This document shows positions 1 to 64,000 of a stretch of DNA of 64,000 bases, piece by piece. The notes below the pieces were generated by a model. The model made no database searches, was not told the origin of the DNA, and worked only from the letters and a program-made list of their open reading frames with translations. Both the position numbers and the translations under genes were made by a program. Source of the stretch: Acidimicrobiia bacterium (GTDB lineage: Bacteria > Actinomycetota > Acidimicrobiia > Acidimicrobiales > Aldehydirespiratoraceae); assembly GCA_022820805.1 (NCBI GenBank), contig JAJEEV010000041.1:1-64000 (forward strand), read 5' to 3'. Positions within the stretch are counted from its first letter, which is position 1; each line of letters begins with the position of its first letter.

Positions 1-2090
1 CCTGCCGTCACCAGCGGGCGGGGCTGGCGCCGCACCGGCTCCGGCTCGGGCGCATCCGCGGCCGCGTCGACGGGTGGAGGGGCGCCGGCCGCGGCCTCCC
101 GGGCCGCCAGCTTGCGGTCGGCCCGCTCCAGCAGCTTGTCCCGGATGCTGTAGACGATTTGAAGCAGACCGCCCGGGAAGTACATGAGCAGCACCAGAAG
201 GCCGATGCTGCTGGTCAACAGCCGGACCAGGTCGTCGAGCTCCTCGGGAATGGTCTGGGGGATTCCCCGGACCCACAGCGCTCCGAGGATGGGGCCGGCC
301 ACCGAGCCGAGACCTCCGATGATGGCGGTGGCCACCACCACGATCGACTCGCCGGCGCGGAACAGCGAGACGGGCTGCAGGGACGGCACCAGCGTCACCA
401 GCAGGCCCCCGGAGAAGGCCGCGATGCCGCCGGCCACGCCGAAGGCGACCAGCTTCATGCGGGTGGGCGACACGGTCGACGCCGCGGCCATCTCCTCGTT
501 GTCTCGCACCGCGATCCATGACCGCCCGATCCCGGTTCGGCGCAGCCGGGCCACCACCGCGGCCACTAGTGCCAGCGACGCCAGGCACAGGAAGTAGTAG
601 TTCTTTCGGGAGGCGCCGAAGTCGATGTAGATCGGCCCGAGGTCGAGCACCGGCTTGTCGGCCGGGCGAGGGTAGGAGGTGCCGCCGGTGAAGAACGACT
701 GGTTGAACAGCCACGTTGCGGAGGCCACCGCGAAGGCGAGGGTGGTGACCGCCAGGAACAGGCCCCGTACTCGTAGCGCGGGCAGGCCGACCACCACCGC
801 GACCACCACCCCCACCGCGGTGGACACGATCATGGCCAGTCCCCAGGGAAGGTCGAGCGACAGGTCGAACAGGTCGAAGGGCACCGGGATGTCGTTGCCC
901 TGGGTCAGGCCCAGCAGCGTCAGCCCGCCCAGCCCGACGAAGGCGAACTGGCCGAGCGAGAGCTGGCCGGCCCAGCCGGTCAGCACCGTCATGGACAGCA
1001 CCACCATGGCGAACAGCAGGATGCTGGTCCAAGTGAACAGGGAGCTGCTGGTGGAGAGGGTCAGCCCCAGCAGCGCGAAGAAACCGAACAGCGCCACGAA
1101 CCCCATGGCGTTGAGCCGGCGGACCCACCAGACCGACTCCAACCGGCTCGGGACGGCTCGCACGCGGGGCGCCAGCGACCACGATTCCTGCTCACCCGCG
1201 CTGCGAACCACCACCAGCACCACAACCAGCACGGCCAGGAACAGGTAGACGTCCACCACGGACCGGTGGGTCGAGTCCACGTTGGTGCGGATGAGCTGCT
1301 CGGCCACACCCACCGCGATCCCGCCGATCAGCGTGCCGGGCAGCGAGCGCATGCGGGCCAGCAGCGACACCACCAGCACCCGCAGCAGGAGCGGCTCGGC
1401 TATGGCCGCGGTGCCGGCCTGGGCGGAGTTGATGCCCTGCAGCGGGGCCAGGAAGATGGCGGTGGCGGCCGCGAAGGCCCCCGAGATCGACCACACGATG
1501 GTGGATGTCCGGCGGGGCGATGTGCCGTAGACCCGGGCCGTGTCGGCGTTGGAGGCCGAGGCCCGAACGGCCAGGCCGAAACGAGTGCGGGCGATGAACC
1601 AGGCCAGCACGGCGATGAGCACCGGGATGACGACCAGCACGATGATCTCACGGGCCTGCAGCCGGATGTGGTCGGTGGGCGTCCACGTTGCCTTGAACGG
1701 CGGCGAGATCGGCCCCGGGGCCGCGACGCTCGGCAGCCTGAACTTGGCGAACAGGACGATCTGGCCCACGCCGATGGTGGCGATCAGCACCACCAGCCGC
1801 GGGGAGCTGAACAGACGTCTGATCACGATCAGCTCGATGGCCATGCCCATGGCCGCGCAGGCGGTCAGGGCGAGAACGAACGACAGCCACCAGTTCACGC
1901 CGTACCCGGCCAGCAGCAGCACGAAGAGGGCCACACCGAACGCGCCGACCTCGCCGTGAGCGAAGTTGAGCACACCGGTGGAGCGGTAGATCAACACGAA
2001 CCCGGCCGCGAAGGCGGCGTAGGTCAGCCCGGTCACCAGGCCCAACGCCAGGGACTGCTGGCCGATGGTGATGCCGAGGAACTCGACCAT
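1..2090 (-). CDS. Fused LivH-LivM branched-chain amino acid ABC transporter permease (partial, runs off left edge)
   Basis: One leftward frame is open from an ATG at 2088-2090 to the window edge, about 696 codons. Residues 1 to about 285 form a LivH-type permease (NFAHGEVGA near 42-50). Residues from about 320 to 650 form a LivM-type permease (GQLSLGQFAFVGLGG near 373-387). These are normally two proteins that pair in the inner membrane to import branched-chain amino acids, amides or urea. The reading frame was followed across the join near 1250 without a break. After residue 650 comes a basic, then Pro/Ala/Glu-rich cytosolic stretch. In LivM proteins a LivG ATPase is sometimes fused there, so a third domain may lie beyond the edge (inference). 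The next gene upstream, in the same direction, encodes the MFS-LivF fusion 46 bp away. The substrate is not determinable from sequence. Confidence 0.87.
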   Translation of the reverse strand, partial: MVEFLGITIGQQSLALGLVTGLTYAAFAAGFVLIYRSTGVLNFAHGEVGAFGVALFVLLLAGYGVNWWLSFVLALTACAAMGMAIELIVIRRLFSSPRLVVLIATIGVGQIVLFAKFRLPSVAAPGPISPPFKATWTPTDHIRLQAREIIVLVVIPVLIAVLAWFIARTRFGLAVRASASNADTARVYGTSPRRTSTIVWSISGAFAAATAIFLAPLQGINSAQAGTAAIAEPLLLRVLVVSLLARMRSLPGTLIGGIAVGVAEQLIRTNVDSTHRSVVDVYLFLAVLVVVLVVVRSAGEQESWSLAPRVRAVPSRLESVWWVRRLNAMGFVALFGFFALLGLTLSTSSSLFTWTSILLFAMVVLSMTVLTGWAGQLSLGQFAFVGLGGLTLLGLTQGNDIPVPFDLFDLSLDLPWGLAMIVSTAVGVVVAVVVGLPALRVRGLFLAVTTLAFAVASATWLFNQSFFTGGTSYPRPADKPVLDLGPIYIDFGASRKNYYFLCLASLALVAAVVARLRRTGIGRSWIAVRDNEEMAAASTVSPTRMKLVAFGVAGGIAAFSGGLLVTLVPSLQPVSLFRAGESIVVVATAIIGGLGSVAGPILGALWVRGIPQTIPEELDDLVRLLTSSIGLLVLLMYFPGGLLQIVYSIRDKLLERADRKLAAREAAAGAPPPVDAAADAPEPEPVRRQPRPLVTA

Positions 2091-2136
2091 CAGCGCACGA
2101 CCCCCGCGCCACCGGCGGCCGCAGCCGGCCGACCGG

Positions 2137-4356
2137 TCATCCGCCCTCGCCTCCCAGGAACACCGCCCGGGCCAGGTCGTCGCGTTCGGCGAGCTCCTGG
2201 GCCGGGCCCTCGAAACGGATTCGGCCCTTCTCCATGAAGATGGCCCGGTCGGCGAAGGCCAGGGCGACGTTCAGGGACTGCTCGACTATCACCATCGTCT
2301 GACCGCGCTCGCGGAGTTGCTTCACCACTTCGAGAAGCTCCTGCACCACCACCGGCGCCAGTCCCAGGCTGAGCTCGTCGATGAGCAGCACTTCCGGCTC
2401 GTGCATCAGGGCCATGGCCAGGGCCAGCATCTGCTGCTGCCCGCCCGACAGCTCGCGAGCGGACGCGGTCTGGCGGTCCTGCAGCGCCGGGAAGGCCTCG
2501 AGGGAGCGCTGGGTGCGGGCCTTGATCTCGGTCTCGTCCAGCCCGGAGGCCAGCACCGCCGTCCTGAGGTTGTCGGCCACGCTGAGCTCCTCGAAGACCC
2601 CGGCTCCGCCCCTGAGCTGGACCAGTCCGGCTGCAAAGCGGTCCTCGGCCTCCGCGTAGGTGATGGTGCGACCCCCGAGACGGACCACGCCCCGGTCGGG
2701 GATGCCCAACCCGCTGACCGCCCGCAGCAGGGTGGACTTGCCCGCGCCGTTGGTGCCGAGCAGCGCCAGCACCTCGCCCCGGGCCACCTCGAGGGACACG
2801 TCGAACAGCACCTGGACGCTGCCGTATGCGAAGTCGAGATTGTGGACCTGGAGGGCGGGCACCGACGCGGGATCGGCGGCGGCGCGGCGCTGCTCCTCCT
2901 GCTCCTCCATGAGCTCCTCCACCGCCCGGGAGATGTCCCGGCGGATGTACCGGCTGCCGTAGGCCACGAGCGCGCCCCCGATCAGAGCCGCCGGCGGGGC
3001 CGCTACCAGCATGGCGGTGCGTTCGTTGTAGGCGTCGGAGAGCTGGCCCACGATCAGCCCGCCGAAGAAGCCGCCCATCAGGAAGATGAACACCGGCAGC
3101 AGGGCGAACGCCTGGGCCCGGATGCGGTAGGGCGACACCGCCGCGATGATCGAGGGCACGGCCACGAAGGCCATCGAGATCAGGGTCTGGGCCACCGCGA
3201 TCAACAGGACCAGCCCCCCGAGGATCTTGATGGGCAGAGCCACCATGTACACCACGCCGGCGGCCATCACGAGCATCCCCGACAGCCGCATCATCGCGGC
3301 CGGGTCCCGGCGGAAGCCCCGGTCGAACACGCGCCCGGCCCAGGGCAGACCGGCGAGGGCGGCCACCCATATGAGCGACTCGACCACCCCCCGCTGGAAG
3401 GGCCCCATGGCGTACTTGTCCTCGAGCAGCAGGTTGAACTGGATCGGGATGGCGATGAGGGCGAAGCCGAGCACGCCCACGCCGGTGGTCAGGTAGTAGA
3501 AGGTCTTGATCTTGCGGAGCCGGGCGAAGGCGGTGCCGATCGACACCGGCAACTCGTCCACGTCCACGTGCTCATCGCCGAATACGGCCTGCTTCTCGAA
3601 GCGGCCGCGGGGCGGCTCACGCAGCACCAGCGCGGCGACGACGGCCGCCACCACCGGCGCGACCGCGACTGCAAAGAACGCGGCCCGCCACGGATCCTCA
3701 CCCCCTACCAGTGCCGCGATGCCGCCCACCGCCAGGGGGCCGAGAAGCTGGCCCACCGGCCGCCCGACGCCCTCGAGGGCGAAGATGCGGCTGCGGGCCT
3801 CGATCGGGTAGGTGTCCACCAGCAGCGAGTTCGACACCGGGATCCGGTAGGCCTGCCCGAGGCCGGTCCCGGCGTTGGTGAGGAACAACTGGAACGGGTT
3901 GACGATCAGGCCGCTCAAGAACGCGGTGACGCCCCAGAACACGGACGCCACCGGGATGATGGCCACCCGCTTGACGCGGTCGGCGAGAGCGGCCATGGGG
4001 ACCGCGCCCAGAACCAGCGTGACGCCTCCGAAGCCGAGGATCCCGAACAGCACGGTGTCGCTGATGTCGAGCGAATTCTGGATGTCTGGTGCCAGCACCC
4101 GTATGGCCCGGGGAAGCTCGTCGAGCATGTTGAGCACGAACATCATCACCAGCATCGATGTGCCGCCGACCCTCAGCCCCTCTCTCAGCGTCATGGGCTC
4201 GTCGCCCACTCCGGGCAGGAGGTCGTCGGGCAGGACGGTCTCGGCGTCGCGCTCGGCCTGCTCGGCCCGGCGCTTGGCCTCCTCGTCGAGGATCGCTCCG
4301 GCGAGATCGGCAACCGACGGCTCAGGTGCGGTTGCTTGAGGCGGCTCGTCTGCCAT
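2137..4356 (-). CDS. MFS transporter fused to a LivF-type ABC ATPase
   Basis: The product has 739 aa and is two transporter classes in one chain. Residues 1-50 are a charged, acidic/basic helix. About 55-480 is a major-facilitator membrane domain with roughly 12 hydrophobic segments. About 499-739 is an ABC ATPase with Walker A GTNGAGKST near 534, signature LSGGQQQ near 637, Walker B VLLIDEL near 657 and the LivF-type VEQ in place of the switch histidine. In LivF the Walker B is usually followed by PSLGLAP; here it is LSLGLAP. The start at 4354-4356 is chosen because it follows a GAGGGGGAG ribosome site; the frame is open further upstream, but that would overlap the divergent binding-protein gene. 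The ATPase half probably energises the adjacent LivHM permease. The role of the MFS half is unknown. Confidence 0.88.
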   Translation of the reverse strand: MADEPPQATAPEPSVADLAGAILDEEAKRRAEQAERDAETVLPDDLLPGVGDEPMTLREGLRVGGTSMLVMMFVLNMLDELPRAIRVLAPDIQNSLDISDTVLFGILGFGGVTLVLGAVPMAALADRVKRVAIIPVASVFWGVTAFLSGLIVNPFQLFLTNAGTGLGQAYRIPVSNSLLVDTYPIEARSRIFALEGVGRPVGQLLGPLAVGGIAALVGGEDPWRAAFFAVAVAPVVAAVVAALVLREPPRGRFEKQAVFGDEHVDVDELPVSIGTAFARLRKIKTFYYLTTGVGVLGFALIAIPIQFNLLLEDKYAMGPFQRGVVESLIWVAALAGLPWAGRVFDRGFRRDPAAMMRLSGMLVMAAGVVYMVALPIKILGGLVLLIAVAQTLISMAFVAVPSIIAAVSPYRIRAQAFALLPVFIFLMGGFFGGLIVGQLSDAYNERTAMLVAAPPAALIGGALVAYGSRYIRRDISRAVEELMEEQEEQRRAAADPASVPALQVHNLDFAYGSVQVLFDVSLEVARGEVLALLGTNGAGKSTLLRAVSGLGIPDRGVVRLGGRTITYAEAEDRFAAGLVQLRGGAGVFEELSVADNLRTAVLASGLDETEIKARTQRSLEAFPALQDRQTASARELSGGQQQMLALAMALMHEPEVLLIDELSLGLAPVVVQELLEVVKQLRERGQTMVIVEQSLNVALAFADRAIFMEKGRIRFEGPAQELAERDDLARAVFLGGEGG

Positions 4357-4408
4357 GCTCCCCCTCGCGAGGCTCCGACCGACCAGCGACGGTGTGGTCG
4401 GTGCCGAG

Positions 4409-4414
4409 ACAGTA
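4409..4414 (-). promoter_or_regulatory. Predicted -10 (TACTGT) for the MFS-LivF gene
   Basis: TACTGT fits the actinobacterial TANNNT -10. It lies about 40 nt upstream of the start codon, leaving a leader with a GAGGGGGAG ribosome site. A 17-nt spacer places the -35 at about 4432-4437, inside the tandem 12-mers at 4428-4451. Confidence 0.45.
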
Positions 4415-4427
4415 GCTCCCGCACCGT

Positions 4428-4451
4428 CGCGTGCGTCCACGCGTGCGTCCA
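4428..4451. repeat. Tandem 12-bp direct repeat between divergent transporter promoters
   Basis: CGCGTGCGTCCA occurs twice head to tail with no mismatch. It overlaps the predicted -35 regions of both divergent promoters (-10 boxes at 4409-4414 on minus and 4453-4458 on plus). This is the placement expected for a shared operator controlling the transporter and its binding protein. No regulator gene is visible in the window. Confidence 0.6.
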
Positions 4452-4452
4452 A

Positions 4453-4458
4453 TAGTCT
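4453..4458 (+). promoter_or_regulatory. Predicted -10 (TAGTCT) for the binding-protein gene
   Basis: TAGTCT lies immediately to the right of the tandem 12-mers and about 97 nt upstream of the ATG at 4555, giving a leader of about 90 nt that ends in GGAGG at 4541-4545. Confidence 0.42.
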
Positions 4459-4554
4459 GACTTGTGCGCGCGGGCCCGGCGGGTGAGACTCTTGCTTCGG
4501 CCGAATGTCGGCGTCGTTCGAGTGTCCTTTCCGGAGGGATGGAGGAATAGACAG

Positions 4555-6345
4555 ATGACCGCGAGACTGCGTACTGCGCTTGCAATCGTTATCAGCCTGG
4601 CCTTCGTGGCCGCGGCCTGCGGTGGCGAGGTGACCGAACCCGACGCCGGGGGAGCGGCTGCGCCCGCGGCCGAGGCGCCCGACGTGAGCGAGCCCGACGC
4701 CGCTGAGCCCGACGCCGGCGAGCCCGCCGACACCGACGAGGCCCCGGCCACCACCGAGCCCGACGCCGAGCCTGCCGCTCCCGCCGAGGAGACCACCACC
4801 ACCGAAGCAGCCGCAAGCGACGATGAGCCCGCGGCCGACGAGCCCGACGAGGGCGACGAGGCTCCCGCCGAGGAGACCACCACCACCGAGCCGGCCGAGC
4901 CCGAGGGCCCGCCGCCCAACATCTTCGACGACCCCCGCGGCGGCCTCTTCAACGAGTACCAGGCCGCCATGGACCGCGGCGATCACCCATTCATGCAGAT
5001 CGATGCGTTCTGCAACGCCCATCCCGCCGCCGCCGACCGGGTGGACACCGACAAGGGCATCGGGGCCGACACGATCAACATCACCCACATCCGCTCGAAG
5101 CTGGAGGACTTCGCAGCCATCGGCTTCGGGACCGACGTGGGCGACCCGGCCGAGATGTTCGAGACCTTCGTCACCTACGTCAACGAGCAGTGCGGCGGCA
5201 TCAGGGGCCGCATGATCGACCTCCACACCATCCACGTCGACGTGCTCGGCGACCAGCTAGACGAGCTTCGCAACGCGGCGTGCATCGAGGCCATCGAGGA
5301 CAACGACGCCGTCATCATCCTGAACTCCAGCGGCTTCCAGGGCTCGGCCACCCTGTGCATCGTGGAGGAGCACGAGACCGCCTTCATCACCGTGCAGCCC
5401 CTGCCCGAGGAGTTCATGAACCGCAGTGGCGGCCGGCTGATAGGAACGACGCCGACCGCGGAGGAGGCACTGAGCTGGCTGGCTCTCGACCTGATCGAGC
5501 GGGGCGAGCTGGACGGAAAGACGATCGGGATCGCCGCACCCGACACGCCCGGCCAGTTCGAGGCGGTCGAGGCCGGGCTGGTGAACGTTCTGCGGGACAA
5601 CGGCGTCAGCGTGGCCGTGTTCGACAAGGTGGGCTGCGGCGGCACGATCGCCTGCACCGAGGGCGCGGTGGACACCGTGGCCCGCTTCCGCAGCGAGGGC
5701 GTCGACGTGGTCTTCAACGTGTTCAACGTGATCTCTGCGCCGCTGTTCCTGGTGGAGATGCTCAATCAGGGCTTCCAGCCCGGCGACGTCCAGTTCTACG
5801 CCTCGGACTTCAACTCGCAGGCAGCCGAGATCGTCGCCTCGAAGATCCTTCAGTTCGGCGGAGTCGAGGCTGCGGCCCTGTACAACGGCGCCCGCATCAT
5901 GGACTCCCGCGATGTCGGCGCCTACCGACTGGAGGGCTACGAGCCGAGGGCGTTCAACGAGATGTGCAACGACCTCTACGGCGCTCACAGCCCCTCTGGA
6001 GCGAATCACGAGTCGGAGGACCGCCACGACGGCAACTCCCGCTACGGCATGGTCGTCTCGGTCTGCGCAGTGCTGCGCATCGCGCTGCGAGCCCTTCACG
6101 ACGCGGGCGACAATCCCACCCGGGCCGACGTCTACTCGACGCTGGCCAATCTGGGCGCGGTCGACACCAACGAGATGCTCCCCGGCTCGATACGCCCCGA
6201 CAAGACCCGGATCCCCGACGCGATCCACAACCTCGTCTGGGAGTTCCCGTGCACCAAGCCGTACGGCCTGCCGGTGCCCGGATACGAGGATGCGGGCGGG
6301 ACCTGCATCTACCCGATCAACGAGTTCCGCCCCGCACCCTCCTAG
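4555..6345 (+). CDS. LivK-type ABC transporter substrate-binding lipoprotein
   Basis: The product has 596 aa. The start ATG is preceded by GGAGG at 4541-4545; the in-frame start further upstream lacks a signal peptide. Residues 1-22 are a lipoprotein signal (hydrophobic core, lipobox VAAAC, lipidated Cys22). Residues 25-125 are a low-complexity Ala/Pro/Glu/Asp/Thr tether containing EETTTTE twice, typical of actinobacterial surface lipoproteins. Residues from about 125 to 596 match the periplasmic-binding fold of branched-chain amino acid and related receptors. It is transcribed divergently from the MFS-LivF and LivHM genes and should deliver substrate to them. It is longer than classical LivK (about 370 aa), partly because of the tether. 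Substrate unknown. Confidence 0.88.
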   Translation: MTARLRTALAIVISLAFVAAACGGEVTEPDAGGAAAPAAEAPDVSEPDAAEPDAGEPADTDEAPATTEPDAEPAAPAEETTTTEAAASDDEPAADEPDEGDEAPAEETTTTEPAEPEGPPPNIFDDPRGGLFNEYQAAMDRGDHPFMQIDAFCNAHPAAADRVDTDKGIGADTINITHIRSKLEDFAAIGFGTDVGDPAEMFETFVTYVNEQCGGIRGRMIDLHTIHVDVLGDQLDELRNAACIEAIEDNDAVIILNSSGFQGSATLCIVEEHETAFITVQPLPEEFMNRSGGRLIGTTPTAEEALSWLALDLIERGELDGKTIGIAAPDTPGQFEAVEAGLVNVLRDNGVSVAVFDKVGCGGTIACTEGAVDTVARFRSEGVDVVFNVFNVISAPLFLVEMLNQGFQPGDVQFYASDFNSQAAEIVASKILQFGGVEAAALYNGARIMDSRDVGAYRLEGYEPRAFNEMCNDLYGAHSPSGANHESEDRHDGNSRYGMVVSVCAVLRIALRALHDAGDNPTRADVYSTLANLGAVDTNEMLPGSIRPDKTRIPDAIHNLVWEFPCTKPYGLPVPGYEDAGGTCIYPINEFRPAPS

Positions 6346-6360
6346 ATCCCGCGGTCTGTA

Positions 6361-6391
6361 GCGGCGGCCGGCGACAGCCGGTCGCCGCGGC
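6361..6391. terminator. Possible bidirectional terminator hairpin
   Basis: In the 81-bp gap between two convergent genes, GGCGAC (6370-6375) pairs with GTCGCC (6381-6386) across a 5-nt loop, with further imperfect GC pairing on both sides. There is no U-tract, as is common in high-GC actinobacteria. Confidence 0.35.
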
Positions 6392-6426
6392 TGGCTCGCC
6401 GTGCGCGGATCCGGCACCCCGCGGTG

Positions 6427-7305
6427 TCAGGCCCGCGGGTGGGTCGTGCGGTGCACCTCGCGCAGGCGCTCGCGGCTGACGTGGGTGTAGATCTGGGTGG
6501 TGGCGATGTCGGCGTGGCCCAGCAGCTCCTGCACCGTGCGCAGGTCGGCGCCCCCGTCGAGCAGGTGCGTGGCGAAGGTGTGACGCAGAGCGTGGGGATG
6601 GGTGGGCACCACGCTGCGACGGTCGAGCACCCGACGCACGTCGCGGGGTGTCATGGCCCGGCCCCTCTGATTCAGGAACACCGCATCCTCGGGGGTGTCT
6701 GCCGTCACGAACGAGTGCCGGTGGTCCTTCAACCAGGGTCGTAGCGCGGCGGCCGCGGGCTCGCTCAGAGGCACCAGGCGCTGCTTGGAGCCCTTGCCCC
6801 ACACCCGCACCTCCAGCCGGGACAGGCCGATATCGTCGCGGCCCAGGCCGCACAGCTCGCTGACCCGCAGGCCGCTGCCGTACAGCAACTCGACTATGGC
6901 CAGGTCGCGGGCGTCGCGGGCGTCGTCGTCGCCCGCTCGGGCCGGCTTCTCGATGAGAGTGTGGATCTGGTCGTCCTTGAGCACCTGGGGCAGCTGCGAG
7001 CCGCCCCGGGGCGCGGTGAGCCCGAGCGTGGGATCGGTGCCGACACGGCCCGTGCGCCGGGCCCAGTCGAAGTAGCGGCGCAGCACCGACACCTTGCGGG
7101 CGATGGTGCGGGCCGCGTAGCGGCGGCTCCCGAGATGGGCCAGATAGCGGCGCAGCGCCCGCCGGTCCACCGAGGCGGGACTCGGGTGACCGGCGTCGGT
7201 GAGCCATCCAGCCGCCGCGGCCGCATCCCGGGCGTAGACGGCCCGGGTGGAGTCGGCCACGCTGCTCAGCGACTCGAGCCAGGCGCCCAGTCCCCAGTTG
7301 TCCAC
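6427..7305 (-). CDS. xerC: Tyrosine recombinase XerC
   Basis: The product has 292 aa, the usual length. It has an N-terminal SAM-like core-binding domain (about 1-95) and a catalytic domain with the full set of residues: Arg147 (GLRVSEL), Lys171/174 (GKGSKQR), His238-x-x-Arg241 (HALRHTF), His264 (LGHADI) and the Tyr273 nucleophile (IYTHV). Xer recombinases resolve chromosome dimers at dif after replication. The GTG at 7303-7305 is chosen because TACACT lies 6 nt upstream, the leaderless arrangement seen repeatedly in this window; an earlier in-frame start would lie upstream of that promoter. dprA and comM follow upstream in the same direction, a common actinobacterial neighbourhood. Assignment to XerC rather than XerD is from context. 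Confidence 0.88.
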   Translation of the reverse strand: MDNWGLGAWLESLSSVADSTRAVYARDAAAAAGWLTDAGHPSPASVDRRALRRYLAHLGSRRYAARTIARKVSVLRRYFDWARRTGRVGTDPTLGLTAPRGGSQLPQVLKDDQIHTLIEKPARAGDDDARDARDLAIVELLYGSGLRVSELCGLGRDDIGLSRLEVRVWGKGSKQRLVPLSEPAAAALRPWLKDHRHSFVTADTPEDAVFLNQRGRAMTPRDVRRVLDRRSVVPTHPHALRHTFATHLLDGGADLRTVQELLGHADIATTQIYTHVSRERLREVHRTTHPRA

Positions 7306-7311
7306 AGCCCG

Positions 7312-7317
7312 AGTGTA
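7312..7317 (-). promoter_or_regulatory. Leaderless promoter -10 (TACACT) of xerC
   Basis: TACACT followed by 6 nt and then GTG places the predicted transcription start on or next to the start codon. It fixes the xerC start at 7305. Confidence 0.5.
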
Positions 7318-7367
7318 ATTTCCACAGGGCGTCAAGCAGGCCAGCCCGTGCGCGTAAGCGATCCGGC

Positions 7368-8516
7368 TCAGGCTCGCAGGACTCGGGCACCGTCTCGGGC
7401 GAGCAGGCCCCGGCGCTCCAGGCTCTCAGCGGCTACCAGCACCTCGGGCGCGGGCGCGGCGGCCCGCAGCACCAGCACGTCCAGGCTCACCGGGCCGTCG
7501 TCGAGCAGATCGAGGAGCCGCTTCTGGAGCCGGTCGAGGCTGTCGATGTCGATCGGGTCTCCCAACGGATCGACGGCCCCGGCGCGGCCCGGCTGCATGA
7601 TGCCGCCGGCCATACCCGCGGTGGCCAGGCCGAGCGCGACCAGCACGTCATCGGTGGAGCAGGCCGGGGCGCAGCCCTCGCTGAGCAGCAGGTTCGTGCC
7701 GGCCGCGGCCGGGTTGCGCACCGAGCCGGGCACGGCCATGACTGTGACCTCGCGCCGGATGGCCTCCTCGACGGTGTGCATCGATCCCCCGGCCCGCTTG
7801 GACTCGACCACCACCACGACATCGGCCAGCGCGGCCAGCAGCCGGTTGCGGGCCGGGAAGCGCCAACCCTCGGGCTCGGCGCCCAATGGCGCCTCCGTCA
7901 GCAGGGTCCCGGACGCGCTCACCGCGTCCCACAGATCGCGGTTGCCGCGCGGGTACACGACATCCAGACCGCTGCCCACAACGCCGACAACCGGCGCTCC
8001 GTCGGCAGCCAGGGCGCCGCGGTGGGCGGCGCCGTCTATCCCCAGGGCAAGGCCCGAGACCACCGTGACGCCGGCGGCCGCCAGTCCCGAACCCAGCTCC
8101 ATGGCCACTGAGCGCCCCGTCGGGGTGCACCGCCGGGTCCCCACAATGGCCGCGGCGGGCGCCGTCGGATCGACAACCCGTCCCCTGCGGAACAGAACCG
8201 GCGCCGGGTCGACGTCGTGGATCACCGCGGACGGATGCTGAAGGCTGGCCGGCGTCGTCACCCAGGCATCGAGCGACTCGAGGCGGCTCCCCAGCGCGTC
8301 GAGGTCGGTGCCGCGGGCATGGTCCCGCCAGGTGTCGTGAAGCTCCTCGTCGGCCACCCACCTGGGCATCTCGCCCCGCTCCACCCTCTCCCAGACCTTG
8401 GCCGGATCCCGCTGGCGCAGCAGCCGCTCGAGCCGCCGCGGGGTTGCCCTCGGCATCGAGGCCAGCGCGGCGGCGTGCACGCCCCGCTCGGTCGCCGTTG
8501 CGGTCGTGTCACCCAT
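7368..8516 (-). CDS. dprA: DNA-processing protein DprA
   Basis: The product has 382 aa. The central Rossmann-like DprA/Smf domain is clear: VGTRRCTPTG, VVSGLALGIDGAAHRGAL, GSGLDVVYPRGN, FPARNRLLAALAD and PGSVRNPAAAGTNLL. DprA binds incoming single-stranded DNA and loads RecA during transformation. The N-terminal 120 residues are less conserved, and the C-terminus has a short winged-helix-like tail. The start overlaps the stop of the comM-like gene by 8 bp, so the two are probably translated together. No other competence genes are visible, so a role in natural transformation is not shown; DprA is also widespread in non-competent actinobacteria. Confidence 0.93.
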   Translation of the reverse strand: MGDTTATATERGVHAAALASMPRATPRRLERLLRQRDPAKVWERVERGEMPRWVADEELHDTWRDHARGTDLDALGSRLESLDAWVTTPASLQHPSAVIHDVDPAPVLFRRGRVVDPTAPAAAIVGTRRCTPTGRSVAMELGSGLAAAGVTVVSGLALGIDGAAHRGALAADGAPVVGVVGSGLDVVYPRGNRDLWDAVSASGTLLTEAPLGAEPEGWRFPARNRLLAALADVVVVVESKRAGGSMHTVEEAIRREVTVMAVPGSVRNPAAAGTNLLLSEGCAPACSTDDVLVALGLATAGMAGGIMQPGRAGAVDPLGDPIDIDSLDRLQKRLLDLLDDGPVSLDVLVLRAAAPAPEVLVAAESLERRGLLARDGARVLRA

Positions 8517-10020
8517 GGACGAAGCCTCCAGCGGCGTCGAGCCTCATCCGCAACGAGAGCGCGGCCAGCACGTCGGCGGCCCGCAGCTCGCGGCCGCCGT
8601 CGTCGAGGTCCCGGATGGTGCGGGCCACGGTGCGGACCCGGCGCAGCCCTCGCGCGCTGAGACGGCCCTCGGCCAGCGCCGCCCTCAGCACTTCAGTGGC
8701 GGCGGTGTCCAGCGGGCCGTGCAGTTCCAGATCCGCTCCGGTCAGCTCGCTGTTGCACTCGACGCCCCGCTCCTGGGCCCGCCTGCGCACATCCGCCACC
8801 CGTTCGGCCACCTCGGCGCTGGGCGCGCTCGGGGCGGTGTCCAGCAGGTCGGCCGGATCGGGACGGTCCACCCTCACCACGAGATCGAGCCGGTCCACGA
8901 ACGGACCGGAGAGGCGGCGCTGGTAGCGGGCCAGCGCTCCCGGAGCGCACCGGCACCCGACCTTGCCGCCGGCCCCGCAGGGGCACGGGTTCATGGCCGC
9001 CACCAGCAGGAACCGGGCCGGGTGCTCGACCATCCCCTGCGAACGGGCCACCCGGATCATGCCTTCCTCCAGCGGCTGGCGCAGGGCGTCCAGCACCGAC
9101 GGGGCGAACTCCGCCAGCTCGTCGAGGAACAGCACGCCGCCGGTGGCCGCGCTCACCTCTCCGGGCCGGGCCCGGGCGGTGCCCCCTCCCACCAGGGCAG
9201 CCATCGACGACGAATGGTGGGGTGCCCTGAACGGCGGGCGGGTGACCAGCCCGTCGGGCAGCGCCAGCCCGGCAGCCGAATGGACCCGGGTCACCTCCAG
9301 GGCCGCCTCGGGCGACAGGTCGGGCAGCAGGCCCACGATCCGGCGGGCCAGCATTGTCTTGCCCGCGCCGGGAGGCCCGACCAGCAGCAGGTGGTGACCG
9401 CCGGCCGCGGCCACCTCCAGCGCCCACCTCGCCAGCGGCTGGCCGGCGATGTCGGAGAGGTCGGGATCGGGATCGGGCGGAACCGCCCGCAGCGCGGCGG
9501 GCGGCACGGGCCACGGCCCGGTGCCGGCCAGCGCGTCGAACAGCTCCCGGAGCGAGCCCACGGCCCGTACCCGGTCGCGGGCCACCAGCTCGGCCACCGT
9601 GCTGTCGCGGCCGGCCACGATCACCGTGGAGTGGTCCATGGCGTCGACCAGGGGAAGCGCGCCGGGCACCGGCCTCACCGAGCCGTCGAGTCCGAGCTGT
9701 CCCAGGACTCCGGTGTCGGCGATGGACGCCGCCTCGAGCTGCTTGTCGGCGACGAGGATCCCGACCGCGATGGCGAGGTCGAGCCCGGCGCCCGACTTGG
9801 GAACGTCGCTGGGCGCGAGGTTCACGGTGATGCGCCTCATCGGCCAGGTGAGCCTGCTGGACACGATGGCGGCCCGGACCCGGTCGCGGGCCTCCCGGCA
9901 CGAGGCGTCGGGCAGGCCCACGATGGTGAAGCCCGGCAGCCCGTCGGCCACATGGACCTCGACCGAGACGGCCTGACCCCAGACGCCGACGAGGGTGGCG
10001 GAGCGGACGGTTGCGAGCAT
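8509..10020 (-). CDS. comM: YifB/ComM-family magnesium-chelatase-like ATPase
   Basis: The product has 503 aa. The N-terminal domain (about 1-160) starts with the family-typical LVGVWGQAVSVEVHVADGLP and GLPDASCREARDRVRAA. An AAA+ domain follows with Walker A GPPGAGKTMLARR and Walker B LFLDELAEF. The C-terminal Mg-chelatase-type domain includes a CPCG...CRC cysteine cluster. In Vibrio and Haemophilus the homologue ComM is a branch-migration helicase acting on recombination intermediates during transformation. It is transcribed just before dprA with an 8-bp overlap. Function in this organism is inferred from the family. Confidence 0.92.
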   Translation of the reverse strand: MLATVRSATLVGVWGQAVSVEVHVADGLPGFTIVGLPDASCREARDRVRAAIVSSRLTWPMRRITVNLAPSDVPKSGAGLDLAIAVGILVADKQLEAASIADTGVLGQLGLDGSVRPVPGALPLVDAMDHSTVIVAGRDSTVAELVARDRVRAVGSLRELFDALAGTGPWPVPPAALRAVPPDPDPDLSDIAGQPLARWALEVAAAGGHHLLLVGPPGAGKTMLARRIVGLLPDLSPEAALEVTRVHSAAGLALPDGLVTRPPFRAPHHSSSMAALVGGGTARARPGEVSAATGGVLFLDELAEFAPSVLDALRQPLEEGMIRVARSQGMVEHPARFLLVAAMNPCPCGAGGKVGCRCAPGALARYQRRLSGPFVDRLDLVVRVDRPDPADLLDTAPSAPSAEVAERVADVRRRAQERGVECNSELTGADLELHGPLDTAATEVLRAALAEGRLSARGLRRVRTVARTIRDLDDGGRELRAADVLAALSLRMRLDAAGGFVHG

Positions 10021-10109
10021 GGCGGCCTCCTGAACCGGGAATCGGAGGCCGTCGTCTTTGCCGGCCGGCGGCTAGCCGGGCGCCGCTCCATGGAACGGCA
10101 GGAATAGAA

Positions 10110-10478
10110 CTATAGCACTTCTCGTGTATACCTGACCACGGAGCGTACCTGCCCCGCGTCCAGCACCTCATCGAAGCCGGGCATGGCTCGCACCCCTTCG
10201 ACGACGATGCGGATCTGCGCGTCGATGTCGGGGTAGCGCTGGATCATCAACCCCTCCGACAGCTTCGTTCCCCGGCCCCCGCCGCCGGCGTTGCCGTGGC
10301 AGTTGGCGCACCGGTCGATGTAGACCCGCCGCCCGTCCACCAGCTCCGGATCGACCGAGCCGTCCGCTGCCACAGGAACCTCCGGCACGTCGTCGGCGGC
10401 ACAGGCGCCGGCCACCCCGATGGAGGCGATGACGATCATCAGCAGGGGGAGGCGGGTCAGGCGGCGGCAGCGGAGCAT
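10110..10478 (-). CDS. Secreted or membrane-anchored mono-haem cytochrome c
   Basis: The product is 122 aa from the ATG at 10476-10478. Residues 1-26 are a signal/anchor (Arg-rich n-region, then PLLMIVIASIGVAGA, followed by Cys26, which could be lipidated although the lipobox is weak). The class I cytochrome c fold has a CANCHG haem site (Cys57, Cys60, His61) and a likely axial Met99 (AMPGF). It would carry electrons on the outer face of the membrane. An alternative start at 10541 is rejected because it would overlap the divergent small gene at 10525. No oxidase subunits or c-type maturation genes are nearby. Confidence 0.85.
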   Translation of the reverse strand: MLRCRRLTRLPLLMIVIASIGVAGACAADDVPEVPVAADGSVDPELVDGRRVYIDRCANCHGNAGGGGRGTKLSEGLMIQRYPDIDAQIRIVVEGVRAMPGFDEVLDAGQVRSVVRYTREVL

Positions 10479-10512
10479 GGCGCGGTGTGGTGCGGGCGGG
10501 GCGCCGGCCCAC

Positions 10513-10518
10513 GATACT
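10513..10518 (+). promoter_or_regulatory. Possible leaderless -10 (GATACT)
   Basis: GATACT followed by 6 nt and then ATG at 10525. The first base departs from TANNNT, but the spacing matches the other leaderless starts in the window. Confidence 0.3.
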
Positions 10519-10524
10519 TGGGCC

Positions 10525-10635
10525 ATGGGATTCGACCCCACCCGACCCCACCGGCGCCGGCCCGCAGATCTTGTCTTCGTGGCCGCGGGACTGCTCGTGG
10601 CCGTCGCTCTGGTGGTGTGGGCGCTGGTGGGCTGA
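10525..10635 (+). CDS. Small single-span membrane protein (36 aa)
   Basis: A 36-codon frame: 14 residues rich in Arg and Pro, then one hydrophobic span (LVFVAAGLLVAVALVVWALVG) reaching the stop. The positive residues predict an N-in, C-out orientation. It is divergent from the cytochrome c gene (46-bp gap between starts) and ends 4 nt before the GTG of the next small gene, suggesting a two-gene transcript. The family is not recognised. Small tail-anchored proteins of this kind are common in actinobacteria but have no assigned role. Confidence 0.55.
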   Translation: MGFDPTRPHRRRPADLVFVAAGLLVAVALVVWALVG

Positions 10636-10639
10636 GGCT

Positions 10640-10837
10640 GTGGACGATCCTGAGCGCCTCGGAGAGGTGGAGGTCCGCTTCATCCAGTCCTACCGGGCGG
10701 CCAAGGACTACACCTGCCCTCACTGCAACCGGGCCATCCCGGCCGGTACCGGCCACTACGTCGTCGTGCCGACTGAGGTGCCCGACCTGCGCCGCCACTG
10801 GCACCGTGGATGCTGGGACAGGCGCGCCGCCCGCTAG
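10640..10837 (+). CDS. Small zinc-ribbon-like protein (65 aa), conserved in actinobacteria
   Basis: GTG start 4 nt after the preceding stop; 65 aa. It has a CPHC pair (Cys26, Cys29) and a distal RRHWHRGCW block (His53, His55, Cys58), a likely four-ligand zinc site. The same pattern (YTCPxC...RHWHxxCW) is found in small actinobacterial proteins often labelled ATP/GTP-binding protein without evidence. It ends overlapping the convergent yraN gene by 4 bp (10834-10837). Function unknown. An in-frame upstream start at 10487 is rejected because it runs through the membrane-protein gene in another frame. Confidence 0.7.
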   Translation: MDDPERLGEVEVRFIQSYRAAKDYTCPHCNRAIPAGTGHYVVVPTEVPDLRRHWHRGCWDRRAAR

Positions 10838-11292
10838 AACGCGTTCTCTATCACGTCGACCTCCACACCGGTGACGGTGGCCACGTCGAAGCGGACCCGT
10901 CCCCGGCGGCCGCTGGCTTCGAGCCATCGGGCCGCCAGCGACCGTATGCGGCGCTGCTTGCGCCAGTCCACCGCCTCGGCGGCCGCGCCGAAGCGCTCGG
11001 AGCGCCGCGCCTTCACCTCGCAGAACACGATCTCGCCGTCGCGGAACAGCACCAGGTCGAGTTCGCCGCCACGCACCCGCCAGTTCCGGTCCAGGATCTC
11101 GTAGCCGGCCTCGGTGTACCAGCGAGCAGCTCTGCGCTCTCCCCAGGCTCCCCTCGCCTGTCTTGAGCGGTCCGGGGCTCCGGAGGCCCGGTCCGACGGG
11201 TTGACCGCCGGGTCAGCGATAACGCTTTTCCTTGACCTTGGCCGCCTTGCCGACGCGGTCGCGCAGGTAGTACAGCTTCGCCCGGCGCACAT
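10834..11292 (-). CDS. YraN-family (UPF0102) endonuclease-like protein; start codon uncertain
   Basis: The conserved domain is clear: [34 protein letters not shown] (the D...ExK pattern of the restriction-endonuclease-like fold) and a C-terminal VRFDVATV. The start is odd. Between the rplS stop (11213-11215) and the conserved domain there is no ATG, GTG, TTG or CTG in frame. The first canonical start is the ATG at 11290-11292, about 80 bp inside rplS in another frame, and this is the start given. An ATC at 11218-11220 overlapping the rplS stop is the only other nearby candidate. The conserved part alone is about 120 aa, the normal family length. Role unknown; the fold suggests DNA processing. 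Confidence 0.75.
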
Positions 11293-11560
11293 CGCCCCGA
11301 GTGACGGGCTCGATGCGGTCGATGATCGGTGTGTGCACCGGGAAGGTCCGCTCCACACCCACGCCGAAGCTCACCTTGCGCACGGTGAAGGTCTCGCGCA
11401 CGCCGCTTCCCTGGCGCCTGATCACCACGCCCTCGAAGACCTGGGTGCGGGCCCGGTTGCCCTCCACCACCTTCACGTGCACCCGGACGGTGTCGCCCGG
11501 GGAGAACTCGGGAATGTCGTCGCGAAGGCTCTGGGCGTCGACTAGGTCGGTGGGGTTCAT
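11213..11560 (-). CDS. rplS: 50S ribosomal protein L19
   Basis: The product has 115 aa, the usual length. It contains family-typical [41 protein letters not shown] and the C-terminal [17 protein letters not shown]19 sits at the interface of the two ribosomal subunits. It follows trmD in the same direction (46-bp gap), as in most bacteria. In mycobacteria lepB and rnhB follow rplS; here yraN follows directly. Confidence 0.97.
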
Positions 11561-11606
11561 GACGGCCTCCGCTCACCTTGGCCAGTACGGCCGGGGCCGG
11601 CTGAGT

Positions 11607-12362
11607 CTACGGCTGCCGCCCCTCGCCTCCACCGCCGTCCAACCCGTGTGAGTCGAGCAGTTCCCGCTCCTCGTCAGTGAGGCCGCCGCGGGCCTCGATC
11701 AGGTCGGGACGGCGCTCGAGGGTGCGGGCCAGCGACTGGGCCCGCCGCCAGCGGGCCACCCGTGCGTGGTCGCCCGACAGGAGCACATCGGGCACCGGCC
11801 ACCCCCGGAACTCGGCCGGGCGGGTGTACTGCGGGTACTCCAGCAGCCCGTCGCTGAAGGACTCCTCGACCGCGGAGGCCTCGTTGGACAGCACACCGGG
11901 CACGCAGCGCCCCACCGCCTCCAGCACGACCAGCGCGGCCGCCTCCCCTCCGGCCAGGACCACGTCCCCCACCGACAGCTCCCCGTCCACCAGATGCTCG
12001 CAGACCCGCTCGTCGACGCCTTCGTAACGGCCGCACAGCATCGAGAACCCGGTCCCGGAGGCCAGCTCCCGGGCCACGGCCTGGTCGAAGCGCCGGCCCG
12101 CCGGAGACAGGTAGAACAGGGGCCGGGGCGGGTCTGCCGCCTCCACCGCGTCGAACACCGGCTGCGGCATCATCACCATGCCCGCTCCCCCGCCGAAGGG
12201 GGCGTCGTCGACGCTGCGATGACGGTCGGTGGCGGCCGACCGCAGGTCGTGGACCCTCACGTCGAGCGCGCCCGCGGCACGGCTGCGCCCGATCACGGAG
12301 GTCGAGGCCATGGTCTCGACCAGATCGGCGAAGATCGTGAAGATGTCGATCCTGAAGCTCAC
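11607..12362 (-). CDS. trmD: tRNA (guanine-N1)-methyltransferase TrmD
   Basis: The product is 251 aa from a GTG at 12360-12362. It is a SPOUT-class enzyme that methylates G37 of tRNAs to prevent frameshifting. Visible features are GGGAGMVMMPQP, the knot region LCGRYEGVDERV...SVGDVVLAGGEAA and the NEASAVEESFSDGLLEYPQYTRP block. The GTG start is overlapped by the TGA of a 25-codon micro-ORF in repeat copy A (GTGA), which itself begins on the rimM stop (ATGA). Translation may therefore be coupled rimM to micro-ORF to trmD. Confidence 0.97.
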   Translation of the reverse strand: MSFRIDIFTIFADLVETMASTSVIGRSRAAGALDVRVHDLRSAATDRHRSVDDAPFGGGAGMVMMPQPVFDAVEAADPPRPLFYLSPAGRRFDQAVARELASGTGFSMLCGRYEGVDERVCEHLVDGELSVGDVVLAGGEAAALVVLEAVGRCVPGVLSNEASAVEESFSDGLLEYPQYTRPAEFRGWPVPDVLLSGDHARVARWRRAQSLARTLERRPDLIEARGGLTDEERELLDSHGLDGGGGEGRQP

Positions 12363-12436
12363 GGCGCCCTCCCGCTCCCCTCGATCTCAGATCGCCCGCG
12401 AACAGGTGAGAGCCTGTCGCCTTGCAGTGGTGTCAT
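12359..12436 (-). CDS. Micro-ORF in repeat copy A bridging rimM and trmD (25 aa)
   Basis: ATG at 12434-12436 overlaps the rimM TGA (ATGA). The frame runs 25 codons, begins MTPLQGDRLSPVRGRS and ends in TGA at 12359-12361, which overlaps the trmD GTG (GTGA). Both overlaps are of the type used for translational coupling. The peptide has no recognised domain, and its sequence may not matter; it is derived from the 137-bp element. Whether it is translated is inference. Confidence 0.4.
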   Translation of the reverse strand: MTPLQGDRLSPVRGRSEIEGSGRAP

Positions 12437-12526
12437 TCCCGCTCTTGTTGGCTGCGCTCACGGGCCGCTCGGGCCACGGCCTCGCGCCGTATGGGCCGCG
12501 CTGTCCCACCTTTTCGCTCGGCCTCT
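12391..12526 (-). repeat. 137-bp dispersed element, copy A (upstream of trmD, inside the 3' end of rimM)
   Basis: The conserved core (about 12434-12500) matches the other copies, with an AGAGGCCGAGCG end at 12515-12526. Other copies have a stop codon just before this end; here the codons are CCC AGA, so the rimM frame reads through the core and ends in the element's own TGA. Confidence 0.8.
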
Positions 12527-13074
12527 GGGCCGGATCCCTCGAAGAGCCCGTCGGGCACGTCCACGTCGATGCGCTCGCACGGCACCGAGGCCACCACGAA
12601 GCGCAGCGGCACGAGGGTCCCGTCGGCCAGCTCCAGCAGGTCCCCGGCCGGGTTGGCCACGACAGAGGCCACCGGGCCCCGGTCGACGCCGGACTGGTCC
12701 ACCACCCGGGCGCCGATCAGCTCATGCACCCAGGTCTCGTCGGGATCGTCGATGGGCGCAGCCTGAAGGACCAGGCCGCGCAGGCCCTCCGCCTTGCTGC
12801 GGTCGTCGATGCCCTCGAAGGCGACCAGATGCCGCTGGTTGTGGGGGCGGGCCGCAAGCACGCGCAGCACCCCCGCCGCGGTGTGCAGCTCCGATCCGGG
12901 CGCCAGGCGCTCGGGGCGGTTCGACACCAGCGTCACCGTCACCTCGCCGGCGGTGCCGTGAGGCCGGCCGACGCGGCCGATGTCGAGCAGGGGCCCGGCC
13001 GGGGCCCCGGCGGCGCCCGATGGCTCAGCGGCGGGGCTTCCAGTTGAGTGCTCCTCGCGTCGCAGCGGCGTCAT
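12433..13074 (-). CDS. rimM: 16S rRNA processing protein RimM with repeat-derived ends
   Basis: The product is 213 aa; RimM is usually about 165-180 aa. The body has LLDIGRVGRPHGTAGEV, the RimM N-barrel, and a PRC-barrel second half (VHELIGARVVDQSG, LVPLRFVVASV, IDVDVPDGLFE). RimM binds S19 and assists 30S head assembly. Both ends come from the 137-bp element. The start ATG and about 16 N-terminal residues lie in copy B. The last 34 residues (ending VARAARERSQQERE) lie in copy A, where the stop codon that normally abuts the element has been lost. The C-terminal tail is very basic and acidic, and probably a helix. Its stop overlaps the next micro-ORF. Confidence 0.93.
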   Translation of the reverse strand: MTPLRREEHSTGSPAAEPSGAAGAPAGPLLDIGRVGRPHGTAGEVTVTLVSNRPERLAPGSELHTAAGVLRVLAARPHNQRHLVAFEGIDDRSKAEGLRGLVLQAAPIDDPDETWVHELIGARVVDQSGVDRGPVASVVANPAGDLLELADGTLVPLRFVVASVPCERIDVDVPDGLFEGSGPEAERKGGTARPIRREAVARAARERSQQERE

Positions 13075-13162
13075 TCCCGCTCCTGTTCGCTGCGCTCACG
13101 GGCCGCTCGGGCCACGGCCTCGCGCCGTATGGGCCGCATCGTCGCCCATTCGCTCGGCCTCT
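13026..13162 (-). repeat. 137-bp dispersed element, copy B (between khpA and rimM)
   Basis: Begins, in the sense of transcription, as TAA-GAGGCCGAGCG at the khpA stop. It contains the common core (13071-13136) and the GCGGGAATGACGCCGCTG segment whose ATG is the rimM start. The distal arm is diverged. Confidence 0.8.
13071..13139 (-). CDS. Micro-ORF in repeat copy B whose stop overlaps the rimM start (22 aa)
   Basis: ATG at 13137-13139, 22 codons ending in REAVARAARERSEQERE, TGA at 13071-13073 overlapping the rimM ATG at 13072-13074 (ATGA). It begins 23 nt after the khpA stop. The peptide is the generic product of the element core. The overlap suggests ribosomes finishing it could reinitiate on rimM. 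Translation is unproven. Confidence 0.4.
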   Translation of the reverse strand: MRPIRREAVARAARERSEQERE

Positions 13163-13416
13163 TAGTCGACGAACTCGACCTCGATGTCCACATCGTCGCG
13201 CGATCCGGCCGCCCGCACCACGGTGCGGATGGCATGCGCGACCCGGCCCCGCTTGCCGATGACGCGGCCCATCTCCCCCTGGGCGACGCGCACGTCGAGG
13301 CGTACCGCTCCGCTGCCCGCGGGCGACGCGGTGACCTGCACGGCGTCGGTGTCGTCGACGATGCTGGTGACCACGTAACGGCACATGGCCTCGGCGGTGG
13401 GTGCCAGGTCGGTCAC
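13162..13416 (-). CDS. khpA: KH-domain RNA-binding protein KhpA
   Basis: The product is 84 aa with a single KH domain; the GXXG loop is IGKRGRVAHAIRTVVRAA. KhpA proteins bind RNA as dimers or with KhpB/Jag and affect cell shape and translation in Gram-positives. It lies between rpsP and rimM as in most actinobacteria. Its start overlaps the rpsP stop by 4 bp (ATGA). Its TAA stop directly abuts repeat copy B. Confidence 0.95.
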   Translation of the reverse strand: MTDLAPTAEAMCRYVVTSIVDDTDAVQVTASPAGSGAVRLDVRVAQGEMGRVIGKRGRVAHAIRTVVRAAGSRDDVDIEVEFVD

Positions 13417-13718
13417 TGGTCGCTCTCCGCAACGCTTGCTGCGGCGGTGCCGGGATTCCCGGTGCCGCGGAAGTCGTCCCAGGCCCCGCTGATCTTCAGC
13501 AGCTTCTCAACCCTCTCGGTCGGCTGGGCACCGTGGCGCAGCCAGTGCAGTGCCCGCTCGTTGTCGATCCGCACGACGGAGGGGTCCTGGCGGGGCTCGT
13601 AGATCCCGATGATCTCGATGAAGCGCCCGTTGCGGGGCGCGCGAGTGTCGGCGGCAACGACGCGGTAGGTGGGCTGCTTCTTCTTCCCCATCCGCATCAG
13701 GCGCAACTTGACGGCCAA
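13413..13718 (-). CDS. rpsP: 30S ribosomal protein S16
   Basis: The product is 101 aa. AVKLRLMRMGKKKQPTYRVV, FIEIIGIYEPRQDP and IDNERALHWLRHGAQPTERV are diagnostic. The start codon is TTG (13716-13718), supported by GAGG about 7 nt upstream in the minus strand. The C-terminal tail is Ala/Ser-rich. It overlaps khpA by 4 bp; both belong to the ffh-rpsP-khpA-rimM-trmD-rplS series. Confidence 0.97.
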   Translation of the reverse strand: MAVKLRLMRMGKKKQPTYRVVAADTRAPRNGRFIEIIGIYEPRQDPSVVRIDNERALHWLRHGAQPTERVEKLLKISGAWDDFRGTGNPGTAAASVAESDQ

Positions 13719-13756
13719 TTTGAATCCTCTGATCTCTTAGGCGACTCAACGAAGGG

Positions 13757-15223
13757 TCAATTGAACCCGGGCCAGTCACCCTTTTCCAACCCTGGGAGGC
13801 TCAGAGGCGCCTTGGAGGCCGGTGCCGGACCCTTGGGGGTGGTCCGGCCGCCGCTGCGTCGCTGGGACCCGGACCGCTGCTTGGCCCGCCCCGACTGCTT
13901 GGACGACCGGGCTCTCGATCCAGCGGGGGCCCGCTTGCCGCCGAGGCCTCCGAGTCCCTTCATCATCGACCGCATCTGCTTGAACTGGTCGATCAGCGAC
14001 TTCACGTCGGCCGGCCGGCAGCCCGAGCCGGCCGCGATGCGCTGGCGGCGGGACGCGTCGATGATGTCGGGATCGGCGCGCTCTGCGGGCGTCATCGAGT
14101 GGATCATTCCGGTGATGCGGCCGATGCGACTGTCGTCGATGTCGGCGCTGCGCAGCTCGCGGGGCACGCCGGGCATCATGCCGATGAGGCTGCGCAGGTT
14201 CCCCATGCCGAGCACCTGCTGCATCGTCGACAGGAAGTCGTCGAGGGTGAAGGTGCCCTCCAGCAGCCTGGTCGCGGTCTGTTCCGCCTGCTCGGCCTCG
14301 AACGCGGACTCGGCCTTGTCGATGAGCGTCTCGACGTCGCCCATCCCGAGGATGCGGCTCGCGAGCCGGTCGGGGTGGAACGGCTCGAAGTCGTCGAGCT
14401 TCTCCCCGACCGAGGCGAAGGCGATGGGCCGGCCCACCACCTCCTTGACCGACAGCGCCGCCCCGCCCCGGGCGTCGCCGTCGAGCTTGGTGAGGATCAC
14501 GCCGTCGAGGGCCAGTGACTGGTGGAAGGCCCGGGCCGAGTTGACCGCGTCCTGGCCGACGGTGGCGTCCACCACCAGGAACGTGTAGTCGGGCTTGACC
14601 GCCTTGGAGATGCGCCGGACCTGGTCCATCATCTCGGCGTCGATGGCCAGCCGGCCGGCGGTGTCGACGATCACCACGTCGCGCCCGGTGCGGGTCGCCT
14701 CGGCCAGCGAGGCCGACGCGGCCTTGACCGGGCTGCGGGAGTGGCTGAACACCGGCACGCCGACACGCCCGCCGAGGGTGCGGAGCTGCTCCACCGCGGC
14801 GGGGCGCTGCAGGTCGGCGCCCACCAGCAGCGGGCTGCGCCCCTGGCGCAAGAACCATTGGGCCAGCTTGGCCGCGTTGGTGGTCTTGCCTGTTCCCTGG
14901 AGTCCAGCCAGCAGCACCACGGTGGGCGGCTTCGACGCGTAGGTGAGGGCCAGCCGCTCGCCTCCGAGGCTCTCGGTCAGCTCCGACAGGACGATCTTGA
15001 CCACCTGCTGGGCGGGGTTGAGGGCCCGCGACAGCTCCTCGCCCACGGCGCGCTCGCGGATGCGGGCGGTGAGGTTCGAGACGACGTCGAGGTTGACGTC
15101 CGCTTCCAGGAGCGCGACCCGGATCTCGCTCAGCGCGGTGTCGACGTCATCAGCCGAGAGCCGCCCCCGCCCGCGGAGCTTCGTGAAGGCGGCCTCGAAG
15201 CGATCGGTGAGGGTCTCGAACAT
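13757..15223 (-). CDS. ffh: Signal recognition particle GTPase Ffh (SRP54)
   Basis: The product is 488 aa with the N, G and M domains in order. G-domain motifs include LAGLQGTGKTTNAAKLAQWF (P-loop), DTAGRLA and TKLDGDARGGAALS. The M domain (about 320-430) carries the RIxxGSG-type signature RIAAGSGCRPADVKSLIDQF. The C-terminus is a Ser/Arg/Lys-rich low-complexity tail. Ffh with 4.5S RNA binds signal sequences on ribosomes and docks with FtsY, encoded just upstream. TAGGGT sits 9 nt upstream of the ATG, so ffh probably has its own promoter downstream of repeat copy C. Confidence 0.97.
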   Translation of the reverse strand: MFETLTDRFEAAFTKLRGRGRLSADDVDTALSEIRVALLEADVNLDVVSNLTARIRERAVGEELSRALNPAQQVVKIVLSELTESLGGERLALTYASKPPTVVLLAGLQGTGKTTNAAKLAQWFLRQGRSPLLVGADLQRPAAVEQLRTLGGRVGVPVFSHSRSPVKAASASLAEATRTGRDVVIVDTAGRLAIDAEMMDQVRRISKAVKPDYTFLVVDATVGQDAVNSARAFHQSLALDGVILTKLDGDARGGAALSVKEVVGRPIAFASVGEKLDDFEPFHPDRLASRILGMGDVETLIDKAESAFEAEQAEQTATRLLEGTFTLDDFLSTMQQVLGMGNLRSLIGMMPGVPRELRSADIDDSRIGRITGMIHSMTPAERADPDIIDASRRQRIAAGSGCRPADVKSLIDQFKQMRSMMKGLGGLGGKRAPAGSRARSSKQSGRAKQRSGSQRRSGGRTTPKGPAPASKAPLSLPGLEKGDWPGFN

Positions 15224-15232
15224 GGCCGAGCC

Positions 15233-15238
15233 ACCCTA
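15233..15238 (-). promoter_or_regulatory. Predicted -10 (TAGGGT) of ffh
   Basis: TAGGGT followed by 9 nt and then ATG gives a very short leader. The same hexamer precedes uvrD, xthA and the SDR gene. Confidence 0.4.
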
Positions 15239-15265
15239 CCGAAGGCCCAACGCCGCGTCGCTCCG

Positions 15266-15285
15266 CCTATTCGCTCGGCCTCTTA
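15266..15285 (-). repeat. Solo 3' remnant of the 137-bp element next to copy C
   Basis: CCTATTCGCTCGGCCTCTTA matches the right terminal repeat of the element (15404-15422) at all but a few positions and abuts the left end of copy C. It looks like a tandem or older, deleted copy. Confidence 0.55.
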
Positions 15286-15422
15286 GGGGCCACGCGGATA
15301 GGTACGAGCCGGTCTCGGTGCAGCGGTGTCATTCCCGCTCTTGTTCGCTGCGCTCACGGGCCGCTCGGGCCACGGCCTCGCACCGTATGGGCCGGATTCG
15401 CGCACCTATCCGCTCGGCCTCT
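15285..15422 (-). repeat. 137-bp dispersed element, copy C (between ftsY and ffh); reference copy
   Basis: 138 bp. The left end AGGGGCCACGCGGATAGGT (15285-15303) is an imperfect inverted repeat of the right end ACCTATCCGCTCGGCCTCT (15404-15422), 16 of 19 positions. The core GGGCCGCTCGGGCCACGGCC lies between. The right end is fused to the ftsY TAA stop. The core carries a 21-codon micro-ORF starting at 15332 and ending at 15267, which is not in contact with ffh. Confidence 0.85.
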
Positions 15423-16507
15423 TAGTCGAACAGGGCGTCCACGAACTCCGTCTCGTCGAAGGGCACCAGGTCGGCAATGCCCTCCCCTACTCCGACGAGC
15501 TTCACCGGCACGCCGAGCTCGGTCTGCACCGACACGACTATCCCCCCCTTGGCGGACCCGTCGAGCTTGGTGAGGACCACCCCGGTGACGTCGACCGCCT
15601 CGGTGAACTGTCTGGCCTGGGCGAGGCCGTTCTGGCCGGTGGTGGCGTCGAGCACGAGCAGCGTCTCGGTGACGACGCCAGTCCCCCGCTCGGCCACCCG
15701 CCTCACCTTCTGGAGCTCGGCCATGAGGTTCTGGGAGGTGTGGAACCTCCCGGCGGTGTCGGCCATGACCAGGTCGGCGCCCCGGGCCGCGGCCGACTCC
15801 ACCGCGTCGAACACGACCGAGGCCGGGTCGGCCCCCTCCGCGCCCCGCACGATGTGGGCCGACGAGCGCTCCGACCACATGGCGAGCTGATCGGCGGCCG
15901 CCGCCCGGAACGTGTCGCCCGCGGCCAGCACGACCCGCGCGCCGCGGTCGGCCTCGCGCTTGGCCAGCTTGCCGATGGTGGTGGTCTTGCCGGTGCCGTT
16001 GACACCGACGAAGAGCCACACCGCCGGGCCTGCGCCGTCGTCTCGCCGGGCCAGCGAGCGATCGAAGCCTCCGAGGCGATCCCGCAGCTCGGACTTGAGC
16101 GCGACCACCGCCGGCTGCGAGCCGTCGGCGCCGGGCTCGACCCTGGCCCTGGCCGCGCTCACGATCTCGGAGCTGGTCGCCAGCCCGACATCGGCCCGGA
16201 TCAGGGCCTCGGTGACATCGGTCCAGGCCTCCTCGGAGCTCGAGGCCCGCTCCAGCGCCGAGGCCAGCGGCCCGCCCAGCGCCGCTCGCGCCTTCGACAG
16301 GCGGTCCCGCAGCGAGGTGCCCGTGACACCCGACTGGGCAGCGGACCGTTCGGCCACCCGGTCGACCACCCGGTCGGCGACATCGCCCGCGCTGGCACCG
16401 CTTCCGGACGCGGTGGCTGCCCTGCGCCTGCGCACGATCAGGACGGCGGCGGCCACGACTATGACCGCCAGCGCCACCAGGACGATGATGAGGAGGACCG
16501 GCGTCAT
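15422..16507 (-). CDS. ftsY: Signal recognition particle receptor FtsY
   Basis: The product is 361 aa. An N-terminal membrane anchor (about residues 4-25, LLIIVLVALAVIVVAAAVLI) is followed by Arg-rich residues, as in actinobacterial FtsY, then the N domain and G domain (VGVNGTGKTTTIGKLA, LAAGDTFRAAAADQL, MADTAGRFHTSQNLMAEL, LTKLDGSAKGGIVVSV). It receives the SRP-ribosome complex at the membrane. Its start overlaps the stop of the HtrA-like gene by 4 bp. Its TAA stop forms the junction with repeat copy C. Confidence 0.97.
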   Translation of the reverse strand: MTPVLLIIVLVALAVIVVAAAVLIVRRRRAATASGSGASAGDVADRVVDRVAERSAAQSGVTGTSLRDRLSKARAALGGPLASALERASSSEEAWTDVTEALIRADVGLATSSEIVSAARARVEPGADGSQPAVVALKSELRDRLGGFDRSLARRDDGAGPAVWLFVGVNGTGKTTTIGKLAKREADRGARVVLAAGDTFRAAAADQLAMWSERSSAHIVRGAEGADPASVVFDAVESAAARGADLVMADTAGRFHTSQNLMAELQKVRRVAERGTGVVTETLLVLDATTGQNGLAQARQFTEAVDVTGVVLTKLDGSAKGGIVVSVQTELGVPVKLVGVGEGIADLVPFDETEFVDALFD

Positions 16508-17925
16508 CCGAGGGAGTCCAGGATGGCGGTGACTATGTAGATCTCACCGCGGCGCGTGACCGTCAGCTCCACCGGCTCGCCCGGTCGGCGGAGCTTGATC
16601 GCGGCTGAGAGCTCGTAGATGTCGTACATGGGCTCGGAATCGATGCTAATGATCACATCGCCGGCGAGCAGTCCGGCCTCCTCGGCCGGCGAGCCGGGCA
16701 GGACCTTGGTCACCCTCACGCCCAGGTCTCCGTCCCCGGCGCCCCCCTCGATGCCGAGGTACCCGAGTTCCAGCGACTCCCCCCCGACGATGCGGGTGGC
16801 GATCAGGTCGACGGTGTCGCTGGGAACGGCGAAGCCGAGTCCGATGCTGCCCCCGGTCGTGGTCTGGATCATGGTGTTCATCCCGATGACCCGGCCCTGC
16901 GAGTCGGCCAGCGCGCCGCCCGAGTTGCCGCGGTTGATGGCGGCGTCGGTCTGGATCATCTCCACCGGCACCGGGGACGTCGGGTCGGCACCACCCTGGA
17001 CCTGGATCCGGACCGCGCTGACGATCCCGGCGGTGACCGTGCCGGCCAGCCCGAGCGGGCTGCCGATGGCCACCGCGAGCTGTCCCACCCGCACCGACGA
17101 CGCCGGCGCGAACGGGGCGGCCGTCAGCTCGGCCGCCGCCGGGTCGACCCGCACGACGGCCACGTCATGGGCCGTGGATCCTCCGATGACCTCGCCCTCC
17201 AGCCTTGCGCCGTCCGACAGGACGATGCCGACGGTGGCGGCGCCCTCGACGACGTGCTGGTTGGTCACGATGTAGCCGTTGTCGGCGTCCCACACGATGC
17301 CGGAGCCGAGGCCGAACCCGAACTCGGAGCTGGACTCGATCTCGACCAGTACCACCGAGGGGCTCAGAGCCTCCGCCACCGCGACCACCGGCTCGGCGCC
17401 GGCCGCGGGCTCGGTCATCTGCGGGGTGAGCCGCGGGAGTGCCTCCGGGGAGGGCTCAGCGCCTCCCGACCCAGCGGCCCGATCAGAAGGCAGGAGCTCA
17501 TCAACTCCGGCCCCGGGAAGACCCTCGTCGGCTCCACCGGCCCGTTCCACGCCGCTCGAGCCGGGGAGTTCGCCATCCGAGAGCGCCTGAGAGGCGGCCG
17601 ACGCGGCCTCCTCGGGCGAGGCCGGCCTGATGGACGGGGTGACGGCGCTGCCCCGCTCGCCCTCGGAGAGCACCAGGCCCGTCAGGGCCCCGGCCCCGGC
17701 GATCAGGGCGAACAGCACCAGCGCGGCCACGATCCGGCGCACCGGCCGGCGGCGCCCACCGCTCGGTGGGTGGGCGTCACCGGCGCCGTCCTCGGCGGGC
17801 CTCAGCACTGCAGTGGGGTACGAGCCGGGAGGCGCGACGGCGGGGCTGCCGCCGGGCGCGGGGGGACGATGCAGTGCGGGCGCGTTGGCAGGAAGGCGCC
17901 GGCGGACCGGATCACCACTCCGCAT
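16504..17925 (-). CDS. HtrA/DegP-like S1C serine protease with one PDZ domain, membrane-anchored
   Basis: The product is 473 aa. A Pro-rich cytosolic N-terminus of about 60 residues is followed by one transmembrane span (about 65-86) and an acidic Ala/Gly/Pro linker. The trypsin-like domain has the catalytic triad His224 (TNQHVVEGA), Asp254 (AHDVAVV) and Ser335 (NRGNSGGAL). A single PDZ domain follows (about 385-473). It is the type of extracytoplasmic quality-control protease found in mycobacteria (HtrA, PepD). It overlaps ftsY by 4 bp, linking envelope proteolysis to the SRP receptor transcript, an unusual insertion between ftsY and smc. TAGCTT lies 9 nt upstream of the ATG. Confidence 0.92.
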   Translation of the reverse strand: MRSGDPVRRRLPANAPALHRPPAPGGSPAVAPPGSYPTAVLRPAEDGAGDAHPPSGGRRRPVRRIVAALVLFALIAGAGALTGLVLSEGERGSAVTPSIRPASPEEAASAASQALSDGELPGSSGVERAGGADEGLPGAGVDELLPSDRAAGSGGAEPSPEALPRLTPQMTEPAAGAEPVVAVAEALSPSVVLVEIESSSEFGFGLGSGIVWDADNGYIVTNQHVVEGAATVGIVLSDGARLEGEVIGGSTAHDVAVVRVDPAAAELTAAPFAPASSVRVGQLAVAIGSPLGLAGTVTAGIVSAVRIQVQGGADPTSPVPVEMIQTDAAINRGNSGGALADSQGRVIGMNTMIQTTTGGSIGLGFAVPSDTVDLIATRIVGGESLELGYLGIEGGAGDGDLGVRVTKVLPGSPAEEAGLLAGDVIISIDSEPMYDIYELSAAIKLRRPGEPVELTVTRRGEIYIVTAILDSLG

Positions 17926-17996
17926 GGCGCTTACAAGCTATGGGGCAGGAGTGAGAGAATCGTGAGCGGGAGGCCAGTTGTGTCCGGATCGGCCTC

Positions 17997-20900
17997 TCAG
18001 GCGGCCTCCGAGACCCGCTCGGACACCACCATCGACGAGCCGCCCGGCTTCATGGACACTCCCTGCAGGCAGTCGGCCGCCTCCATGGTCCGCTTCTGGT
18101 GGGTGACGATCACCAGCTGGGCGTCGGAGCGGAACTCGTCGACGAGCTTGAGGAAGCGGTGCAGGTTCACGTCGTCGAGAGCGGCCTCCACCTCGTCCAT
18201 CACGTAGAACGGCGAGGGCCTGCTGCGGAACACCGCGAACAGGAAGGCCAGAGCGGCCAGCGACCGTTCCCCGCCGGACAGCAGCGAGAGCCGCTTCACG
18301 TTCTTGCCGGAGGGCTTGGCCGAGATCTCTATGCCGGTGTTGAGCAGGTCGTCGGCGTCGGTGAGGGCGAGGCGTCCCTCCCCGCCCGGGAACAGCGACT
18401 CGAACAGCAGCTCGAAATTGGCGGCCACGTCGGCGAACGCCGAGCTGAACACGGTCTTGATCTCGCTGTCGATCGAGCGGATCACCCGGTTGAGGTCCCG
18501 CCTGGCCGCCCGGATGTCGTCGAGCTGGCCCTTCAACAGCTCGTGGCGCTCGTACAGCTCGTCGTACTCGGCCAGAGCCAGGGGATTCACCGGGCCCATG
18601 ATCTCCAGCTCGGAGGCCAGATGGTCCGCCCGCTGCTGGGGCTCGACCCCATCGTCCAACGCGGGCAGGGTCACCTCGACGGCGTCGGCGGGAGAGAGGC
18701 CGTAAGTGTCCCTCAGCCGTTCGACCGCTCCCTGAAGCTGGGTCCGGAGCTCGGCCTCCTCGATGTCGCGGCGCCCCTCAGCGGCGCGCAGGGCCTCGTA
18801 GCGGCGGTCTGCGTCGACCGACCGGCGGCGCAGGCCGTCGAGTTCCGCAGCCAGCGCTCGGGCCACCTCGGAGTGCCGTCGGCGGACCTGGCGGATCTCG
18901 GCGAGGCCTGCCTCCACCGCGGCCGCCCGCTCCTGCACCGCCCGCCCGAGCGTCTCCAGCACCCTCGCCTCGCGCGCCAGCACGGCGAGGCGGCCCGAGG
19001 CCGCGGCGCGGGTCGCGTCGTAACGGTCCAGACGCTCCTGCAACTCGACGAGGCGGGTCTCGAGCATCTGCCTCTGCTGCTGGAGCCCGGCGTCGGCTGC
19101 GCTCCGCCCAGCGGCCCGCTCCGCCAGCTGCACGGCGCGCCGGTCGAGTTCCCGGCGGGCTCCGGCCGCCTGACGGCTGCGCTGCCGCGCCGCGGCCTCG
19201 GCCTGCTCCAACTCGGGCAGTCGGGACTCGATCTCGGTGCTGCGGGCAACCGACTCCCCGAGGCGCCGGGATGTCTCGGACAGGTGGTCCCCCAGCGCGC
19301 CGGTGGCGGTATCGAGGTCGCGCCGCTCCGAATCGATGCGGGCAAGGGCATCGGCCGTGGACGCGATCCCTGCCTCGGCGGCGGCCAGGCGCCGGCCGAG
19401 CTCGTCGGCCCGCTCCCGCCTGCTCGCCAGCTCGGCGCGGGCCCGCTCGCAGGCCTCCTCAGCCCGCCGGCAGGCAGCCCGGGCCGCGTCGGCCCTCTCG
19501 GTGGCCTCGGTCAGCGCGGGCCGGATGCCGGCCGCCGAATGCACGCCCAGCCGCCAGCCCCGACTGCTCAACCGGTCGCCGGCCGCGGTCACGGCCACCG
19601 CCTGGGGGGCATGCGTCCAGACGTCGGCCGCAGCGCGCCAGTCGCCCTCCACCAGCACCACCGCGGCGAGCAGCACGTCCAGCAGCCGGTCCACACCCGG
19701 ATCGGCTGCGCGCACGCGACCTCTCAGAGGCTCCTGCCCGGCGGCAGCGGAGCCGGCCGGCTCGGCCGTGGCGGCGATCCCCTCCAGCGCGATCACGGCC
19801 GCGCCGGCATCGTTCGCCTCGAGGCTGTGAAGCACCCGCCGGGCCGTGTCCGCGTCGCGCACCACCACGGCGCTGACGGCGTCGCCGACTGCGGCCGCGA
19901 AGGCGGCCTCGAGGCCTGTGTCGACCTCGACCAGGTCGCTCAGCAGACCGAGTGCACCGTCGGCCGCGGCCAGGGCCTCGTCCCGCACCGGCCCGGCCGA
20001 CTCCTCGAAAGCCATGGCCAGCGCCTCGCGCCTCGCCGTCCAGTGCCGGAGATCCCCCTCAGCCGCGGAGCGGGCCTCGACTGCCCCGTCGAGCGCGGCG
20101 GCGGCAGCTTCGTGCGCGCCGTCGGCCCCCTGATGCGCCTGCCGCAGCTCGGCGGCCCCGGCCTCGCTGCGCACCAGCTCGCCGCGAAGGTCGTCGGCGC
20201 GGGCGGCCAACTTCGCCATGCGGGCCTCGGAGTCCTGCAGTCGTTGAGCCAGGCGGTCCCGCTCCGACTCGTTGAGCGTGATCGTCGAGCGCAGTGCCGA
20301 CAGCTCGCCCCGCGCTGAGGCGGCTTCGTTCACCTCTTCGGCTCCGAGCAGCGCGACGTCCCCGAACTCGGCGTCGAACATGCCCCGGTCAGCCTCCAGA
20401 CGCGCCTGCAACTGCTCCAGCTCGCGGCGGTCCCCGGCAGCCGCGGCTTCCGCGGCGTCCGCGGCCCGGAGCTCGCGGCGGCACCGCTCCATCTCGTCTC
20501 GCAGTCCCGCGGCCAGATCGTGATCGGCGAGAACGGCCCGCTCCCGCTCGAGGCCCCGCTGGCGCTCGACCGCTACTGCGGCCAACCCGGCTGCCCTGGC
20601 CCGCAGCCCCTCCAGCCGGGCGAGCCGCTCGGAGTGATCATCGAGTCCGTGACGGGCCAGCCGCTGCTCGTTCTCGGCGACGCCCGCGCCGACCTCGGCG
20701 AGTTCGGCCTCCAGCTGGGCCTTCTCGGCGGCCCGGGCTGCCCCTACCTCCTTGTGGGCCCGCAGCCGGTCCCGCAGCCCGGAGATCTCGCGACCGGCCA
20801 GATGCACCCGCAGGGCCTCGAGCTCCGACAGCAGGTCGGCGTGACGCCGGGCCGCCTCGGCCTGCTTCTCCAGGGGCCGCAGCCGGCGCCGCACCTCAGA

Positions 20901-21485
20901 GGCCAGGTCGCTGATGCGCGTCAGATCGCCGTCGGTGCCCAGCAGCCGGCGCTCGGCCCGCTCCCGCCTCTTGCGGTACTTGAGGATGCCGGCCGCCTCC
21001 TCGACCACTGCCCGGCGATCGACGGGGCGGGCGCTGAGAACGGCGTCGATCTGGGTCTGGGACACGATCATGTGCTGCTGGCGCCCGACGCCGGTGTCGG
21101 AGAGCAGCTCGACCACATCGAGCAGCCGGCAGGGGGTGCCGTTCAACGCGTAGCTGGACTCGCCGTCGCGGAACAGCGTGCGGGTGATGCTCACCTCGCT
21201 GGCGGCCGACGGGAGCATGCCGTCGGAGTTGTCGATGGTCAGCGACACCTCGGCCCGGCCCAGCGCAGGCTTGAGGTCCGTGCCCGCGAAGATCACGTCG
21301 TCCATCCGAGCGGACCGGACCGCGCTGGGCGCCTGGGCGCCCAGGACCCACGCCACCGCGTCCACGACGTTGGACTTGCCGCTGCCGTTGGGGCCGACGA
21401 CGACGGTCACGCCGGGCTCCAGCCGGATGGTGGCCGGCTCGGCGAAGGACTTGAAGCCCTTCAGACTCAGCGTCTTCAGATGCAC
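17997..21485 (-). CDS. smc: Chromosome condensation ATPase SMC
   Basis: The product is 1162 aa. The N-terminal head starts HLKTLSLKGFKSFAEP and has Walker A VVGPNGSGKSN. Long coiled coils rich in Glu/Arg/Ala flank a central hinge (about 500-650). The C-terminal head has signature LSGGERSLAALAFLFA and Walker B FYVMDEVEAALDD. SMC with ScpA/ScpB extrudes DNA loops for chromosome segregation; scpAB are not in the window. The GTG at 21483-21485 is chosen because TAGCGT lies 7 nt upstream, a leaderless start. A longer frame to 21539 has no support and would include the promoter. Confidence 0.96.
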   Translation of the reverse strand: MHLKTLSLKGFKSFAEPATIRLEPGVTVVVGPNGSGKSNVVDAVAWVLGAQAPSAVRSARMDDVIFAGTDLKPALGRAEVSLTIDNSDGMLPSAASEVSITRTLFRDGESSYALNGTPCRLLDVVELLSDTGVGRQQHMIVSQTQIDAVLSARPVDRRAVVEEAAGILKYRKRRERAERRLLGTDGDLTRISDLASEVRRRLRPLEKQAEAARRHADLLSELEALRVHLAGREISGLRDRLRAHKEVGAARAAEKAQLEAELAEVGAGVAENEQRLARHGLDDHSERLARLEGLRARAAGLAAVAVERQRGLERERAVLADHDLAAGLRDEMERCRRELRAADAAEAAAAGDRRELEQLQARLEADRGMFDAEFGDVALLGAEEVNEAASARGELSALRSTITLNESERDRLAQRLQDSEARMAKLAARADDLRGELVRSEAGAAELRQAHQGADGAHEAAAAALDGAVEARSAAEGDLRHWTARREALAMAFEESAGPVRDEALAAADGALGLLSDLVEVDTGLEAAFAAAVGDAVSAVVVRDADTARRVLHSLEANDAGAAVIALEGIAATAEPAGSAAAGQEPLRGRVRAADPGVDRLLDVLLAAVVLVEGDWRAAADVWTHAPQAVAVTAAGDRLSSRGWRLGVHSAAGIRPALTEATERADAARAACRRAEEACERARAELASRRERADELGRRLAAAEAGIASTADALARIDSERRDLDTATGALGDHLSETSRRLGESVARSTEIESRLPELEQAEAAARQRSRQAAGARRELDRRAVQLAERAAGRSAADAGLQQQRQMLETRLVELQERLDRYDATRAAASGRLAVLAREARVLETLGRAVQERAAAVEAGLAEIRQVRRRHSEVARALAAELDGLRRRSVDADRRYEALRAAEGRRDIEEAELRTQLQGAVERLRDTYGLSPADAVEVTLPALDDGVEPQQRADHLASELEIMGPVNPLALAEYDELYERHELLKGQLDDIRAARRDLNRVIRSIDSEIKTVFSSAFADVAANFELLFESLFPGGEGRLALTDADDLLNTGIEISAKPSGKNVKRLSLLSGGERSLAALAFLFAVFRSRPSPFYVMDEVEAALDDVNLHRFLKLVDEFRSDAQLVIVTHQKRTMEAADCLQGVSMKPGGSSMVVSERVSEAA

Positions 21486-21492
21486 GACCGCG

Positions 21493-21498
21493 ACGCTA
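21493..21498 (-). promoter_or_regulatory. Leaderless promoter -10 (TAGCGT) of smc
   Basis: TAGCGT followed by 7 nt and then GTG. The identical hexamer precedes the glycosyltransferase gene at 44475 with the same spacing. Confidence 0.5.
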
Positions 21499-21581
21499 GT
21501 TGGGGCCGCGTCCGACTCCGAGCATCCCCATGGCGGCACTCGCCGCCCGCTGGGAGGCGATCAGACCGGGCTAGGCGGCGA

Positions 21582-22442
21582 TCAGACCTGGGTGTCGCAG
21601 TAGTAGGTCCACACGCCGCGGAACTTGATGCGCTTGATCGGTGTCCTGGAGCGCTCGCTGAGCTCACCGTGGCGGCCCCACACCTTCAGGTGGCTGGCGT
21701 AGCCGCCGGGCTGCCCGAACGGATCGACGAAGGGACGATCGGGAACCGACGTGCCGCGGTACTTGACTGCGTCGTGCATCGTTCCCACCAGCGAGCGGTG
21801 GAGGCGCCGGATCTCCTGGGTTGAGAGCGTGTTGCACACCCGGTCGTGGCGCAGTCCCGCCTCGAAGAGGATCTCGTCGGCGTAGATGTCGCCGACGCCG
21901 ACGACGAACGTGTCGTCGGTGAGCAGGGCCTTGAGCTTGTCGCTCCTGCGAAGCAGCATCCGACCCATCTCGGTCCAGGAGATGGGGGTGGCGACGGGGT
22001 CCAGGCCGTATCCGGCCACGTCGGGCAGGGCCGTGCCGAGATCGTCGTCGGAGACCACGAACAGCTGTCCGGTGCCCTCGGTGTCGACGAAGCGGAGTTG
22101 GCCGTACTGCGTGAACGAGATCACGACCTCAGTGCCTGCGACCCTGGGGTGCTTGTTGGCGTTGCGGCGGGGAGAGCCCGACGAGCCGAGGGACAGCACC
22201 AGCAGCATCTCGGTGCTGAGCTCGATCACGAGATACAGGCCCACCCTCCGGACGTCGACGATCTTCGCGCCCTCGAGCTGGGACGTGAACGCCTTGCGTG
22301 TGTGGTAGCGGCGCAGGCACTTCATGCTGGCCGCCTCGGCCGCTTTGACCTTGCGACCGATGATCTCCCGTTCAAGGTCCCGCCTGATGGTCTCCACCTC
22401 GGGGAGCTCGTATTCGAGACTGTGGGAGCGGGCGGAGCTCAT
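21582..22442 (-). CDS. Degenerate formamidopyrimidine-DNA glycosylase (Fpg/MutM)-like protein
   Basis: The product is 286 aa and sits between rnc and smc, where mycobacteria carry fpg. The fold is recognisable: ELPEVETIRRDL, the H2TH region VVGVGDIYADEILFEAGL and VWGRHGEL...TPIKRI. However, the catalytic features are gone. Fpg needs Pro as the first residue of the mature chain (MPELPEVE); here the matching residue is Tyr (EYELPEVE) behind a leader of about 10 residues. The Lys of the RGKYL motif is Leu (VGLYL). DPRRF is replaced by DTEGT. Three of four zinc-finger cysteines and the finger Arg are lost (GELSERSR, VWTYYCDTQV). It may bind DNA but should not act as a bifunctional glycosylase. 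Start at 22440-22442; an earlier start is possible. Confidence 0.85.
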   Translation of the reverse strand: MSSARSHSLEYELPEVETIRRDLEREIIGRKVKAAEAASMKCLRRYHTRKAFTSQLEGAKIVDVRRVGLYLVIELSTEMLLVLSLGSSGSPRRNANKHPRVAGTEVVISFTQYGQLRFVDTEGTGQLFVVSDDDLGTALPDVAGYGLDPVATPISWTEMGRMLLRRSDKLKALLTDDTFVVGVGDIYADEILFEAGLRHDRVCNTLSTQEIRRLHRSLVGTMHDAVKYRGTSVPDRPFVDPFGQPGGYASHLKVWGRHGELSERSRTPIKRIKFRGVWTYYCDTQV

Positions 22443-22476
22443 GTTCGGACCTCGACTTGTGATGGGGATTCGAGAC

Positions 22477-23184
22477 TCATGGCCGGACCTCCACCGACAG
22501 GGCGCCATAGGCGACCTCGGCGGCCCGCTGCTCGGCGTCCTTCTTGGTGCTGCCGGTGCCCACCCCGGTCGTACCGCCGGCCCGAACCTCGGCGCGGAAC
22601 TGCCGGTCGTGCGCCGGCCCGCTGGCGCTCACGCCGTAGGCGGGGGGATCCAGCCCGATGCGAGCGGCCAGCTCCTGCAGCCTCGTCTTGAAGTCGGCAT
22701 ACCCGGGGGAGCTGGCGGCCGCGTCCAGACGGGCGCCGAGCAGCCGCCCGACGGCGTCATCGGCGGCACCGAGGCCTCCGTCGAGGTAGACGGCGCCGAT
22801 CACAGCCTCCAGCGCGTCAGCCAGGATCGACGGCTTCCGGCGACCGCCGGAAGCGTCCTCGCCACGACCCAGCCGCAGCTGCTCGCCCAGCCCGACAGAC
22901 CGGCCGACCTCGGCGAGGGTCGCCGCGTTCACGAGCGAGGCCCGGGTCTTGGCCAGGTCGCCCTCCGTCCAGTCCCCGAAGCGTTCGTAGAGCCTGCGAG
23001 TCACGACCAGGCTCAGCACGGCGTCGCCGAGGAACTCCAGCCGCTCGTTGGAGGAGGACCCGGAGTGCTCCGCGCACCAGGAGCGGTGCGTCAGGGCCAG
23101 CTCCAGCAACTCAGGGTCGTTGAATCGATGACCCAGCCGGTCCACGAGCATCGAGGCGCCCGCCGGGGCAGTCAGGACCGTCAA
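22477..23184 (-). CDS. rnc: Ribonuclease III
   Basis: The product is 235 aa. The catalytic domain carries the signature NERLEFLGDAVLSLV and the second acidic block DALEAVIGAVYLDGG. The C-terminal double-stranded RNA-binding domain (about 155-228) has QELAARIGLDPPAYGV and GSTKKDAEQRAAEVA. It processes rRNA precursors and degrades structured RNA. The start overlaps the acpP stop by 4 bp (ATGA). Confidence 0.96.
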   Translation of the reverse strand: MTVLTAPAGASMLVDRLGHRFNDPELLELALTHRSWCAEHSGSSSNERLEFLGDAVLSLVVTRRLYERFGDWTEGDLAKTRASLVNAATLAEVGRSVGLGEQLRLGRGEDASGGRRKPSILADALEAVIGAVYLDGGLGAADDAVGRLLGARLDAAASSPGYADFKTRLQELAARIGLDPPAYGVSASGPAHDRQFRAEVRAGGTTGVGTGSTKKDAEQRAAEVAYGALSVEVRP

Positions 23185-23471
23185 CCCAGCTTCGCCACGA
23201 CGTAGTCGACGGCGTCGCGCACCGACCGCAGGTCTTCCAGGTCCTCGTCCTCGATCCGGAATCCCACGGCGCGGTCGGCCAGTTCCTCCTCGATGCCCTC
23301 GACCAGCTCTATCAGGGCCAGCGAGTCGGCATCGAGATCATCGGCGAACGACGCTCCCTCGGCGATGTCCGAGGGCTCGATCTCGAGGATGTCCGCGAGC
23401 CGGTCGCGAATCAGCGCCAGAACCTCGTCGCGTCCCATGGGCGAGTGCTCCACATGTGTCTCCGCGGGCAT
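23181..23471 (-). CDS. acpP: Acyl carrier protein
   Basis: The product is 96 aa from the ATG at 23469-23471, supported by GGAGG at 23477-23481. The phosphopantetheine attachment site is DLDADSLALIELVEGIEEEL, with the modified Ser in DSL. The sequence is acidic throughout, as expected. It carries growing acyl chains in fatty-acid synthesis and supplies PlsX, encoded just upstream. The order plsX-acpP-rnc is widespread in bacteria. Confidence 0.95.
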   Translation of the reverse strand: MPAETHVEHSPMGRDEVLALIRDRLADILEIEPSDIAEGASFADDLDADSLALIELVEGIEEELADRAVGFRIEDEDLEDLRSVRDAVDYVVAKLG

Positions 23472-23556
23472 CGGCGCCTCCGTGCGTCGGTATCGATCGA
23501 TGCGGCTGACCACCATACCGGCGGGTCAAAGGGCCGCGTCCGGGTTGGCAGTGGTC

Positions 23557-24543
23557 CTAGCGGCGGGCAGTGGCGGTGATGTGGTCGACCATTCCGGCGG
23601 CGACCATCTCACGGGCCACCCCTATGGCGTTCATGATCGCAGCCGCGCTGCTGGCCCCGTGGGAGATCACGCACACCCCCCGCACCCCCAGCAGGAGCGC
23701 GCCCCCGACTCCATCGGGGTGAAGCTCCTCCGCCATCTCGTCCAGGGCGGGGGCCAGCATCCTTCCCGCTTCCCGCGTGGTGTCGTCGGTGTCGATGGCC
23801 ACCAGCATCCGGCCGAAGAGTGCCCGCAACGCGCCCTCGAGGGCCTTGAGGGTGACGTTGCCGGTGAACCCGTCGGTCACCACCACATCGACGTCGGAGG
23901 TCATGATGTCTCGACCCTCGACGTTTCCGATCCAGTCCGCGCCGACGTCGGTGGCCCAGCCGCCGTCGGCCAGGAGCTCGAACACCGTCTTGGTGAAGTC
24001 GTTGCCCTTGCCGGCCTCCTCGCCGATGGACAGCAGGCCCACTCGGGGGTACTCGATGCCGAAGCGGTCGCGGGCATAGACGGAGCCCATACGGGCGAAC
24101 TGCACGAGCCACTCGGGCCGGCACTCCGCGTTGGCGCCCGAGTCCAGCATCGTCGTGGGACTGGACCCGGGGGTGGGGATCGGCGTTGCGATGGCGGGGC
24201 GGGCGATGCCCCGGATGCGTCCCATCCGCAGGAGCGCCGAGCCCATGGCCGCGCCCGTGTTCCCGGCCGAGACCATGGCCGAGGCCCGCCCGTCGCGGAC
24301 GGCCTCGGCCGCTCTCACCAGCGACGAGTCCTTCATGGTGCGAACACTCGAGCCCGGCTCGGCGTCCATGGGAATCACCTCGGAGGCCTCGATGACCTCC
24401 AGTCCCCCGGTGTCGCCCATCTCGTCGGGCCGTCCCACGAGGACCACGGGGATCCCGAGCTCCTGCGCGGCCCGCCGGGCGCCGGCCACGATCTCCGAAG
24501 GGGCCCGGTCGCCCCCCATCGCGTCGACGGCTACCGGTTCCAT
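23557..24543 (-). CDS. plsX: Phosphate acyltransferase PlsX
   Basis: The product is 328 aa. The start MEPVAVDAMGGDRAPSEIV is canonical; SAGNTGAAMGSALLRMGRI and GNVEGRDIMTSDVDVVVTDGF are family motifs. PlsX makes acyl-phosphate from acyl-ACP for the first step of phospholipid synthesis (with PlsY). The reading frame is open far upstream and runs in frame through the core of repeat copy E (REAVARAARERSEQERE), so a translated N-terminal extension is formally possible. The ATG at 24541-24543, with CTGGAG just upstream, is preferred because it fits the family start. Confidence 0.95.
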   Translation of the reverse strand: MEPVAVDAMGGDRAPSEIVAGARRAAQELGIPVVLVGRPDEMGDTGGLEVIEASEVIPMDAEPGSSVRTMKDSSLVRAAEAVRDGRASAMVSAGNTGAAMGSALLRMGRIRGIARPAIATPIPTPGSSPTTMLDSGANAECRPEWLVQFARMGSVYARDRFGIEYPRVGLLSIGEEAGKGNDFTKTVFELLADGGWATDVGADWIGNVEGRDIMTSDVDVVVTDGFTGNVTLKALEGALRALFGRMLVAIDTDDTTREAGRMLAPALDEMAEELHPDGVGGALLLGVRGVCVISHGASSAAAIMNAIGVAREMVAAGMVDHITATARR

Positions 24544-24569
24544 GGCTCCAGCAGGCCCCGATCGCCTGA

Positions 24570-24704
24570 GAGCGGGCGCGGGTAGGCGCAGTCCCGTCGC
24601 GCTGCGAGGGGGTGTCTCCCGCTCTTGTTCGCTGCGCTCACGGGCCGCTCGGGCCACGGCCTCGCGCCGTATGCGCCGATCGCTCGCCGATCCGCTCGGC
24701 CTCT
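24570..24704 (-). repeat. 137-bp dispersed element, copy E (upstream of plsX)
   Basis: Right end GATCCGCTCGGCCTCT at 24689-24704, core at about 24612-24680. The segment that contains ATGA in other copies reads GGAGACACC here, so the core frame is not closed and continues in frame into plsX. It lies about 160 bp downstream of rpmF rather than on its stop. Confidence 0.78.
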
Positions 24705-24862
24705 GAGCTCTACGGGCCCGGACGCCGACTCGCATGCGCGCCGCGGCAGATGGCTGCCGATCCCAAGGTCCATGCTGATTCAGACCGCTCGACACCGACA
24801 AAGGTTCCATACCCGGACCACACGCCGGATCCTGGGCTTGGAGCGAGCGCTCGCATGGCCGG
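24705..24862. other. Gap between rpmF and repeat copy E
   Basis: 158 bp with no supported gene. A perfect 12-bp palindrome GCGAGCGCTCGC lies at 24843-24854, 8 nt after the rpmF stop in the direction of transcription; it may form a weak terminator or RNA-processing hairpin. Together with copy E it makes the 319-bp rpmF-plsX spacer. Confidence 0.4.
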
Positions 24863-25042
24863 CTACTCGACGTCTATCGCCTGCCGGTCGTGGTACCAGC
24901 CGCAGTTGCCGCAAACACGGTGGGGCCGCTTGACCGCGCCGCAGCGGCTGCAGGCGCTCCGCCCGCCCGGCCGGATCCGCCACGCGGAGGCTCGCCGGCT
25001 GCGGCCCTTGGCCTTGGAGGTCTTCTTCTTGGGAACAGCCAT
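24863..25042 (-). CDS. rpmF: 50S ribosomal protein L32 (zinc-binding form)
   Basis: The product is 59 aa. It starts AVPKKKTSKAKGRSRRA, the standard L32 N-terminus, followed by a zinc ribbon with CSRCG (Cys31, Cys34) and CGNCGWYHDR (Cys44, Cys47). Retention of all four Cys marks it as the zinc-dependent paralogue form. The ATG at 25040-25042 has GGAGGT 11 nt upstream. It sits between the YceD gene and plsX, a standard arrangement (yceD-rpmF-plsX-acpP). Confidence 0.97.
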   Translation of the reverse strand: MAVPKKKTSKAKGRSRRASAWRIRPGGRSACSRCGAVKRPHRVCGNCGWYHDRQAIDVE

Positions 25043-25111
25043 GGGGTTCTTCGACCTCCGACGGAATCCGGCCAGATTGCGGCCTGCGAGCCTACCGGTG
25101 ACACGCCCGCC

Positions 25112-25600
25112 CTACACGTCACCGCCCCGGTGTTCTGCCTGTTGCAGATCGCCGGAGTCTGCGCCGGTTGCCGCCGGCCCCGTCGGGAAGCGGTCCGGCA
25201 CCGGTCCTGCGCAGTCCGGCGAGCACAGGGGGGCCAGCGGCAGCGCCAGCAGCGCGGCCTCGCGCACAGCAGGATCGAGGTCTATGCGCTGATCGACGAT
25301 GGGCCATGTCTCCCCATCGGAGGGCTCCCACTCGAACACCTCCCTCAGCGGGGCGTCGATCGGACCCCTCACCTCCTCGAGGCAGCGGCGGCACTCAGCC
25401 GCCCATTCGCCGCCGACGCGGCCGGTGGCCACGAAGGAACCTGCGGCCGCCGTCACCTCCAGATCGAGGTCGACGACGCCATCGGCCACGCAGGCGCCGT
25501 GCACGCCGGCCTCGTCGAGCACCCATTGACGGCGGACCGCGATGCGGTCGACCGAGCCGGCCTCCAGCCGGATGCAATCGACCATCAGCTTGCGGGTCAC
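25112..25600 (-). CDS. YceD/DUF177 family protein
   Basis: The product is 162 aa. It has the family core GEWAAECRRCLEEVRGPIDAPLREVFE (a CxxC pair), then VDQRIDLDPAVREAALLALPLAPLC and the closing CSPDCAGPVP. DUF177 proteins are encoded beside rpmF in nearly all bacteria, and plant homologues are linked to 23S rRNA accumulation. The molecular role is unsettled. The neighbour upstream is the SepIVA-like gene, as in mycobacteria (Rv2927c-Rv2926c-rnc). Confidence 0.93.
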   Translation of the reverse strand: MTRKLMVDCIRLEAGSVDRIAVRRQWVLDEAGVHGACVADGVVDLDLEVTAAAGSFVATGRVGGEWAAECRRCLEEVRGPIDAPLREVFEWEPSDGETWPIVDQRIDLDPAVREAALLALPLAPLCSPDCAGPVPDRFPTGPAATGADSGDLQQAEHRGGDV

Positions 25601-25643
25601 GGCTCGAGCGTCCGCAGGGATGGGTTGACGGCCGTCCCGGCGG

Positions 25644-26231
25644 TCAGCCCACGTCCTGGTCGAACACGTCGTCGTCTAGCGGCGCTGCGGGCGCGGGCGC
25701 CTCGGGCCTCGGCAACTGGGTGTCCTGGAGCCGCTGACGTCCCGTCGTCACCGTGTTGAGCGTCTTGTGCAGCATCGCCTCGAAGGTGGCCAGACGCTGA
25801 TCGCACCAGTCCTCGGTCTCCAGCTTCATCCGCCGGGCCCGCTCCTCGGCCTCGGACACCGTCCGCCGGGCCCGCATCTCCGCGGCCTTGACGACCTCGC
25901 TGCGCTGCACCATCTGCTCAGCGCGGGCGCGGGCCGCCGCCATGATCTCCTCGCCCTCCCGCTGGGTGCGCAGCCGCATGTCGTCGCGCTCCTTGAGCAT
26001 CCAGCGGGCGGCCCGCAGTTCCTCGGGCAACGCCGCGAACGCCCTCTGGAGAATGGCCAGCAGTTCCTCGCCGTTGATCATCACCGAGGTGGAGAACGGC
26101 ATCGGCCGGGACCTCTCGACGATGCGGATGGCCTGCGTCAGCATCTGCTCGACGGCCAGGCGGCGGGCCTCCGAGGAACTCTCGGCGCGGCCGGCGTCGA
26201 ACTGCGGGCCCGGGTCGCCGGCGATGCTCAT
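25644..26231 (-). CDS. SepIVA/DivIVA-like coiled-coil cell-division protein
   Basis: The product is 195 aa from the ATG at 26229-26231, which overlaps the coaD stop by 4 bp. Most of the chain (about 60-165) is predicted coiled coil rich in Arg, Glu and Ala (REGEEIMAAARARAEQMVQ, EERARRMKLETEDWCDQRL). The short N-terminal part includes FSTSVMINGEELLAILQRAF, and the tail is acidic and Pro-rich. Position (between coaD and yceD-rpmF) and architecture match mycobacterial SepIVA, a septation factor of the DivIVA group. Similar proteins are sometimes mislabelled ATP synthase subunit B. Assignment rests on synteny plus coiled coil, not on a diagnostic motif. Confidence 0.72.
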   Translation of the reverse strand: MSIAGDPGPQFDAGRAESSSEARRLAVEQMLTQAIRIVERSRPMPFSTSVMINGEELLAILQRAFAALPEELRAARWMLKERDDMRLRTQREGEEIMAAARARAEQMVQRSEVVKAAEMRARRTVSEAEERARRMKLETEDWCDQRLATFEAMLHKTLNTVTTGRQRLQDTQLPRPEAPAPAAPLDDDVFDQDVG

Positions 26232-26713
26232 CGGTCGGGCTCGAAACGGCCCACCAGCCGCTCTCGCACGGGCTCGGGAACCATCGACGAGACATCGCCC
26301 CCGAGACGGACCACCTCGCGGATCAGCTTCGAGGCGACGAAGGACCGTTTGCTGGCCGACGGGATGAAGATGGTCTGCACATCGGCCAGCGCGTGGTTCA
26401 TCTGCGCCATCTGCAGCTCGTTCTCGAAGTCCGAGACGGCCCGCAGCCCCTTCACGATGAAGTCGGCGCCGACGTCGCGAGCGAGGTTGACGACGAGGTT
26501 GGAGAACATGGCGACCGAGACGTTGGGCAGGTGGGCGCAGCACTCCTTGATCATCTGCTCGCGCTCGTCGAGGCTGAACAGCCCCTCCCCCTTCTGGGGG
26601 TTCCGCATGGCCGCCACGACCACCTCGTCGAACAGTTCCGAGATGGTCTCGATGATCTCGAGGTGGCCGTAGTGAATCGGGTCGAAGGATCCGGGGTACA
26701 GCACTCGGGTCAC
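26228..26713 (-). CDS. coaD: Phosphopantetheine adenylyltransferase
   Basis: The product is 161 aa. The nucleotidyltransferase motif YPGSFDPIHYGHLEII (TxGH-type HYGH), the VKGLRAVSDFENELQMAQMNHAL block and the C-terminal SSMVPEPVRERL are diagnostic. It makes dephospho-CoA from 4'-phosphopantetheine, the fourth step of CoA synthesis; the same cofactor is transferred to AcpP, encoded four genes downstream. It overlaps rsmD by 4 bp and the SepIVA-like gene by 4 bp. Confidence 0.96.
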   Translation of the reverse strand: MTRVLYPGSFDPIHYGHLEIIETISELFDEVVVAAMRNPQKGEGLFSLDEREQMIKECCAHLPNVSVAMFSNLVVNLARDVGADFIVKGLRAVSDFENELQMAQMNHALADVQTIFIPSASKRSFVASKLIREVVRLGGDVSSMVPEPVRERLVGRFEPDR

Positions 26714-27294
26714 TGTTCGGCTCCGGTGAGGATCGGGCCGCCGCTGGCAGCTTGGGCGAACGTCACCACGGTACCGCCGTGACGCCTCTGATGGTGGATG
26801 GCGAAGTCCGGTCCCACGTCCACCGGGCGATCCGACTCGGCCACGACGACGTCCGACGGAATCCGCGACAGCAGCCCGGGCCAGGCGTCGAACGCATAGG
26901 GCGGGTCCACGAGCGCGAGGTCGAAGCGGCTCCGGCGGCAGGCCAGCTCGGCCAGGGCGGCCTCGGCGTCCATGGCCATCACGGTGGCTCGGTCGGCGAG
27001 CCGGGTGGCCTCCAGGTTGTCCCTCAGTACCGCGACCATGGCCGGGTCCCGCTCCACGAACACCGCCTCGGCCGCGTCGCGGCTCAGCGCCTCGATGCCC
27101 AGGGCACCCGTCCCGGCGTAGAGGTCGAGCACCCGGGCGCCCTCGAGGACGCCCATGGAGTACAGCGAGTTGAACACCGCCTCACGCACCCGGTTCGGGG
27201 TGGGGCGGGTGGCGTCGGTGGGGGGCGACGCCAGCCGGCGGCCCTTGGCCGTGCCCGCCACAACCCGGATCCCCCTGCTCGTTCCCCTGGTCAT
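26710..27294 (-). CDS. rsmD: 16S rRNA (guanine-N2-966)-methyltransferase RsmD
   Basis: The product is 194 aa. It has IRVVAGTAKGRRLASP, DLYAGTGALGIEALSR (S-adenosylmethionine site), VERDPAMVAVL and the catalytic DPPY (LALVDPPYAFD). It methylates G966 in the small-subunit decoding region. The rsmD-coaD pair is conserved across bacteria. It follows recG by 6 nt. Confidence 0.95.
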   Translation of the reverse strand: MTRGTSRGIRVVAGTAKGRRLASPPTDATRPTPNRVREAVFNSLYSMGVLEGARVLDLYAGTGALGIEALSRDAAEAVFVERDPAMVAVLRDNLEATRLADRATVMAMDAEAALAELACRRSRFDLALVDPPYAFDAWPGLLSRIPSDVVVAESDRPVDVGPDFAIHHQRRHGGTVVTFAQAASGGPILTGAEQ

Positions 27295-27300
27295 CGCCTG

Positions 27301-29445
27301 CTAGCTCTTGAGCAGGAACTCGGCGTCTTGCTCGCCGAGCAGCAGCTCGATCTCGTCGGCCAGTGCCCGGTGGGCGTGCAGGTCCGGGTCGGCGTCGAGC
27401 ATCTCGATGGCAACGTCGCGGGCCGTGACCACCCACTCCTTGTCCCGGCGCAGCGAGGCCAGCCTCAGGTCGTTGCGACCCTTCTGGCGCTCACCCATGA
27501 TCGTGCCCTCGCCCCGCAGCTCCAGATCGGCCTCGGCCAGCTCGAAGCCGTCGTTGGAGGCCACTACCGCTTCCAGTCGGGCCTCCGCGTCCGCGGTTAC
27601 GGCCTCGCCCACCAGGTAGCAGCTGGACGCGAGACGGGAGCGTCCCACCCGGCCCCGCAACTGATGAAGCTGGGCGATGCCGAAGCGCCCCGCGTCGATC
27701 ACCACCATCACGGTTGCGTTGGGCACGTCCACCCCGACCTCGATGACGGTGGTGGACACGAGCACGTCCAGCGCTCCGGAGCGGAACAACTCCATGGTCG
27801 CGTCCTTCTCGGCGGCGGTCACGCGCCCGTGCAGGAGGCCGACCCGGAGCCCGGCCAACTCACCGCCCTCGCCGGTGAGGCTCTCATGGGTCTCCGTCAC
27901 CGAGCGCACGTCGAGCGCCTCGGACTCCTCGATGACAGGACAGACCACATAGGCCTGCCGGCCCTCACCGACTGCGTCGCGCACCGCTGCCCAGACCTGC
28001 GCCTCCTCCAGCGGGCCGCGGGCCCACGAGGTGGCCACCGGCAACCGGCCCGCGGGAAGCTCATCAAGCGTCGAAACGTCCAGATCTCCGTAGACGGTCA
28101 TGGCCGCGGTACGGGGAATGGGCGTGGCCGTCATGACGAGCAGGTCGGGCAACACCGATCCGGGGCCTCGATCCCGCAGCACGGCCCGCTGCTCGACGCC
28201 GAAGCGGTGCTGCTCGTCAATCACCACCACACCCAGAGCCTTGTACTGGAGGCCCTCGGAGATCAGGGCATGGGTGCCGACCACGATGTCGACATCGCCG
28301 GTTGCGAGCCCGCCGGAGGCCCTCCGCCGGTCGGCAGCTCCCCGGCTCCCGGTCAGCAGCTCCACCTTCAGCGGCCGCTCCCCGCCGAGCCTCGACCCGT
28401 CGGGCACGGACAGGTCGTCCAGCAGTGCGACCATGGTGTCGAAGTGCTGCTCGGCCAGCACCTCGGTCGGAGCCATCAACGCGCCCTGGAAACCGCCCTG
28501 CACTGCGGTGAGCAGGGCGCACAGAGCCACGACCGTCTTGCCGGCACCCACGTCGCCCTGCATGAGCCGGTGCATGGGGTAGGGCTGGGCCAGATCGGCG
28601 GTGATCTCGTCGATCACCCGCTGCTGGGCCACCGTCAGTCCGAACGGCAGGCGCCGCAGGAACCGCTCGACCAGCTCACCGCCGGTGGCGTGGGACAGGC
28701 CGGCCGTGTGCCGCTCCAACCAGCGCTTGCGCCTGACCAGCTCGAGCTGCACCCGCAGCAGCTCGTCGAACATGAGCCGGCGCCGCGCCTCGCTCGACTC
28801 CCGCATGGTGGCGGGACGGTGGATCCCGTTCAGAGCGGTGTGGCGGCCCGCGAAGTCGAACCGCTCGAGCACGGATGCCGGGACCGGGTCGGCGATCCCG
28901 CGAGGTTGGCAGCGGTTGAGGGCCTGCTCGACGAACTTGGCGATCTCCCACGTGCTCACACTCGCCCTCTCCGACTGCGGGTACACGGGAAAGAAGCGGC
29001 CGGTACGGTCCCCGACCAGGTCGACCACCGGATTGGTCATCTGAAGCGATCCCCGGTACAGCGCCGGGCGACCGTGAACCGCTACCTGGCGGCCCGGTTG
29101 CAGGCTGTTCTCCTGCCAGGGCTGGTTGAAGAACGTGAGCTTGAGCCGTCCGGTCTCATCGGCGATGACGACTTCGACAAGTCTCTGACGCCGGCGGGTG
29201 GGTCGTGACGAACTGCGCTCCACTCGGCCCTCCACGAACACGTCCTCGCCCTGGGCGAGCTCCGCGATCCGGGCCTGCTTGGTGCGGTCGATGTAGCGGC
29301 GCGGGTAGTGCTGGAGCAGGTCCAGCACCGAGTTGATCTCCATCTCCGTCAGCGAGGAGGCCCGCTTGCGCCCGACGTTTCGCAGCCGGGTGACATCGAT
29401 GGCGTCGAGGTCCCGCAGGGTCAAGGGAGGATCGCCGGCCGGCAT
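27301..29445 (-). CDS. recG: ATP-dependent DNA helicase RecG
   Basis: The product is 714 aa from the ATG at 29443-29445. An N-terminal wedge/OB domain (VFVEGRVERSSSRPTRRRQR, RLKLTFFNQPWQ) is followed by two helicase domains: QGDVGAGKTVVALCAL (Walker A), VIDEQHRFG (Walker B), MTATPIPRTAAM, STTVIEVGVDVPNA and QLRGRVGRS. It remodels stalled replication forks. An alternative ATG at 29526 lies in repeat copy F and is in frame; it would add 27 residues (MTPLRNDGLSP...). The conserved protein begins near the start given, but the longer form cannot be excluded. Confidence 0.95.
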   Translation of the reverse strand: MPAGDPPLTLRDLDAIDVTRLRNVGRKRASSLTEMEINSVLDLLQHYPRRYIDRTKQARIAELAQGEDVFVEGRVERSSSRPTRRRQRLVEVVIADETGRLKLTFFNQPWQENSLQPGRQVAVHGRPALYRGSLQMTNPVVDLVGDRTGRFFPVYPQSERASVSTWEIAKFVEQALNRCQPRGIADPVPASVLERFDFAGRHTALNGIHRPATMRESSEARRRLMFDELLRVQLELVRRKRWLERHTAGLSHATGGELVERFLRRLPFGLTVAQQRVIDEITADLAQPYPMHRLMQGDVGAGKTVVALCALLTAVQGGFQGALMAPTEVLAEQHFDTMVALLDDLSVPDGSRLGGERPLKVELLTGSRGAADRRRASGGLATGDVDIVVGTHALISEGLQYKALGVVVIDEQHRFGVEQRAVLRDRGPGSVLPDLLVMTATPIPRTAAMTVYGDLDVSTLDELPAGRLPVATSWARGPLEEAQVWAAVRDAVGEGRQAYVVCPVIEESEALDVRSVTETHESLTGEGGELAGLRVGLLHGRVTAAEKDATMELFRSGALDVLVSTTVIEVGVDVPNATVMVVIDAGRFGIAQLHQLRGRVGRSRLASSCYLVGEAVTADAEARLEAVVASNDGFELAEADLELRGEGTIMGERQKGRNDLRLASLRRDKEWVVTARDVAIEMLDADPDLHAHRALADEIELLLGEQDAEFLLKS

Positions 29446-29466
29446 CGGCGCGCTGGCAGAGGCCCT

Positions 29467-29480
29467 CCCCGGCCTCTTAG
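29467..29480 (-). repeat. Possible solo end-remnant of the element beside copy F
   Basis: CCCCGGCCTCTTAG resembles the right terminal repeat and abuts the left edge of copy F, the same arrangement as the remnant beside copy C. It lies in the optional N-terminal extension of recG. Short, so chance cannot be excluded. Confidence 0.35.
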
Positions 29481-29617
29481 CGTGCCCGGCGACAGGTGAG
29501 AGCCCGTCGTTCCGCAGCGGTGTCATTCCCGCTCTTGTTCGCTGCGCTCACGGGCCGCTCGGGCCACGGGCTCGCGCCGTTTGGTCCGGACTCGCTCACT
29601 TAATTCGCTCGCCCTCT
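29481..29617 (-). repeat. 137-bp dispersed element, copy F (between fakA and recG)
   Basis: 137 bp; in the sense of transcription it starts at the fakA TAA stop with AGAGGGCGAGCG. The core is at about 29521-29580 with a few substitutions, and the element's ATGACACCGCTG (ATG 29524-29526) is in frame with recG. Confidence 0.8.
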
Positions 29618-31297
29618 TTACTCCAAGCCGAAGTAGTAGGGGTACAGGGGCTGGCCGCCCTCCGTCACCTCGACCTCGACCTCAGGGTGGTGCTCGCCAA
29701 CGTGGCTGATGATCGTCTCGGTGGCGGCCTCGTCGGCGTCAGCACCGGTCAGCACCGTCAGCAGCTCGTGGTCGTCGTCGATGACGGCGCTGAGCACCGC
29801 GGTCGCCGCCGCGGCCACGTCGGACTCCACCGCGGCGATGCCGTCGGGGCCGATACCGAGCCAGTCGCCCTCCGAGATGGGGCCGGCCGCGCTGGTTGCG
29901 TCCCGTACCGCCTGGGTGACCTCGGCCGCGGTCACCGCGGCGGCGGCCTCGGCCATCCCGGCCGCGTTGTCAGCCGCGGTGGACTCCGCTGAGAAGGCCA
30001 TCAGGCTGGAGACGCCCTCCACGACGCTGCGGGTGGGCACCACGGTGACGGTGCGCTCGGTCCCTCCGTCGACCTGCTCGGCCACCGGGATGATGTTCTT
30101 GTTGTTGGGCAGCACCACCACATGGCCGGTAGGAAGCGAGTCGACCGCGGCCAGGAGCTCCGCGGTGGAGGGGTTCATGGACTGGCCCCCGGCCACGACC
30201 CGGCTCACTCCCATCGAGGTCAGGATGTCCCTCACCCCCTCGCCGGCGCCCACGGCCACGACCGAGCAGCGGTCTGCCTCGGTGATCTCCACCGCTTCGG
30301 GGGGAGGTGGGCTCTCATCGCCGGCCGGTCCCGGGGCCATGAACGACTCGGAGTGCTCGGCGGCCTGGTCGAGCAGGTCGGTGACCTGGATGCGGTGGGG
30401 CCGGCCCACCGCGATCCCGGCTTCGATGGCGGCGCCGATGTCGTCGGTGTGGATGTGGCAGTTCCAGATGCCGTCGCCGCCCACCACCACGATCGAGTCT
30501 CCGACCTCGGTCCAAGCCTGCTTGAACCCGTCCACCGAGGAGTCGGGCGCGTCGAGCAGGAACATCACCTCGTAGCGGAGATCGGCGATTGAGGACTCCT
30601 CGACCGGGTGGGCCGCGCTGGCGGCGGCCGGCGCCGGCCCGGCTGCGACCTCGGGGGGCGCCGGCATCGGCCGGCCGTCCAGCTCGGCGAGGCAGGCGTC
30701 GAGCAGCAGCAGCAGCCCGGCGCCGCCCGCGTCGACCACACCGGCCTCGGCCAGCACGGCCAGCATCCCGGGGGTGCGCTCCAGAGCGTCGTATCCCTGG
30801 GTGCACGCCGCGTCGAGCACCTCGACCAGTCCCCCGCCGGCGTCGGCCACGGCTCGGGCCGACTCCGACGCTTCCCGGATGACAGTGAGGATCGTGCCCT
30901 CCACCGGCCGGGCCACCGCGGTGTAGGCGCCCTCGCTGGCCGCGGTGAGGGCCCGGGCCACGACCGGCGCGTCGGGGTCCTCGCCGGCCGACGCCGCGTC
31001 GCGTAGCACGCTGGAGAAGCCTCGCAGGATCTGGGCGAGGATGACCCCCGAGTTGCCTCGGGCCCCCATGAGCGCTCCGTGGGCCACCGCCTGGCACAGT
31101 GGCTCCAGGCCGTCGTCGATGCCGTCGAGGCCCTCGGTCACGGACCGGACCGTGAGGGTCATGTTGGTGCCGGTGTCGCCGTCGGGGACCGGGTACACGT
31201 TCAGGTTGTCGATGGCCTCGCGATGCTCCGACAAGGCATCGTGATAGCCGACGATGACGCGGCGCAGCACCGCCGCGTCGAGGGTTAGCGGTGACAT
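29618..31297 (-). CDS. fakA: DAK2/DegV-domain protein, fatty acid kinase FakA-like
   Basis: The product is 559 aa. The N-terminal DhaL/DAK2 kinase domain has NLNVYPVPDGDTGTNMTLTV, HGALMGARGNSGVILAQILRGF and GVVDAGGAGLLLLLDACL. A middle domain (DLRYEVMFLL...WNCHIHTDD) and a C-terminal DegV-like region (GQSMNPSTAELLAAVDSLP, VLPNNKNIIPVAEQ) follow. In Staphylococcus, FakA phosphorylates exogenous fatty acids bound to FakB; the acyl-phosphate enters phospholipid synthesis at the same point as the PlsX product. No fakB is in the window. The gene precedes recG as in mycobacteria. The start at 31295-31297 follows TATCAT by 7 nt. Confidence 0.92.
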   Translation of the reverse strand: MSPLTLDAAVLRRVIVGYHDALSEHREAIDNLNVYPVPDGDTGTNMTLTVRSVTEGLDGIDDGLEPLCQAVAHGALMGARGNSGVILAQILRGFSSVLRDAASAGEDPDAPVVARALTAASEGAYTAVARPVEGTILTVIREASESARAVADAGGGLVEVLDAACTQGYDALERTPGMLAVLAEAGVVDAGGAGLLLLLDACLAELDGRPMPAPPEVAAGPAPAAASAAHPVEESSIADLRYEVMFLLDAPDSSVDGFKQAWTEVGDSIVVVGGDGIWNCHIHTDDIGAAIEAGIAVGRPHRIQVTDLLDQAAEHSESFMAPGPAGDESPPPPEAVEITEADRCSVVAVGAGEGVRDILTSMGVSRVVAGGQSMNPSTAELLAAVDSLPTGHVVVLPNNKNIIPVAEQVDGGTERTVTVVPTRSVVEGVSSLMAFSAESTAADNAAGMAEAAAAVTAAEVTQAVRDATSAAGPISEGDWLGIGPDGIAAVESDVAAAATAVLSAVIDDDHELLTVLTGADADEAATETIISHVGEHHPEVEVEVTEGGQPLYPYYFGLE

Positions 31298-31304
31298 GGC
31301 GCCG

Positions 31305-31310
31305 ATGATA
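31305..31310 (-). promoter_or_regulatory. Leaderless promoter -10 (TATCAT) of fakA
   Basis: TATCAT followed by 7 nt and then ATG at 31297. It is the likely head promoter of the long leftward block. Confidence 0.5.
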
Positions 31311-31343
31311 CCCACCCGCGGCAGGGGGCCCGGGTGCCTGCGA

Positions 31344-31349
31344 TACCCT
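31344..31349 (+). promoter_or_regulatory. Possible -10 (TACCCT) of the cold-shock-like gene
   Basis: TACCCT followed by 8 nt and then GTG at 31358, divergent from the fakA promoter 33 nt away. Spacing is one base longer than the other leaderless starts. Confidence 0.35.
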
Positions 31350-31357
31350 TGGACGCC

Positions 31358-31579
31358 GTGCAGGGCGTGATCAAGAGCTACGACCCCGTCACCGGCGACG
31401 GTGTGCTGGTCAACGAGGCCGACCTGGCCGACGTCGACCTCGCCGGCGACGCGCTGGAGGGATCGGTCTTCCGGATGCTGCGCCAGGGCCAGCGCGTGCA
31501 GTTCGACCTCGACGGCGACGGCCGGGCCACCCGGCTGCGGCTGGGCTCCGAGGTCGACATGGGAACTCCCGAGCTCTAG
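31358..31579 (+). CDS. Cold-shock-domain-like small protein
   Basis: The product is 73 aa from the GTG at 31358. VQGVIKSYDPVTGDGVLVNE resembles the first strands of a cold-shock domain (GxVKxFDxxxGxGFI), followed by VFRMLRQGQRVQFDLDGDGRATRLRLG, the second half of an OB-fold. The aromatic RNA-binding residues are only partly present, so nucleic-acid binding is plausible but unproven. A GTG at 31334 adds 8 residues but would include the predicted -10. It is convergent with pckA. Confidence 0.7.
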   Translation: MQGVIKSYDPVTGDGVLVNEADLADVDLAGDALEGSVFRMLRQGQRVQFDLDGDGRATRLRLGSEVDMGTPEL

Positions 31580-31592
31580 GCCCCCGCCGCTC

Positions 31593-31610
31593 AGGGGCCA
31601 CGCGGGCAGG
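31593..31610. repeat. Solo left terminal repeat of the 137-bp element
   Basis: AGGGGCCACGCGGGCAGG matches the left end of copies C and I at 16 of 18 positions. It lies in the 35-bp gap between convergent genes, 4 bp from the pckA stop. No core is present. Confidence 0.55.
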
Positions 31611-31614
31611 CGGC

Positions 31615-33366
31615 TTACATCGCAGCCGCGATCCCCATCTGGGCGTACCCCTGCTCGATGTAGCGGTCCCGGAACATGCCGCGGAGCCGGCGGGCGGCCT
31701 CGTCGTAGGCCTCGGGGGCCGCCCACGTGCGGCGCGGGTCCAGGATCCGGTCGTCCACACCATCGCAGGCCACCGGCATGGTCAGCCCCAGGATCGGGTG
31801 GGTGCGGGTGTCCGCGTCGTCGAACTCCCCCGACAGGGCGGCGTCGAGCAGCCGGCGGGTGACCGGCAGCGACATCCGCTTGCCGGAGCCGTAGGCGCCG
31901 CCGGACCAGCCGGTGTTCAGCAGGACGCACCGGGCCCGGTGCTCGTGCATGCGCTGCTTCAGCAGCCGGGCGTACACATCGGGCTTGTGGGCCATGAACG
32001 GTGCGCCGAAGCAGGGCGAGAAGGTGGCCACCGGCTCGGTGACGCCCACCTCGGTGCCGGCCAGCTTGGCGGTGAAGCCCATGACGAAGTGGTACATCAC
32101 CTCGTCGGGGTCCAGGATCGCCACCGGCGGCAGCACGCCGAAGGCGTCGGCGGTCAGCAGCACGATGGTCGTCGGATGCGGCCCCTGGTGCCCGGGGGCC
32201 ACGTGGGGGTTGCACTCCAGCGGGTAGGCGAACCGGGTGTTCTCGGTGATGGACCGGTCCCGCAGGTCCAGCTCCTGGGGATGGGTGTCGGCCAGACTCC
32301 TGCCGTCGAGCGGCGGCACGTTCTCGATCAGGGTGCCCCCCATCGACAGCGCGGCGGCTATGACCGGCTCGGCCTGCTTGTCGAGATCGATGAGCTTGGC
32401 GTAGCAGCCGGCCTCGTAGTTGGCGATGCCGGCGTCGGTCCAGATGTGCTCGTCGTCGCCGATCAGGTCTCGGTCGGGATCGGCCGACAGGGTGGTCTTG
32501 CCCGTCCCCGACAGTCCGAACAGGATGGCGCTGTCGCCGGCGGAGCCCACATTGGCGGAGCAGTGCATGGACAGCTGCCCCTTCTGGGGCTGCACGAAGT
32601 TCATGACCGTGAACATCGTCTTCTTGTTGACGCCGCAGTAGTCGGCTCGGCCCAGCACCAGAGCCAGGCGGCGCTGCATGTCGATGATCACGGCCCGCTG
32701 CGAGACGGTGCCGTCGCGATCGGGGATGCAGTGGAACGACGGCACGTTGAGCAGCGTCCATCCGTGCTCGCGATGGTCGGCGGCGCCGTTGAGGTGGGCC
32801 GGCGGCATGAGGTGGGCCGGCAGCATGATGTTGCAGAAGTAGGCGTGAGTGGCGTACTCGCCCACGAACCGGCAGGGCTCGGCGAAGTCGGGATCGGTCC
32901 CGCAGTAGACGTCGGTCACGTAGAGCCGGGCCCGCAGCCGGATGAGGTGGGCCACGACACGGTCCACCAGCGGGTCGAACGCGGCCTCATCGAAGCGAGC
33001 GAAGCCGTCCTTCCACCACACGGCCTCCCTCAACGAGGGCCGGTCCACACAGAAGGTGTCGTGCACCGGACGTCCGGTGCAGGACGGGTCCGAGTAGAAG
33101 ATCAGCGGCCCGTCGGAGCCCAGCGCGGTGGCGTGGGCCTTGTGTTCGCCGTCGGGGCCGCCTGGGCGCACCCGGCCCAGGTCGCCCTCGATGGCGGCCG
33201 CGAACAACTCCTCCTGGGTCAGGCCGTAGCGGATGTCGGCATCTGCCAGTCCGAGGTCCGAGGAGAGCTCGGCCGCAACATCGGCTGCAGATGACATGTC
33301 GATAGCTGACACCAGATCCACGGCCGATGCCGAATCGATCCCTGGGGATATCGCGGCAATAGTCAT
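31615..33366 (-). CDS. pckA: Phosphoenolpyruvate carboxykinase (ATP)
   Basis: The product is 583 aa, longer than the usual 520-540 because of an Ala/Ser/Asp-rich N-terminal leader of about 40 residues (DSASAVDLVSAIDMSSAAD). Diagnostic features are P-loop LFGLSGTGKTTLSADP, metal site IGDDEHIW, the YCGVNKKTMFTVMN block and NTGWSGGAYGSGKRMSL. It converts oxaloacetate to phosphoenolpyruvate for gluconeogenesis. Most actinobacteria use the GTP-dependent enzyme; this is the unrelated ATP type. The start at 33364-33366 has AAGGGAG upstream. An internal Met near residue 24 is an alternative start that would remove the repetitive leader. Confidence 0.95.
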   Translation of the reverse strand: MTIAAISPGIDSASAVDLVSAIDMSSAADVAAELSSDLGLADADIRYGLTQEELFAAAIEGDLGRVRPGGPDGEHKAHATALGSDGPLIFYSDPSCTGRPVHDTFCVDRPSLREAVWWKDGFARFDEAAFDPLVDRVVAHLIRLRARLYVTDVYCGTDPDFAEPCRFVGEYATHAYFCNIMLPAHLMPPAHLNGAADHREHGWTLLNVPSFHCIPDRDGTVSQRAVIIDMQRRLALVLGRADYCGVNKKTMFTVMNFVQPQKGQLSMHCSANVGSAGDSAILFGLSGTGKTTLSADPDRDLIGDDEHIWTDAGIANYEAGCYAKLIDLDKQAEPVIAAALSMGGTLIENVPPLDGRSLADTHPQELDLRDRSITENTRFAYPLECNPHVAPGHQGPHPTTIVLLTADAFGVLPPVAILDPDEVMYHFVMGFTAKLAGTEVGVTEPVATFSPCFGAPFMAHKPDVYARLLKQRMHEHRARCVLLNTGWSGGAYGSGKRMSLPVTRRLLDAALSGEFDDADTRTHPILGLTMPVACDGVDDRILDPRRTWAAPEAYDEAARRLRGMFRDRYIEQGYAQMGIAAAM

Positions 33367-33507
33367 CAGAGATCGACTCCCTTGTCGTCACAGCCCGGCG
33401 CCACGGTTCGGTGACCCGCACAAATCGCCTCGCACGGTTGTAGCCGACAGCGGCAGTCCAGCCGCGGATGGCGTTGGCGACCCGCCACTGCATCCCGCTG
33501 CGCCCGT

Positions 33508-33897
33508 TCAACCGAAGGAGTCCAGGAAGACCGCCCGGATGCCCAGACCCATGAGGAACAGGCCGGTGCACCCGTAGAGAAGGCAGACATGGTCGCGGAG
33601 CTGCTGGCGGTAGCTGTACGCGATGCCGACCGCCACCAGCGCCGAGAACCCGTACAGGGCGTGCAGGTCGGGGACTTCGCGCCCCTCCCGGGCGATCAGC
33701 CACGACCCGAGTCCGGCCTGGACGAACACGGTGGCGTGCGCCGCCGCGGTGGACGCCCACAGGGCCCGGCCCCTCAGCCGGGGACGCCGGTGCGCGACCA
33801 GCGCCCACAGCCCGACCAGCGCGTTGGAGAGTATGACGACCCAGGAGAACCAGTCGTGGACCCCGCCGACCGCGGAAACCGGCGCCACGACGCTCAC
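33508..33897 (-). CDS. Small integral membrane protein (129 aa), family not recognised
   Basis: GTG at 33895-33897, overlapping the TGA of the PIG-L gene (GTGA). It has four hydrophobic spans: WFSWVVILSNALVGLWALVA, then LWASTAAAHATVFVQAGLGSWLI, LYGFSALVAVGIAYSY and VCLLYGCTGLFLMGLGIRAVFL. It is likely co-translated with the deacetylase. No motif assigns a function. The following 141 bp up to pckA hold no supported gene. Confidence 0.72.
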   Translation of the reverse strand: MSVVAPVSAVGGVHDWFSWVVILSNALVGLWALVAHRRPRLRGRALWASTAAAHATVFVQAGLGSWLIAREGREVPDLHALYGFSALVAVGIAYSYRQQLRDHVCLLYGCTGLFLMGLGIRAVFLDSFG

Positions 33898-34757
33898 GAC
33901 GCGGCCAATGGGCCGGAGGGCTGCTCCAGGGCTGCGAACAGGTCCGTGGCCACCGGGTCGGCGGCCAGGTGGCCGCGCCGGATGAACCACTCCGTCCCGA
34001 AGGCCAACTCGAAGGCCCCCTCCGGGAGCGCCACCATGAACGAGTCCGAGGGGATCTGCGAGGCGTGGGCTCTGAACGCGGCCCGCTTGCGGTCCAGGGT
34101 TGTGCGCACATCGATGTGGTGGGTGACCAGAGCGCCGTCCACCCCGATGGAGCCCTCGTCGAGCTCGGCCTCGAACTCCGCCTGGTCCTGGTCGCCGGAG
34201 AGGTCGAACCCGGCCTCGGCGGCCAGCCGCATCAGCTCCTTCATCGAGGCCCGGAAATGGTCGCGGTGCAGCGTCGCCTCGTAGACCAGCCCGACGCCGG
34301 CGAGTTCTGCCGCTCGCACGCCCACCCGGTGGACCATCACGTGGTCGGGGTGACCGTAGGTGCCGTTGGCGTCGTAGCAGGTGACCAGATCAGCCTGCTC
34401 CTCAGCGAGGATGGCGGCCAAGCCCCCGGCGGCCTCATCGACGTCGGCCTGCCAGAAGCAGTCGGGATCGTCGTTGGCCGGATCGCCCCGCATCCCCGAG
34501 TCGCGGTAGCCGAGCATCACCAGCCGGTGGACGCCCAGCAGGTCGGCCGCGGCCGCGAGCTCGGCCGCGCGGATGGCCGCGAGCTCCTCGCTGGTCGGCG
34601 CCTCCGAGCCGGCCAGCCCCGGCGTCTCGCCTTGCGATCCGTCGGTGGCGCACACCAGCACCACACGATGGCCCGCACGAGACGCCAGGAGCATCGTCCC
34701 TCCGGTGGAGAGGGACTCGTCGTCGGGGTGGGCGTGGAAGAAGACGGCCGTGGCCAT
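33894..34757 (-). CDS. PIG-L/LmbE-family zinc deacetylase (MshB/Mca-like)
   Basis: The product is 287 aa. The zinc motif FFHAHPDDESLSTGG at the N-terminus and YGHPDHVMVHRV later supply the ligands; VCATDGSQGETPG is typical. In actinobacteria this family includes MshB (mycothiol biosynthesis) and Mca (mycothiol conjugate amidase). The length and the IGVDGALVTHHIDV region fit this subgroup, but MshB and Mca cannot be told apart here. It lies 16 nt after the CaiB gene and overlaps the downstream membrane protein by 4 bp. Confidence 0.88.
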   Translation of the reverse strand: MATAVFFHAHPDDESLSTGGTMLLASRAGHRVVLVCATDGSQGETPGLAGSEAPTSEELAAIRAAELAAAADLLGVHRLVMLGYRDSGMRGDPANDDPDCFWQADVDEAAGGLAAILAEEQADLVTCYDANGTYGHPDHVMVHRVGVRAAELAGVGLVYEATLHRDHFRASMKELMRLAAEAGFDLSGDQDQAEFEAELDEGSIGVDGALVTHHIDVRTTLDRKRAAFRAHASQIPSDSFMVALPEGAFELAFGTEWFIRRGHLAADPVATDLFAALEQPSGPLAAS

Positions 34758-34773
34758 GCCTGACCCGCTCGGC

Positions 34774-35916
34774 CTAGGCGACCGCGCCCGAAGCGCGCAG
34801 GGAGGCGATGTCGTCGGAGTCGAGGCCCAGCTCGGCCAGTAGTTCGTCGGTGTGCTGGCCCGCGTGGGGTGGCGGGCGGTCGATGGCGCCCGGGGTGCGG
34901 CTGTACCGGGGGGCCGGTCCGGGCTGGACCACGCCGGCCACCTCAGTGAAGGTGCCCCGGTCGCGGTTGTGGGCATGATCGGGCGCCTCGGCCAGCGACA
35001 GCACCGGCGCGAAGCAGGTGTCGGTGCCCTCCAGCAGCTCGCACCACTCGTCCCGGGTGCGCTGGGCCACCACCGCCGCGAGCTCCTTCTTCAGCTCGGG
35101 CCAGCGGGCGCGATCCATCTGCTTGTCCCACTCGTCGCCGTGGAGTCCCAGGCGCTCCCGCAGTTCGGCGTAGAACTGGGGCTCGATCGGCCCCAGCGAG
35201 ATGTAGCGCCCGTCCGCGGTCTCGTACACGTTGTAGAAGTGGGCGCCGGTGTCGAGCATGTTGGTGCCGCGCTCCTCGCTCCAGAAGCCCGAGCCGGCCA
35301 TCCCGAAGAAGGCCGTCATCAGCGAGGCGGCCCCGTCGACCATGGCCGCGTCCACCACCTGACCACGGCCGGAGTCGCGGGACTCCAGCAGGGCGCACAC
35401 CATCCCGAAGGCCAGGTACATGCCGCCGCCGCCGAAGTCGCCGACCAGGTTGAGGGGCGGCACCGGGGCCTCGCCCTGCCGACCGATGCCGTGCAGCGCG
35501 CCGGCCAGCGCGATGTAGTTCAGGTCGTGGCCCGCGGCCGGGGCGTAGGGACCTTCCTGACCCCACCCGGTCATCCGGCCGTACACCAGGCGCGGGTTGC
35601 GGGCCAGGCAGTCGGCGGGCCCGATCCCGAGCCGCTCGGCCACGCCGGGCCGGAATCCCTCAAGCAGGGCGTCCGCTCCCTCGACCAGCGTCATCACCAC
35701 CTCGACTCCCTCCGGTGACTTGAGGTCGATGCCGAGCGAGCGCCTCCCCCGGTTGAGCAGGTCGCGCGGCGGGTGGTCGGGGTCGCCGCCACGCACCGCG
35801 GAGGCCCGGTCGACCCGGACGACGTCGGCCCCCATGTCGGCCAGCATCATGGCGCAGAACGGACCCGGCCCGATTCCCGCGATCTCGACAACCCGTATTC
35901 CCGTCAGCGGTCCCAT
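34774..35916 (-). CDS. CaiB/BaiF-family CoA transferase, alpha-methylacyl-CoA racemase-like
   Basis: The product is 380 aa. It starts GPLTGIRVVEIAGIGPGPFCAMMLADMGADVVRVD, closely matching AMACR/Mcr, with DLKSPEGVEVV, FRPGVAERLGIGP, GRMTGWGQEGPYA, AGHDLNYIALAGALHGIGR and FFGMAGSGFWSEERGTN. AMACR interconverts 2R- and 2S-methylacyl-CoA so that branched or sterol side chains can be beta-oxidised. The start has GGGAGGGAA upstream. Its TAG stop is followed by GCCGAGCGGGTC, resembling an element end. The neighbours (hydrolase, P450, hydroxyisobutyrate-type dehydrogenase) suggest a shared lipid-catabolic role. Confidence 0.9.
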   Translation of the reverse strand: MGPLTGIRVVEIAGIGPGPFCAMMLADMGADVVRVDRASAVRGGDPDHPPRDLLNRGRRSLGIDLKSPEGVEVVMTLVEGADALLEGFRPGVAERLGIGPADCLARNPRLVYGRMTGWGQEGPYAPAAGHDLNYIALAGALHGIGRQGEAPVPPLNLVGDFGGGGMYLAFGMVCALLESRDSGRGQVVDAAMVDGAASLMTAFFGMAGSGFWSEERGTNMLDTGAHFYNVYETADGRYISLGPIEPQFYAELRERLGLHGDEWDKQMDRARWPELKKELAAVVAQRTRDEWCELLEGTDTCFAPVLSLAEAPDHAHNRDRGTFTEVAGVVQPGPAPRYSRTPGAIDRPPPHAGQHTDELLAELGLDSDDIASLRASGAVA

Positions 35917-35941
35917 GCGTTCCCTCCCCTGCCGGCGCGAC

Positions 35942-35947
35942 AGTGTA
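35942..35947 (-). promoter_or_regulatory. Possible -10 (TACACT) upstream of the CaiB gene
   Basis: TACACT about 25 nt upstream of the ATG leaves room for the GGGAGGGAA ribosome site. The 59-bp gap to the hydrolase gene makes an internal promoter plausible. Confidence 0.35.
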
Positions 35948-35975
35948 CGACCGGGCTGAGCGCGGTCTCGGGCCC

Positions 35976-36818
35976 CTACCGGTTCGGCGAGCGCCAGGCG
36001 ATGCGGGCCGACAGCGCGGTCACTGCGCTGATGATCGGCGCCCACACCTGGGGCGGCAGCTCGTGACCCATTCCCTCGACCTCCAGGTACTCGGCGCCCG
36101 GGATCAGCTCCGCGGTCCGGCGGCCTGCGTCGGGGCCGATCAGGGTGTCGATGCTGCCGTGCACCACCAGCGCGGGCACGTCGAGCGAGCCGAGGGCTTC
36201 GGCCCGGCTTCCGCTGCGGGCCGCGGCCTTGAACTGGCGCTGCGACGCCCCCGGGTGCCAGGCCCGACGGTAGCTGCGCTCGAGGTACTCCCGCTCGGCC
36301 TGCTCGTTGCGCCACTCGGGGTTGGACCAGATGCGGTAGCCGGCCAGGTCCGCCTCCACCTGGGCCTCGACGGTGGCTGCCGGCGGCGCGGTGAGCGCCG
36401 CCAGGGCTTCGGGGGTGGGATCGCCCACGCCGTGCTCGCCGGTGTGCGACGAGATCGACACCAGGCCGGCCACCCGGTCGCCGAAGGCGATGGCCGCGGC
36501 CTGAGCGACCATGCCGCCCAGCGAGTAGCCGCAGACGACGGCCTGCTCGCAGCCGGCGTCGTCGAGCACCGCGACAGCGTCGGCGGCCATGTCGGTGAGG
36601 GTGTAGCGGGCGCCCTCGGCCAGCACCGTGGACAGCCCCGAGTCGCGGTGGTCCATGCGCACCACGAAGAAGCCCCGGTCGGCGAATCCCTCGCAGAGAT
36701 CCTCGTGCCACACCAGCATGCTCGACCCGAGGCCGTGGAGGAGGATGAGCGGCGGGTCGAGGTCGCTCCCGAAGGTCTCGTAGGCGATCTCGACATCGCC
36801 GTTGCAGGCTTCAGGCAT
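35976..36818 (-). CDS. Alpha/beta hydrolase
   Basis: The product is 280 aa. The oxyanion region is LILLHGLGSSMLVWHEDL, the nucleophile elbow is CGYSLGGMVAQAAA (Ser in GYSLGG), the acid is likely in VVHGSIDTLIGPDAG and the His is in EGMGHELPPQVW. It resembles esterase/lipase and 3-oxoadipate enol-lactonase-like hydrolases. The substrate is not predictable. It starts 6 nt after the P450 stop and is probably in the same transcript. Confidence 0.88.
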   Translation of the reverse strand: MPEACNGDVEIAYETFGSDLDPPLILLHGLGSSMLVWHEDLCEGFADRGFFVVRMDHRDSGLSTVLAEGARYTLTDMAADAVAVLDDAGCEQAVVCGYSLGGMVAQAAAIAFGDRVAGLVSISSHTGEHGVGDPTPEALAALTAPPAATVEAQVEADLAGYRIWSNPEWRNEQAEREYLERSYRRAWHPGASQRQFKAAARSGSRAEALGSLDVPALVVHGSIDTLIGPDAGRRTAELIPGAEYLEVEGMGHELPPQVWAPIISAVTALSARIAWRSPNR

Positions 36819-36824
36819 GGTCTT

Positions 36825-38081
36825 CTAGACGACGGCCGGCGCCCGGTCGGTGAAGGCGATGGGCAGCGAGCTGAGGCCGGAGAGACGGTTGGTGCGGGTG
36901 TAGGTGGGATCTGCCGTGACCTCGATGTCGTGCCAGCGGTCCAGGATGGCGTTGAGCATCACCTCGATCTCCAGCCGGGCCAGGTTTGCGCCGAGGCAGA
37001 AGTGGGGCCCGTGACCGAAGCCCAGGTGGTTGTTGGGACTGCGATCGATGCGGAACGTGAAGGGCTCTCCGAAGACGGCCGCGTCCCGGTTGGCCGACAT
37101 CTCCCACACCACCACCTTGTCGCCGGCCCGGATCCGCTGCCCGCCGAGAACGGTGTCGGCTGTGGCGGTGCGGCGCTTGTAGACCGACGGCGTCGTCCAT
37201 CGGACGATCTCCTCGACGGCACCGGGCATCAGGGACCGGTCCGCCCGCAGCGCCGCGAGCTGCTCGGGCGACTTCGACAGCTCCCAGACACCGGTGGCTA
37301 TCGCCTTGCGGGTGGTCTCGGCTCCTGCGGTGAACAGCAGGCTCCAGAACATGGCCACCTCGGTGGCGTCGAGCCGGGGTGGATCCTGGTCGGGCATCTC
37401 GGCGTGGATCACCACCGACAGCAGGTCGTCGCGGGGCTCCGCGGTCCGCGCCTCGATCAGACGCTGGCCGTACTGGAACAGGTTCCGGCTGGCTTCGGCC
37501 CGGACCGAGGGCGGGTTCTCCTCGCTGAAGTCCGACGACGTGATGTCCACCCATTCACAGAGCCTGTGGCGGTCCTCGCCGGGCGCGCCCATCAGCAGGC
37601 AGATGGCCTGCAGCGGCAACTCGGCGGCCACGTCCAGCACCAGGTCGCATGCGCCCCGCTCCGGGGGCCGGGGCGCCACCGAGTCGAGGGTGCGGTCGGC
37701 GATGGCCTCGAGCTCGCCCCGCAGGCGCGTGATCCGCTTGGGGGTGAATCCCTTGCTGACGAGCCGGCGGATGCGCTGGTGCCGGGGGTCGTCCATCATG
37801 TTGAGCAGCTTCCCGCTCATCTCCATGTCGTTGATCATGGTGCCGCCGTAGGGCCGGTCGCCGCCGGTGTGCGATGAGTAGACCCGAGGATTGCGGAACA
37901 CCTCGACGATCAGGTCATGGGTGCTGATGCACCAGAAGCCCTCGCCGTCGGGAGTCCGGGACGTGGGCTCGTGCCACCACACCGGGGCGTGCTCCCGAAG
38001 CCGCGCGAAGGCGTCGTGGGGGAAGCCGTGCACGAACGTCTCGTAGCTGCTCAGATCCGGGATCCGGCCCACGGCACTCAC
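36825..38081 (-). CDS. Cytochrome P450
   Basis: The product is 418 aa from a GTG that overlaps the preceding stop (GTGA, 38078-38081). The haem loop is FGHGPHFCLGANLARLE (Cys ligand), the K-helix ExxR is in AVEEIVRW and the I-helix is FTAGAETTRKA, with Glu instead of the common His before Thr-Thr (AGAETT). The regions LLNMMDDPRHQRIRRLVSKGF and the haem loop recall the mycobacterial CYP125/124/142 group that hydroxylates sterol or methyl-branched chains at the terminal methyl. Family-level assignment is firm; the sterol-like substrate is inference from resemblance plus the neighbouring racemase. Confidence 0.92.
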   Translation of the reverse strand: MSAVGRIPDLSSYETFVHGFPHDAFARLREHAPVWWHEPTSRTPDGEGFWCISTHDLIVEVFRNPRVYSSHTGGDRPYGGTMINDMEMSGKLLNMMDDPRHQRIRRLVSKGFTPKRITRLRGELEAIADRTLDSVAPRPPERGACDLVLDVAAELPLQAICLLMGAPGEDRHRLCEWVDITSSDFSEENPPSVRAEASRNLFQYGQRLIEARTAEPRDDLLSVVIHAEMPDQDPPRLDATEVAMFWSLLFTAGAETTRKAIATGVWELSKSPEQLAALRADRSLMPGAVEEIVRWTTPSVYKRRTATADTVLGGQRIRAGDKVVVWEMSANRDAAVFGEPFTFRIDRSPNNHLGFGHGPHFCLGANLARLEIEVMLNAILDRWHDIEVTADPTYTRTNRLSGLSSLPIAFTDRAPAVV

Positions 38082-38983
38082 CGCTTGTCGACCCCGGGCG
38101 GGATGGGCGCAGTGAAGCCGGCTTCGGCTTCGAGGGCCTCGAGAGCGCCGATGAAGAACTTGGCGCCCAAGCCGGACTGCACCGCGCGGTCCAGCACGCC
38201 GTGAGCCGCCTCGGTGAGCGGGAGCGGGGTTCCGATCTCCCGGGCGGACTCCAAGGCCAGCCGGAGGTCCTTCTCGGCCAGGGAGACGTCGTAGTTCGAC
38301 GACTCCCACTGCCGCTTGACGATCATGTCGGCCAGCGGCATGTACATCCCGGCCGAACCGCCTCTCAGCACCTCGAGGAATCGCGGGATGTCGAGCCCGG
38401 CCTTGGCGGCCAGCAGGTACCCCTCGGCGAAGACCTGGGTTGCCACCAGGAACACCTGGTTGTTGATCAGCTTCATCAGCGTGCCCGTAGCCGACGGCCC
38501 CAGCCATTTCGTGTCGTCCTTGCCGAAGCAGACCAGAGCGTCGCGGACGCGTTCGAACGCGGGCTCGTCACCCGACGGCATGAGGGCCAGGTCTCCCCGC
38601 TCGGCCGCCCAGGCCCCGCCCGAGACCGGGCAGTCGAGGAAGGCCACACCCTCCTGGCGGCAGAGCTCGAACAGCCGCCGGACCATTCCCACCGAGTTGG
38701 TCGAGAGGTCGACCACGACCAGGCCGGAGCGGCCCGCGGCCAGCACTCCGGCCTCGCCGGCCACCACGGCCTCGGAGGCCTCGGGAGTCGGCAGCGACAG
38801 CAGCACGGCTTCGCTGGCCGACGCGACCCCGGCGGCCGACGGCGCGCTCCGGGCGCCGGCCGCAGTGATCCGGTCCACGGCGGCCTCGTCGATGTCGAAG
38901 ACCGTCACCCGGTGTCCGGCCTCCACGAGGTGCCGGGCGCACGGCCCGCCGATGTTGCCCAGCCCGATGAAACCGACGTCCAT
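38078..38983 (-). CDS. 3-hydroxyisobutyrate dehydrogenase-like NAD(P)-dependent oxidoreductase
   Basis: The product is 301 aa. It has the NAD(P)-binding site FIGLGNIGGPCARHLVEAGH, the substrate region DCPVSGGAWAAERGDLALM (family DAPVSGG) and the catalytic Lys in GTLMKLINNQVFL. These enzymes oxidise beta-hydroxyacids. It is the first gene of the leftward dehydrogenase-P450-hydrolase-racemase run and overlaps the P450 by 4 bp. GATAGT lies 11 nt upstream of the ATG as a possible promoter. Confidence 0.9.
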   Translation of the reverse strand: MDVGFIGLGNIGGPCARHLVEAGHRVTVFDIDEAAVDRITAAGARSAPSAAGVASASEAVLLSLPTPEASEAVVAGEAGVLAAGRSGLVVVDLSTNSVGMVRRLFELCRQEGVAFLDCPVSGGAWAAERGDLALMPSGDEPAFERVRDALVCFGKDDTKWLGPSATGTLMKLINNQVFLVATQVFAEGYLLAAKAGLDIPRFLEVLRGGSAGMYMPLADMIVKRQWESSNYDVSLAEKDLRLALESAREIGTPLPLTEAAHGVLDRAVQSGLGAKFFIGALEALEAEAGFTAPIPPGVDKR

Positions 38984-39019
38984 GCCGGCCCCAAACTATC
39001 GGAGAGTCCCGGCGGGCGA

Positions 39020-39025
39020 TAACGT
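39020..39025 (+). promoter_or_regulatory. Leaderless promoter -10 (TAACGT) of the upstream ORF/MFS gene
   Basis: TAACGT followed by 6 nt and then ATG at 39032. It is divergent from the dehydrogenase gene. Confidence 0.48.
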
Positions 39026-39031
39026 CGGTCG

Positions 39032-39121
39032 ATGGCCTGTACCGCCGACCGCATCAGCACCGCGGCGGCGGCCACGACACCGGGAGCGGGCACGGATTCC
39101 CGGCTTCTCGGGGGACCATGA
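39032..39121 (+). CDS. Leaderless upstream ORF (29 aa) coupled to the MFS gene
   Basis: ATG positioned 6 nt after TAACGT; 29 codons beginning MACTADRISTAAAATTPG. The TGA (39119-39121) overlaps the MFS ATG at 39118-39120 (ATGA). It fits the pattern of a leaderless regulatory uORF that loads ribosomes onto the main gene. It has one Cys at position 3 and Ala/Thr-rich codons; no known attenuator peptide is recognised. Translation is inferred. Confidence 0.45.
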   Translation: MACTADRISTAAAATTPGAGTDSRLLGGP

Positions 39122-40389
39122 CGGCTGAGGCGTCGGCGCCGGCCCACGACCGCGCCGCGGTCCAACGGCGCACGCTCGGCGTCACCATGGGCTCGGTGAT
39201 CCCCGCCACCGCGGCCATGGGATCGTCGTTCGCGGCCGCGGCGGTGCTCGCCGAGGAGATAACCGGCAGCGCGACGCTGGCGACGCTGGCCGCGGGCTCG
39301 ATGTCGATCGGCAGCATGGCGGCCGCTGTTCCCCTGTCCCGCCGCATGGCCCGCCTGGGCCGGCGGAGGGGCCTGATCGCGGGATGGGCGCTCGGTGCCG
39401 CCGGAGCGTTCTCCGCCGTGCTGGCCGCGATGCTGGACCTGTATCCGCTGGTGGTGCTGGGAATCATCGGGGTCGGCGTGGGCCAGGCCACGAACCTGGC
39501 CGCCCGCTACGCCGTGGCCGATCTCGCCCCCGACAACCGTCGGGCCCGAGCCATCGGGCTGCTGGTCTGGGCCTCCACCTTCGGGGCGGCCGCAGGGCCG
39601 ACCATCGCGCTGGGGCCGGTGGCCGACGCCGCCGGTTTCATCGGCCTCCCCGAGCTGGCCGGGCCCTATGTGCTCAGCACGGCGATGTTCGTGGCCGGCA
39701 TGGCGATCACGCACGTCGGAATGCGCCCCGACCCGCTCGAAGTGCTCGGGACCGTCGGCTCGGAGGCACCCCGACCAGCGTCGCCGGCGACCGTGATCCG
39801 CACGATCGCGGCTCTGCCCGCGGCCCGTCTCGCCCTGCTGGCCATGCTGGTGGGCCAGATGGTGATGGTGACGGTGATGACCGCCACCCCGCTTCACATG
39901 ACCAGCGGGGATCAGGACCTCGCGGTGATCGGCCAGGTGATCTCGCTCCACATCGTCGGGATGTACGCCTTCTCACCGATCGTGGGGTGGCTGGTCGACC
40001 GGCTGGGGACCCACACCATCATCACCCTCGGCGGGATCATCCTGTTCGTGGGCGCGGAGCTGGCCGGGAACACCGATCCCGCCCACAGCGCCGGCCTCTT
40101 CAGCGGCCTCACCCTCATCGGCGTCGGCTGGAGCTGCGGTCTGATCGCGGGCAGCGCGCTGCTCACCAACTCGTTCCCGGTGCGACAGCGGGTGGAGGTC
40201 CAGGGCGGAGCGGACTTCGTCATGATCACCGGCGGCGCGGTGGGCGGCCTCTCGTCGGGAGCGCTGGTCGAGCTGCTGGGCTTCCAGTCGCTGAGCCACT
40301 ACTCCGGCATCGCCGCCCTGGTGCTGGTGGCGGCGGCGGCCGGAGCCTGGATCGCGGCCCGCCTGTCCCGGCCCAAGCAGCTCGCCTGA
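39118..40389 (+). CDS. Major facilitator superfamily transporter
   Basis: The product is 423 aa with about 12 hydrophobic segments in two halves. Loop motifs include SRRMARLGRRRGLIAGWALG (loop 2-3) and the second-half counterpart PIVGWLVDRLGTHTII. It resembles drug- or metabolite-efflux MFS proteins, but no substrate can be assigned. The ATG is overlapped by the stop of the 29-aa upstream ORF and also has GGGGGA 4 nt upstream. It is convergent with thiQ with a 10-bp gap. Confidence 0.9.
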   Translation: MTAEASAPAHDRAAVQRRTLGVTMGSVIPATAAMGSSFAAAAVLAEEITGSATLATLAAGSMSIGSMAAAVPLSRRMARLGRRRGLIAGWALGAAGAFSAVLAAMLDLYPLVVLGIIGVGVGQATNLAARYAVADLAPDNRRARAIGLLVWASTFGAAAGPTIALGPVADAAGFIGLPELAGPYVLSTAMFVAGMAITHVGMRPDPLEVLGTVGSEAPRPASPATVIRTIAALPAARLALLAMLVGQMVMVTVMTATPLHMTSGDQDLAVIGQVISLHIVGMYAFSPIVGWLVDRLGTHTIITLGGIILFVGAELAGNTDPAHSAGLFSGLTLIGVGWSCGLIAGSALLTNSFPVRQRVEVQGGADFVMITGGAVGGLSSGALVELLGFQSLSHYSGIAALVLVAAAAGAWIAARLSRPKQLA

Positions 40390-40399
40390 GCGAGCAGGG

Positions 40400-41404
40400 C
40401 TACGAGTCGAGGGAAGCGATCCTGGTCGGGTCGATGATGTAGCTGAGCCGGTCGGCGGCCGCGGCCGGATGCGGGTCCCGCACCAGCAACTCGAAGTCCC
40501 CGGGGTCGGTGCGCAGGGTGAGCTCGAAACGGTCACCGCGGAACCGGACATCGGCGACAACCCCCGTCACGACGGAGCCGTCCTCACCCGCCGGGCTCCC
40601 GGCCCGGCGGAAGGCGTCGGCGCGCAGTACAGCCGGGCCGGCCGGTGCGGCCAGCCGGCCCCAGGGCACGGCTCCGTCGTCACCCACGGTCACAACATTG
40701 GGATGCCCCAGGAATCGGGCCACTCCCGCATGCCGGGGATCGTGCCAGATGTCCGCCGGTGCTCCGATCCTGGCAATGCGACCTGACTGCATGACCGCCA
40801 CCCGGTCGGCCACCGCGAAGGCCTCGTCGTGATCGTGGGTCACGTGCAGCACGGTCACGCCGACGCGGCGCAGCAGGGTCCTCAGCTCCTCCGTGAGCTC
40901 GTCGCGGCGGGGACGGTCGAGCGAGCCGAGAGGCTCGTCGAGCATGAGCAGGCGGGGCTCGGGGGCCAGCGAGCGGGCCAGCGCCACCCGCTGGGCCTCG
41001 CCGCCCGACAGGGTGGCGATCTCGCGCTCCTCGAAGCCGGCCAGCCCCACCAACCCCAGCACCTCCCGCACCCGCCGCCGGCGTCCGGGGGCGTCCATCT
41101 TCTGCATCCGCAGGCCGAAGGCGACGTTGGCGGCCACATCGCGGTGGGAGAACAGCGCGTGCTCCTGGAACATGAGCCCGAAGTCGCGGCGGTGCACGGG
41201 CAGGCCGGCCAGGTCCTCACCGTCCCAGCGGACCTCGCCGGCGTCCAGAGGCTGCAGGCCGGCCACCGACCGCAGCAGGGTGCTCTTGCCGCATCCGCTC
41301 GGCCCGAGTATCGCCACCACCTCTCCGGTGGCGACCTCCAGGTCGATGCGATCAAGGGCGGTGACTCTTCCGAAGGCGACCGTCAGACCGCTGACTGTCA
41401 GCAT
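40400..41404 (-). CDS. thiQ: Thiamine ABC transporter ATP-binding protein
   Basis: The product is 334 aa. Walker A LGPSGCGKSTLLRSV, Q-loop LMFQEHALF, signature ATLSGGEAQRVALARS, Walker B LLMLDEPLGSLD and switch His in VTHDHDEA. The C-terminal 100 residues form a TOBE-like domain, making it longer than E. coli ThiQ (about 230 aa) and similar to FbpC/PotA-type ATPases. Assignment as ThiQ rests on being the third gene behind a TPP riboswitch. Its ATG overlaps the TAA of a repeat-derived micro-ORF (TAATG at 41402-41406). Confidence 0.88.
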   Translation of the reverse strand: MLTVSGLTVAFGRVTALDRIDLEVATGEVVAILGPSGCGKSTLLRSVAGLQPLDAGEVRWDGEDLAGLPVHRRDFGLMFQEHALFSHRDVAANVAFGLRMQKMDAPGRRRRVREVLGLVGLAGFEEREIATLSGGEAQRVALARSLAPEPRLLMLDEPLGSLDRPRRDELTEELRTLLRRVGVTVLHVTHDHDEAFAVADRVAVMQSGRIARIGAPADIWHDPRHAGVARFLGHPNVVTVGDDGAVPWGRLAAPAGPAVLRADAFRRAGSPAGEDGSVVTGVVADVRFRGDRFELTLRTDPGDFELLVRDPHPAAAADRLSYIIDPTRIASLDS

Positions 41405-41481
41405 TAGAGATCCCGCTCTTGTTCGCTGCGCTCACGGGCCGCTCGGGCCACGGCCTCGCTCGGCATCTCGCGAAGACTCAT
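41404..41481 (-). CDS. Micro-ORF in repeat copy G whose stop overlaps the thiQ start (25 aa)
   Basis: ATG at 41479-41481, 25 codons including EAVARAARERSEQERDL, TAA at 41404-41406 sharing one base with the thiQ ATG (TAATG). It starts 25 nt after the thiP stop. Together with copies A and B it suggests the element places a translated micro-ORF directly on the next gene's start. No direct evidence of translation. Confidence 0.4.
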   Translation of the reverse strand: MSLREMPSEAVARAARERSEQERDL

Positions 41482-41507
41482 TGTTCACTCCGATCCGCTC
41501 GGCCTCT
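41411..41507 (-). repeat. 137-bp dispersed element, copy G (between thiP and thiQ; shortened)
   Basis: 97 bp. The right end GATCCGCTCGGCCTCT abuts the thiP TAA. The core is intact (41411-41459), but the segment between core and right end is diverged and the left arm is missing, so it ends 7 nt from the thiQ ATG. Confidence 0.78.
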
Positions 41508-43153
41508 TAGAACACCCCCCGCCGGGTGTCGCCCCACAGGTCCATGACGAAGACTGCCACAGCGGTCAGCGCCATGAGGGCCACCGCCAGCGCCATCGCC
41601 TGGCCCCGGAGCGCCTCTCCGGGCGTTCCCAGCAGCCGGAACAGCGCCAGCGGTGCCGTCAGGGTCTCGGGCCGGCGAGGGATGAACGATGTGGCCCCGA
41701 ACTCCCCCAGCGACACCGCGAAGGCGAACCCGGCCCCGACCGCCACGCCGCGGGCGGCCACCCGAAGGTCCACCTCGCGGCGCACCCGGCGGGGCGAGGC
41801 GCCCAGAACGGAGGCGGCCTCGCGGGTGCGGGGGTTCACGGTCCGCAGCATCGGCACCAGCGTGCGGACCACGAACGGGATGCCGACCACCGCGTGGGCG
41901 ATGGGCACGACCAGCAGCGAGGTTCGGATGTCGATGGGCGGGCGGTTCAGCACCAGCAGGAACCCCAGGCCGACAGTCACCGCGGAGGTGCCCAGAGGCA
42001 GCGTCAGGCCGATGTCGAAGACCCTTCCGATCCGGCGGCTCGCACCGCGGCCCGCTCGCACCACCACCAGCGTGGCCGCTCCGCCCACCGCCAGCGCCAG
42101 GGCCGCGGCCGGCGCCGCGAACATGAGCGAGTTGCCCAGGGCCGCCAGCGCGGTGTCGGGCAGCAGGTTGACCCTGTCGGCCATGGCGGTGTAGTTGCGA
42201 AGCGTGTAGCCGCCGCCGCGGCCGGCCGCCAGCGACCGCTCCACCAGCACCGCGACCGGAAGCCCCAGGATGACGGCCATCAGCCCCAGGTTGGCGACCA
42301 GGCCCGGCCCCCGGCGCCGGGGCGCGGCGGCCGGCGACGACACCGGCTCGGCGACGGCCCGGCGCCGCTCGAGCGCGTTCGACACCGCCACCAGGGCCAC
42401 AACCGCGACCAGCTGCACGACCGCCAACCCGGCCGCAGTGGCTAGGTCGAGGCGGACCACTGCGTACCGGTAGATCTCGGTCTCGATGGTGGCCCGGGTG
42501 GGCCCGCCCAGCACCAGCACCACACCGAAGGACGTGAACGAGAACAGGAAGACGATGGCCGATGCGGCCGCGATCGAGGGCGACAGCCGGGGCAGGACCA
42601 CCCGGCGGAACACTTCCAGGCGCGATGCCCCGAGCACCCTCGCCTGATCCTCGACCCTGGCGTCGAGAGCGGCCCAATGGGCGCCCACGGTTCGCAGCAC
42701 CACCGCGTAGTTGAAGAAGACGTGGGCCATCAGGATGGCCCACACGGTGTGGCGCAGGCTCACGGCGCCGCCGCCGGCCAGGCCGAAGCGGTCGAACAGT
42801 CCCTCGAACGCGGCCGCCACCACCACGGTGGGCAGCACGAACGGCACCGTCGCCAGAGCCCGCACCAGCCGCTGGCCCCGGAAGCGCAGTCGGGCCATGG
42901 CCCCCGCGGCGGGCAGGGCCACCGCCACCGTGAGCGCGGTGGAGACAGCCGCCTGCCACAACGTGAACCAGATCACCGAACGCTGCGACCCGGAGCCGAG
43001 CACGTCGCCCAGCACCGCGGCCGGGCCGGTCCCGCCGAGGCCCCTGGCGATCACACCGCCGATGGGCCAGGCGAAGAACAGCGCCATGAACCCGCCGACC
43101 GCCACGACCGGCAGCGCGCCGGCGAGGCCTCGGAGCAGGCGGTCCGCGGGCAC
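41507..43153 (-). CDS. thiP: Thiamine ABC transporter permease (two permease units in one chain)
   Basis: The product is 548 aa, as for E. coli ThiP (536 aa), with two BPD_transp_1 units. The first EAA-like loop is VEDQARVLGASRLEVFRRVVLP and the second is REAASVLGASPRRVRREVDL. About 12 hydrophobic segments. The start is GTG at 43151-43153, 25 nt after the thiB stop. The same architecture serves ferric iron (FbpB); thiamine is chosen because of the riboswitch. Confidence 0.9.
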   Translation of the reverse strand: MPADRLLRGLAGALPVVAVGGFMALFFAWPIGGVIARGLGGTGPAAVLGDVLGSGSQRSVIWFTLWQAAVSTALTVAVALPAAGAMARLRFRGQRLVRALATVPFVLPTVVVAAAFEGLFDRFGLAGGGAVSLRHTVWAILMAHVFFNYAVVLRTVGAHWAALDARVEDQARVLGASRLEVFRRVVLPRLSPSIAAASAIVFLFSFTSFGVVLVLGGPTRATIETEIYRYAVVRLDLATAAGLAVVQLVAVVALVAVSNALERRRAVAEPVSSPAAAPRRRGPGLVANLGLMAVILGLPVAVLVERSLAAGRGGGYTLRNYTAMADRVNLLPDTALAALGNSLMFAAPAAALALAVGGAATLVVVRAGRGASRRIGRVFDIGLTLPLGTSAVTVGLGFLLVLNRPPIDIRTSLLVVPIAHAVVGIPFVVRTLVPMLRTVNPRTREAASVLGASPRRVRREVDLRVAARGVAVGAGFAFAVSLGEFGATSFIPRRPETLTAPLALFRLLGTPGEALRGQAMALAVALMALTAVAVFVMDLWGDTRRGVF

Positions 43154-43178
43154 GGACTGTGGCCTCAGTCCCGGGGCG

Positions 43179-44291
43179 TCACCGCAGGACGATCTCCACC
43201 CAGCGGTCGGTCCAGGCGTTGCGCTGGGTCTCGACCTCTGCCGGCTCCAGCATGAACGGATCCTCCGCGATCTGGGCGTGGGCGACGAACTCCGGCGGGA
43301 GCGTGGCCGACTCGATCACCGGGAACACGAACATGTTGAGCGGAACGTCGTTCTGGAACGTCTCGGTGAGCATGAAGTCGATCAGGGCCGCAGCTCCTCC
43401 CGGGTTGCCGGCACCGGCGAGCACGCCCGCGAACTCGATCTGCCGGTAGCAGCTGGCCGTGACCACGCCCGTGGGCGGCTCGTCGACGGGCGGGTCGGAG
43501 TAGATGACCTCCGCGGGCGGGCTGGACGCGTACGAGACCACGATCGGGCGGTCGCCCCCGCCGGCGGCGAACTCGCCGTAGTAGGCGTCCTCCCAGCCCG
43601 CGGTGACGGCCACGCCGTTGTCGCGCAGCGCGGCCCAGTAACGCTCCCAGCCGTCGCCGTAGCGGGCGATGGTGGCCAGCAGGAAGGCCAGGCCCGGTGA
43701 CGAGGTCTCCGGGCTCTGGACCACGAGCATGCCGGCGTAGGCGGGGTCGGTCAGGTCGTCGAGCGACGACGGCGGCGGCAGCGAGTCGCCGAACGCCTCT
43801 ACCCAGTAGTTGAGGCACACGTCGCCGAAGTCGACCGGCGTGACCCGGTGCTCGGGGTCCAGTTCGAAGTGGTCGGGAACGCCGGCGAGGCCGGGCGACT
43901 CGTAGGGGTCGAACATCGCGCAGTCGAGCCCCCGCTGCAGGAACGTGTTGTCGATCCCGAACAGAACGTCCCCCAGCGGCTCTCCGGCCGTCAGGCATGC
44001 CTGGGCCACCAGGGCGCCGGCATCGCCGGAGGCCAGTTGCTCCACCTCGATGCCGGTCTGGAGGGTGAACGCTTCGAACGTCTCGGGCGACACGTAGAAC
44101 GAGTCGTGGGTCAGCAGCGTCACGGTGGTGCCGGAGAGATCCTCGGCGCTGCTGTCGACGCGGTCGCCGCTGCACGCCGCCGCGATCAGGGCCAGCACGA
44201 CTGCCACCACCGCGACGGCCCTGAGCCAGGGGCGGATCATGCGGCGCGGCGCGCCGGGATGGATGGGGATTGGGGCAGGTGGTCGATCCAT
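43179..44291 (-). CDS. thiB: Thiamine-binding lipoprotein of the ABC importer
   Basis: The product is 370 aa. The start ATG at 44289-44291 is chosen because GGAGG lies 7 nt upstream, immediately after the riboswitch. The long n-region (MDRPPAPIPIHPGAPRRMIR) is followed by a hydrophobic core and lipobox IAAAC (Cys40). An alternative Met at 44240 gives a more standard signal peptide. The mature domain (GTTVTLLTHDSFYVSPETFEAF, DALFGIDNTF-like VLFGIDNTFLQRGLD) matches the thiamine/iron type 1 solute-binding family. Confidence 0.92.
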   Translation of the reverse strand: MDRPPAPIPIHPGAPRRMIRPWLRAVAVVAVVLALIAAACSGDRVDSSAEDLSGTTVTLLTHDSFYVSPETFEAFTLQTGIEVEQLASGDAGALVAQACLTAGEPLGDVLFGIDNTFLQRGLDCAMFDPYESPGLAGVPDHFELDPEHRVTPVDFGDVCLNYWVEAFGDSLPPPSSLDDLTDPAYAGMLVVQSPETSSPGLAFLLATIARYGDGWERYWAALRDNGVAVTAGWEDAYYGEFAAGGGDRPIVVSYASSPPAEVIYSDPPVDEPPTGVVTASCYRQIEFAGVLAGAGNPGGAAALIDFMLTETFQNDVPLNMFVFPVIESATLPPEFVAHAQIAEDPFMLEPAEVETQRNAWTDRWVEIVLR

Positions 44292-44295
44292 GGGT

Positions 44296-44395
44296 CTTCC
44301 TCCGCTGGCATTACCCAGATCAGGTCGGCGGGTCGACACCGCTGCGATCGCGTGGGTGCCCTCTCAGCCCGGCTGCCCCGAGCTCCCCGGCTGGT
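44296..44395 (-). promoter_or_regulatory. TPP riboswitch (THI element) upstream of thiBPQ
   Basis: The minus strand contains the highly conserved aptamer parts in order: CGGGGAGC (near 44382-44390), GGGCTGAGAGGG (CTGAGA at 44362-44367), ACCCG and then CCTGATCTGGGTAATGCCAG within 44303-44324. The 3' end runs directly into GGAGGAAGACCC-ATG of thiB, so the ribosome site lies at the base of the aptamer. This suggests translational control, with thiamine pyrophosphate hiding the site when vitamin is plentiful. Confidence 0.95.
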
Positions 44396-44406
44396 TGTCG
44401 CCCGCC

Positions 44407-44412
44407 ACTATA
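44407..44412 (-). promoter_or_regulatory. Predicted -10 (TATAGT) of the thiBPQ operon
   Basis: TATAGT ends 12 nt upstream of the riboswitch, so transcription would begin at its 5' edge. Confidence 0.5.
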
Positions 44413-44461
44413 CGCGGTGACGGTCGGCGCGGTCGGGTCGCGCATCCGGTGCTGGGCCCTC

Positions 44462-44467
44462 TAGCGT
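44462..44467 (+). promoter_or_regulatory. Leaderless promoter -10 (TAGCGT) of the glycosyltransferase gene
   Basis: TAGCGT followed by 7 nt and then GTG at 44475; identical in hexamer and spacing to the smc promoter. Confidence 0.5.
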
Positions 44468-44474
44468 CGCGGGC

Positions 44475-45635
44475 GTGCGGGTCTCGGTGATCGTTCCGAC
44501 CTACAACGAGGCCGACAACGTCGTCGAGGTCATCGACCGGCTGCGACGCGCCCTCGGCGGCCAGTCCCATGAGGTCATCGTGGTCGACGACGACAGCCCC
44601 GACGGCACCTGGCGGCTGGCCCGCCGCCACGGCGCGGACGATCCGGCCGTGCGGGTCATCCGGCGCATCGGCGAGCGGGGGCTGGCATCGGCGGTCCTCG
44701 ACGGCATGGCCGCGGCCGAGGGCGACGCCCTGGCGGTGATGGACGGCGACCTCCAGCACGACGAGACGGTGCTGCCCGAGATGGTCCGGTCCGTGCTCGA
44801 CGGCGGCGCCGACATCTGCGTGGGCACCCGCACAGGCGAGAGCGGATCCTTCGGCGACCGGGCCAGGCTGCGCCACTGGCTGACCGCGGCGGGCGCCGCG
44901 CTGGTGCGGCGCCTGCTGCCGCGGCTGCGCCGGACCAGCGACCCGCTCAGCGGCTTCTTCGTGGTCAGCCGCGGCCTGTACGAACGGGCCGCGCCCAGGA
45001 TGAGCCGCGGCCTGCGGGAGTACAAGATCCTGTGGGCCTTCCTGGCCCGCGGCCGGGACCTGACCGTCACCGAGGTCGGCTACGACTTCCGGCCACGCGC
45101 CGGGGGCGAGACCAAGCTGTCGGGAGCGATCCTGCTCGACGACCTGGTCAACGCGCTGGCGCTCCGGCTCGGCCGAGCCGTGTCACCGCTGTTCGTCAAG
45201 TACTGCCTGGTCGGCGCGACCGGCGTTGCCGTGAGCCTGGCCGTGTACGGGGTCGGTGAACTGGCCGGCCTGCCCACCGTCAGCCTCGGCATCACGCCCG
45301 ACCTGAACCCGATCTACCTCTCGGCCCTTCTGGGAATCCAGGCCAGCATCGTCACGAACTTCCTGGCCAACAACTTCTTCACCTTCTACGACCGGCGCTA
45401 CCGGGGGTGGGGGCTGCTGGGCGGGCTGATGCTGTTCCAGGTTGTGTCGGTCGTGGGCGTGTTCGTACAGCTGGCGGTGTTCCAGCTGCTTCACCGAAAC
45501 GGCTTTCCCACCGAGTCGGCGAACGCCGATGTGGCTGCGGCCGTCAACAACGGCATCGGCCTGGCGGTGGCCACCGTCACCAACTTCTTCCTCAACGTCT
45601 CGATCACCTGGAACCGCGTCCGCAGGACGCGCTGA
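44475..45635 (+). CDS. Polyprenyl-phosphate glycosyltransferase (GT2) fused to a GtrA-like membrane domain
   Basis: The product is 386 aa. Residues 1 to about 235 are a DPM1-type GT2: VSVIVPTYNEADNVVEVI, VVDDDSPDGTW, VMDGDLQHDE, SDPLSGFFVVSRGLYE. Residues from about 238 to 386 are a GtrA-like domain with four membrane spans (FVKYCLVGATGVAVSLAVYG ... ATVTNFFLNVSITWNRVRRTR). Such fusions make polyprenyl-phosphate-mannose or -glucose and are thought to help flip it to the outer leaflet. GTG start fixed by the TAGCGT promoter. It is convergent with the LRR gene. Confidence 0.92.
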   Translation: MRVSVIVPTYNEADNVVEVIDRLRRALGGQSHEVIVVDDDSPDGTWRLARRHGADDPAVRVIRRIGERGLASAVLDGMAAAEGDALAVMDGDLQHDETVLPEMVRSVLDGGADICVGTRTGESGSFGDRARLRHWLTAAGAALVRRLLPRLRRTSDPLSGFFVVSRGLYERAAPRMSRGLREYKILWAFLARGRDLTVTEVGYDFRPRAGGETKLSGAILLDDLVNALALRLGRAVSPLFVKYCLVGATGVAVSLAVYGVGELAGLPTVSLGITPDLNPIYLSALLGIQASIVTNFLANNFFTFYDRRYRGWGLLGGLMLFQVVSVVGVFVQLAVFQLLHRNGFPTESANADVAAAVNNGIGLAVATVTNFFLNVSITWNRVRRTR

Positions 45636-45638
45636 TCC

Positions 45639-45662
45639 CGGCGCCCGCTAGCGCTGGCGCCG
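45639..45662. terminator. Bidirectional terminator-like palindrome
   Basis: CGGCGCC (45639-45645) and GGCGCCG (45656-45662) form a perfect 7-bp stem around a 10-nt loop that itself contains CGCTAGCG. It sits 3 nt after the glycosyltransferase stop and 8 nt before the LRR stop, between convergent genes. Confidence 0.55.
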
Positions 45663-45673
45663 ATCGGCCTCTA
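45663..45673 (-). repeat. Element-like end at the LRR gene stop
   Basis: In the LRR sense strand the stop TAG is followed by AGGCCGAT, close to the AGAGGCCGAGCG end that follows other stops. Only about 10 bp, so chance similarity is possible. Confidence 0.3.
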
Positions 45674-48178
45674 GGAGTCCGTGCAGAACTCCAGGCCCAG
45701 CGTGTCCAGGTCGTCGGCCAGGGTCTCCAGCGACTCCCAGGCCGCGGGGAGGCACCCCGTCAGCGCGTTGGAGCCGCCCAAGAGGATCTGCTCCAGCCCG
45801 ACCAGCCGGCCCAGCTCCGCGGGAATGTCGCCCGACAGCTCGTTGTCGTGGACCCAGAGCCGCTTGATGCCGGACAGGTTCGCGAGCCCGGCCGGGATCG
45901 GGCCGGTGAGACGGTTGCCGTCGAGGTAGAGGCGCCGGAGGGCGGTCAGGTTGCCCAGCTCCGCCGGTATCGGCCCAGACAGCTCATTGCCTCTGAGCCA
46001 CAGCTCCCTCAGCTGCGTGAGGTTGCCGAGCTCGGCGGGGATCTCGCCCGACAGCTCGTTGTCGTCGAGGTCCAGCCGGGTGAGGCTGGTCAGGCTGCCG
46101 AACTCGGCGGGGATCTCGCCGGTCAGCTGGTTGTGCCAGAGGTTGAGACGCCGGAGGCTGGCCAGGCTGCCCAGCTCGGGGGGAATCTCACCGGTGAGCC
46201 CGTTCCAGCGGAGCTTGAGGATCCTGAGGTTGGACAGGCGGCCAAGCTCCGCCGGGATCTCCCCGTCCAGGTAATTGAAGCTCAGGTACAGGGCCTTGAG
46301 GCTGGCCAAGTCGCCCAAGGCCGGCGGGATAGGCCCCGACAGCTCGTTGAGGCTGAGGTCCAGCCACTCGAGGCGGTCGAGGCGGGCCAGCGACGCGGGG
46401 ATCTCCCCCGACAGCCGGTTCTCGCGGAGCAGCAGCCGAGTCAGGTTCGACAGGTTGCCGAGGCTGCCGGGGATGGGCCCCGACAGCCGGTTGCCCCGCA
46501 GGTCGAGGACGGCGAGCTCTGCGAGCCTGCCGATGCCGGACGGGATCGCCCCCGACAGCCGGTTGTACTGGAGCTGCAGGCGCCCGAGTTCGCTCAGCTT
46601 GCCGATCCCCGCGGGGATCGGGCCGGTCAGCGCGTTGTTGTGCAGGTCGAGCCCGGTGAGCCCGGTCAGTCTGACGATGCCGCCGGGGATGGAGCCCGAC
46701 AGCTCGTTGTCGTTCAGGCTCAGCTGCTCCAGGTCGGCGAGGTTCGCGAGTTGCGTCGGGATCTGGCCGTAGAGCCAGTTGCCGGCCAGGCTGAGGCGTT
46801 CCAGCGAGGTGAGCCTGCCCAGGGTCGCGGGAATCTCCCCGGTCAACTCATTGCCGTCGAGGCGCAGCTGCCTCAGACGGGCCAAGTCCCCGACCGGGGC
46901 CGGGATGTCGCCGGACAGCTGGTTGTCGTGGAGGTACAGGGTCTGCAGCTGGCGCAGCCGGCCGATCGAGTCGGGTATGGGGCCGGACAGCCGGTTGCCT
47001 TCGAGCCACAGGTCCCGGAGAAGCCTCAGGTCTCCGAACTCGACCGGGATCGACCCCGACAGCTCGTTGTCCTCGAGCCACAGGTATCGCAGGGCGCTCA
47101 GCCCGCCCAGCTCGACGGGCAGGGGCCCCGACAGCTGGTTGTGGCCGAGCCGCAGCCGCTGGAGCGCGTCCAGCCTTCCCAGTTGTGGCGGGATCGTGCC
47201 GGACAGGTCGTTGAGACTGAGGCTCAGGTCCTCCAGCGAGGCAAGGTCACCCAACTCGGGGGGAATCTCCCCGGTCAGCTCGTTGAGCCACAGGCTGAGC
47301 GTCTTGAGCCTTGACAGGCCTCCGAGTTCAGCCGGAATATCACCCGACAGGCGGTTGGCGCTCAGATCGAGCCAAGTCAGGTTGGAGAGACCGCCCATCT
47401 CGGGCGGAATCTCCCCCGACAGCGAATTGCGACTCATGTCGAGCCACATGAGGTCTTCCAGACCTCCCATCCCGGACGGGATCGCGCCTGATATCCGGTT
47501 GTCGCTGAGCACCAGGCGGACCAGGCTCGAGAGGTCGCCGAGCGAGTCCGGCAACCCCCTCGAGAACCCGTTGCCCCGCAGGTCGAGGACCTTCAGGCTG
47601 CCGAGGCCGCCGATCTCGGATGGGATCGCGCCGAACAGCCGGTTGTGCTTGAGGTCCAGCACCTCCAGGCCGGCGAGGTCGCCGATCTCGGCCGGGATCT
47701 GGCGGTCGAGCCGGTTGTTCTTGAGGTCGAGGACCCTGAGATCGGCGAGGCCGCCGACCTCGGATGGGATCTGCCCGTACAGGTCGTTGCCCGCGAGGTC
47801 CAGGTGCTCCAGGCCGGCGAGGCTGCCGATCGCTGCCGGGATCTCGCCGAAGAGCCCGTTGGACGGCAGTTCCAGGCCCACCACCCGGCCGGCATGGTCG
47901 GTGGTGACGCCGTACCACCGGTCGAGCGACAGGTCCGACCCCCAGTTGTCGGACCGGTGCCAGCCGTCTCCCTCGGTCTCATCGAAGAGCTCCAGCAGTG
48001 CTTGGCGGTCCTGGAAAACGTCGGCCTGGGCCGCCGCCACGCTCGGGACCATCACCGGCGCCAGCAGGCAGGCCGCCGCCACGCCGGCCCGAACCGGGCG
48101 CCACCCGAGCCGGAGCGTCCACCCACGCGGGTCCAGCCACCGTCGGCGGACTCGTCGCGACTCGCGGGTAGAGATCAT
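45671..48178 (-). CDS. Secreted leucine-rich-repeat protein of plant-extracellular type
   Basis: The product is 835 aa from the ATG at 48176-48178 (GGAGG 6 nt upstream). Signal peptide with an Arg-rich n-region and cleavage near VPSVAAAQA. An LRRNT-like cap follows (DRQALLELFDETEGDGWHRSDNW), then 29 consecutive repeats of exactly 24 residues with consensus LxLxxNxLSGxIPxxLGxLxxL, plus one terminal 25-residue repeat (NALTGCLPAAWESL) and a short tail. The LSGxIP pattern is that of plant receptor-kinase ectodomains. No membrane anchor or sorting signal is visible after the repeats. It probably binds an extracellular protein or glycan. TACGTT at 48218-48223 is a possible promoter. Confidence 0.9.
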   Translation of the reverse strand: MISTRESRRVRRRWLDPRGWTLRLGWRPVRAGVAAACLLAPVMVPSVAAAQADVFQDRQALLELFDETEGDGWHRSDNWGSDLSLDRWYGVTTDHAGRVVGLELPSNGLFGEIPAAIGSLAGLEHLDLAGNDLYGQIPSEVGGLADLRVLDLKNNRLDRQIPAEIGDLAGLEVLDLKHNRLFGAIPSEIGGLGSLKVLDLRGNGFSRGLPDSLGDLSSLVRLVLSDNRISGAIPSGMGGLEDLMWLDMSRNSLSGEIPPEMGGLSNLTWLDLSANRLSGDIPAELGGLSRLKTLSLWLNELTGEIPPELGDLASLEDLSLSLNDLSGTIPPQLGRLDALQRLRLGHNQLSGPLPVELGGLSALRYLWLEDNELSGSIPVEFGDLRLLRDLWLEGNRLSGPIPDSIGRLRQLQTLYLHDNQLSGDIPAPVGDLARLRQLRLDGNELTGEIPATLGRLTSLERLSLAGNWLYGQIPTQLANLADLEQLSLNDNELSGSIPGGIVRLTGLTGLDLHNNALTGPIPAGIGKLSELGRLQLQYNRLSGAIPSGIGRLAELAVLDLRGNRLSGPIPGSLGNLSNLTRLLLRENRLSGEIPASLARLDRLEWLDLSLNELSGPIPPALGDLASLKALYLSFNYLDGEIPAELGRLSNLRILKLRWNGLTGEIPPELGSLASLRRLNLWHNQLTGEIPAEFGSLTSLTRLDLDDNELSGEIPAELGNLTQLRELWLRGNELSGPIPAELGNLTALRRLYLDGNRLTGPIPAGLANLSGIKRLWVHDNELSGDIPAELGRLVGLEQILLGGSNALTGCLPAAWESLETLADDLDTLGLEFCTDS

Positions 48179-48217
48179 CCGTGCCTCCTCGACACTCGCA
48201 GCTGGGAGAACAAGCGC

Positions 48218-48223
48218 AACGTA
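48218..48223 (-). promoter_or_regulatory. Possible -10 (TACGTT) of the LRR gene
   Basis: TACGTT lies 40 nt upstream of the start, leaving a leader of about 33 nt that carries GGAGG. The gap 48179-48292 holds nothing else supported. Confidence 0.35.
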
Positions 48224-48292
48224 CACACCGCGATCACCGCCGTCGCGGATCCGGCCGCCGACCGGGCCCCGATCCTCGACCGGTGCGGGCGA

Positions 48293-48637
48293 TCAGTCCC
48301 AGCCGAGTTGGTGCAGCGTGTCGTCGTCGATGCCGAAGTGGTGGGCGACCTCGTGGACGACCGTGACGGTGATCTCGTCGAGGAGCTCCTCCTCGCTGTC
48401 GCAGATCGCGCAGATCGCCAGCCGGTAGACGGTCACCCGATCGGGCATGGCCAGGCCGCCGTAGTCCTCACGCTCGGTGAGCGGCACTCCCTCGTAGAGG
48501 CCGAGAAGGTCCTCGTCGGGGTGGGTGTCCTCCACCACCACCGCGATGTTCTCCATCATCTCGCCCAGCGCGGGCGGCAGGGAGTCGAGAGCGTCGCCCA
48601 CCAGCCGCTCGAAGCGGGCCGCGTCGATCAGGTACAC
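48293..48637 (-). CDS. Zincin-like metallopeptidase family protein
   Basis: The product is 114 aa from a GTG at 48635-48637. The zinc motif is TVVHEVAHHFGI (HExxH), near the C-terminus, and the acidic VEDTHPDEDLLGLYEGVPLTERE is typical of this small bacterial family (Zincin_1/DUF1025). The third ligand is probably Asp or His in FGIDDDTLHQLGW. Physiological substrate unknown. It starts 6 nt after TACTGT, a leaderless arrangement. Confidence 0.88.
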   Translation of the reverse strand: MYLIDAARFERLVGDALDSLPPALGEMMENIAVVVEDTHPDEDLLGLYEGVPLTEREDYGGLAMPDRVTVYRLAICAICDSEEELLDEITVTVVHEVAHHFGIDDDTLHQLGWD

Positions 48638-48643
48638 CGCCTG

Positions 48644-48649
48644 ACAGTA
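48644..48649 (-). promoter_or_regulatory. Leaderless promoter -10 (TACTGT) of the zincin gene
   Basis: TACTGT followed by 6 nt and then GTG at 48637. Confidence 0.48.
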
Positions 48650-48676
48650 CCGGCCCGGCGATGGCCGGAGCCGCGG

Positions 48677-50578
48677 TCAGACGATGGCACCGCGGCCGTC
48701 GACATCGCCGAAGGGGTTGTCGCCGCGGATGGCGACCTGGGACTCGGGAACGTCCAGCAGACCGGCCAGATACGAGCGGGCATCGGCATGGAACGACCGC
48801 ACCGGATCCTGGCCGTGCAGCGGGTGCCCGCCGTCCCGCGCGAAGATCGTTCGGGACGCCCGGGTCCGGTCCTTGCCGTCCGAGCAGAAGAACTCGATGA
48901 CGCCGAGACCGCCGGCCCACACCGGCAGGAACGACACCCGATGGCCCTCCGAGCGGGCCGTCAGGACAGCCTGCTCCCACTCCTCGGTGGCCATGGCGGT
49001 GGCCTCCGCCAGGCCGGGGTACGAGTACCCGACCGCACCCAGGCGGCCTGACGCCTGCCGCCTTCCCATGAACTCGAGGAAGGAGCCGGCGCGGGGACCC
49101 TCCGGCCACCCGAAGAACACCGAGTACAGGGCGGTGAAGGCCTCGGACGGGTCGATCCCGACCAGACGGGCCGCGTCGAACAGCGCCCCCTGGATGGCGG
49201 CCGCATCCCATTCCTCGAGACCCGGCAGCAGTCTCGAGGCGACCGAGAGGAACGCCCGCTGGTGGTTAGTGAGCCGTCCGGCCTCGGGCTGGAAGTCCTC
49301 TATGACGGTCAGGCGCGCCGCCATCTCCGAGAATCGCTGCGACCACGACTCAGCGCTCCTGCGTTTGCGCTCGATCCACTGGCGCTCGACGGGCGACAGC
49401 GCCGAGCGTCCGACCGCCTCCAAGTGCTCGACGAGATCGATGTGGGGCTGCTGCACGACGCTGACCATCGTGTCGAACGGCGGGCTGTAGCCGGGGGACG
49501 GCGGGAGGCTGGCACCGGGATCGGGCTGCGAGAGTGCGAAGAGCTGCTGTTGCGCGGACCCGCTCTCGTCGACGGTGCGCCATAGGCGCTCGTACTCCGC
49601 GAACGCCCGCGTGACTCCGGCCACGTCGACCGCGAAGTCCACCGCCTTGCGGGGCTGGACTCTGAGGACGAGGTAGCGGAGCAGCTCCGGCGGCAGGACG
49701 GCCGCCAGCTCGCTGGCGGTGGAGCCGATCCCCTTCGACGAGCTCATCTTGGCGCCGGCAAGGGTGAAGAACTCGTAGCTGAACGAGACCGGCACATCGC
49801 AGGAGAGGACCTCTCGCGCCAGCGCGGCCGCCACCTTGTGCGACCCTCCGGCACCCATATGGTCCTTGCCGGCGCCCTCGAGCGACACCGCGAAGACCCT
49901 CCACTTGGCGGCCCATTCGAGCTTCCAGGGAAGCTTGCCGCGGCCGCCGAAGGGGCTCGTGCGCCCTCTCGTGCCGCAGCCCTCGGCCCAGTTGACGAGA
50001 TCGGCTCGACACTCGTAGGCGACGGTCTCACCGTCGTAGTCCGACGCGTAGGTCGTGCCGATGCGGCCGCACTTCTCGCAGATGGGCTGGAACGGCAGCC
50101 AGTCCGGCGACCGGATGCTGCCCGTCTCACGCCGGTAGATGTCCCTCACCTTGCCGGCGGCTCGAAGGTAGGCGTCGATCGTCTCGTCGAGCCGGCCCGA
50201 CCGGTAGACGTCGCTCATGCAGTAGAAGTCAGCCTCCACGCCGAGGGGACCGAACGTGGACGTGAACTCGCCAAAGTACGCCTCGGCCATGCTCCGGCCC
50301 GGCAGTCCGGGCGGGGGAGGCGCCCGGAACAGCGGCACGCCCAGGAACTCCCGGAAGTGCTCGCCGGTCCCGTGGGGTATCTCATCGACGGGATCCATGT
50401 CGTCGCAGCCGTAGATGAACTGAGCGGCCGTGCCGGTCTGGCGAGCCGCCCGGGCCAGGGCGTCGTGGATGAGAACGCCTCGCAGCGAGCCGACGTGGGC
50501 GAGGCCGCTCGGCGTCTTGGAGTCGTTGATCACCACCTGTGGCGGGCACCGGTCGAGGATCGCGTCAATCCAGGTCAT
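48677..50578 (-). CDS. lysS: Class I lysyl-tRNA synthetase with an extra C-terminal domain
   Basis: The product is 633 aa. Class I signature TPSGLAHVGSLRGVLIHD (HIGH-type) and KMSSSKG (in AGAKMSSSKGIGST) are present, with zinc-type cysteines ICEKCG. The catalytic and anticodon parts end near residue 505 with ALYSVFFGWPEGPRAGSFLEFMG, the usual C-terminus of class I LysRS. A further 128 residues follow (RRQASGRLGAVG ... FGDVDGRGAIV), including VSFLPVWAGGLGVIEFFCSDG and RSFHADARSYLAGLLDVPES, with no recognised domain. Reading frame and codon use continue smoothly. The enzyme charges tRNA-Lys. The start follows GAGGGG; TAGAGT at 50624-50629 is the likely -10. Confidence 0.92.
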   Translation of the reverse strand: MTWIDAILDRCPPQVVINDSKTPSGLAHVGSLRGVLIHDALARAARQTGTAAQFIYGCDDMDPVDEIPHGTGEHFREFLGVPLFRAPPPPGLPGRSMAEAYFGEFTSTFGPLGVEADFYCMSDVYRSGRLDETIDAYLRAAGKVRDIYRRETGSIRSPDWLPFQPICEKCGRIGTTYASDYDGETVAYECRADLVNWAEGCGTRGRTSPFGGRGKLPWKLEWAAKWRVFAVSLEGAGKDHMGAGGSHKVAAALAREVLSCDVPVSFSYEFFTLAGAKMSSSKGIGSTASELAAVLPPELLRYLVLRVQPRKAVDFAVDVAGVTRAFAEYERLWRTVDESGSAQQQLFALSQPDPGASLPPSPGYSPPFDTMVSVVQQPHIDLVEHLEAVGRSALSPVERQWIERKRRSAESWSQRFSEMAARLTVIEDFQPEAGRLTNHQRAFLSVASRLLPGLEEWDAAAIQGALFDAARLVGIDPSEAFTALYSVFFGWPEGPRAGSFLEFMGRRQASGRLGAVGYSYPGLAEATAMATEEWEQAVLTARSEGHRVSFLPVWAGGLGVIEFFCSDGKDRTRASRTIFARDGGHPLHGQDPVRSFHADARSYLAGLLDVPESQVAIRGDNPFGDVDGRGAIV

Positions 50579-50623
50579 GGCCCCTCGCCGTGGTTCCGCG
50601 CGCTGCCTTTGGAGCGGAGGGCA

Positions 50624-50629
50624 ACTCTA
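50624..50629 (-). promoter_or_regulatory. Predicted -10 (TAGAGT) of lysS
   Basis: TAGAGT lies 45 nt upstream of the start. With a 17-nt spacer its -35 would fall at 50647-50652, on the outer end of repeat copy H. Confidence 0.4.
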
Positions 50630-50645
50630 GCCCTGCGGAACGCCA

Positions 50646-50782
50646 AGAGGCCGAGCGAGTAGGCACGCCAATCCGGTCCATACGGGCGAGGCCGTGGCCC
50701 GAGCGGCCCGTGAGCGCAGCGAACAAGAGCGGGAAGCACAGCGCAGCAACCCGACGCGCTTGTCCCCACCCGCGCATGCTCT
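50646..50782 (+). repeat. 137-bp dispersed element, copy H (upstream of uvrD-like gene, inverted relative to the others)
   Basis: 137 bp, the only copy with the core on the plus strand, in the sense of the gene it precedes. Outer end AGAGGCCGAGCGAGTAGG; core at about 50677-50733. The distal arm is diverged. It occupies most of the 254-bp gap between divergent lysS and the helicase gene. Confidence 0.82.
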
Positions 50783-50823
50783 AGGGGCGGACCGCTGGAC
50801 GGCACGACCTGTCGCGATCGCCG

Positions 50824-50829
50824 TAGGGT
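50824..50829 (+). promoter_or_regulatory. Leaderless promoter -10 (TAGGGT) of the UvrD-like gene
   Basis: TAGGGT followed by 6 nt and then GTG at 50836, or 3 nt and then ATG at 50833. The usual spacing favours the GTG. Confidence 0.48.
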
Positions 50830-50832
50830 CCG

Positions 50833-52584
50833 ATGGTGGCCGACGCCGAACATCCACTGCTGGCCGGCCTGACCGTCGAGCAGCGTGACGCGGTGACGAG
50901 CAGGGCCTCTCCCATGTGCATCATCGCCGGGGCGGGCTCGGGCAAGACCCGGGTCCTCACTCGCCGCATCGCCTGGCAGGCCAGCGAGGGCCGGGCCGAT
51001 CCCCGGCGAACCCTGGCGGTGACTTTCACCCGGCGAGCGGCCCGCGAGTTGCGGGGCCGGCTGCGCAGGCTGGGCCTCAACGACGATGTGAGAGCGGGGA
51101 CGTTCCATGCGGTCGCGCTGGCGCAGCTCCGCCGCCACGCCGCAGACTCCGGCCGCCGCCCGCCCCGGATCCTCGACAGCGCCGGTGGGCTTATCGCCGA
51201 GCTGCGGCCCAGGGCCGACCGGGCCGCGGTGGCCGACATCGTCAACGAGATCGGCTGGTGCCGGGCCCGTCTCGTCGTGCCCGAGGAGTACCCGGAGGCG
51301 GCCCGGGCCGCGGGCCGGCGGCCGCCCGGGGGCCGTGTCGACCGCTTCGCCCAACTGTTCGCCGACTACGAGTCGGCCAAGGGCCGGCGCCGGGTGCTCG
51401 ACTTCGACGACGTGCTGGCCCGTTCGCTGGAGCTGATGGCCACCGAGCCCAAGCACGCGGCCGCACACCGCTGGCTCCACCAGCACGTGCTCGTCGACGA
51501 GTTCCAGGACATCAACCCGCTGCAGTTCGCCCTGCTGGAGTCGTGGCTGGGCCCGGACTCGACCCTGGTGGTGGTGGGCGACCCCGACCAGGCCATCTAC
51601 GGCTGGAACGGCGCCGATCCCGGCCTGATCGACGCGGTCGGCGAGCACCTGCGAGGCTGCGCGGTGCTGCACATGCGCACCAACTTCAGGTCCACGCCGC
51701 AGGTGCTGGCCGCAGCCGGAAGGGTCATGGACCGCGAGCCCCAGCCCGCGGTGCGGCCGCCCGGCGACGAGCCCACCGTGACCGTGTGCGACGGATCCGA
51801 GGAGGCCGCCGTGCTGGCCCGGGCGGTGAGGCATCGCCACCGGCCCGGCTCACGGTGGCGCCGCCAGGCGGTGCTGGCCCGCACCAACGCTCAGCTCGAG
51901 CCCCTGCGGCGGGCACTGGTGCGCCACGGTATCCCGGTGGCCGCTCCGAACGAGCGCAGCCTGATCCGGCGACCCGAGGTCGCGGCCCTGCTGACAGCGT
52001 GGCCCGCCGACGCGAGCCTCGCCTCCTGCACGGCCGAGACCGGTCAGCAACTGCGCGACCCCGACTCGGCCGCCACTGCCTCCGCCGGGACGCCGATCGC
52101 GGCCACCCCCGAGGCGCGGGCCGGGGTGGAGGCCCTCATGGAGTTCGCCAACGATCATCTGAGTCTGGATCCCGACTCCACCGTCGGTTCGTTCCGCACC
52201 GCGCTGCGGGCCGACGACCGCGCCGTCGCGCCCGTCGACGGCGTCGATCTCATGACCTTCCATGCAGCCAAGGGGCTGGAATGGCCCATCGTTCATGTTG
52301 TGGGCATGGAGGACGGGTTCGTTCCGATCGCCCACGCCCGAACCGCGACAGCCATGGCCGAGGAGCGCCGCCTGCTGCATGTGGCCGTCACCCGGGCCGA
52401 GCAGGAACTGCACGTGCTGTGGTGCGACCGGCGCGACCTGGGCGGCGAGAGCGTCGACCGGGAGCCCTCGCGTTGGCTGGAGATGATCGGGGCCTCGCGG
52501 AGCCCGGACGACGCCGAGTCCCGGAAGGCCCTGAACCTGAAGGGCGTGGCGCGAGCCCGCCGGGCGATAGCGGACCGGGATTAG
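50833..52584 (+). CDS. UvrD/PcrA-like superfamily 1 DNA helicase
   Basis: The product is 583 aa (582 if it starts at the GTG at 50836, as the TAGGGT promoter suggests). SF1A motifs in order: LTVEQRDAV (Q motif), AGAGSGKTRVLTRR (I), TFTRRAARELRGRL (Ia), VLVDEFQDINPLQ (II), VVGDPDQAIYGWNGA (III), NFRSTPQV (IV), VDLMTFHAAKGLEWPIVHVV (V) and LLHVAVTRAEQEL (VI). It is shorter than UvrD (about 700+ aa), with reduced accessory 2B sequence and no HRDC or Tudor domain. It probably acts in DNA repair. Its end overlaps the convergent antiporter gene by 4 bp. Confidence 0.9.
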   Translation: MVADAEHPLLAGLTVEQRDAVTSRASPMCIIAGAGSGKTRVLTRRIAWQASEGRADPRRTLAVTFTRRAARELRGRLRRLGLNDDVRAGTFHAVALAQLRRHAADSGRRPPRILDSAGGLIAELRPRADRAAVADIVNEIGWCRARLVVPEEYPEAARAAGRRPPGGRVDRFAQLFADYESAKGRRRVLDFDDVLARSLELMATEPKHAAAHRWLHQHVLVDEFQDINPLQFALLESWLGPDSTLVVVGDPDQAIYGWNGADPGLIDAVGEHLRGCAVLHMRTNFRSTPQVLAAAGRVMDREPQPAVRPPGDEPTVTVCDGSEEAAVLARAVRHRHRPGSRWRRQAVLARTNAQLEPLRRALVRHGIPVAAPNERSLIRRPEVAALLTAWPADASLASCTAETGQQLRDPDSAATASAGTPIAATPEARAGVEALMEFANDHLSLDPDSTVGSFRTALRADDRAVAPVDGVDLMTFHAAKGLEWPIVHVVGMEDGFVPIAHARTATAMAEERRLLHVAVTRAEQELHVLWCDRRDLGGESVDREPSRWLEMIGASRSPDDAESRKALNLKGVARARRAIADRD

Positions 52585-54806
52585 CCCGATCCGGCCCGGG
52601 GCATGGCCACGACCGCCACGTTGGCGCTGCACCGCTCCAGCACCGTCTCGACGGTATGGCCGAGGAAGGGGCGGCCGTCCACGTTGCGCAGCGACGCCCC
52701 CAGCACCACCAGGTCGGCCTGTTGCTCCTCAGCCGCCGCCACCAGCGTCGACGCCACCGATGAGCCCTCAGGCACGAGCGTGCGGGCGTCGATGCCCATC
52801 TCGGAGCCACGCGACCGGGCCGACTCCATGAGCGAGTCCACCACCTGGCGGGCCGACTCGTTGCGGTCCTCGCCCAGCACGCGGGTCGCCAGCCTGGTGC
52901 GGGCCAGCCGGGCCGGCACCATCCGCAGTTGCGGCCGCTGCCTCTGCACGACATGGGTCAGCACCACCTCGGTGCCGAGCTGGCCGCTGACGCCGAAGGC
53001 CACCTCCTGTGCAGCCCTGGAGGACCGCGTTCCGGTGACGGGCACGATGGCACGGGTGAAGGCTCCCGGCAGGGGCGTCTCCAGGTCGTCGGCCCGCCGC
53101 ACGATCACCACCGGCAGCGGCGAGTGCAGCAGCAGCTCGTCGACCATGGGCGAGTAGAGCTGACCCTCGTGGCGGCTGGCCACCCCAACGCATATCGCCC
53201 CGTAGCCCAGGCGGGCCTCGGCCACGATGGCTCCCGCGACCACCGCGCCGGCGCCGCTGGCCACCCGCACCTGCCGGTGGTCCACGTCGCGCCCATGGAG
53301 CACGTTGCGGATGATGGTGATGTCGGGCCAGCGCCCTGCGGCCCCGTCGGACCCGTAAGACGCGCCCGACCCGCTGTCGGCGGCCACCGAGATCACGGTC
53401 GCAGGCACCTGCACCGGCCAGGCGAAGTGCATCAACTGGGCGGCCGCGATGGATGCGGGCTCCGCCCTCGAGGGCAGCAGCAGCCTCGACGAGCGGACCA
53501 CCAGGTTGCGACTGAGAGCCTCCTCCCGCTCGAGGCGCTCCCGCTCGGCCGGCGACCCCATCCAGTCGCGCACCGCCAGCCGCAAGCTCACCGCCGCGAA
53601 CACCGACGTCACCAGGGGCACGATCACGATCACCGTGTAGGCCGTCTCGCTGAAGACCCCCAGCGACAGCCCCACCGAGGCGATCACGATCTCCAGCGCA
53701 CCCCGGGCGTTCAGCCCGGCGCCCAGCGCGATCGCAGCCCGCTGCGACTGCCCCGCCATCCTCGCCCCGACGAAAGCGCCCGCGAACTTGGCCACGATCG
53801 CCACCGCCATCACCGCGCCGGCCCAGGCCAGCGCCTCGCCCTCGCCCAGCAGCGAGAGGTCGACCCTGAGACCGGCCATGGCGAAGAACACGGGGGCCAG
53901 GAAGGAGTTGGTGAGCGACTCGATGTGGTGGACGACCTCGTGCTGCTGGAACCGGGAGCGGTTCAGCACCACGCCGGCCACGAACGCCCCCAGCACGGCC
54001 TCGATGCCCAAGGCTTGGGTCACCACGCCGAACAGCAGCATCGTGATGACGGCGATGCTCAGCGCGCCGTGCAGGTTGGGGCCGGCGCGGCGGATCCGGC
54101 GCAGGCTCGCGTCGACGGCTCGCTGGCCCAGCGTCATGGCCAGCGCCAGGAAGGCGGCCAGTCCCAGCACCGTCCGCAGCGTCCCCGAGACCGACACCTC
54201 GCCCGCGGAGGCGAATCCGGCGAACACGGCCAGCATCACCCAGCCGACCACGTCGTTGGCCATGCCCGCAGCCACCGTGATCTGCCCGAAGTCCCGCCTC
54301 ATGAGGCCCAGCTCCGACAGGATCCGAGCGATCACCGCCAGCGCCGACACCGACAGCGCAGCCGCGACGAACAGCGCGAACACCGTCCGGTCGGCTCCTC
54401 CGCCCACGAAATCGTCCGGCAGCAGCATGCCGGTGACCAGGCCGCCGGCCAGGGGCACCACCAGGCTGAACCCGGTCACCAGGGCAGCGGCCCGCCCGAG
54501 GCGCCGGATCAGTGCGAGATCGGTCTCGAAGCCCGCCGTCACCAGCAGCAGGGCCACCCCGAGCCAGCTCACCGCGAACAGTGCGCCCGAGGAGATCTCC
54601 TCGTGGGGCAGGAACCAGTCGAAGCCGCTGGGCCAGAGCTTCCCGAACACCGAGGGACCGAGGACCACGCCCGCAGCGAGATGGCCGATCACCGACGGCA
54701 GCCCCACCCGGCGCATGCCGTAGCCCGCGGCCCGGGCCGCGACCACCAGCACCAGCAGCTGGGTCCAGAAGACGAGCAGGGCGTGCTCGTCGAGCGGGGT
54801 CAGCAC
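52581..54806 (-). CDS. CPA2 cation/proton antiporter with C-terminal universal-stress-protein domains
   Basis: The product is 741 aa. Residues 1 to about 400 form a KefB/NapA-type exchanger with about 12-13 membrane spans (LPSVIGHLAAGVVLGPSVFG, ITVAAGMANDVVGWVMLAVF with the ND pair typical of the ion site, GAFVAGVVLNRSRF). The C-terminal part, from about 440 to 741, holds two UspA-like domains; the second (PVTGTRSSRAAQEVAF ... LVVLGASLRNVDGRPFLGHTVE) includes the nucleotide-binding GxxLR...GHTVE pattern. Such fusions couple K+/Na+ exchange to nucleotide or stress signals. The start is GTG with GGAGG upstream. Confidence 0.92.
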   Translation of the reverse strand: MLTPLDEHALLVFWTQLLVLVVAARAAGYGMRRVGLPSVIGHLAAGVVLGPSVFGKLWPSGFDWFLPHEEISSGALFAVSWLGVALLLVTAGFETDLALIRRLGRAAALVTGFSLVVPLAGGLVTGMLLPDDFVGGGADRTVFALFVAAALSVSALAVIARILSELGLMRRDFGQITVAAGMANDVVGWVMLAVFAGFASAGEVSVSGTLRTVLGLAAFLALAMTLGQRAVDASLRRIRRAGPNLHGALSIAVITMLLFGVVTQALGIEAVLGAFVAGVVLNRSRFQQHEVVHHIESLTNSFLAPVFFAMAGLRVDLSLLGEGEALAWAGAVMAVAIVAKFAGAFVGARMAGQSQRAAIALGAGLNARGALEIVIASVGLSLGVFSETAYTVIVIVPLVTSVFAAVSLRLAVRDWMGSPAERERLEREEALSRNLVVRSSRLLLPSRAEPASIAAAQLMHFAWPVQVPATVISVAADSGSGASYGSDGAAGRWPDITIIRNVLHGRDVDHRQVRVASGAGAVVAGAIVAEARLGYGAICVGVASRHEGQLYSPMVDELLLHSPLPVVIVRRADDLETPLPGAFTRAIVPVTGTRSSRAAQEVAFGVSGQLGTEVVLTHVVQRQRPQLRMVPARLARTRLATRVLGEDRNESARQVVDSLMESARSRGSEMGIDARTLVPEGSSVASTLVAAAEEQQADLVVLGASLRNVDGRPFLGHTVETVLERCSANVAVVAMPRAGSG

Positions 54807-54858
54807 TCCCGAGCCTCCGTCAAGACCGGCCCGCAGGCGGTTGCCGGGGTCACCGCGG

Positions 54859-55653
54859 TCAGCCCTCCCCGTCCAGGTCGAGATCGACGAACAGGGGCGC
54901 GTGGTCGCTGGGCGGATCGTCCTTCGGGCCCTTGCGCTCGTTGCGGTCGATGAGCGCGAAGCTGGCCGCCTCGGTCACCGAACGGGTTCCCAGCACGAGA
55001 TCGATGCGCATTCCCATGCGCTTGTGGAAGTTGCCTCCCCGGTAGTCCCACCATGTGAACAGCCCGGCGCCGGAGTGGTGCTCACGGAACACGTCGGCCA
55101 GTCCCCACTCGAGCAGGCTGGCAAGCCTGTCCCGCTCCGCCGCACTGGTGTGGGTGGTGTCGGTGAAGGCGTCGGGGTCGTACACGTCCCGGTCGTCGGG
55201 GGCGATGTTGAAGTCGCCGCACACCAGCGCCGCGGCCGCGGGATCGGCCTGGGAGTCAAGGGAGGCTCGCAGCCGGCCCAGCCAGTCGAGCTTGTAGTGG
55301 TAGTGATCGTGGCCTATGGAGCGGCCGTTGGGCACGTAGCACGACGCCACCCGGACACCGCCGCAGGTGGCCCAGGCCAGCCGGGCGTCGGGATCGGGGT
55401 CGATGCCGTCTCCGAATCCGGCAACCGGATCCTCCAACCCGACCCTGCTGAGCACAGCCACGCCGTTCCAGCGCCCCTCGCCGTGATGGAAGCAGTCGTA
55501 GCCGAGCGACTGGAAGGCCAGGGCCGGGAAGGCGTCGTCGGCCAGCTTGGTCTCCTGGAGGCACACCACATCCGGCGAGAACGACTCGATCCAGCGCTGC
55601 ACCCGGTCCAGGCGCGCCTTCAACGAGTTGACGTTCCAGGTGACGACCCGCAC
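54859..55653 (-). CDS. xthA: Exodeoxyribonuclease III
   Basis: The product is 264 aa. It has RVVTWNVNSLKARLDRVQRWI, VCLQETKLADDAFP (catalytic Glu), CGDFNIAPDDRDVYDP, TWWDYRGGNFHKRMGMRIDLVLGT and the closing PSDHAPLFVDLDL (Asp-His). This AP endonuclease/3' exonuclease acts in base-excision repair. The GTG start at 55651-55653 follows TAGGGT by 6 nt, between repeat copy I and the gene. Confidence 0.95.
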   Translation of the reverse strand: MRVVTWNVNSLKARLDRVQRWIESFSPDVVCLQETKLADDAFPALAFQSLGYDCFHHGEGRWNGVAVLSRVGLEDPVAGFGDGIDPDPDARLAWATCGGVRVASCYVPNGRSIGHDHYHYKLDWLGRLRASLDSQADPAAAALVCGDFNIAPDDRDVYDPDAFTDTTHTSAAERDRLASLLEWGLADVFREHHSGAGLFTWWDYRGGNFHKRMGMRIDLVLGTRSVTEAASFALIDRNERKGPKDDPPSDHAPLFVDLDLDGEG

Positions 55654-55659
55654 AGGCCG

Positions 55660-55665
55660 ACCCTA
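55660..55665 (-). promoter_or_regulatory. Leaderless promoter -10 (TAGGGT) of xthA
   Basis: TAGGGT followed by 6 nt and then GTG at 55653. Confidence 0.5.
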
Positions 55666-55685
55666 GCCCGACACACTCGCCCCGA

Positions 55686-55822
55686 AGGGGCCACGCGGAT
55701 AGGCGAGCGCCCGTCGCGCCACAGCGGTGTCGTTCCCGCTCTTGTTCGCTGCGCTCACGGGCCGCTCGGGCCACGGCCTCGCGCCGCATGGGCCGCATTG
55801 TCCCGCTATCCGCTCGGCCTCT
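55686..55822 (-). repeat. 137-bp dispersed element, copy I (between xthA and kgd)
   Basis: 137 bp with both terminal repeats well preserved: left AGGGGCCACGCGGATAGG at 55686-55703 and right CGCTATCCGCTCGGCCTCT at 55804-55822. The core ATGA segment reads ACGA here, so the micro-frame is not closed. The right end meets the predicted -35 region of the divergent kgd promoter. Confidence 0.85.
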
Positions 55823-55844
55823 GAAGCCCTTCGCTGCCAAGAAG

Positions 55845-55850
55845 TAGCAT
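55845..55850 (+). promoter_or_regulatory. Leaderless promoter -10 (TAGCAT) of kgd
   Basis: TAGCAT followed by 7 nt and then ATG at 55858. Confidence 0.48.
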
Positions 55851-55857
55851 TGCTGCC

Positions 55858-58800
55858 ATGACCGACTCGATCCGTGCCGAGGCGGGCGACGAGCTTGGCA
55901 CCAACGCCTGGATCGTCGACGAGATGCGAGATCTGTGGGCGGCCGACCCGGCATCGGTGGACGAGGCCTGGCGGGCTCTGTTCGAGGGCGAGACGCCGGA
56001 CTCGCCGATCACCGGGACCGACCCCCCGGCCGCGACCGCCGCGCCCCGCACCACGATCGACACGACGGCCACCGACGTGACCGCGCCGCCGGCACCGGCC
56101 GCCGGGCGAGCACCGCCCGCGCCGCCCGCCGCGGACGAACCCTCGCCTCTCGCGGGCCAGCCCCGGAAGCGGCGCTCCCCGAAACCGGAGCCGGCATCCG
56201 ACGACGCCCCCGTCGGAGAGCCGATCAGGGGCGTCGGAGCCCGGATCGTGGCCAACATGGAGGCCAGCCTGGCCGTTCCCACCGCCACCAGCTTCCGCGA
56301 GGTCCCGGCCAAGCTCCTCGAGGTCAACCGCAAGATCCTCAACGGCCACCTCGGCCGCAAGATGGTCCGCAAGGTCTCGTTCACGCACCTCATCGGCTAC
56401 GCGGTGGTGAGAGCCATCACCGGCACGGTCCCGGCGATGAACAACATCTACGCCACCGACGCGGCCGGCAAGCCCAGGATCGTGCGACCCGAGCACATCG
56501 GCCTCGGGATCGCGGTCGACATCGCCCGCGACGACGGCACCCGCTCGCTGATGGTGCCGTGCATCCGCGACGCCGACACCCTCGACTTCGCGGCCTTCGT
56601 CGAGCGTTACGACGAGCAGATCGCCAAGATCCGCGAGAACCGCCTGACCGCCGACGACATGGCCGGCGTGACCGTCACCATCACCAACCCCGGCACCATC
56701 GGCACCCAGCACTCCGTGCCCCGGCTGATGACCGGGCAGGGAACCATCGTCGGAGTCGGGGCGCTGGCGTTCCCCACCGAGTACGAGGCCGCCGACCCCT
56801 CCCTGCTGGCGGACCTGGGCGTCAGCAAGCTGGTGACGATCAGCAGCACCTACGACCACCGTGTCATCCAGGGGGCCGAGTCGGGGATATTCCTGCAGAG
56901 GGTCCACGACCTGCTGCTGGGCGCCGACGACTTCTACGACCAGGCCTTCCGGGCGCTGCACATCCCCTACGAGGCCGTGAAGTGGCGGCGCGACTTCAAC
57001 CCGGTGGACCGCGAGGCGGCCATGCTCGAGAAGCAGGCCAAGGTCAACCAGCTCATCAACCAGTACCGGGTGCGGGGCCATCTGATCGCCGACCTCAACC
57101 CGCTGCGCGACGAGGCGCCCGAGATGCACGCCGAGCTCGACCCGGCCACCTACGGGCTGACCATCTGGGACCTCGACCGCGAGTTCCTGACCGGCAGCGA
57201 GACCGGCATCTACGCCACGGTGGGCGGGACGCGCCGGATGAAGCTGGGCGACCTGCTGGGCGTGCTGCGCGACGCCTACTGCCGCACCGTCGGCGTCGAG
57301 TACATGCACATCCAGGAGCCCGACGAGAAGCGGTGGATCCAGGAGCAGATCGAGGGGGCCGACACAGACCTCAAGAGCGAGGACCAGCGCCGCATCCTCA
57401 GCAAGCTCAACGCAGCCGAGGCCCTCAGCAGCTTCCTGGGAACCAAGTACGTCGGGCAGAAGCGCTTCGGCCTGGAGGGGGCCGAGTCGACCATCCCGCT
57501 GCTGGACGCGGTGCTGACCTGCGCGGCCGACGAGCCCCTGGCCGAAGTGGTGATGGGCATGGCCCACCGGGGCCGGCTGAACGTGCTCGTCAACCTGGTG
57601 GGCAAGAACTACCACGAGCTGTTCAAGGAGTTCGAGGGGGCCATCACCGAGGACCAGATCCAGGGCAGCGGCGACGTGAAGTACCACCTCGGCCAGATCG
57701 GCGCCTACGAGAGCCCGTCGGGCAAGCACCTGCTGGTCGAGTTGGCCGCCAACCCCTCGCACCTGGAGGCGGTCGACCCGGTGGTGGTGGGCATGGCCCG
57801 GGCCCGGATGGACAACATCCCCCCCGAGAGCAGCTACGGCGCCTACCCGGTGATGCCCCTGCTGATCCACGGTGACGCCGCCTTCGCCGGCCAGGGCGTG
57901 GTGGCAGAGACCTTCAACCTGAGCCTCATCAGGGGGTACCGGGTCGGCGGCACCATCCACCTGGTGATCAACAACCAGCTCGGATTCACCACCACCCCGG
58001 ACGCGGCCCGCTCCACCCAGTACTCGACCGACGTGGCCAAGATGGTCGGCGCGCCGATCTTCCATGTGAACGGCGACGATCCCGAGGCTTGCGTGCGGGC
58101 CGCCCGCCTGGCCTTCGCCTACCGCCAGCGGTTCAACAAGGACGTCGTGATCGACATGATCTGCTACCGGCGCCACGGCCACAACGAGGGCGACGACCCC
58201 AGTTACACGCTGCCCGAGATGTACCGGCGCATCGACGCCAAGCCCACCGTCCGCACCCAGTACCGGGAGTCGCTGCTGAAGCGGGGCGACATCACCGAAG
58301 AGGAGGCCGACGCCGCCCTGGCCGAGTTCCGCGAGCAGCTGCAGGCCGCCCTCGACGAGACCCGCGACGCCTCGCCCGGCCACAACATCCGGGCCCGACG
58401 CCCGCCGGAGCCGATGGGCGTGCTCCCCCACGTCCGCACCTCCATCGACTCGGTCACCGTGGAGCGCATCTACCAGGCGCTGAACACCGTGCCCGAGGGC
58501 TTCACCATCCACCCGAAGCTGGCCAGGCAGTTCGAGCAGCGCAACAAGATGTTCCGGGCGGGCCAGTTCGACTGGGGGCTGGGCGAGGCCATGGCCTTCG
58601 GCTCGCTGCTGATGGAGAACACCTCCGTCCGCCTCAGCGGCCAGGACAGCCGCAGGGGGACCTTCTCGCACCGGCACTCCACCCTGGTGGACTACGAGAC
58701 CGGCGAGGAGTACGTGCCGCTGTCGCCATTGTGCGAGCGCGACGCCGACCTGTGGATCTACGACTCGTTGCTGTCGGAGTACGCCGCACTGGGCTTCGAG

Positions 58801-59604
58801 TACGGCTACGCGGTGGCCAAGCCCGAGGCCCTGGTCATGTTGGAGGCCCAGTTCGGCGACTTCGCCAACGGCGCCCAAATCATCATCGACCAGTTCATCG
58901 TGGCGGCCGAGGACAAGTGGGACCAGCACTGCGGGATCGTGCTGCTGCTGCCCCACGGCATGGAGGGGCAGGGCCCGGAGCACTCGTCGGCGCGCATCGA
59001 GCGGTTCCTGACGCTGGCCGCGGAGGACAACATGCACGTGTGCCAGCCCACGACCGCGGGGCAGTACTTCCACCTGCTGCGCCGCCAGATGATCCACCGC
59101 GTCCGCAAGCCCATGATCGTGTTCACGCCCAAGTCGCTGCTGCGCTCCAGGGCGGCCCGCACCAAGGTCGCCGACCTCTCGTCGGGCACGTTCGAGGAGG
59201 TGCTCGGCGACCCGGCCGCAGAGGCCGGCGACATCGACGCCGACGCGGTCACCAGAGTGGTGTTCTGCAGCGGCAAGGTGGCCTACCCGGCTATGGAACT
59301 GCGCGACGAGCGCAAGGCTCCCCTGGCGGTGTGCCGGGTCGAGCAGCTCTTCCCGTGGCCGTACGGGGCGGTCGACTACGAGCTGCGCAGGTACCCCAAC
59401 GCCACCGAGATCGTCTGGCTGCAGGAAGAGCCCGAGAACATGGGCGCCTGGAACGGCATCAAGGGTCGGCTCTATGAGGCCCACGGCGACGACTACCGGA
59501 TCCGGCGGGTCAGCCGCCCGGAGTCGGGCAGCCCCGCGGGCGGCAGCCCCACCGTCCACGGCCAGGAGCAGCAGGACCTGCTCGAAGCCGCGGTGCTGGC
59601 CTGA
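55858..59604 (+). CDS. kgd: Multifunctional 2-oxoglutarate decarboxylase/dehydrogenase E1 with fused E2 domain (Kgd/OdhA type)
   Basis: The product is 1248 aa, close to mycobacterial Kgd. The N-terminal helix (DELGTNAWIVDEMRDLW) and a Pro/Ala linker (about 55-120) precede an E2-type succinyltransferase domain (about 125-350; catalytic His in YDHRVIQGAESG). No lipoyl domain is present, as in Kgd. The thiamine-diphosphate E1 part follows: VVMGMAHRGRLNVLVN, HGDAAFAGQGVVAETFNLS, GTIHLVINNQLGFTT, RRHGHNEGDDPSYT and the transketolase-like C-terminus. It feeds 2-oxoglutarate into the TCA cycle. In actinobacteria a forkhead-domain protein (GarA/OdhI) inhibits it; none is in the window. Confidence 0.96.
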   Translation: MTDSIRAEAGDELGTNAWIVDEMRDLWAADPASVDEAWRALFEGETPDSPITGTDPPAATAAPRTTIDTTATDVTAPPAPAAGRAPPAPPAADEPSPLAGQPRKRRSPKPEPASDDAPVGEPIRGVGARIVANMEASLAVPTATSFREVPAKLLEVNRKILNGHLGRKMVRKVSFTHLIGYAVVRAITGTVPAMNNIYATDAAGKPRIVRPEHIGLGIAVDIARDDGTRSLMVPCIRDADTLDFAAFVERYDEQIAKIRENRLTADDMAGVTVTITNPGTIGTQHSVPRLMTGQGTIVGVGALAFPTEYEAADPSLLADLGVSKLVTISSTYDHRVIQGAESGIFLQRVHDLLLGADDFYDQAFRALHIPYEAVKWRRDFNPVDREAAMLEKQAKVNQLINQYRVRGHLIADLNPLRDEAPEMHAELDPATYGLTIWDLDREFLTGSETGIYATVGGTRRMKLGDLLGVLRDAYCRTVGVEYMHIQEPDEKRWIQEQIEGADTDLKSEDQRRILSKLNAAEALSSFLGTKYVGQKRFGLEGAESTIPLLDAVLTCAADEPLAEVVMGMAHRGRLNVLVNLVGKNYHELFKEFEGAITEDQIQGSGDVKYHLGQIGAYESPSGKHLLVELAANPSHLEAVDPVVVGMARARMDNIPPESSYGAYPVMPLLIHGDAAFAGQGVVAETFNLSLIRGYRVGGTIHLVINNQLGFTTTPDAARSTQYSTDVAKMVGAPIFHVNGDDPEACVRAARLAFAYRQRFNKDVVIDMICYRRHGHNEGDDPSYTLPEMYRRIDAKPTVRTQYRESLLKRGDITEEEADAALAEFREQLQAALDETRDASPGHNIRARRPPEPMGVLPHVRTSIDSVTVERIYQALNTVPEGFTIHPKLARQFEQRNKMFRAGQFDWGLGEAMAFGSLLMENTSVRLSGQDSRRGTFSHRHSTLVDYETGEEYVPLSPLCERDADLWIYDSLLSEYAALGFEYGYAVAKPEALVMLEAQFGDFANGAQIIIDQFIVAAEDKWDQHCGIVLLLPHGMEGQGPEHSSARIERFLTLAAEDNMHVCQPTTAGQYFHLLRRQMIHRVRKPMIVFTPKSLLRSRAARTKVADLSSGTFEEVLGDPAAEAGDIDADAVTRVVFCSGKVAYPAMELRDERKAPLAVCRVEQLFPWPYGAVDYELRRYPNATEIVWLQEEPENMGAWNGIKGRLYEAHGDDYRIRRVSRPESGSPAGGSPTVHGQEQQDLLEAAVLA

Positions 59605-59665
59605 CCCCGCGAACGCGGCCACCCCGCCCGATGGCAACGCCGCCCTGCCACCGCAGCCTGCGCCC

Positions 59666-60436
59666 ATGCCGGTGAGTGCTGAGCACCGGATCGCCGACGA
59701 CCATCGCCTGGCGGCCGACCTGGCTCGCCGGGCCGGTGAGCTGCTGGTCGGGCTGAGGGCGCGGCTGGCCGCAGACGGGGCTCCCGCCGCGGTGGTGCGG
59801 GCCACCGGCGACCGTCAGGCTCACGAGCTGCTGGCCAACGAGCTGGCCGCGGCCCGCCCGGGCGACGCCGTGCTGTCGGAGGAGGGCGCCGACGACGCGG
59901 GCCGGCTCGACGCCGAGCGGGTGTGGGTGGTCGACCCGCTCGACGGCACCCGGGAGTACTCCGAGCCGGGCCGCACCGACTGGGCGGTGCACGTGGCGCT
60001 GGTCATCGGCGAGCGCCCGGCCGCCGGTGCGGTGGCCCTGCCCGCGCTGGGACTGACCCTGTCGACCGCGGACCCTCCCCCGCTTACGGCGGCCCGGACC
60101 GGACCGCCCCGCCTCGTGGTGTCGCGTTCACGCCCCCCGCACCAGGCCAAGGTCGTGGCCGGCGCGCTGGGCGCCGAGGTGGTGCCGCTGGGCTCGGCCG
60201 GCGCCAAGGCCATGGCCGTGGTCCGGGGCGAGGCCGACCTCTACGTCCATGCCGGCGGCCAGTACGAATGGGACTCGTGCGCGCCGGTGGCCGTGGCTCG
60301 GGCCGCGGGCTGCACCGCCACCCGCCTCGACGGCACGCCGCTGCGCTACAACCAGCCCGACCCCTACCTGCCCGACCTAGTGATCTGCCGCCCCGAGCTC
60401 ACCGAAGCGGTGCTCGCCGCGCTGGCCGCCGCATGA
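59666..60436 (+). CDS. cysQ: 3'(2'),5'-bisphosphate nucleotidase CysQ / inositol-phosphatase family
   Basis: The product is 256 aa. Metal-site motifs are LSEEGADDAGRLDAERVWVVDPLDGTREYSE and, near the C-terminus, QYEWDSCAPVAVARAAGC. Both match mycobacterial CysQ (Rv2131c), which hydrolyses 3'-phosphoadenosine 5'-phosphate from sulfate assimilation and also fructose-1,6-bisphosphate or inositol phosphate. The ATG at 59666 is chosen; an open frame upstream overlaps kgd. It lies 61 nt after kgd, probably in the same transcript. Confidence 0.9.
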   Translation: MPVSAEHRIADDHRLAADLARRAGELLVGLRARLAADGAPAAVVRATGDRQAHELLANELAAARPGDAVLSEEGADDAGRLDAERVWVVDPLDGTREYSEPGRTDWAVHVALVIGERPAAGAVALPALGLTLSTADPPPLTAARTGPPRLVVSRSRPPHQAKVVAGALGAEVVPLGSAGAKAMAVVRGEADLYVHAGGQYEWDSCAPVAVARAAGCTATRLDGTPLRYNQPDPYLPDLVICRPELTEAVLAALAAA

Positions 60437-60492
60437 CCGCTCGGACGCCGGCGGTCCAGATCCCGAGGTCCGGCGGACTCCCCGCCGGTTGC

Positions 60493-60498
60493 TAGGGT
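60493..60498 (+). promoter_or_regulatory. Leaderless promoter -10 (TAGGGT) of the SDR gene
   Basis: TAGGGT followed by 6 nt and then GTG at 60505, the same sequence and spacing as xthA. Confidence 0.5.
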
Positions 60499-60504
60499 CA
60501 CCCG

Positions 60505-61284
60505 GTGCGGCGGTTCGAGAACCAGGTGGTGGTGATCACCGGGTCGGCCACCGGGATCGGGGCGGCCACAGCGCGGCGGTTCGCGGCCGAGGGGGCCTGG
60601 GTGGCCTGTCTCGACATCAACGACGCTGGCAACGAGGCCACCGCGGCGGCGGCCCGGGCCGAGGGGGTCGAGGCGCTGGCGCTGCCCTGCGACGTCCGCT
60701 CCCGGGCCGACCAGCACGGCGCCTTCGAGTTCGTCAAGGGGGCCTGGGGCCGTATCGACGTGCTGGTCGCCTGCGCCGGCATCTACGTCGGCGGACCGCT
60801 GACGGAGATCCCTCTCGACCGGTGGGAGGACATCGTGGCCGTCAACCTGACCGGGGTCCTCATCTCCAACAGCCTGGCCGCGCCGGTCATGATCACCCAG
60901 GGGCGGGGCTCGATCATCAACATCGCCTCCATGGCGGCCAAGACGAGCTGGCCCTATTCGGCGGAGTACTCGGGCACCAAGAGCGGCGTGGTGGGCATCA
61001 CCCGCTCGGCTGCCATGGAACTGGGTCCCCACGGCATCACCGTCAACGCGGTGTGCGCGGGCAACACGCTCACCGACATGGTGCGCAAGGTGGCCGGCGA
61101 GGTCGGCGCCACCCTCGGCATGACCGCGGCGGAGTGGCTCGAGATGCGAGCCAACGACACCGCGCTCAAGCGACTGGCCCGACCGGAGGAGATCGCCGGG
61201 GTCGTCGCGTTCCTGGCCAGCGACGACGCCCGTTACCTCACCGGGCAGGCCATAGAGGTCGACGGCGGCCTGGTCCTCAGCTGA
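60505..61284 (+). CDS. Short-chain dehydrogenase/reductase
   Basis: The product is 259 aa, classical SDR. The cofactor site TGSATGIGAATARRF with acidic LDIND suggests NAD. NAG is replaced by CAG (LVACAGIYVGG). The catalytic Ser-Tyr-Lys are in INIASMAAK, YSAEYSGTKSG (Tyr-x-x-x-Lys). C-terminal RLARPEEIAGVVAFLASDDARYLTGQAIEVDGG. The substrate is unknown. It is convergent with the hydroxyacid dehydrogenase gene (41-bp gap without a clear terminator). Confidence 0.93.
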   Translation: MRRFENQVVVITGSATGIGAATARRFAAEGAWVACLDINDAGNEATAAAARAEGVEALALPCDVRSRADQHGAFEFVKGAWGRIDVLVACAGIYVGGPLTEIPLDRWEDIVAVNLTGVLISNSLAAPVMITQGRGSIINIASMAAKTSWPYSAEYSGTKSGVVGITRSAAMELGPHGITVNAVCAGNTLTDMVRKVAGEVGATLGMTAAEWLEMRANDTALKRLARPEEIAGVVAFLASDDARYLTGQAIEVDGGLVLS

Positions 61285-61325
61285 CAGGCCTTTCTTGAAC
61301 GGGGAGGGCGCTGGCGACTGGAGCC

Positions 61326-62333
61326 TCAGGCGATGCGGTCGAGCACGTCGGGCCGGATCTCGTTGACGGCCGGCTCGCCGGCCAGGTAGCGGCGGACCTC
61401 CTCGACGGCCAGCTCCCCCATCCGGTTGCAGTTGTCGATGCAGCCGGCGATGTGGGGGGTGACCACCACGTTCTCGAGGCGGCGCAGCGGGCTGTCCGGT
61501 GCCGGGGGCTCGGGGTCCGTCACGTCGAGGAAGGCGAAGATCCGTCCGGTGGCGAGCTCGTCGATCAGGGCTTCCTCGTCGATGATGCCGCCCCGGGCCG
61601 TGTTGATGAGCACAGCGCCGTCAGCGAGACGGCGCAGAAGGTCGGCGCCGAGCATGTGCCGGGTCTGATCGGTCTCCGGGGCGTGGATCGACACGACGTC
61701 GCTGCGCTCCATCAGCTCGGCGAGTTCGACCCTCTCCACGCCGAGCGACTCCGCCTCGTCGTCGCTGAGATAGGGATCGGCGACCAGGACGGTCACCGAG
61801 AACGGAGCGAGCAGCTCGATCACGTGCCGGCCGACGTTGCCGGCGCCGACCAGGCCCACCGTCGAGCGGTGAAGTTCCCGGGCGTCCCACCGGTCCCAGG
61901 CTGAGCTTTCGCGCCAGCCGCCGTCGCGCACGTGGTTTCCCAGGGGCCAGATGCGCTTGCGGCCCACGATCATCAGACCCAGGGTGGTCTCGGCCACGTC
62001 CCGGGCCAGGGTGACGGCCGCGCTGGTGACCCTGATGCCCCGGTCCCACACCGCGCCGGACACGAAGCGCTTCACGCTGCCGCCCATGTGGGCCATGTGC
62101 CCCAGGCGGGGCGCGGCCGCCACCACGTCGGCGTCGAGCTGGGCCACTCCCCAGCCGGTGATGCAGGCGTCGGCGGCAGCCAGGACGGCCATCAGGTCCT
62201 GCTTGGAGGCCGGCTCGTCGCCGGGGTGGTGCACGACCTCGGCCGCGGCCGCGAGGTCGGCCAGTGCCTCTGCGCTGAACATCCGCCGGTAGTGGGACTG
62301 CCCGATGGTGATGGCGACGGTCGGTCTGGTCAC
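61326..62333 (-). CDS. D-isomer-specific 2-hydroxyacid dehydrogenase
   Basis: The product is 335 aa from the GTG at 62331-62333, which overlaps the kinase stop (GTGA); an earlier start at 62357 is possible. The NAD site is VGLVGAGNVGRHVIELLAPF. Catalytic residues lie in INTARGGIIDEEAL (Arg), FLDVTDPEPPAPDSP (Glu) and TPHIAGCIDNCN (His). The family includes phosphoglycerate, glyoxylate and hydroxypyruvate reductases. Operon context with an FGGY kinase and an aldolase suggests a role in catabolism of a sugar or sugar acid. Confidence 0.9.
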   Translation of the reverse strand: MTRPTVAITIGQSHYRRMFSAEALADLAAAAEVVHHPGDEPASKQDLMAVLAAADACITGWGVAQLDADVVAAAPRLGHMAHMGGSVKRFVSGAVWDRGIRVTSAAVTLARDVAETTLGLMIVGRKRIWPLGNHVRDGGWRESSAWDRWDARELHRSTVGLVGAGNVGRHVIELLAPFSVTVLVADPYLSDDEAESLGVERVELAELMERSDVVSIHAPETDQTRHMLGADLLRRLADGAVLINTARGGIIDEEALIDELATGRIFAFLDVTDPEPPAPDSPLRRLENVVVTPHIAGCIDNCNRMGELAVEEVRRYLAGEPAVNEIRPDVLDRIA

Positions 62334-63559
62334 GCTTCTTCCCCCGAGTACGTCCACCCTAGGGCTGCCGCGGCCAGCCGGGCCGCGCCGACCGCGGGCC
62401 AGCTGGCGTCGGCGCGTGGGACCACCGGCCGGTCGGCCTCGCCGGCGATCATCTCGATCAGCTCATCGAACCGGGTCCCTCCGCCCACCATGACCACGTC
62501 GTCTCCGCCGGAGGCCATCTCTCCCGCCGCTGCGAGCGCCGCTCCCACCTCGCGGGCGCAGGTCTCGAAGACGGCCGTCGCCCTGTCCCCCGGGTTCTGG
62601 GCGATCAACGCTCCCAGCCCGCCCAGGTTGGTGGACGCGGTCCAGCACCCAGTCACCACGTGGGGGCTGAGGTTCAGACCGGGGGGAAGGGCCGCGGCTT
62701 CGGCCCGGTCGGTGACGACGGTCAGGACCCAAGCCGTGCCGGCCGACAGGAACACGTCGCCCGGCTCGACCGCGCCCAGCCCCAGCGCGGCGCAGGCCTG
62801 ATCATGGCCGCCCACCGCCACCGGGGTGCCAGCTTCGAGGCCGAGCGAGGCGGCAGCCTCGCCGGTCAGCACGCCCGTCACCGTGCCGGACTCGCAGATG
62901 GGCGAGAGCACGCCCGGTTCGACGCCGGCGACCCGGCACAGCTCGGGGCTCCAGGTGCGGGTCGACACGTCCATCAACTGCATCCCGGCCGCGTTGGACG
63001 GGTTGGTGGCCCACTGCCCCGTCAATCGGAACATGAGGTAGTCGTCCACGGAGGCCCAGCGGGCAGCCGCGACCCGGTCCCCTCCCCCGTCGGGGTCCGA
63101 GCCGGACGCCTGAAGCCAGGCGATGGTCGGCAGGCCGGCCCCGGGGGCGGGCGCCCAGCCGCTGAGAGCCCTGATCCGGTCGACAACCTCGCGGGACCAG
63201 CCCTGCACCACATCCCGGGATCGGGTGTCCATCCAGGTGAAGGCCACGGTGGCGGGCCCGCCCGGCGGCACCGGGATCACCGAGCCGCTCTGGGCGGCCA
63301 GGGCCAGCGCCTCCACCGTGCTCCCCCGGTCGAGCGCGCCGACCGCGCTCCTGCCCGCGGCGGCCACGGCCCGCCAGATCTCGTCGGGGTCCTGCTCGCT
63401 GCCGCCGGCCGGGGTCGAGCGGGTGGTGATCGGATCGGATCCGGCGGTGGCCAGGATCCGGCCGGCCCGGTCCGCGACAACGGCCTTGGCCGAGGTGGTG
63501 CCCGCGTCCAGTCCCAGGACGACCCCGCCGGACTCGGCGCAGGAGCCGACCCCGCTCAC
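62330..63559 (-). CDS. FGGY-family carbohydrate kinase
   Basis: The product is 409 aa, GTG start. N-terminal phosphate site [25 protein letters not shown]-type [47 protein letters not shown] and the C-terminal [16 protein letters not shown]. It is shorter than classic xylulokinase (about 490 aa). FGGY kinases phosphorylate pentoses, glycerol, gluconate or, in LsrK, autoinducer-2. The gene downstream in transcription order is the dehydrogenase (4-bp overlap); the one upstream is the LsrF-like aldolase (4-nt gap). Confidence 0.92.
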
Positions 63560-63563
63560 CGGG

Positions 63564-64000
63564 TCATCCTCCGAGCGTTGCTAGGGCGTCCTCGACACCG
63601 GCGCCGTCGTGCACGACTGCGGCCACAGCCCGGGCCATGGCCGTCGGGTTCTCGCTCTGGAACACGTTGCGGCCCATGGCCACACCGGCCGCGCCGGCAT
63701 CGACGGCGGTGCGGATGTTGGCCAGCGTCGCCGCCTCCGAGCCCTTGGAGCCTCCGAGGATCACCACCGGCGCGAAGGTCGACGCCGTCACCCGGGCGAA
63801 GTCCTCGCAGTACGGCGCCTTTATGAAGTCGGCCCCCAACTCGGCCCCCAGCCGGGCCGCGAAGGCCACCGCGTCGGGGCCCCGGAGCTCCGGCGGAGAG
63901 TCGAACCCTCCGGGCACCATCTCGGCCATCACCGGCAGGTCCGACCGGTGGGCCTCGCCGATGGTGTGGGCCAGGTTGCGCAGCGTTTCCGCCTCCGCGT
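63564..64000 (-). CDS. DeoC/LsrF-family class I aldolase or thiolase (partial, runs off right edge)
   Basis: The C-terminal 145 or so residues are in the window; the frame is open to the edge. [14 protein letters not shown] carries the likely Schiff-base Lys. [35 protein letters not shown] is the phosphate-binding end of a TIM barrel typical of LsrF and archaeal-type fructose-bisphosphate aldolases. LsrF acts on phospho-autoinducer-2; related enzymes cleave fructose 1,6-bisphosphate. With the adjacent FGGY kinase the pair resembles LsrK-LsrF, but no lsr transporter or LsrG is seen. Confidence 0.85.

Follow-up and report, generated by a model that had tools for sequence, protein, structure and literature searches.

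A 137-bp repeat in an Acidimicrobiia genome as a probable IS5-type MITE carrying a proposed older folded leader module

Results

Eight copies of a repeat of about 137 bp lie in the window, the whole stretch of 64,000 nucleotides analyzed here (contig JAJEEV010000041.1, positions 1 to 64,000). An earlier note, made from the sequence alone, had located them just upstream of genes, and all eight were recovered at its coordinates by a profile search of the whole window (E values of 2e-49 to 1e-32, with a profile derived from the same eight copies), which gave no other match above the HMMER inclusion threshold (next best E value, 4.4). Seven copies are 135 to 138 bp long and one is 97 bp, and the inverted-repeat ends and common core are present as described. 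The gene names held for trmD, rimM, ffh, plsX, recG, and xthA, which scored above NCBIfam cutoffs, but not for thiQ and uvrD, which fell below the equivalog cutoffs; the product of the former is an ABC ATPase, with a thiamine-type binding protein encoded nearby, and that of the latter is a UvrD/PcrA-like helicase.

The RimM open reading frame (ORF; 12433 to 13074) terminates within copy A (12391 to 12526, structured strand minus). In copy B (13026 to 13162, minus strand), the right end is not recognized and the left end adjoins the stop codon (TAA) of the small gene before it, which we take to be khpA-like; the AGGAG and the called ATG start (13074) of rimM come from the copy itself. Copy D (24570 to 24704, minus strand), upstream of plsX, is flanked by TCA on both sides. 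Copy E (29481 to 29617, minus strand) lies between a YloV-like gene and recG, and the arms of its first stem, GGGCGAGC and GCGAGCCC, carry a compensated pair change. Copy F (41411 to 41507, minus strand), between thiP-like and thiQ-like genes, is shortened to left end, spacer, and core, with the ATG of the thiQ-like gene 8 nt downstream of GAGCGG. Two copies lie between divergent genes: copy H (50646 to 50782, plus strand) between lysS and the uvrD-like gene and copy I (55686 to 55822, minus strand) between xthA and a 2-oxoglutarate dehydrogenase E1-like gene.

The best-preserved copy, copy C (15285 to 15422), lies between ftsY and ffh. Read along the minus strand, it is preceded by a TAA target repeat (15422 to 15424) that is also the ftsY stop codon and opens with the left terminal repeat GAGGCCGAGCGGATAGG (15405 to 15421), which includes the 5' arm of stem P1 (15412 to 15419). 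The 3' arm of P1, GCGAGGCC (15374 to 15381), is followed by the invariant linker (P2), GTGGCCCGAGCGGCCC (15358 to 15373), the P3 hairpin GTGAGC-GCA-GCGAAC (15343 to 15357), the Shine-Dalgarno-like tail AAGAGCGGG (15334 to 15342), the right terminal repeat CCTATCCGCGTGGCCCC (15286 to 15302), and the right TAA target repeat (15283 to 15285). A second left-end fragment (15266 to 15282, minus strand) comes immediately afterward. Comparison of orthologous spacers, a check that had been proposed with the original observation, showed the sites of copies A (the rimM/trmD gap), B, and C to be without an insert in the close relative L042; the site of C is likewise empty in L043 to L045, and L044 has a diverged core at the junction occupied by B.

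The genome as a whole contains 118 copies of the core in 471 kb, of which 76 are 132 to 138 bp long and have both ends (typical length, about 136 bp). Like miniature inverted-repeat transposable elements (MITEs), the repeat is short, lacks a transposase gene, has terminal inverted repeats (imperfect here), and shows a target-site duplication of fixed length, 3 bp. The same 3-mer stands on either side of 26 of the 84 both-ended copies, against 6.9 after shuffling (maximum of 16 in 2,000 shuffles), with the other 58 lacking identical flanking 3-mers; TNA is present at both sides in 28 of the 84, and the 3-bp TNA repeats are frequently stop codons. Two sister genomes (G001 and G012) carry IS5 elements of 954 and 955 bp (L194 and L198) with similar, not identical, ends and transposases that exceed the NF033580 IS5 cutoff; one of the two is flanked by TTA on both sides, and the flanks of L194 differ (TAA/TAT). 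The resemblance to the repeat is confined to the ends (about 20 bp at the left end by BLAST), with no interior match. This genome, a 94.8% complete draft, yielded no transposase of the IS5 type.

It had been claimed that the core reads in the direction of the following gene in 8 of 8 cases. The direction is consistent but inverted: the core as originally written is antisense, lying on the plus strand in the seven copies whose genes are on the minus strand, with the two strands exchanged in copy H. Since copies H and I sit between divergent genes, where either direction matches one neighbor, only six window copies are informative on orientation, and these six, between co-directional genes, all have one sense (two-sided P of 0.03). 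The 118 copies comprise 38 tandem-sense, 26 tandem-antisense, 23 convergent, and 18 divergent cases, 3 inside genes, and 10 at contig edges. The always-sense rule thus fails genome-wide by the very test that the earlier note had named for refuting it (38 versus 26; P of 0.17), as it does outside the window (32 sense versus 26 antisense; P of 0.51). Half of the window copies (four of eight) are also within 1 nt of the preceding gene's stop codon, and genome-wide a gene stop lies at most 1 nt away from the left end of the element in 30 of 65 cases and from the right end in 14 of 42. The suggestion of selection or targeting survives as targeting, to TNA sites and stop codons by either element end, but the orientation argument for it holds in the window only.

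The covariation check that had been proposed revealed compensating stems in the center of the repeat. The module there consists of P1 with tandem G-A pairs, the invariant GUGGCCCGAGCGGCC, the P3 hairpin with a GNA triloop, and a GAGCGG tail. In 199 copies, P1 showed 35 doubly changed paired cells, compared with 3.2 after shuffling (maximum of 11 in 2,000), and an alignment of 42 sequences gave 37 such cells versus 8.2 (0 of 500 shuffles), with slid controls at 16 or fewer. P3 was analyzed in 64 of 76 distinct middles, those of 16 or 18 nt (the remaining 12 differed in length and were left out): the loop is GNA in 59 of the 64, and the hairpin is fully paired in 23 of 29 and 12 of 35 middles, versus 5.4 and 1.3 after shuffling. 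P2 is almost invariant and had no doubly changed pair in alignment A1. By energy, neither strand of the core folded better than shuffles, whether treated as RNA or as DNA (z of 0.46, 1.42, 0.37, and 0.60), nor did the core plus block 1 stand out as RNA (z of -0.71); the whole of copy C folds well (z of -5.0), as expected from its terminal repeats. Tandem G-A pairs receive little credit in the energy model, and the case for structure depends on the covariation. Both halves of the original description, as MITE-like or an RNA element, were thereby supported, the first by the ends, TNA repeats, empty sites, and likeness to IS5 and the second by covariation; only the reasoning from orientation was not.

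The center is also found beyond this genus. A covariance model of it gave matches in 22 of the 183 genera that were sampled from the class. Across the phylum, the exact pattern, a strict one, matched 2 of 396 genomes, both of the repeat's own family, and missed G168, in which the covariance model has one match (E value of 3.6e-6); the reversed control pattern matched once, in another of the 396.

Ten distant genomes, picked after flanks and some contexts had already been inspected, contain 44 sites of the center, here called leader sites (all exact-pattern matches, arrays merged). The 15-mer inverted-end test was positive at 0 of the 44, although this is a weak test, positive in only 20 of 111 copies of this genome and at only 2 of 35 sites of G043, G060, G074, G169, and G264, which had been sorted as end-bearing by eye. 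The downstream gene is in sense at 39 of the 44 sites (3 are convergent and 2 antisense), so that the sense-upstream rule, which does not describe this genome, does describe the related copies in these ten. A called start lies 0 to 12 nt past GAGCGG at 31 sites (13 have none), against 3 of 300 control GAGCGG sequences from the same loci; such a start follows in only 3 of the 118 copies of this genome. A mini-ORF is present at 18 of the 44 sites and absent from 26 under the rule used, and in 16 of the 18 the stop falls at +1 relative to the start, giving xTGA; a looser ORF test is passed at 34 sites versus 67 of 300 controls. In 14 leader copies, xTGA is found at both ends. In G041, copies occupy the junctions of genes that we take, from their sequences, to be kdpF/kdpA, korA/korB, and nuoI/nuoJ.

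Discussion

Our results suggest, with a probability of roughly 0.7, that two nested things are present: an IS5-type MITE and, within it, an older folded leader module. At the level of sequence, the MITE anatomy, the stems, and the placement are established, and the steps that connect them are our proposal. The 137-bp repeat would be a nonautonomous MITE, probably mobilized in trans by a transposase of the IS5 family and inserting at TNA (C/TNA/G preferred) with duplication of three bases. As the genome is 71% GC and gene-dense, stop codons may offer tolerated TNA sites, which would leave copies at gene ends and gaps in either orientation. The invariant center (P1, GUGGCCCGAGCGGCC, the P3 GNA hairpin, and the GAGCGG tail) would be a class-wide module that, alone in other genomes of the class, acts as a translational leader in sense at start codons: the mini-ORF may run through the hairpins and end at an ATGA or GTGA that overlaps the start of the gene, while a Shine-Dalgarno sequence may be supplied, some 8 nt upstream, by the tail (in many cases GGAGCGG). 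With such coupling, ribosomes could reinitiate on the gene, making an insertion nearly harmless, which is what has been proposed for the mycobacterial interspersed repetitive units (MIRUs). We infer that the leader copies themselves arose by insertion and that the leader form came first: a translational leader, mobile in the manner of MIRUs, would in this lineage have been captured by an IS5 MITE as its cargo.

Another account is that of an ordinary IS5 MITE, its center being no more than interior sequence that recent spread has kept uniform and its proximity to genes incidental. The anatomy fits such an element, as does the absence of an orientation bias among the copies of this genome, but the compensating stems of the center persist across families, the center stands at start codons at sites where the search for inverted ends was negative, and shortened copies retain it while losing the right end; we consider this account improbable. 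A signal-responsive cis-regulatory RNA governing the genes downstream of it, be it a riboswitch or a protein-binding leader, seems slightly less probable again. The conserved stems, invariant linker, Shine-Dalgarno-like tail, and sense placement in the ten genomes would suit it, but the downstream genes are unrelated, the copies are numerous and form tandem arrays, and this genome has antisense copies. A known RNA family was rejected, because Rfam 15 gave no match in the window at the gathering score; for copy C, searched at E values up to 10, the one match (E value of 1.5) reached 12.5 bits, compared with a gathering score of 50. As for a transcription terminator, reading of individual copies by eye revealed no T-run downstream of the core. 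Selection on an encoded peptide (a ARAARERSEQER-like tail or a mini-protein) is highly improbable: some core variation appears by eye to be synonymous in one frame, but the frame shifts from genome to genome with a P3 of 13, 15, or 16 nt and amino acids are altered pairwise by the changes in the stems (both also judged by eye), and many copies are antisense to their neighbors.

The nested reading might be extended, although we offer this only tentatively and think it doubtful, to a new class of mobile elements across the bacterial class, in which the folded single strand (P1, linker, and P3) is itself the mobility signal, insertion at start codons is strand specific and brings its own mini-ORF and Shine-Dalgarno sequence, and the element was swallowed by an IS5 MITE in the window's genus, reaching >100 copies. 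Somewhat less likely is an alternative in which the single-stranded DNA fold is what matters, with the hairpins as the recognition site of a putative transposition enzyme and translation as no more than a tolerance filter. DNA hairpins with GNA triloops and tandem G-A pairs are very stable, and the module has both features; the 14 leader copies that have xTGA at each end would also fit. Against this, the core's DNA folding energy is no better than that of shuffles, and the Y1-type transposase (PF01797) was not found in any of 16 genomes of the genus, on which ground a REP/RAYT system was also rejected for the genus.

Small bacterial repeats are commonly filed as junk or terminators, and we found no account of this element in the titles and abstract openings of the top search results. 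REP/RAYT sequences are dispersed extragenic hairpins; the repeat resembles them in this respect and differs in size, in its ends, and in the lack of a Y1 transposase found in the genus. ERIC, Correia/NEMIS, and RUP are MITE-like bacterial repeats of about 100 to 170 bp, described, in the portions of the account cited here, as intergenic, with RNA structure and ORF fusions (PMC2229807). The present repeat shares that size class, location, structure, and tendency to ORF fusion; a class-wide core that also exists end-free at start codons is not mentioned in those portions (PMC2229807). For the eukaryotic NuwaII elements, C/TNA/G targets are given in the cited part of their description (PMC4482050). 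The terminal repeats, the TNA repeats often beside C and G, and the IS5-family DDE transposase in sister genomes are like those of IS5-family MITEs and NuwaII, but here the element is bacterial and has a conserved folded module lacking a match to the IS interior.

MIRU elements form tandem arrays, and we know of no settled answer as to what moves MIRU-like elements. The cited part of one account describes MIRU as short, thought to be mobile, inserting at start codons, and having an internal ORF coupled at -4 nt (PMC12548453). By that description, the leader sites are alike in their position at start codons, and 16 of the 44 have a mini-ORF with the xTGA coupling; tandem arrays are a further likeness. 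MIRU-type placement applies to the ten genomes, not to the window repeat as a whole; covarying P1 and P3 and carriage by an IS5 MITE in one lineage set the present case apart. The comparison separates an orientation-blind vehicle, the IS5 MITE, from a fold-conserved cargo placed before start codons elsewhere. It thereby bears on what moves MIRU-like elements and offers a tractable case in which to ask how mobile sequence could come to lie in operons and leave the genes unsilenced.

RESULTS

A profile search of the window recovered the eight repeat copies of the earlier note, at 12391-12526 (A), 13026-13162 (B), 15285-15422 (C), 24570-24704 (D), 29481-29617 (E), 41411-41507 (F), 50646-50782 (H), and 55686-55822 (I); the neighboring genes of seven of them are on the minus strand. 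The claim that the repeat always reads in the sense of the gene behind it did not extend further: tandem copies inside the window were 6 sense versus 0 antisense, whereas outside it, among the matches listed, they were 32 versus 26 (P = 0.51). In the host genome (G000; draft, 3.4 Mb, 53 contigs), a 27-base core pattern with at most 3 mismatches matched 139 places (64 forward and 75 reverse; control, 0). Contexts were assigned with our own simple gene finder (93% of the window called coding) in 471,148 bases around the listed copies, which hold at least 118 core copies and in which weaker copies and those of the last contigs are underrepresented. Among these listed matches, 38 copies were tandem sense versus 26 tandem antisense (P = 0.17), 23 convergent, 18 divergent, 3 within genes, and 10 at contig edges; full-length copies were 24 sense versus 21 antisense and shortened ones 14 versus 5 (P = 0.06). 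Several contigs, e.g., C1, C3, C8, C12, C13, C14, C15, and C28, start or end in or near an element. The repeats are probably assembly break points, and copies in G000 are therefore probably undercounted.

The element, described on the minus strand, runs TNA-GAGGCCGAGCGGATAGG ... core ... CCTATCCGCGTGGCCCC-TNA; among the 118 matches listed, 76 copies measure 132 to 138 bp, 5 have other lengths, and 37 were not called full length, most of the latter retaining both constant blocks and some being truncated by contig ends. Where both ends were called (84 copies), an identical 3-mer stood on both sides in 26 (shuffled mean, 6.9; maximum in 2,000 shuffles, 16), and TNA made up 40 left and 46 right flanks. 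The left end lay at most 1 nt from the preceding gene's stop in 30/65 cases, and the right end of full copies at most 1 nt from a converging stop in 14/42; an insertion whose TNA target is TAA or TGA restores the stop codon. Copies A, B, and C are absent from L042, a locus of the nearest relative by Ffh (95% identical, among Acidimicrobiaceae/Acidimicrobiia draft genomes), and copy C is absent from the relatives' loci L043 to L045. From these relatives, the class is taken to be Acidimicrobiia, and bin names of this kind suggest a sponge origin. Of 61 genomes, 24 carry the repeat, among them G000 and each of the other 15 members of its genus that were sampled. A profile search of 16 genus genomes found no PF01609 transposase in G000 and 20 matches in nine others. 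Two of these, in the sister genomes G001 and G012, sit within 954- and 955-bp elements whose ends are GAGGCCGCGCGGGTAGG and CCTACC(C/A)GCGCACGCTC; TTA flanks one of the two elements at either end. Against NF033580 (IS5 family; cutoff, 110), the two transposases reach 141.9 and 146.6 bits. The right end of L194, an IS5 element of a sister genome, is matched exactly by one MITE copy of G002 (L220). The transposase was found in 7 of 25 genomes searched, frequently broken or partial, and not in G000. The vehicle is a new member among the IS5 MITEs.

Its cargo is a folded module. Copy alignment revealed two constant blocks, AGAGGCCGAGC and the 47-nt core, with a variable spacer between them. Pairing of the blocks (GGCCGAGC to GCGAGGCC) forms a stem, P1, with tandem G-A at its middle, and copy E already carries a compensated change, GGGCGAGC/GCGAGCCC. 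With the 5' arm placed by end motif rather than by pairing, 199 copies gave 35 doubly changed cells still paired in P1, against 3.2 (maximum, 11) in shuffles. A three-helix structure, in 42 sequences picked to span distinct variants, gave 37 such cells versus 8.2 shuffled (0 of 500) and at most 16 when slid; many of the shuffles disregard relatedness. The P3 hairpin is the most variable part. In 64 of 76 distinct middles (16 or 18 nt only; stems set by fixed geometry), P3 was fully paired in 23/29 and 12/35 (shuffled, 5.4 and 1.3), or in 30/35 with G-A allowed (shuffled, 9.3), and 59/64 loops were GNA; the linker was near-invariant in 234 units, under a search tolerating 3 linker mismatches. 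A covariance model placed the module in 38/395 genomes of the class and 22/183 genera, G000 included, with rough E values of which the weakest (about 4e-4) may reflect chance.

Elsewhere the module occurs as a leader, without recognized inverted ends. The first seven copies read in G041, a genome outside the family of G000, are sense and between codirectional genes, six with a stop-to-called-start distance of 52 to 85 nt; the junctions include what we take to be kdpF-kdpA, korA-korB, and nuoI-nuoJ. Further copies there comprise two tandem sense and one between divergent genes. All exact-pattern matches in ten genomes chosen because no inverted ends had been noticed in them, tandem arrays merged, yielded 44 sites. 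Of these, 27 are tandem sense and 2 antisense, 11 lie between divergent and 3 between convergent genes, and 1 is at an edge; a sense gene is downstream of 39. Thirty-one end 0 to 12 nt ahead of that gene's called start, most commonly by 5 nt, compared with 3/300 other GAGCGG motifs of the same loci (overlapping loci not merged); accepting any open reading frame (ORF) of 60 codons, the figures were 34/44 and 67/300, and 7/39 in five other genomes, thought to bear ends. Forty sites of those five, part of their matches, comprised 11 tandem sense and 5 antisense sites, 12 between convergent and 3 between divergent genes, and 9 at edges. A mini-ORF ends at the gene start in 18/44 leader sites, opening with ATGA or GTGA in 14 and stopping at xTGA (a stop overlapping the start codon) in 16; xTGA accounts for 17/52 called starts of the window. 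Tandem units of about 92 nt recur in G181 and G263, a period similar to the 92-bp spacing of three shortened tandem copies in G000 (L144; C17:36379, 36471, and 36563). In G169, both placements seem present (L412 to L418), with many convergent copies bearing GTGAAC-type P3 and some with other stems right before start codons; at L254, one core copy seems, by eye, to supply the C-terminal part of a coding sequence.

Such placement is rare in G000, where 3/118 copies among the matches listed are at a called start: copy B (rimM), copy F (thiQ-like), and L019:1298-1402 on contig C15, a tandem core pair without recognized ends 6 nt before an ATG. The last represents leader placement alongside the MITE form in one genome. 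The RimM ORF (12433-13074) seems to begin at an ATG within copy B and finish within copy A; both termini may be repeat derived. A diverged core at L044:4573-4671, in a relative with 86% identical Ffh, occupies the junction before rimM, as copy B does.

Inverted repeats of 15 bases flanking the module were detected at 0/44 leader sites, 20/111 in G000, and 2/35 in the five genomes thought to bear ends. By these counts the test is weak and the five-genome group mixed, and the test divides the two forms less cleanly than we had assumed.

DISCUSSION

Our results favor, with a probability of roughly 70%, a MIRU-like leader carried by an IS5 MITE; the unclean division by inverted ends lowered this confidence slightly. 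The leader would spread because insertion at a start codon leaves the gene translated. Its capture by the MITE would have made TNA sites, rather than start codons, the targets, and this retargeting would have abolished the orientation bias.

Compared by description rather than by sequence, the leader resembles MIRU, as portrayed in PMC12548453, in placement and, with 16/44 sites stopping at xTGA, perhaps in coupling. For the vehicle, the TNA repeats of the G000 element may be set beside the C|TNA|G targets that PMC4482050 gives for NuwaII elements, which belong to a related eukaryotic superfamily.
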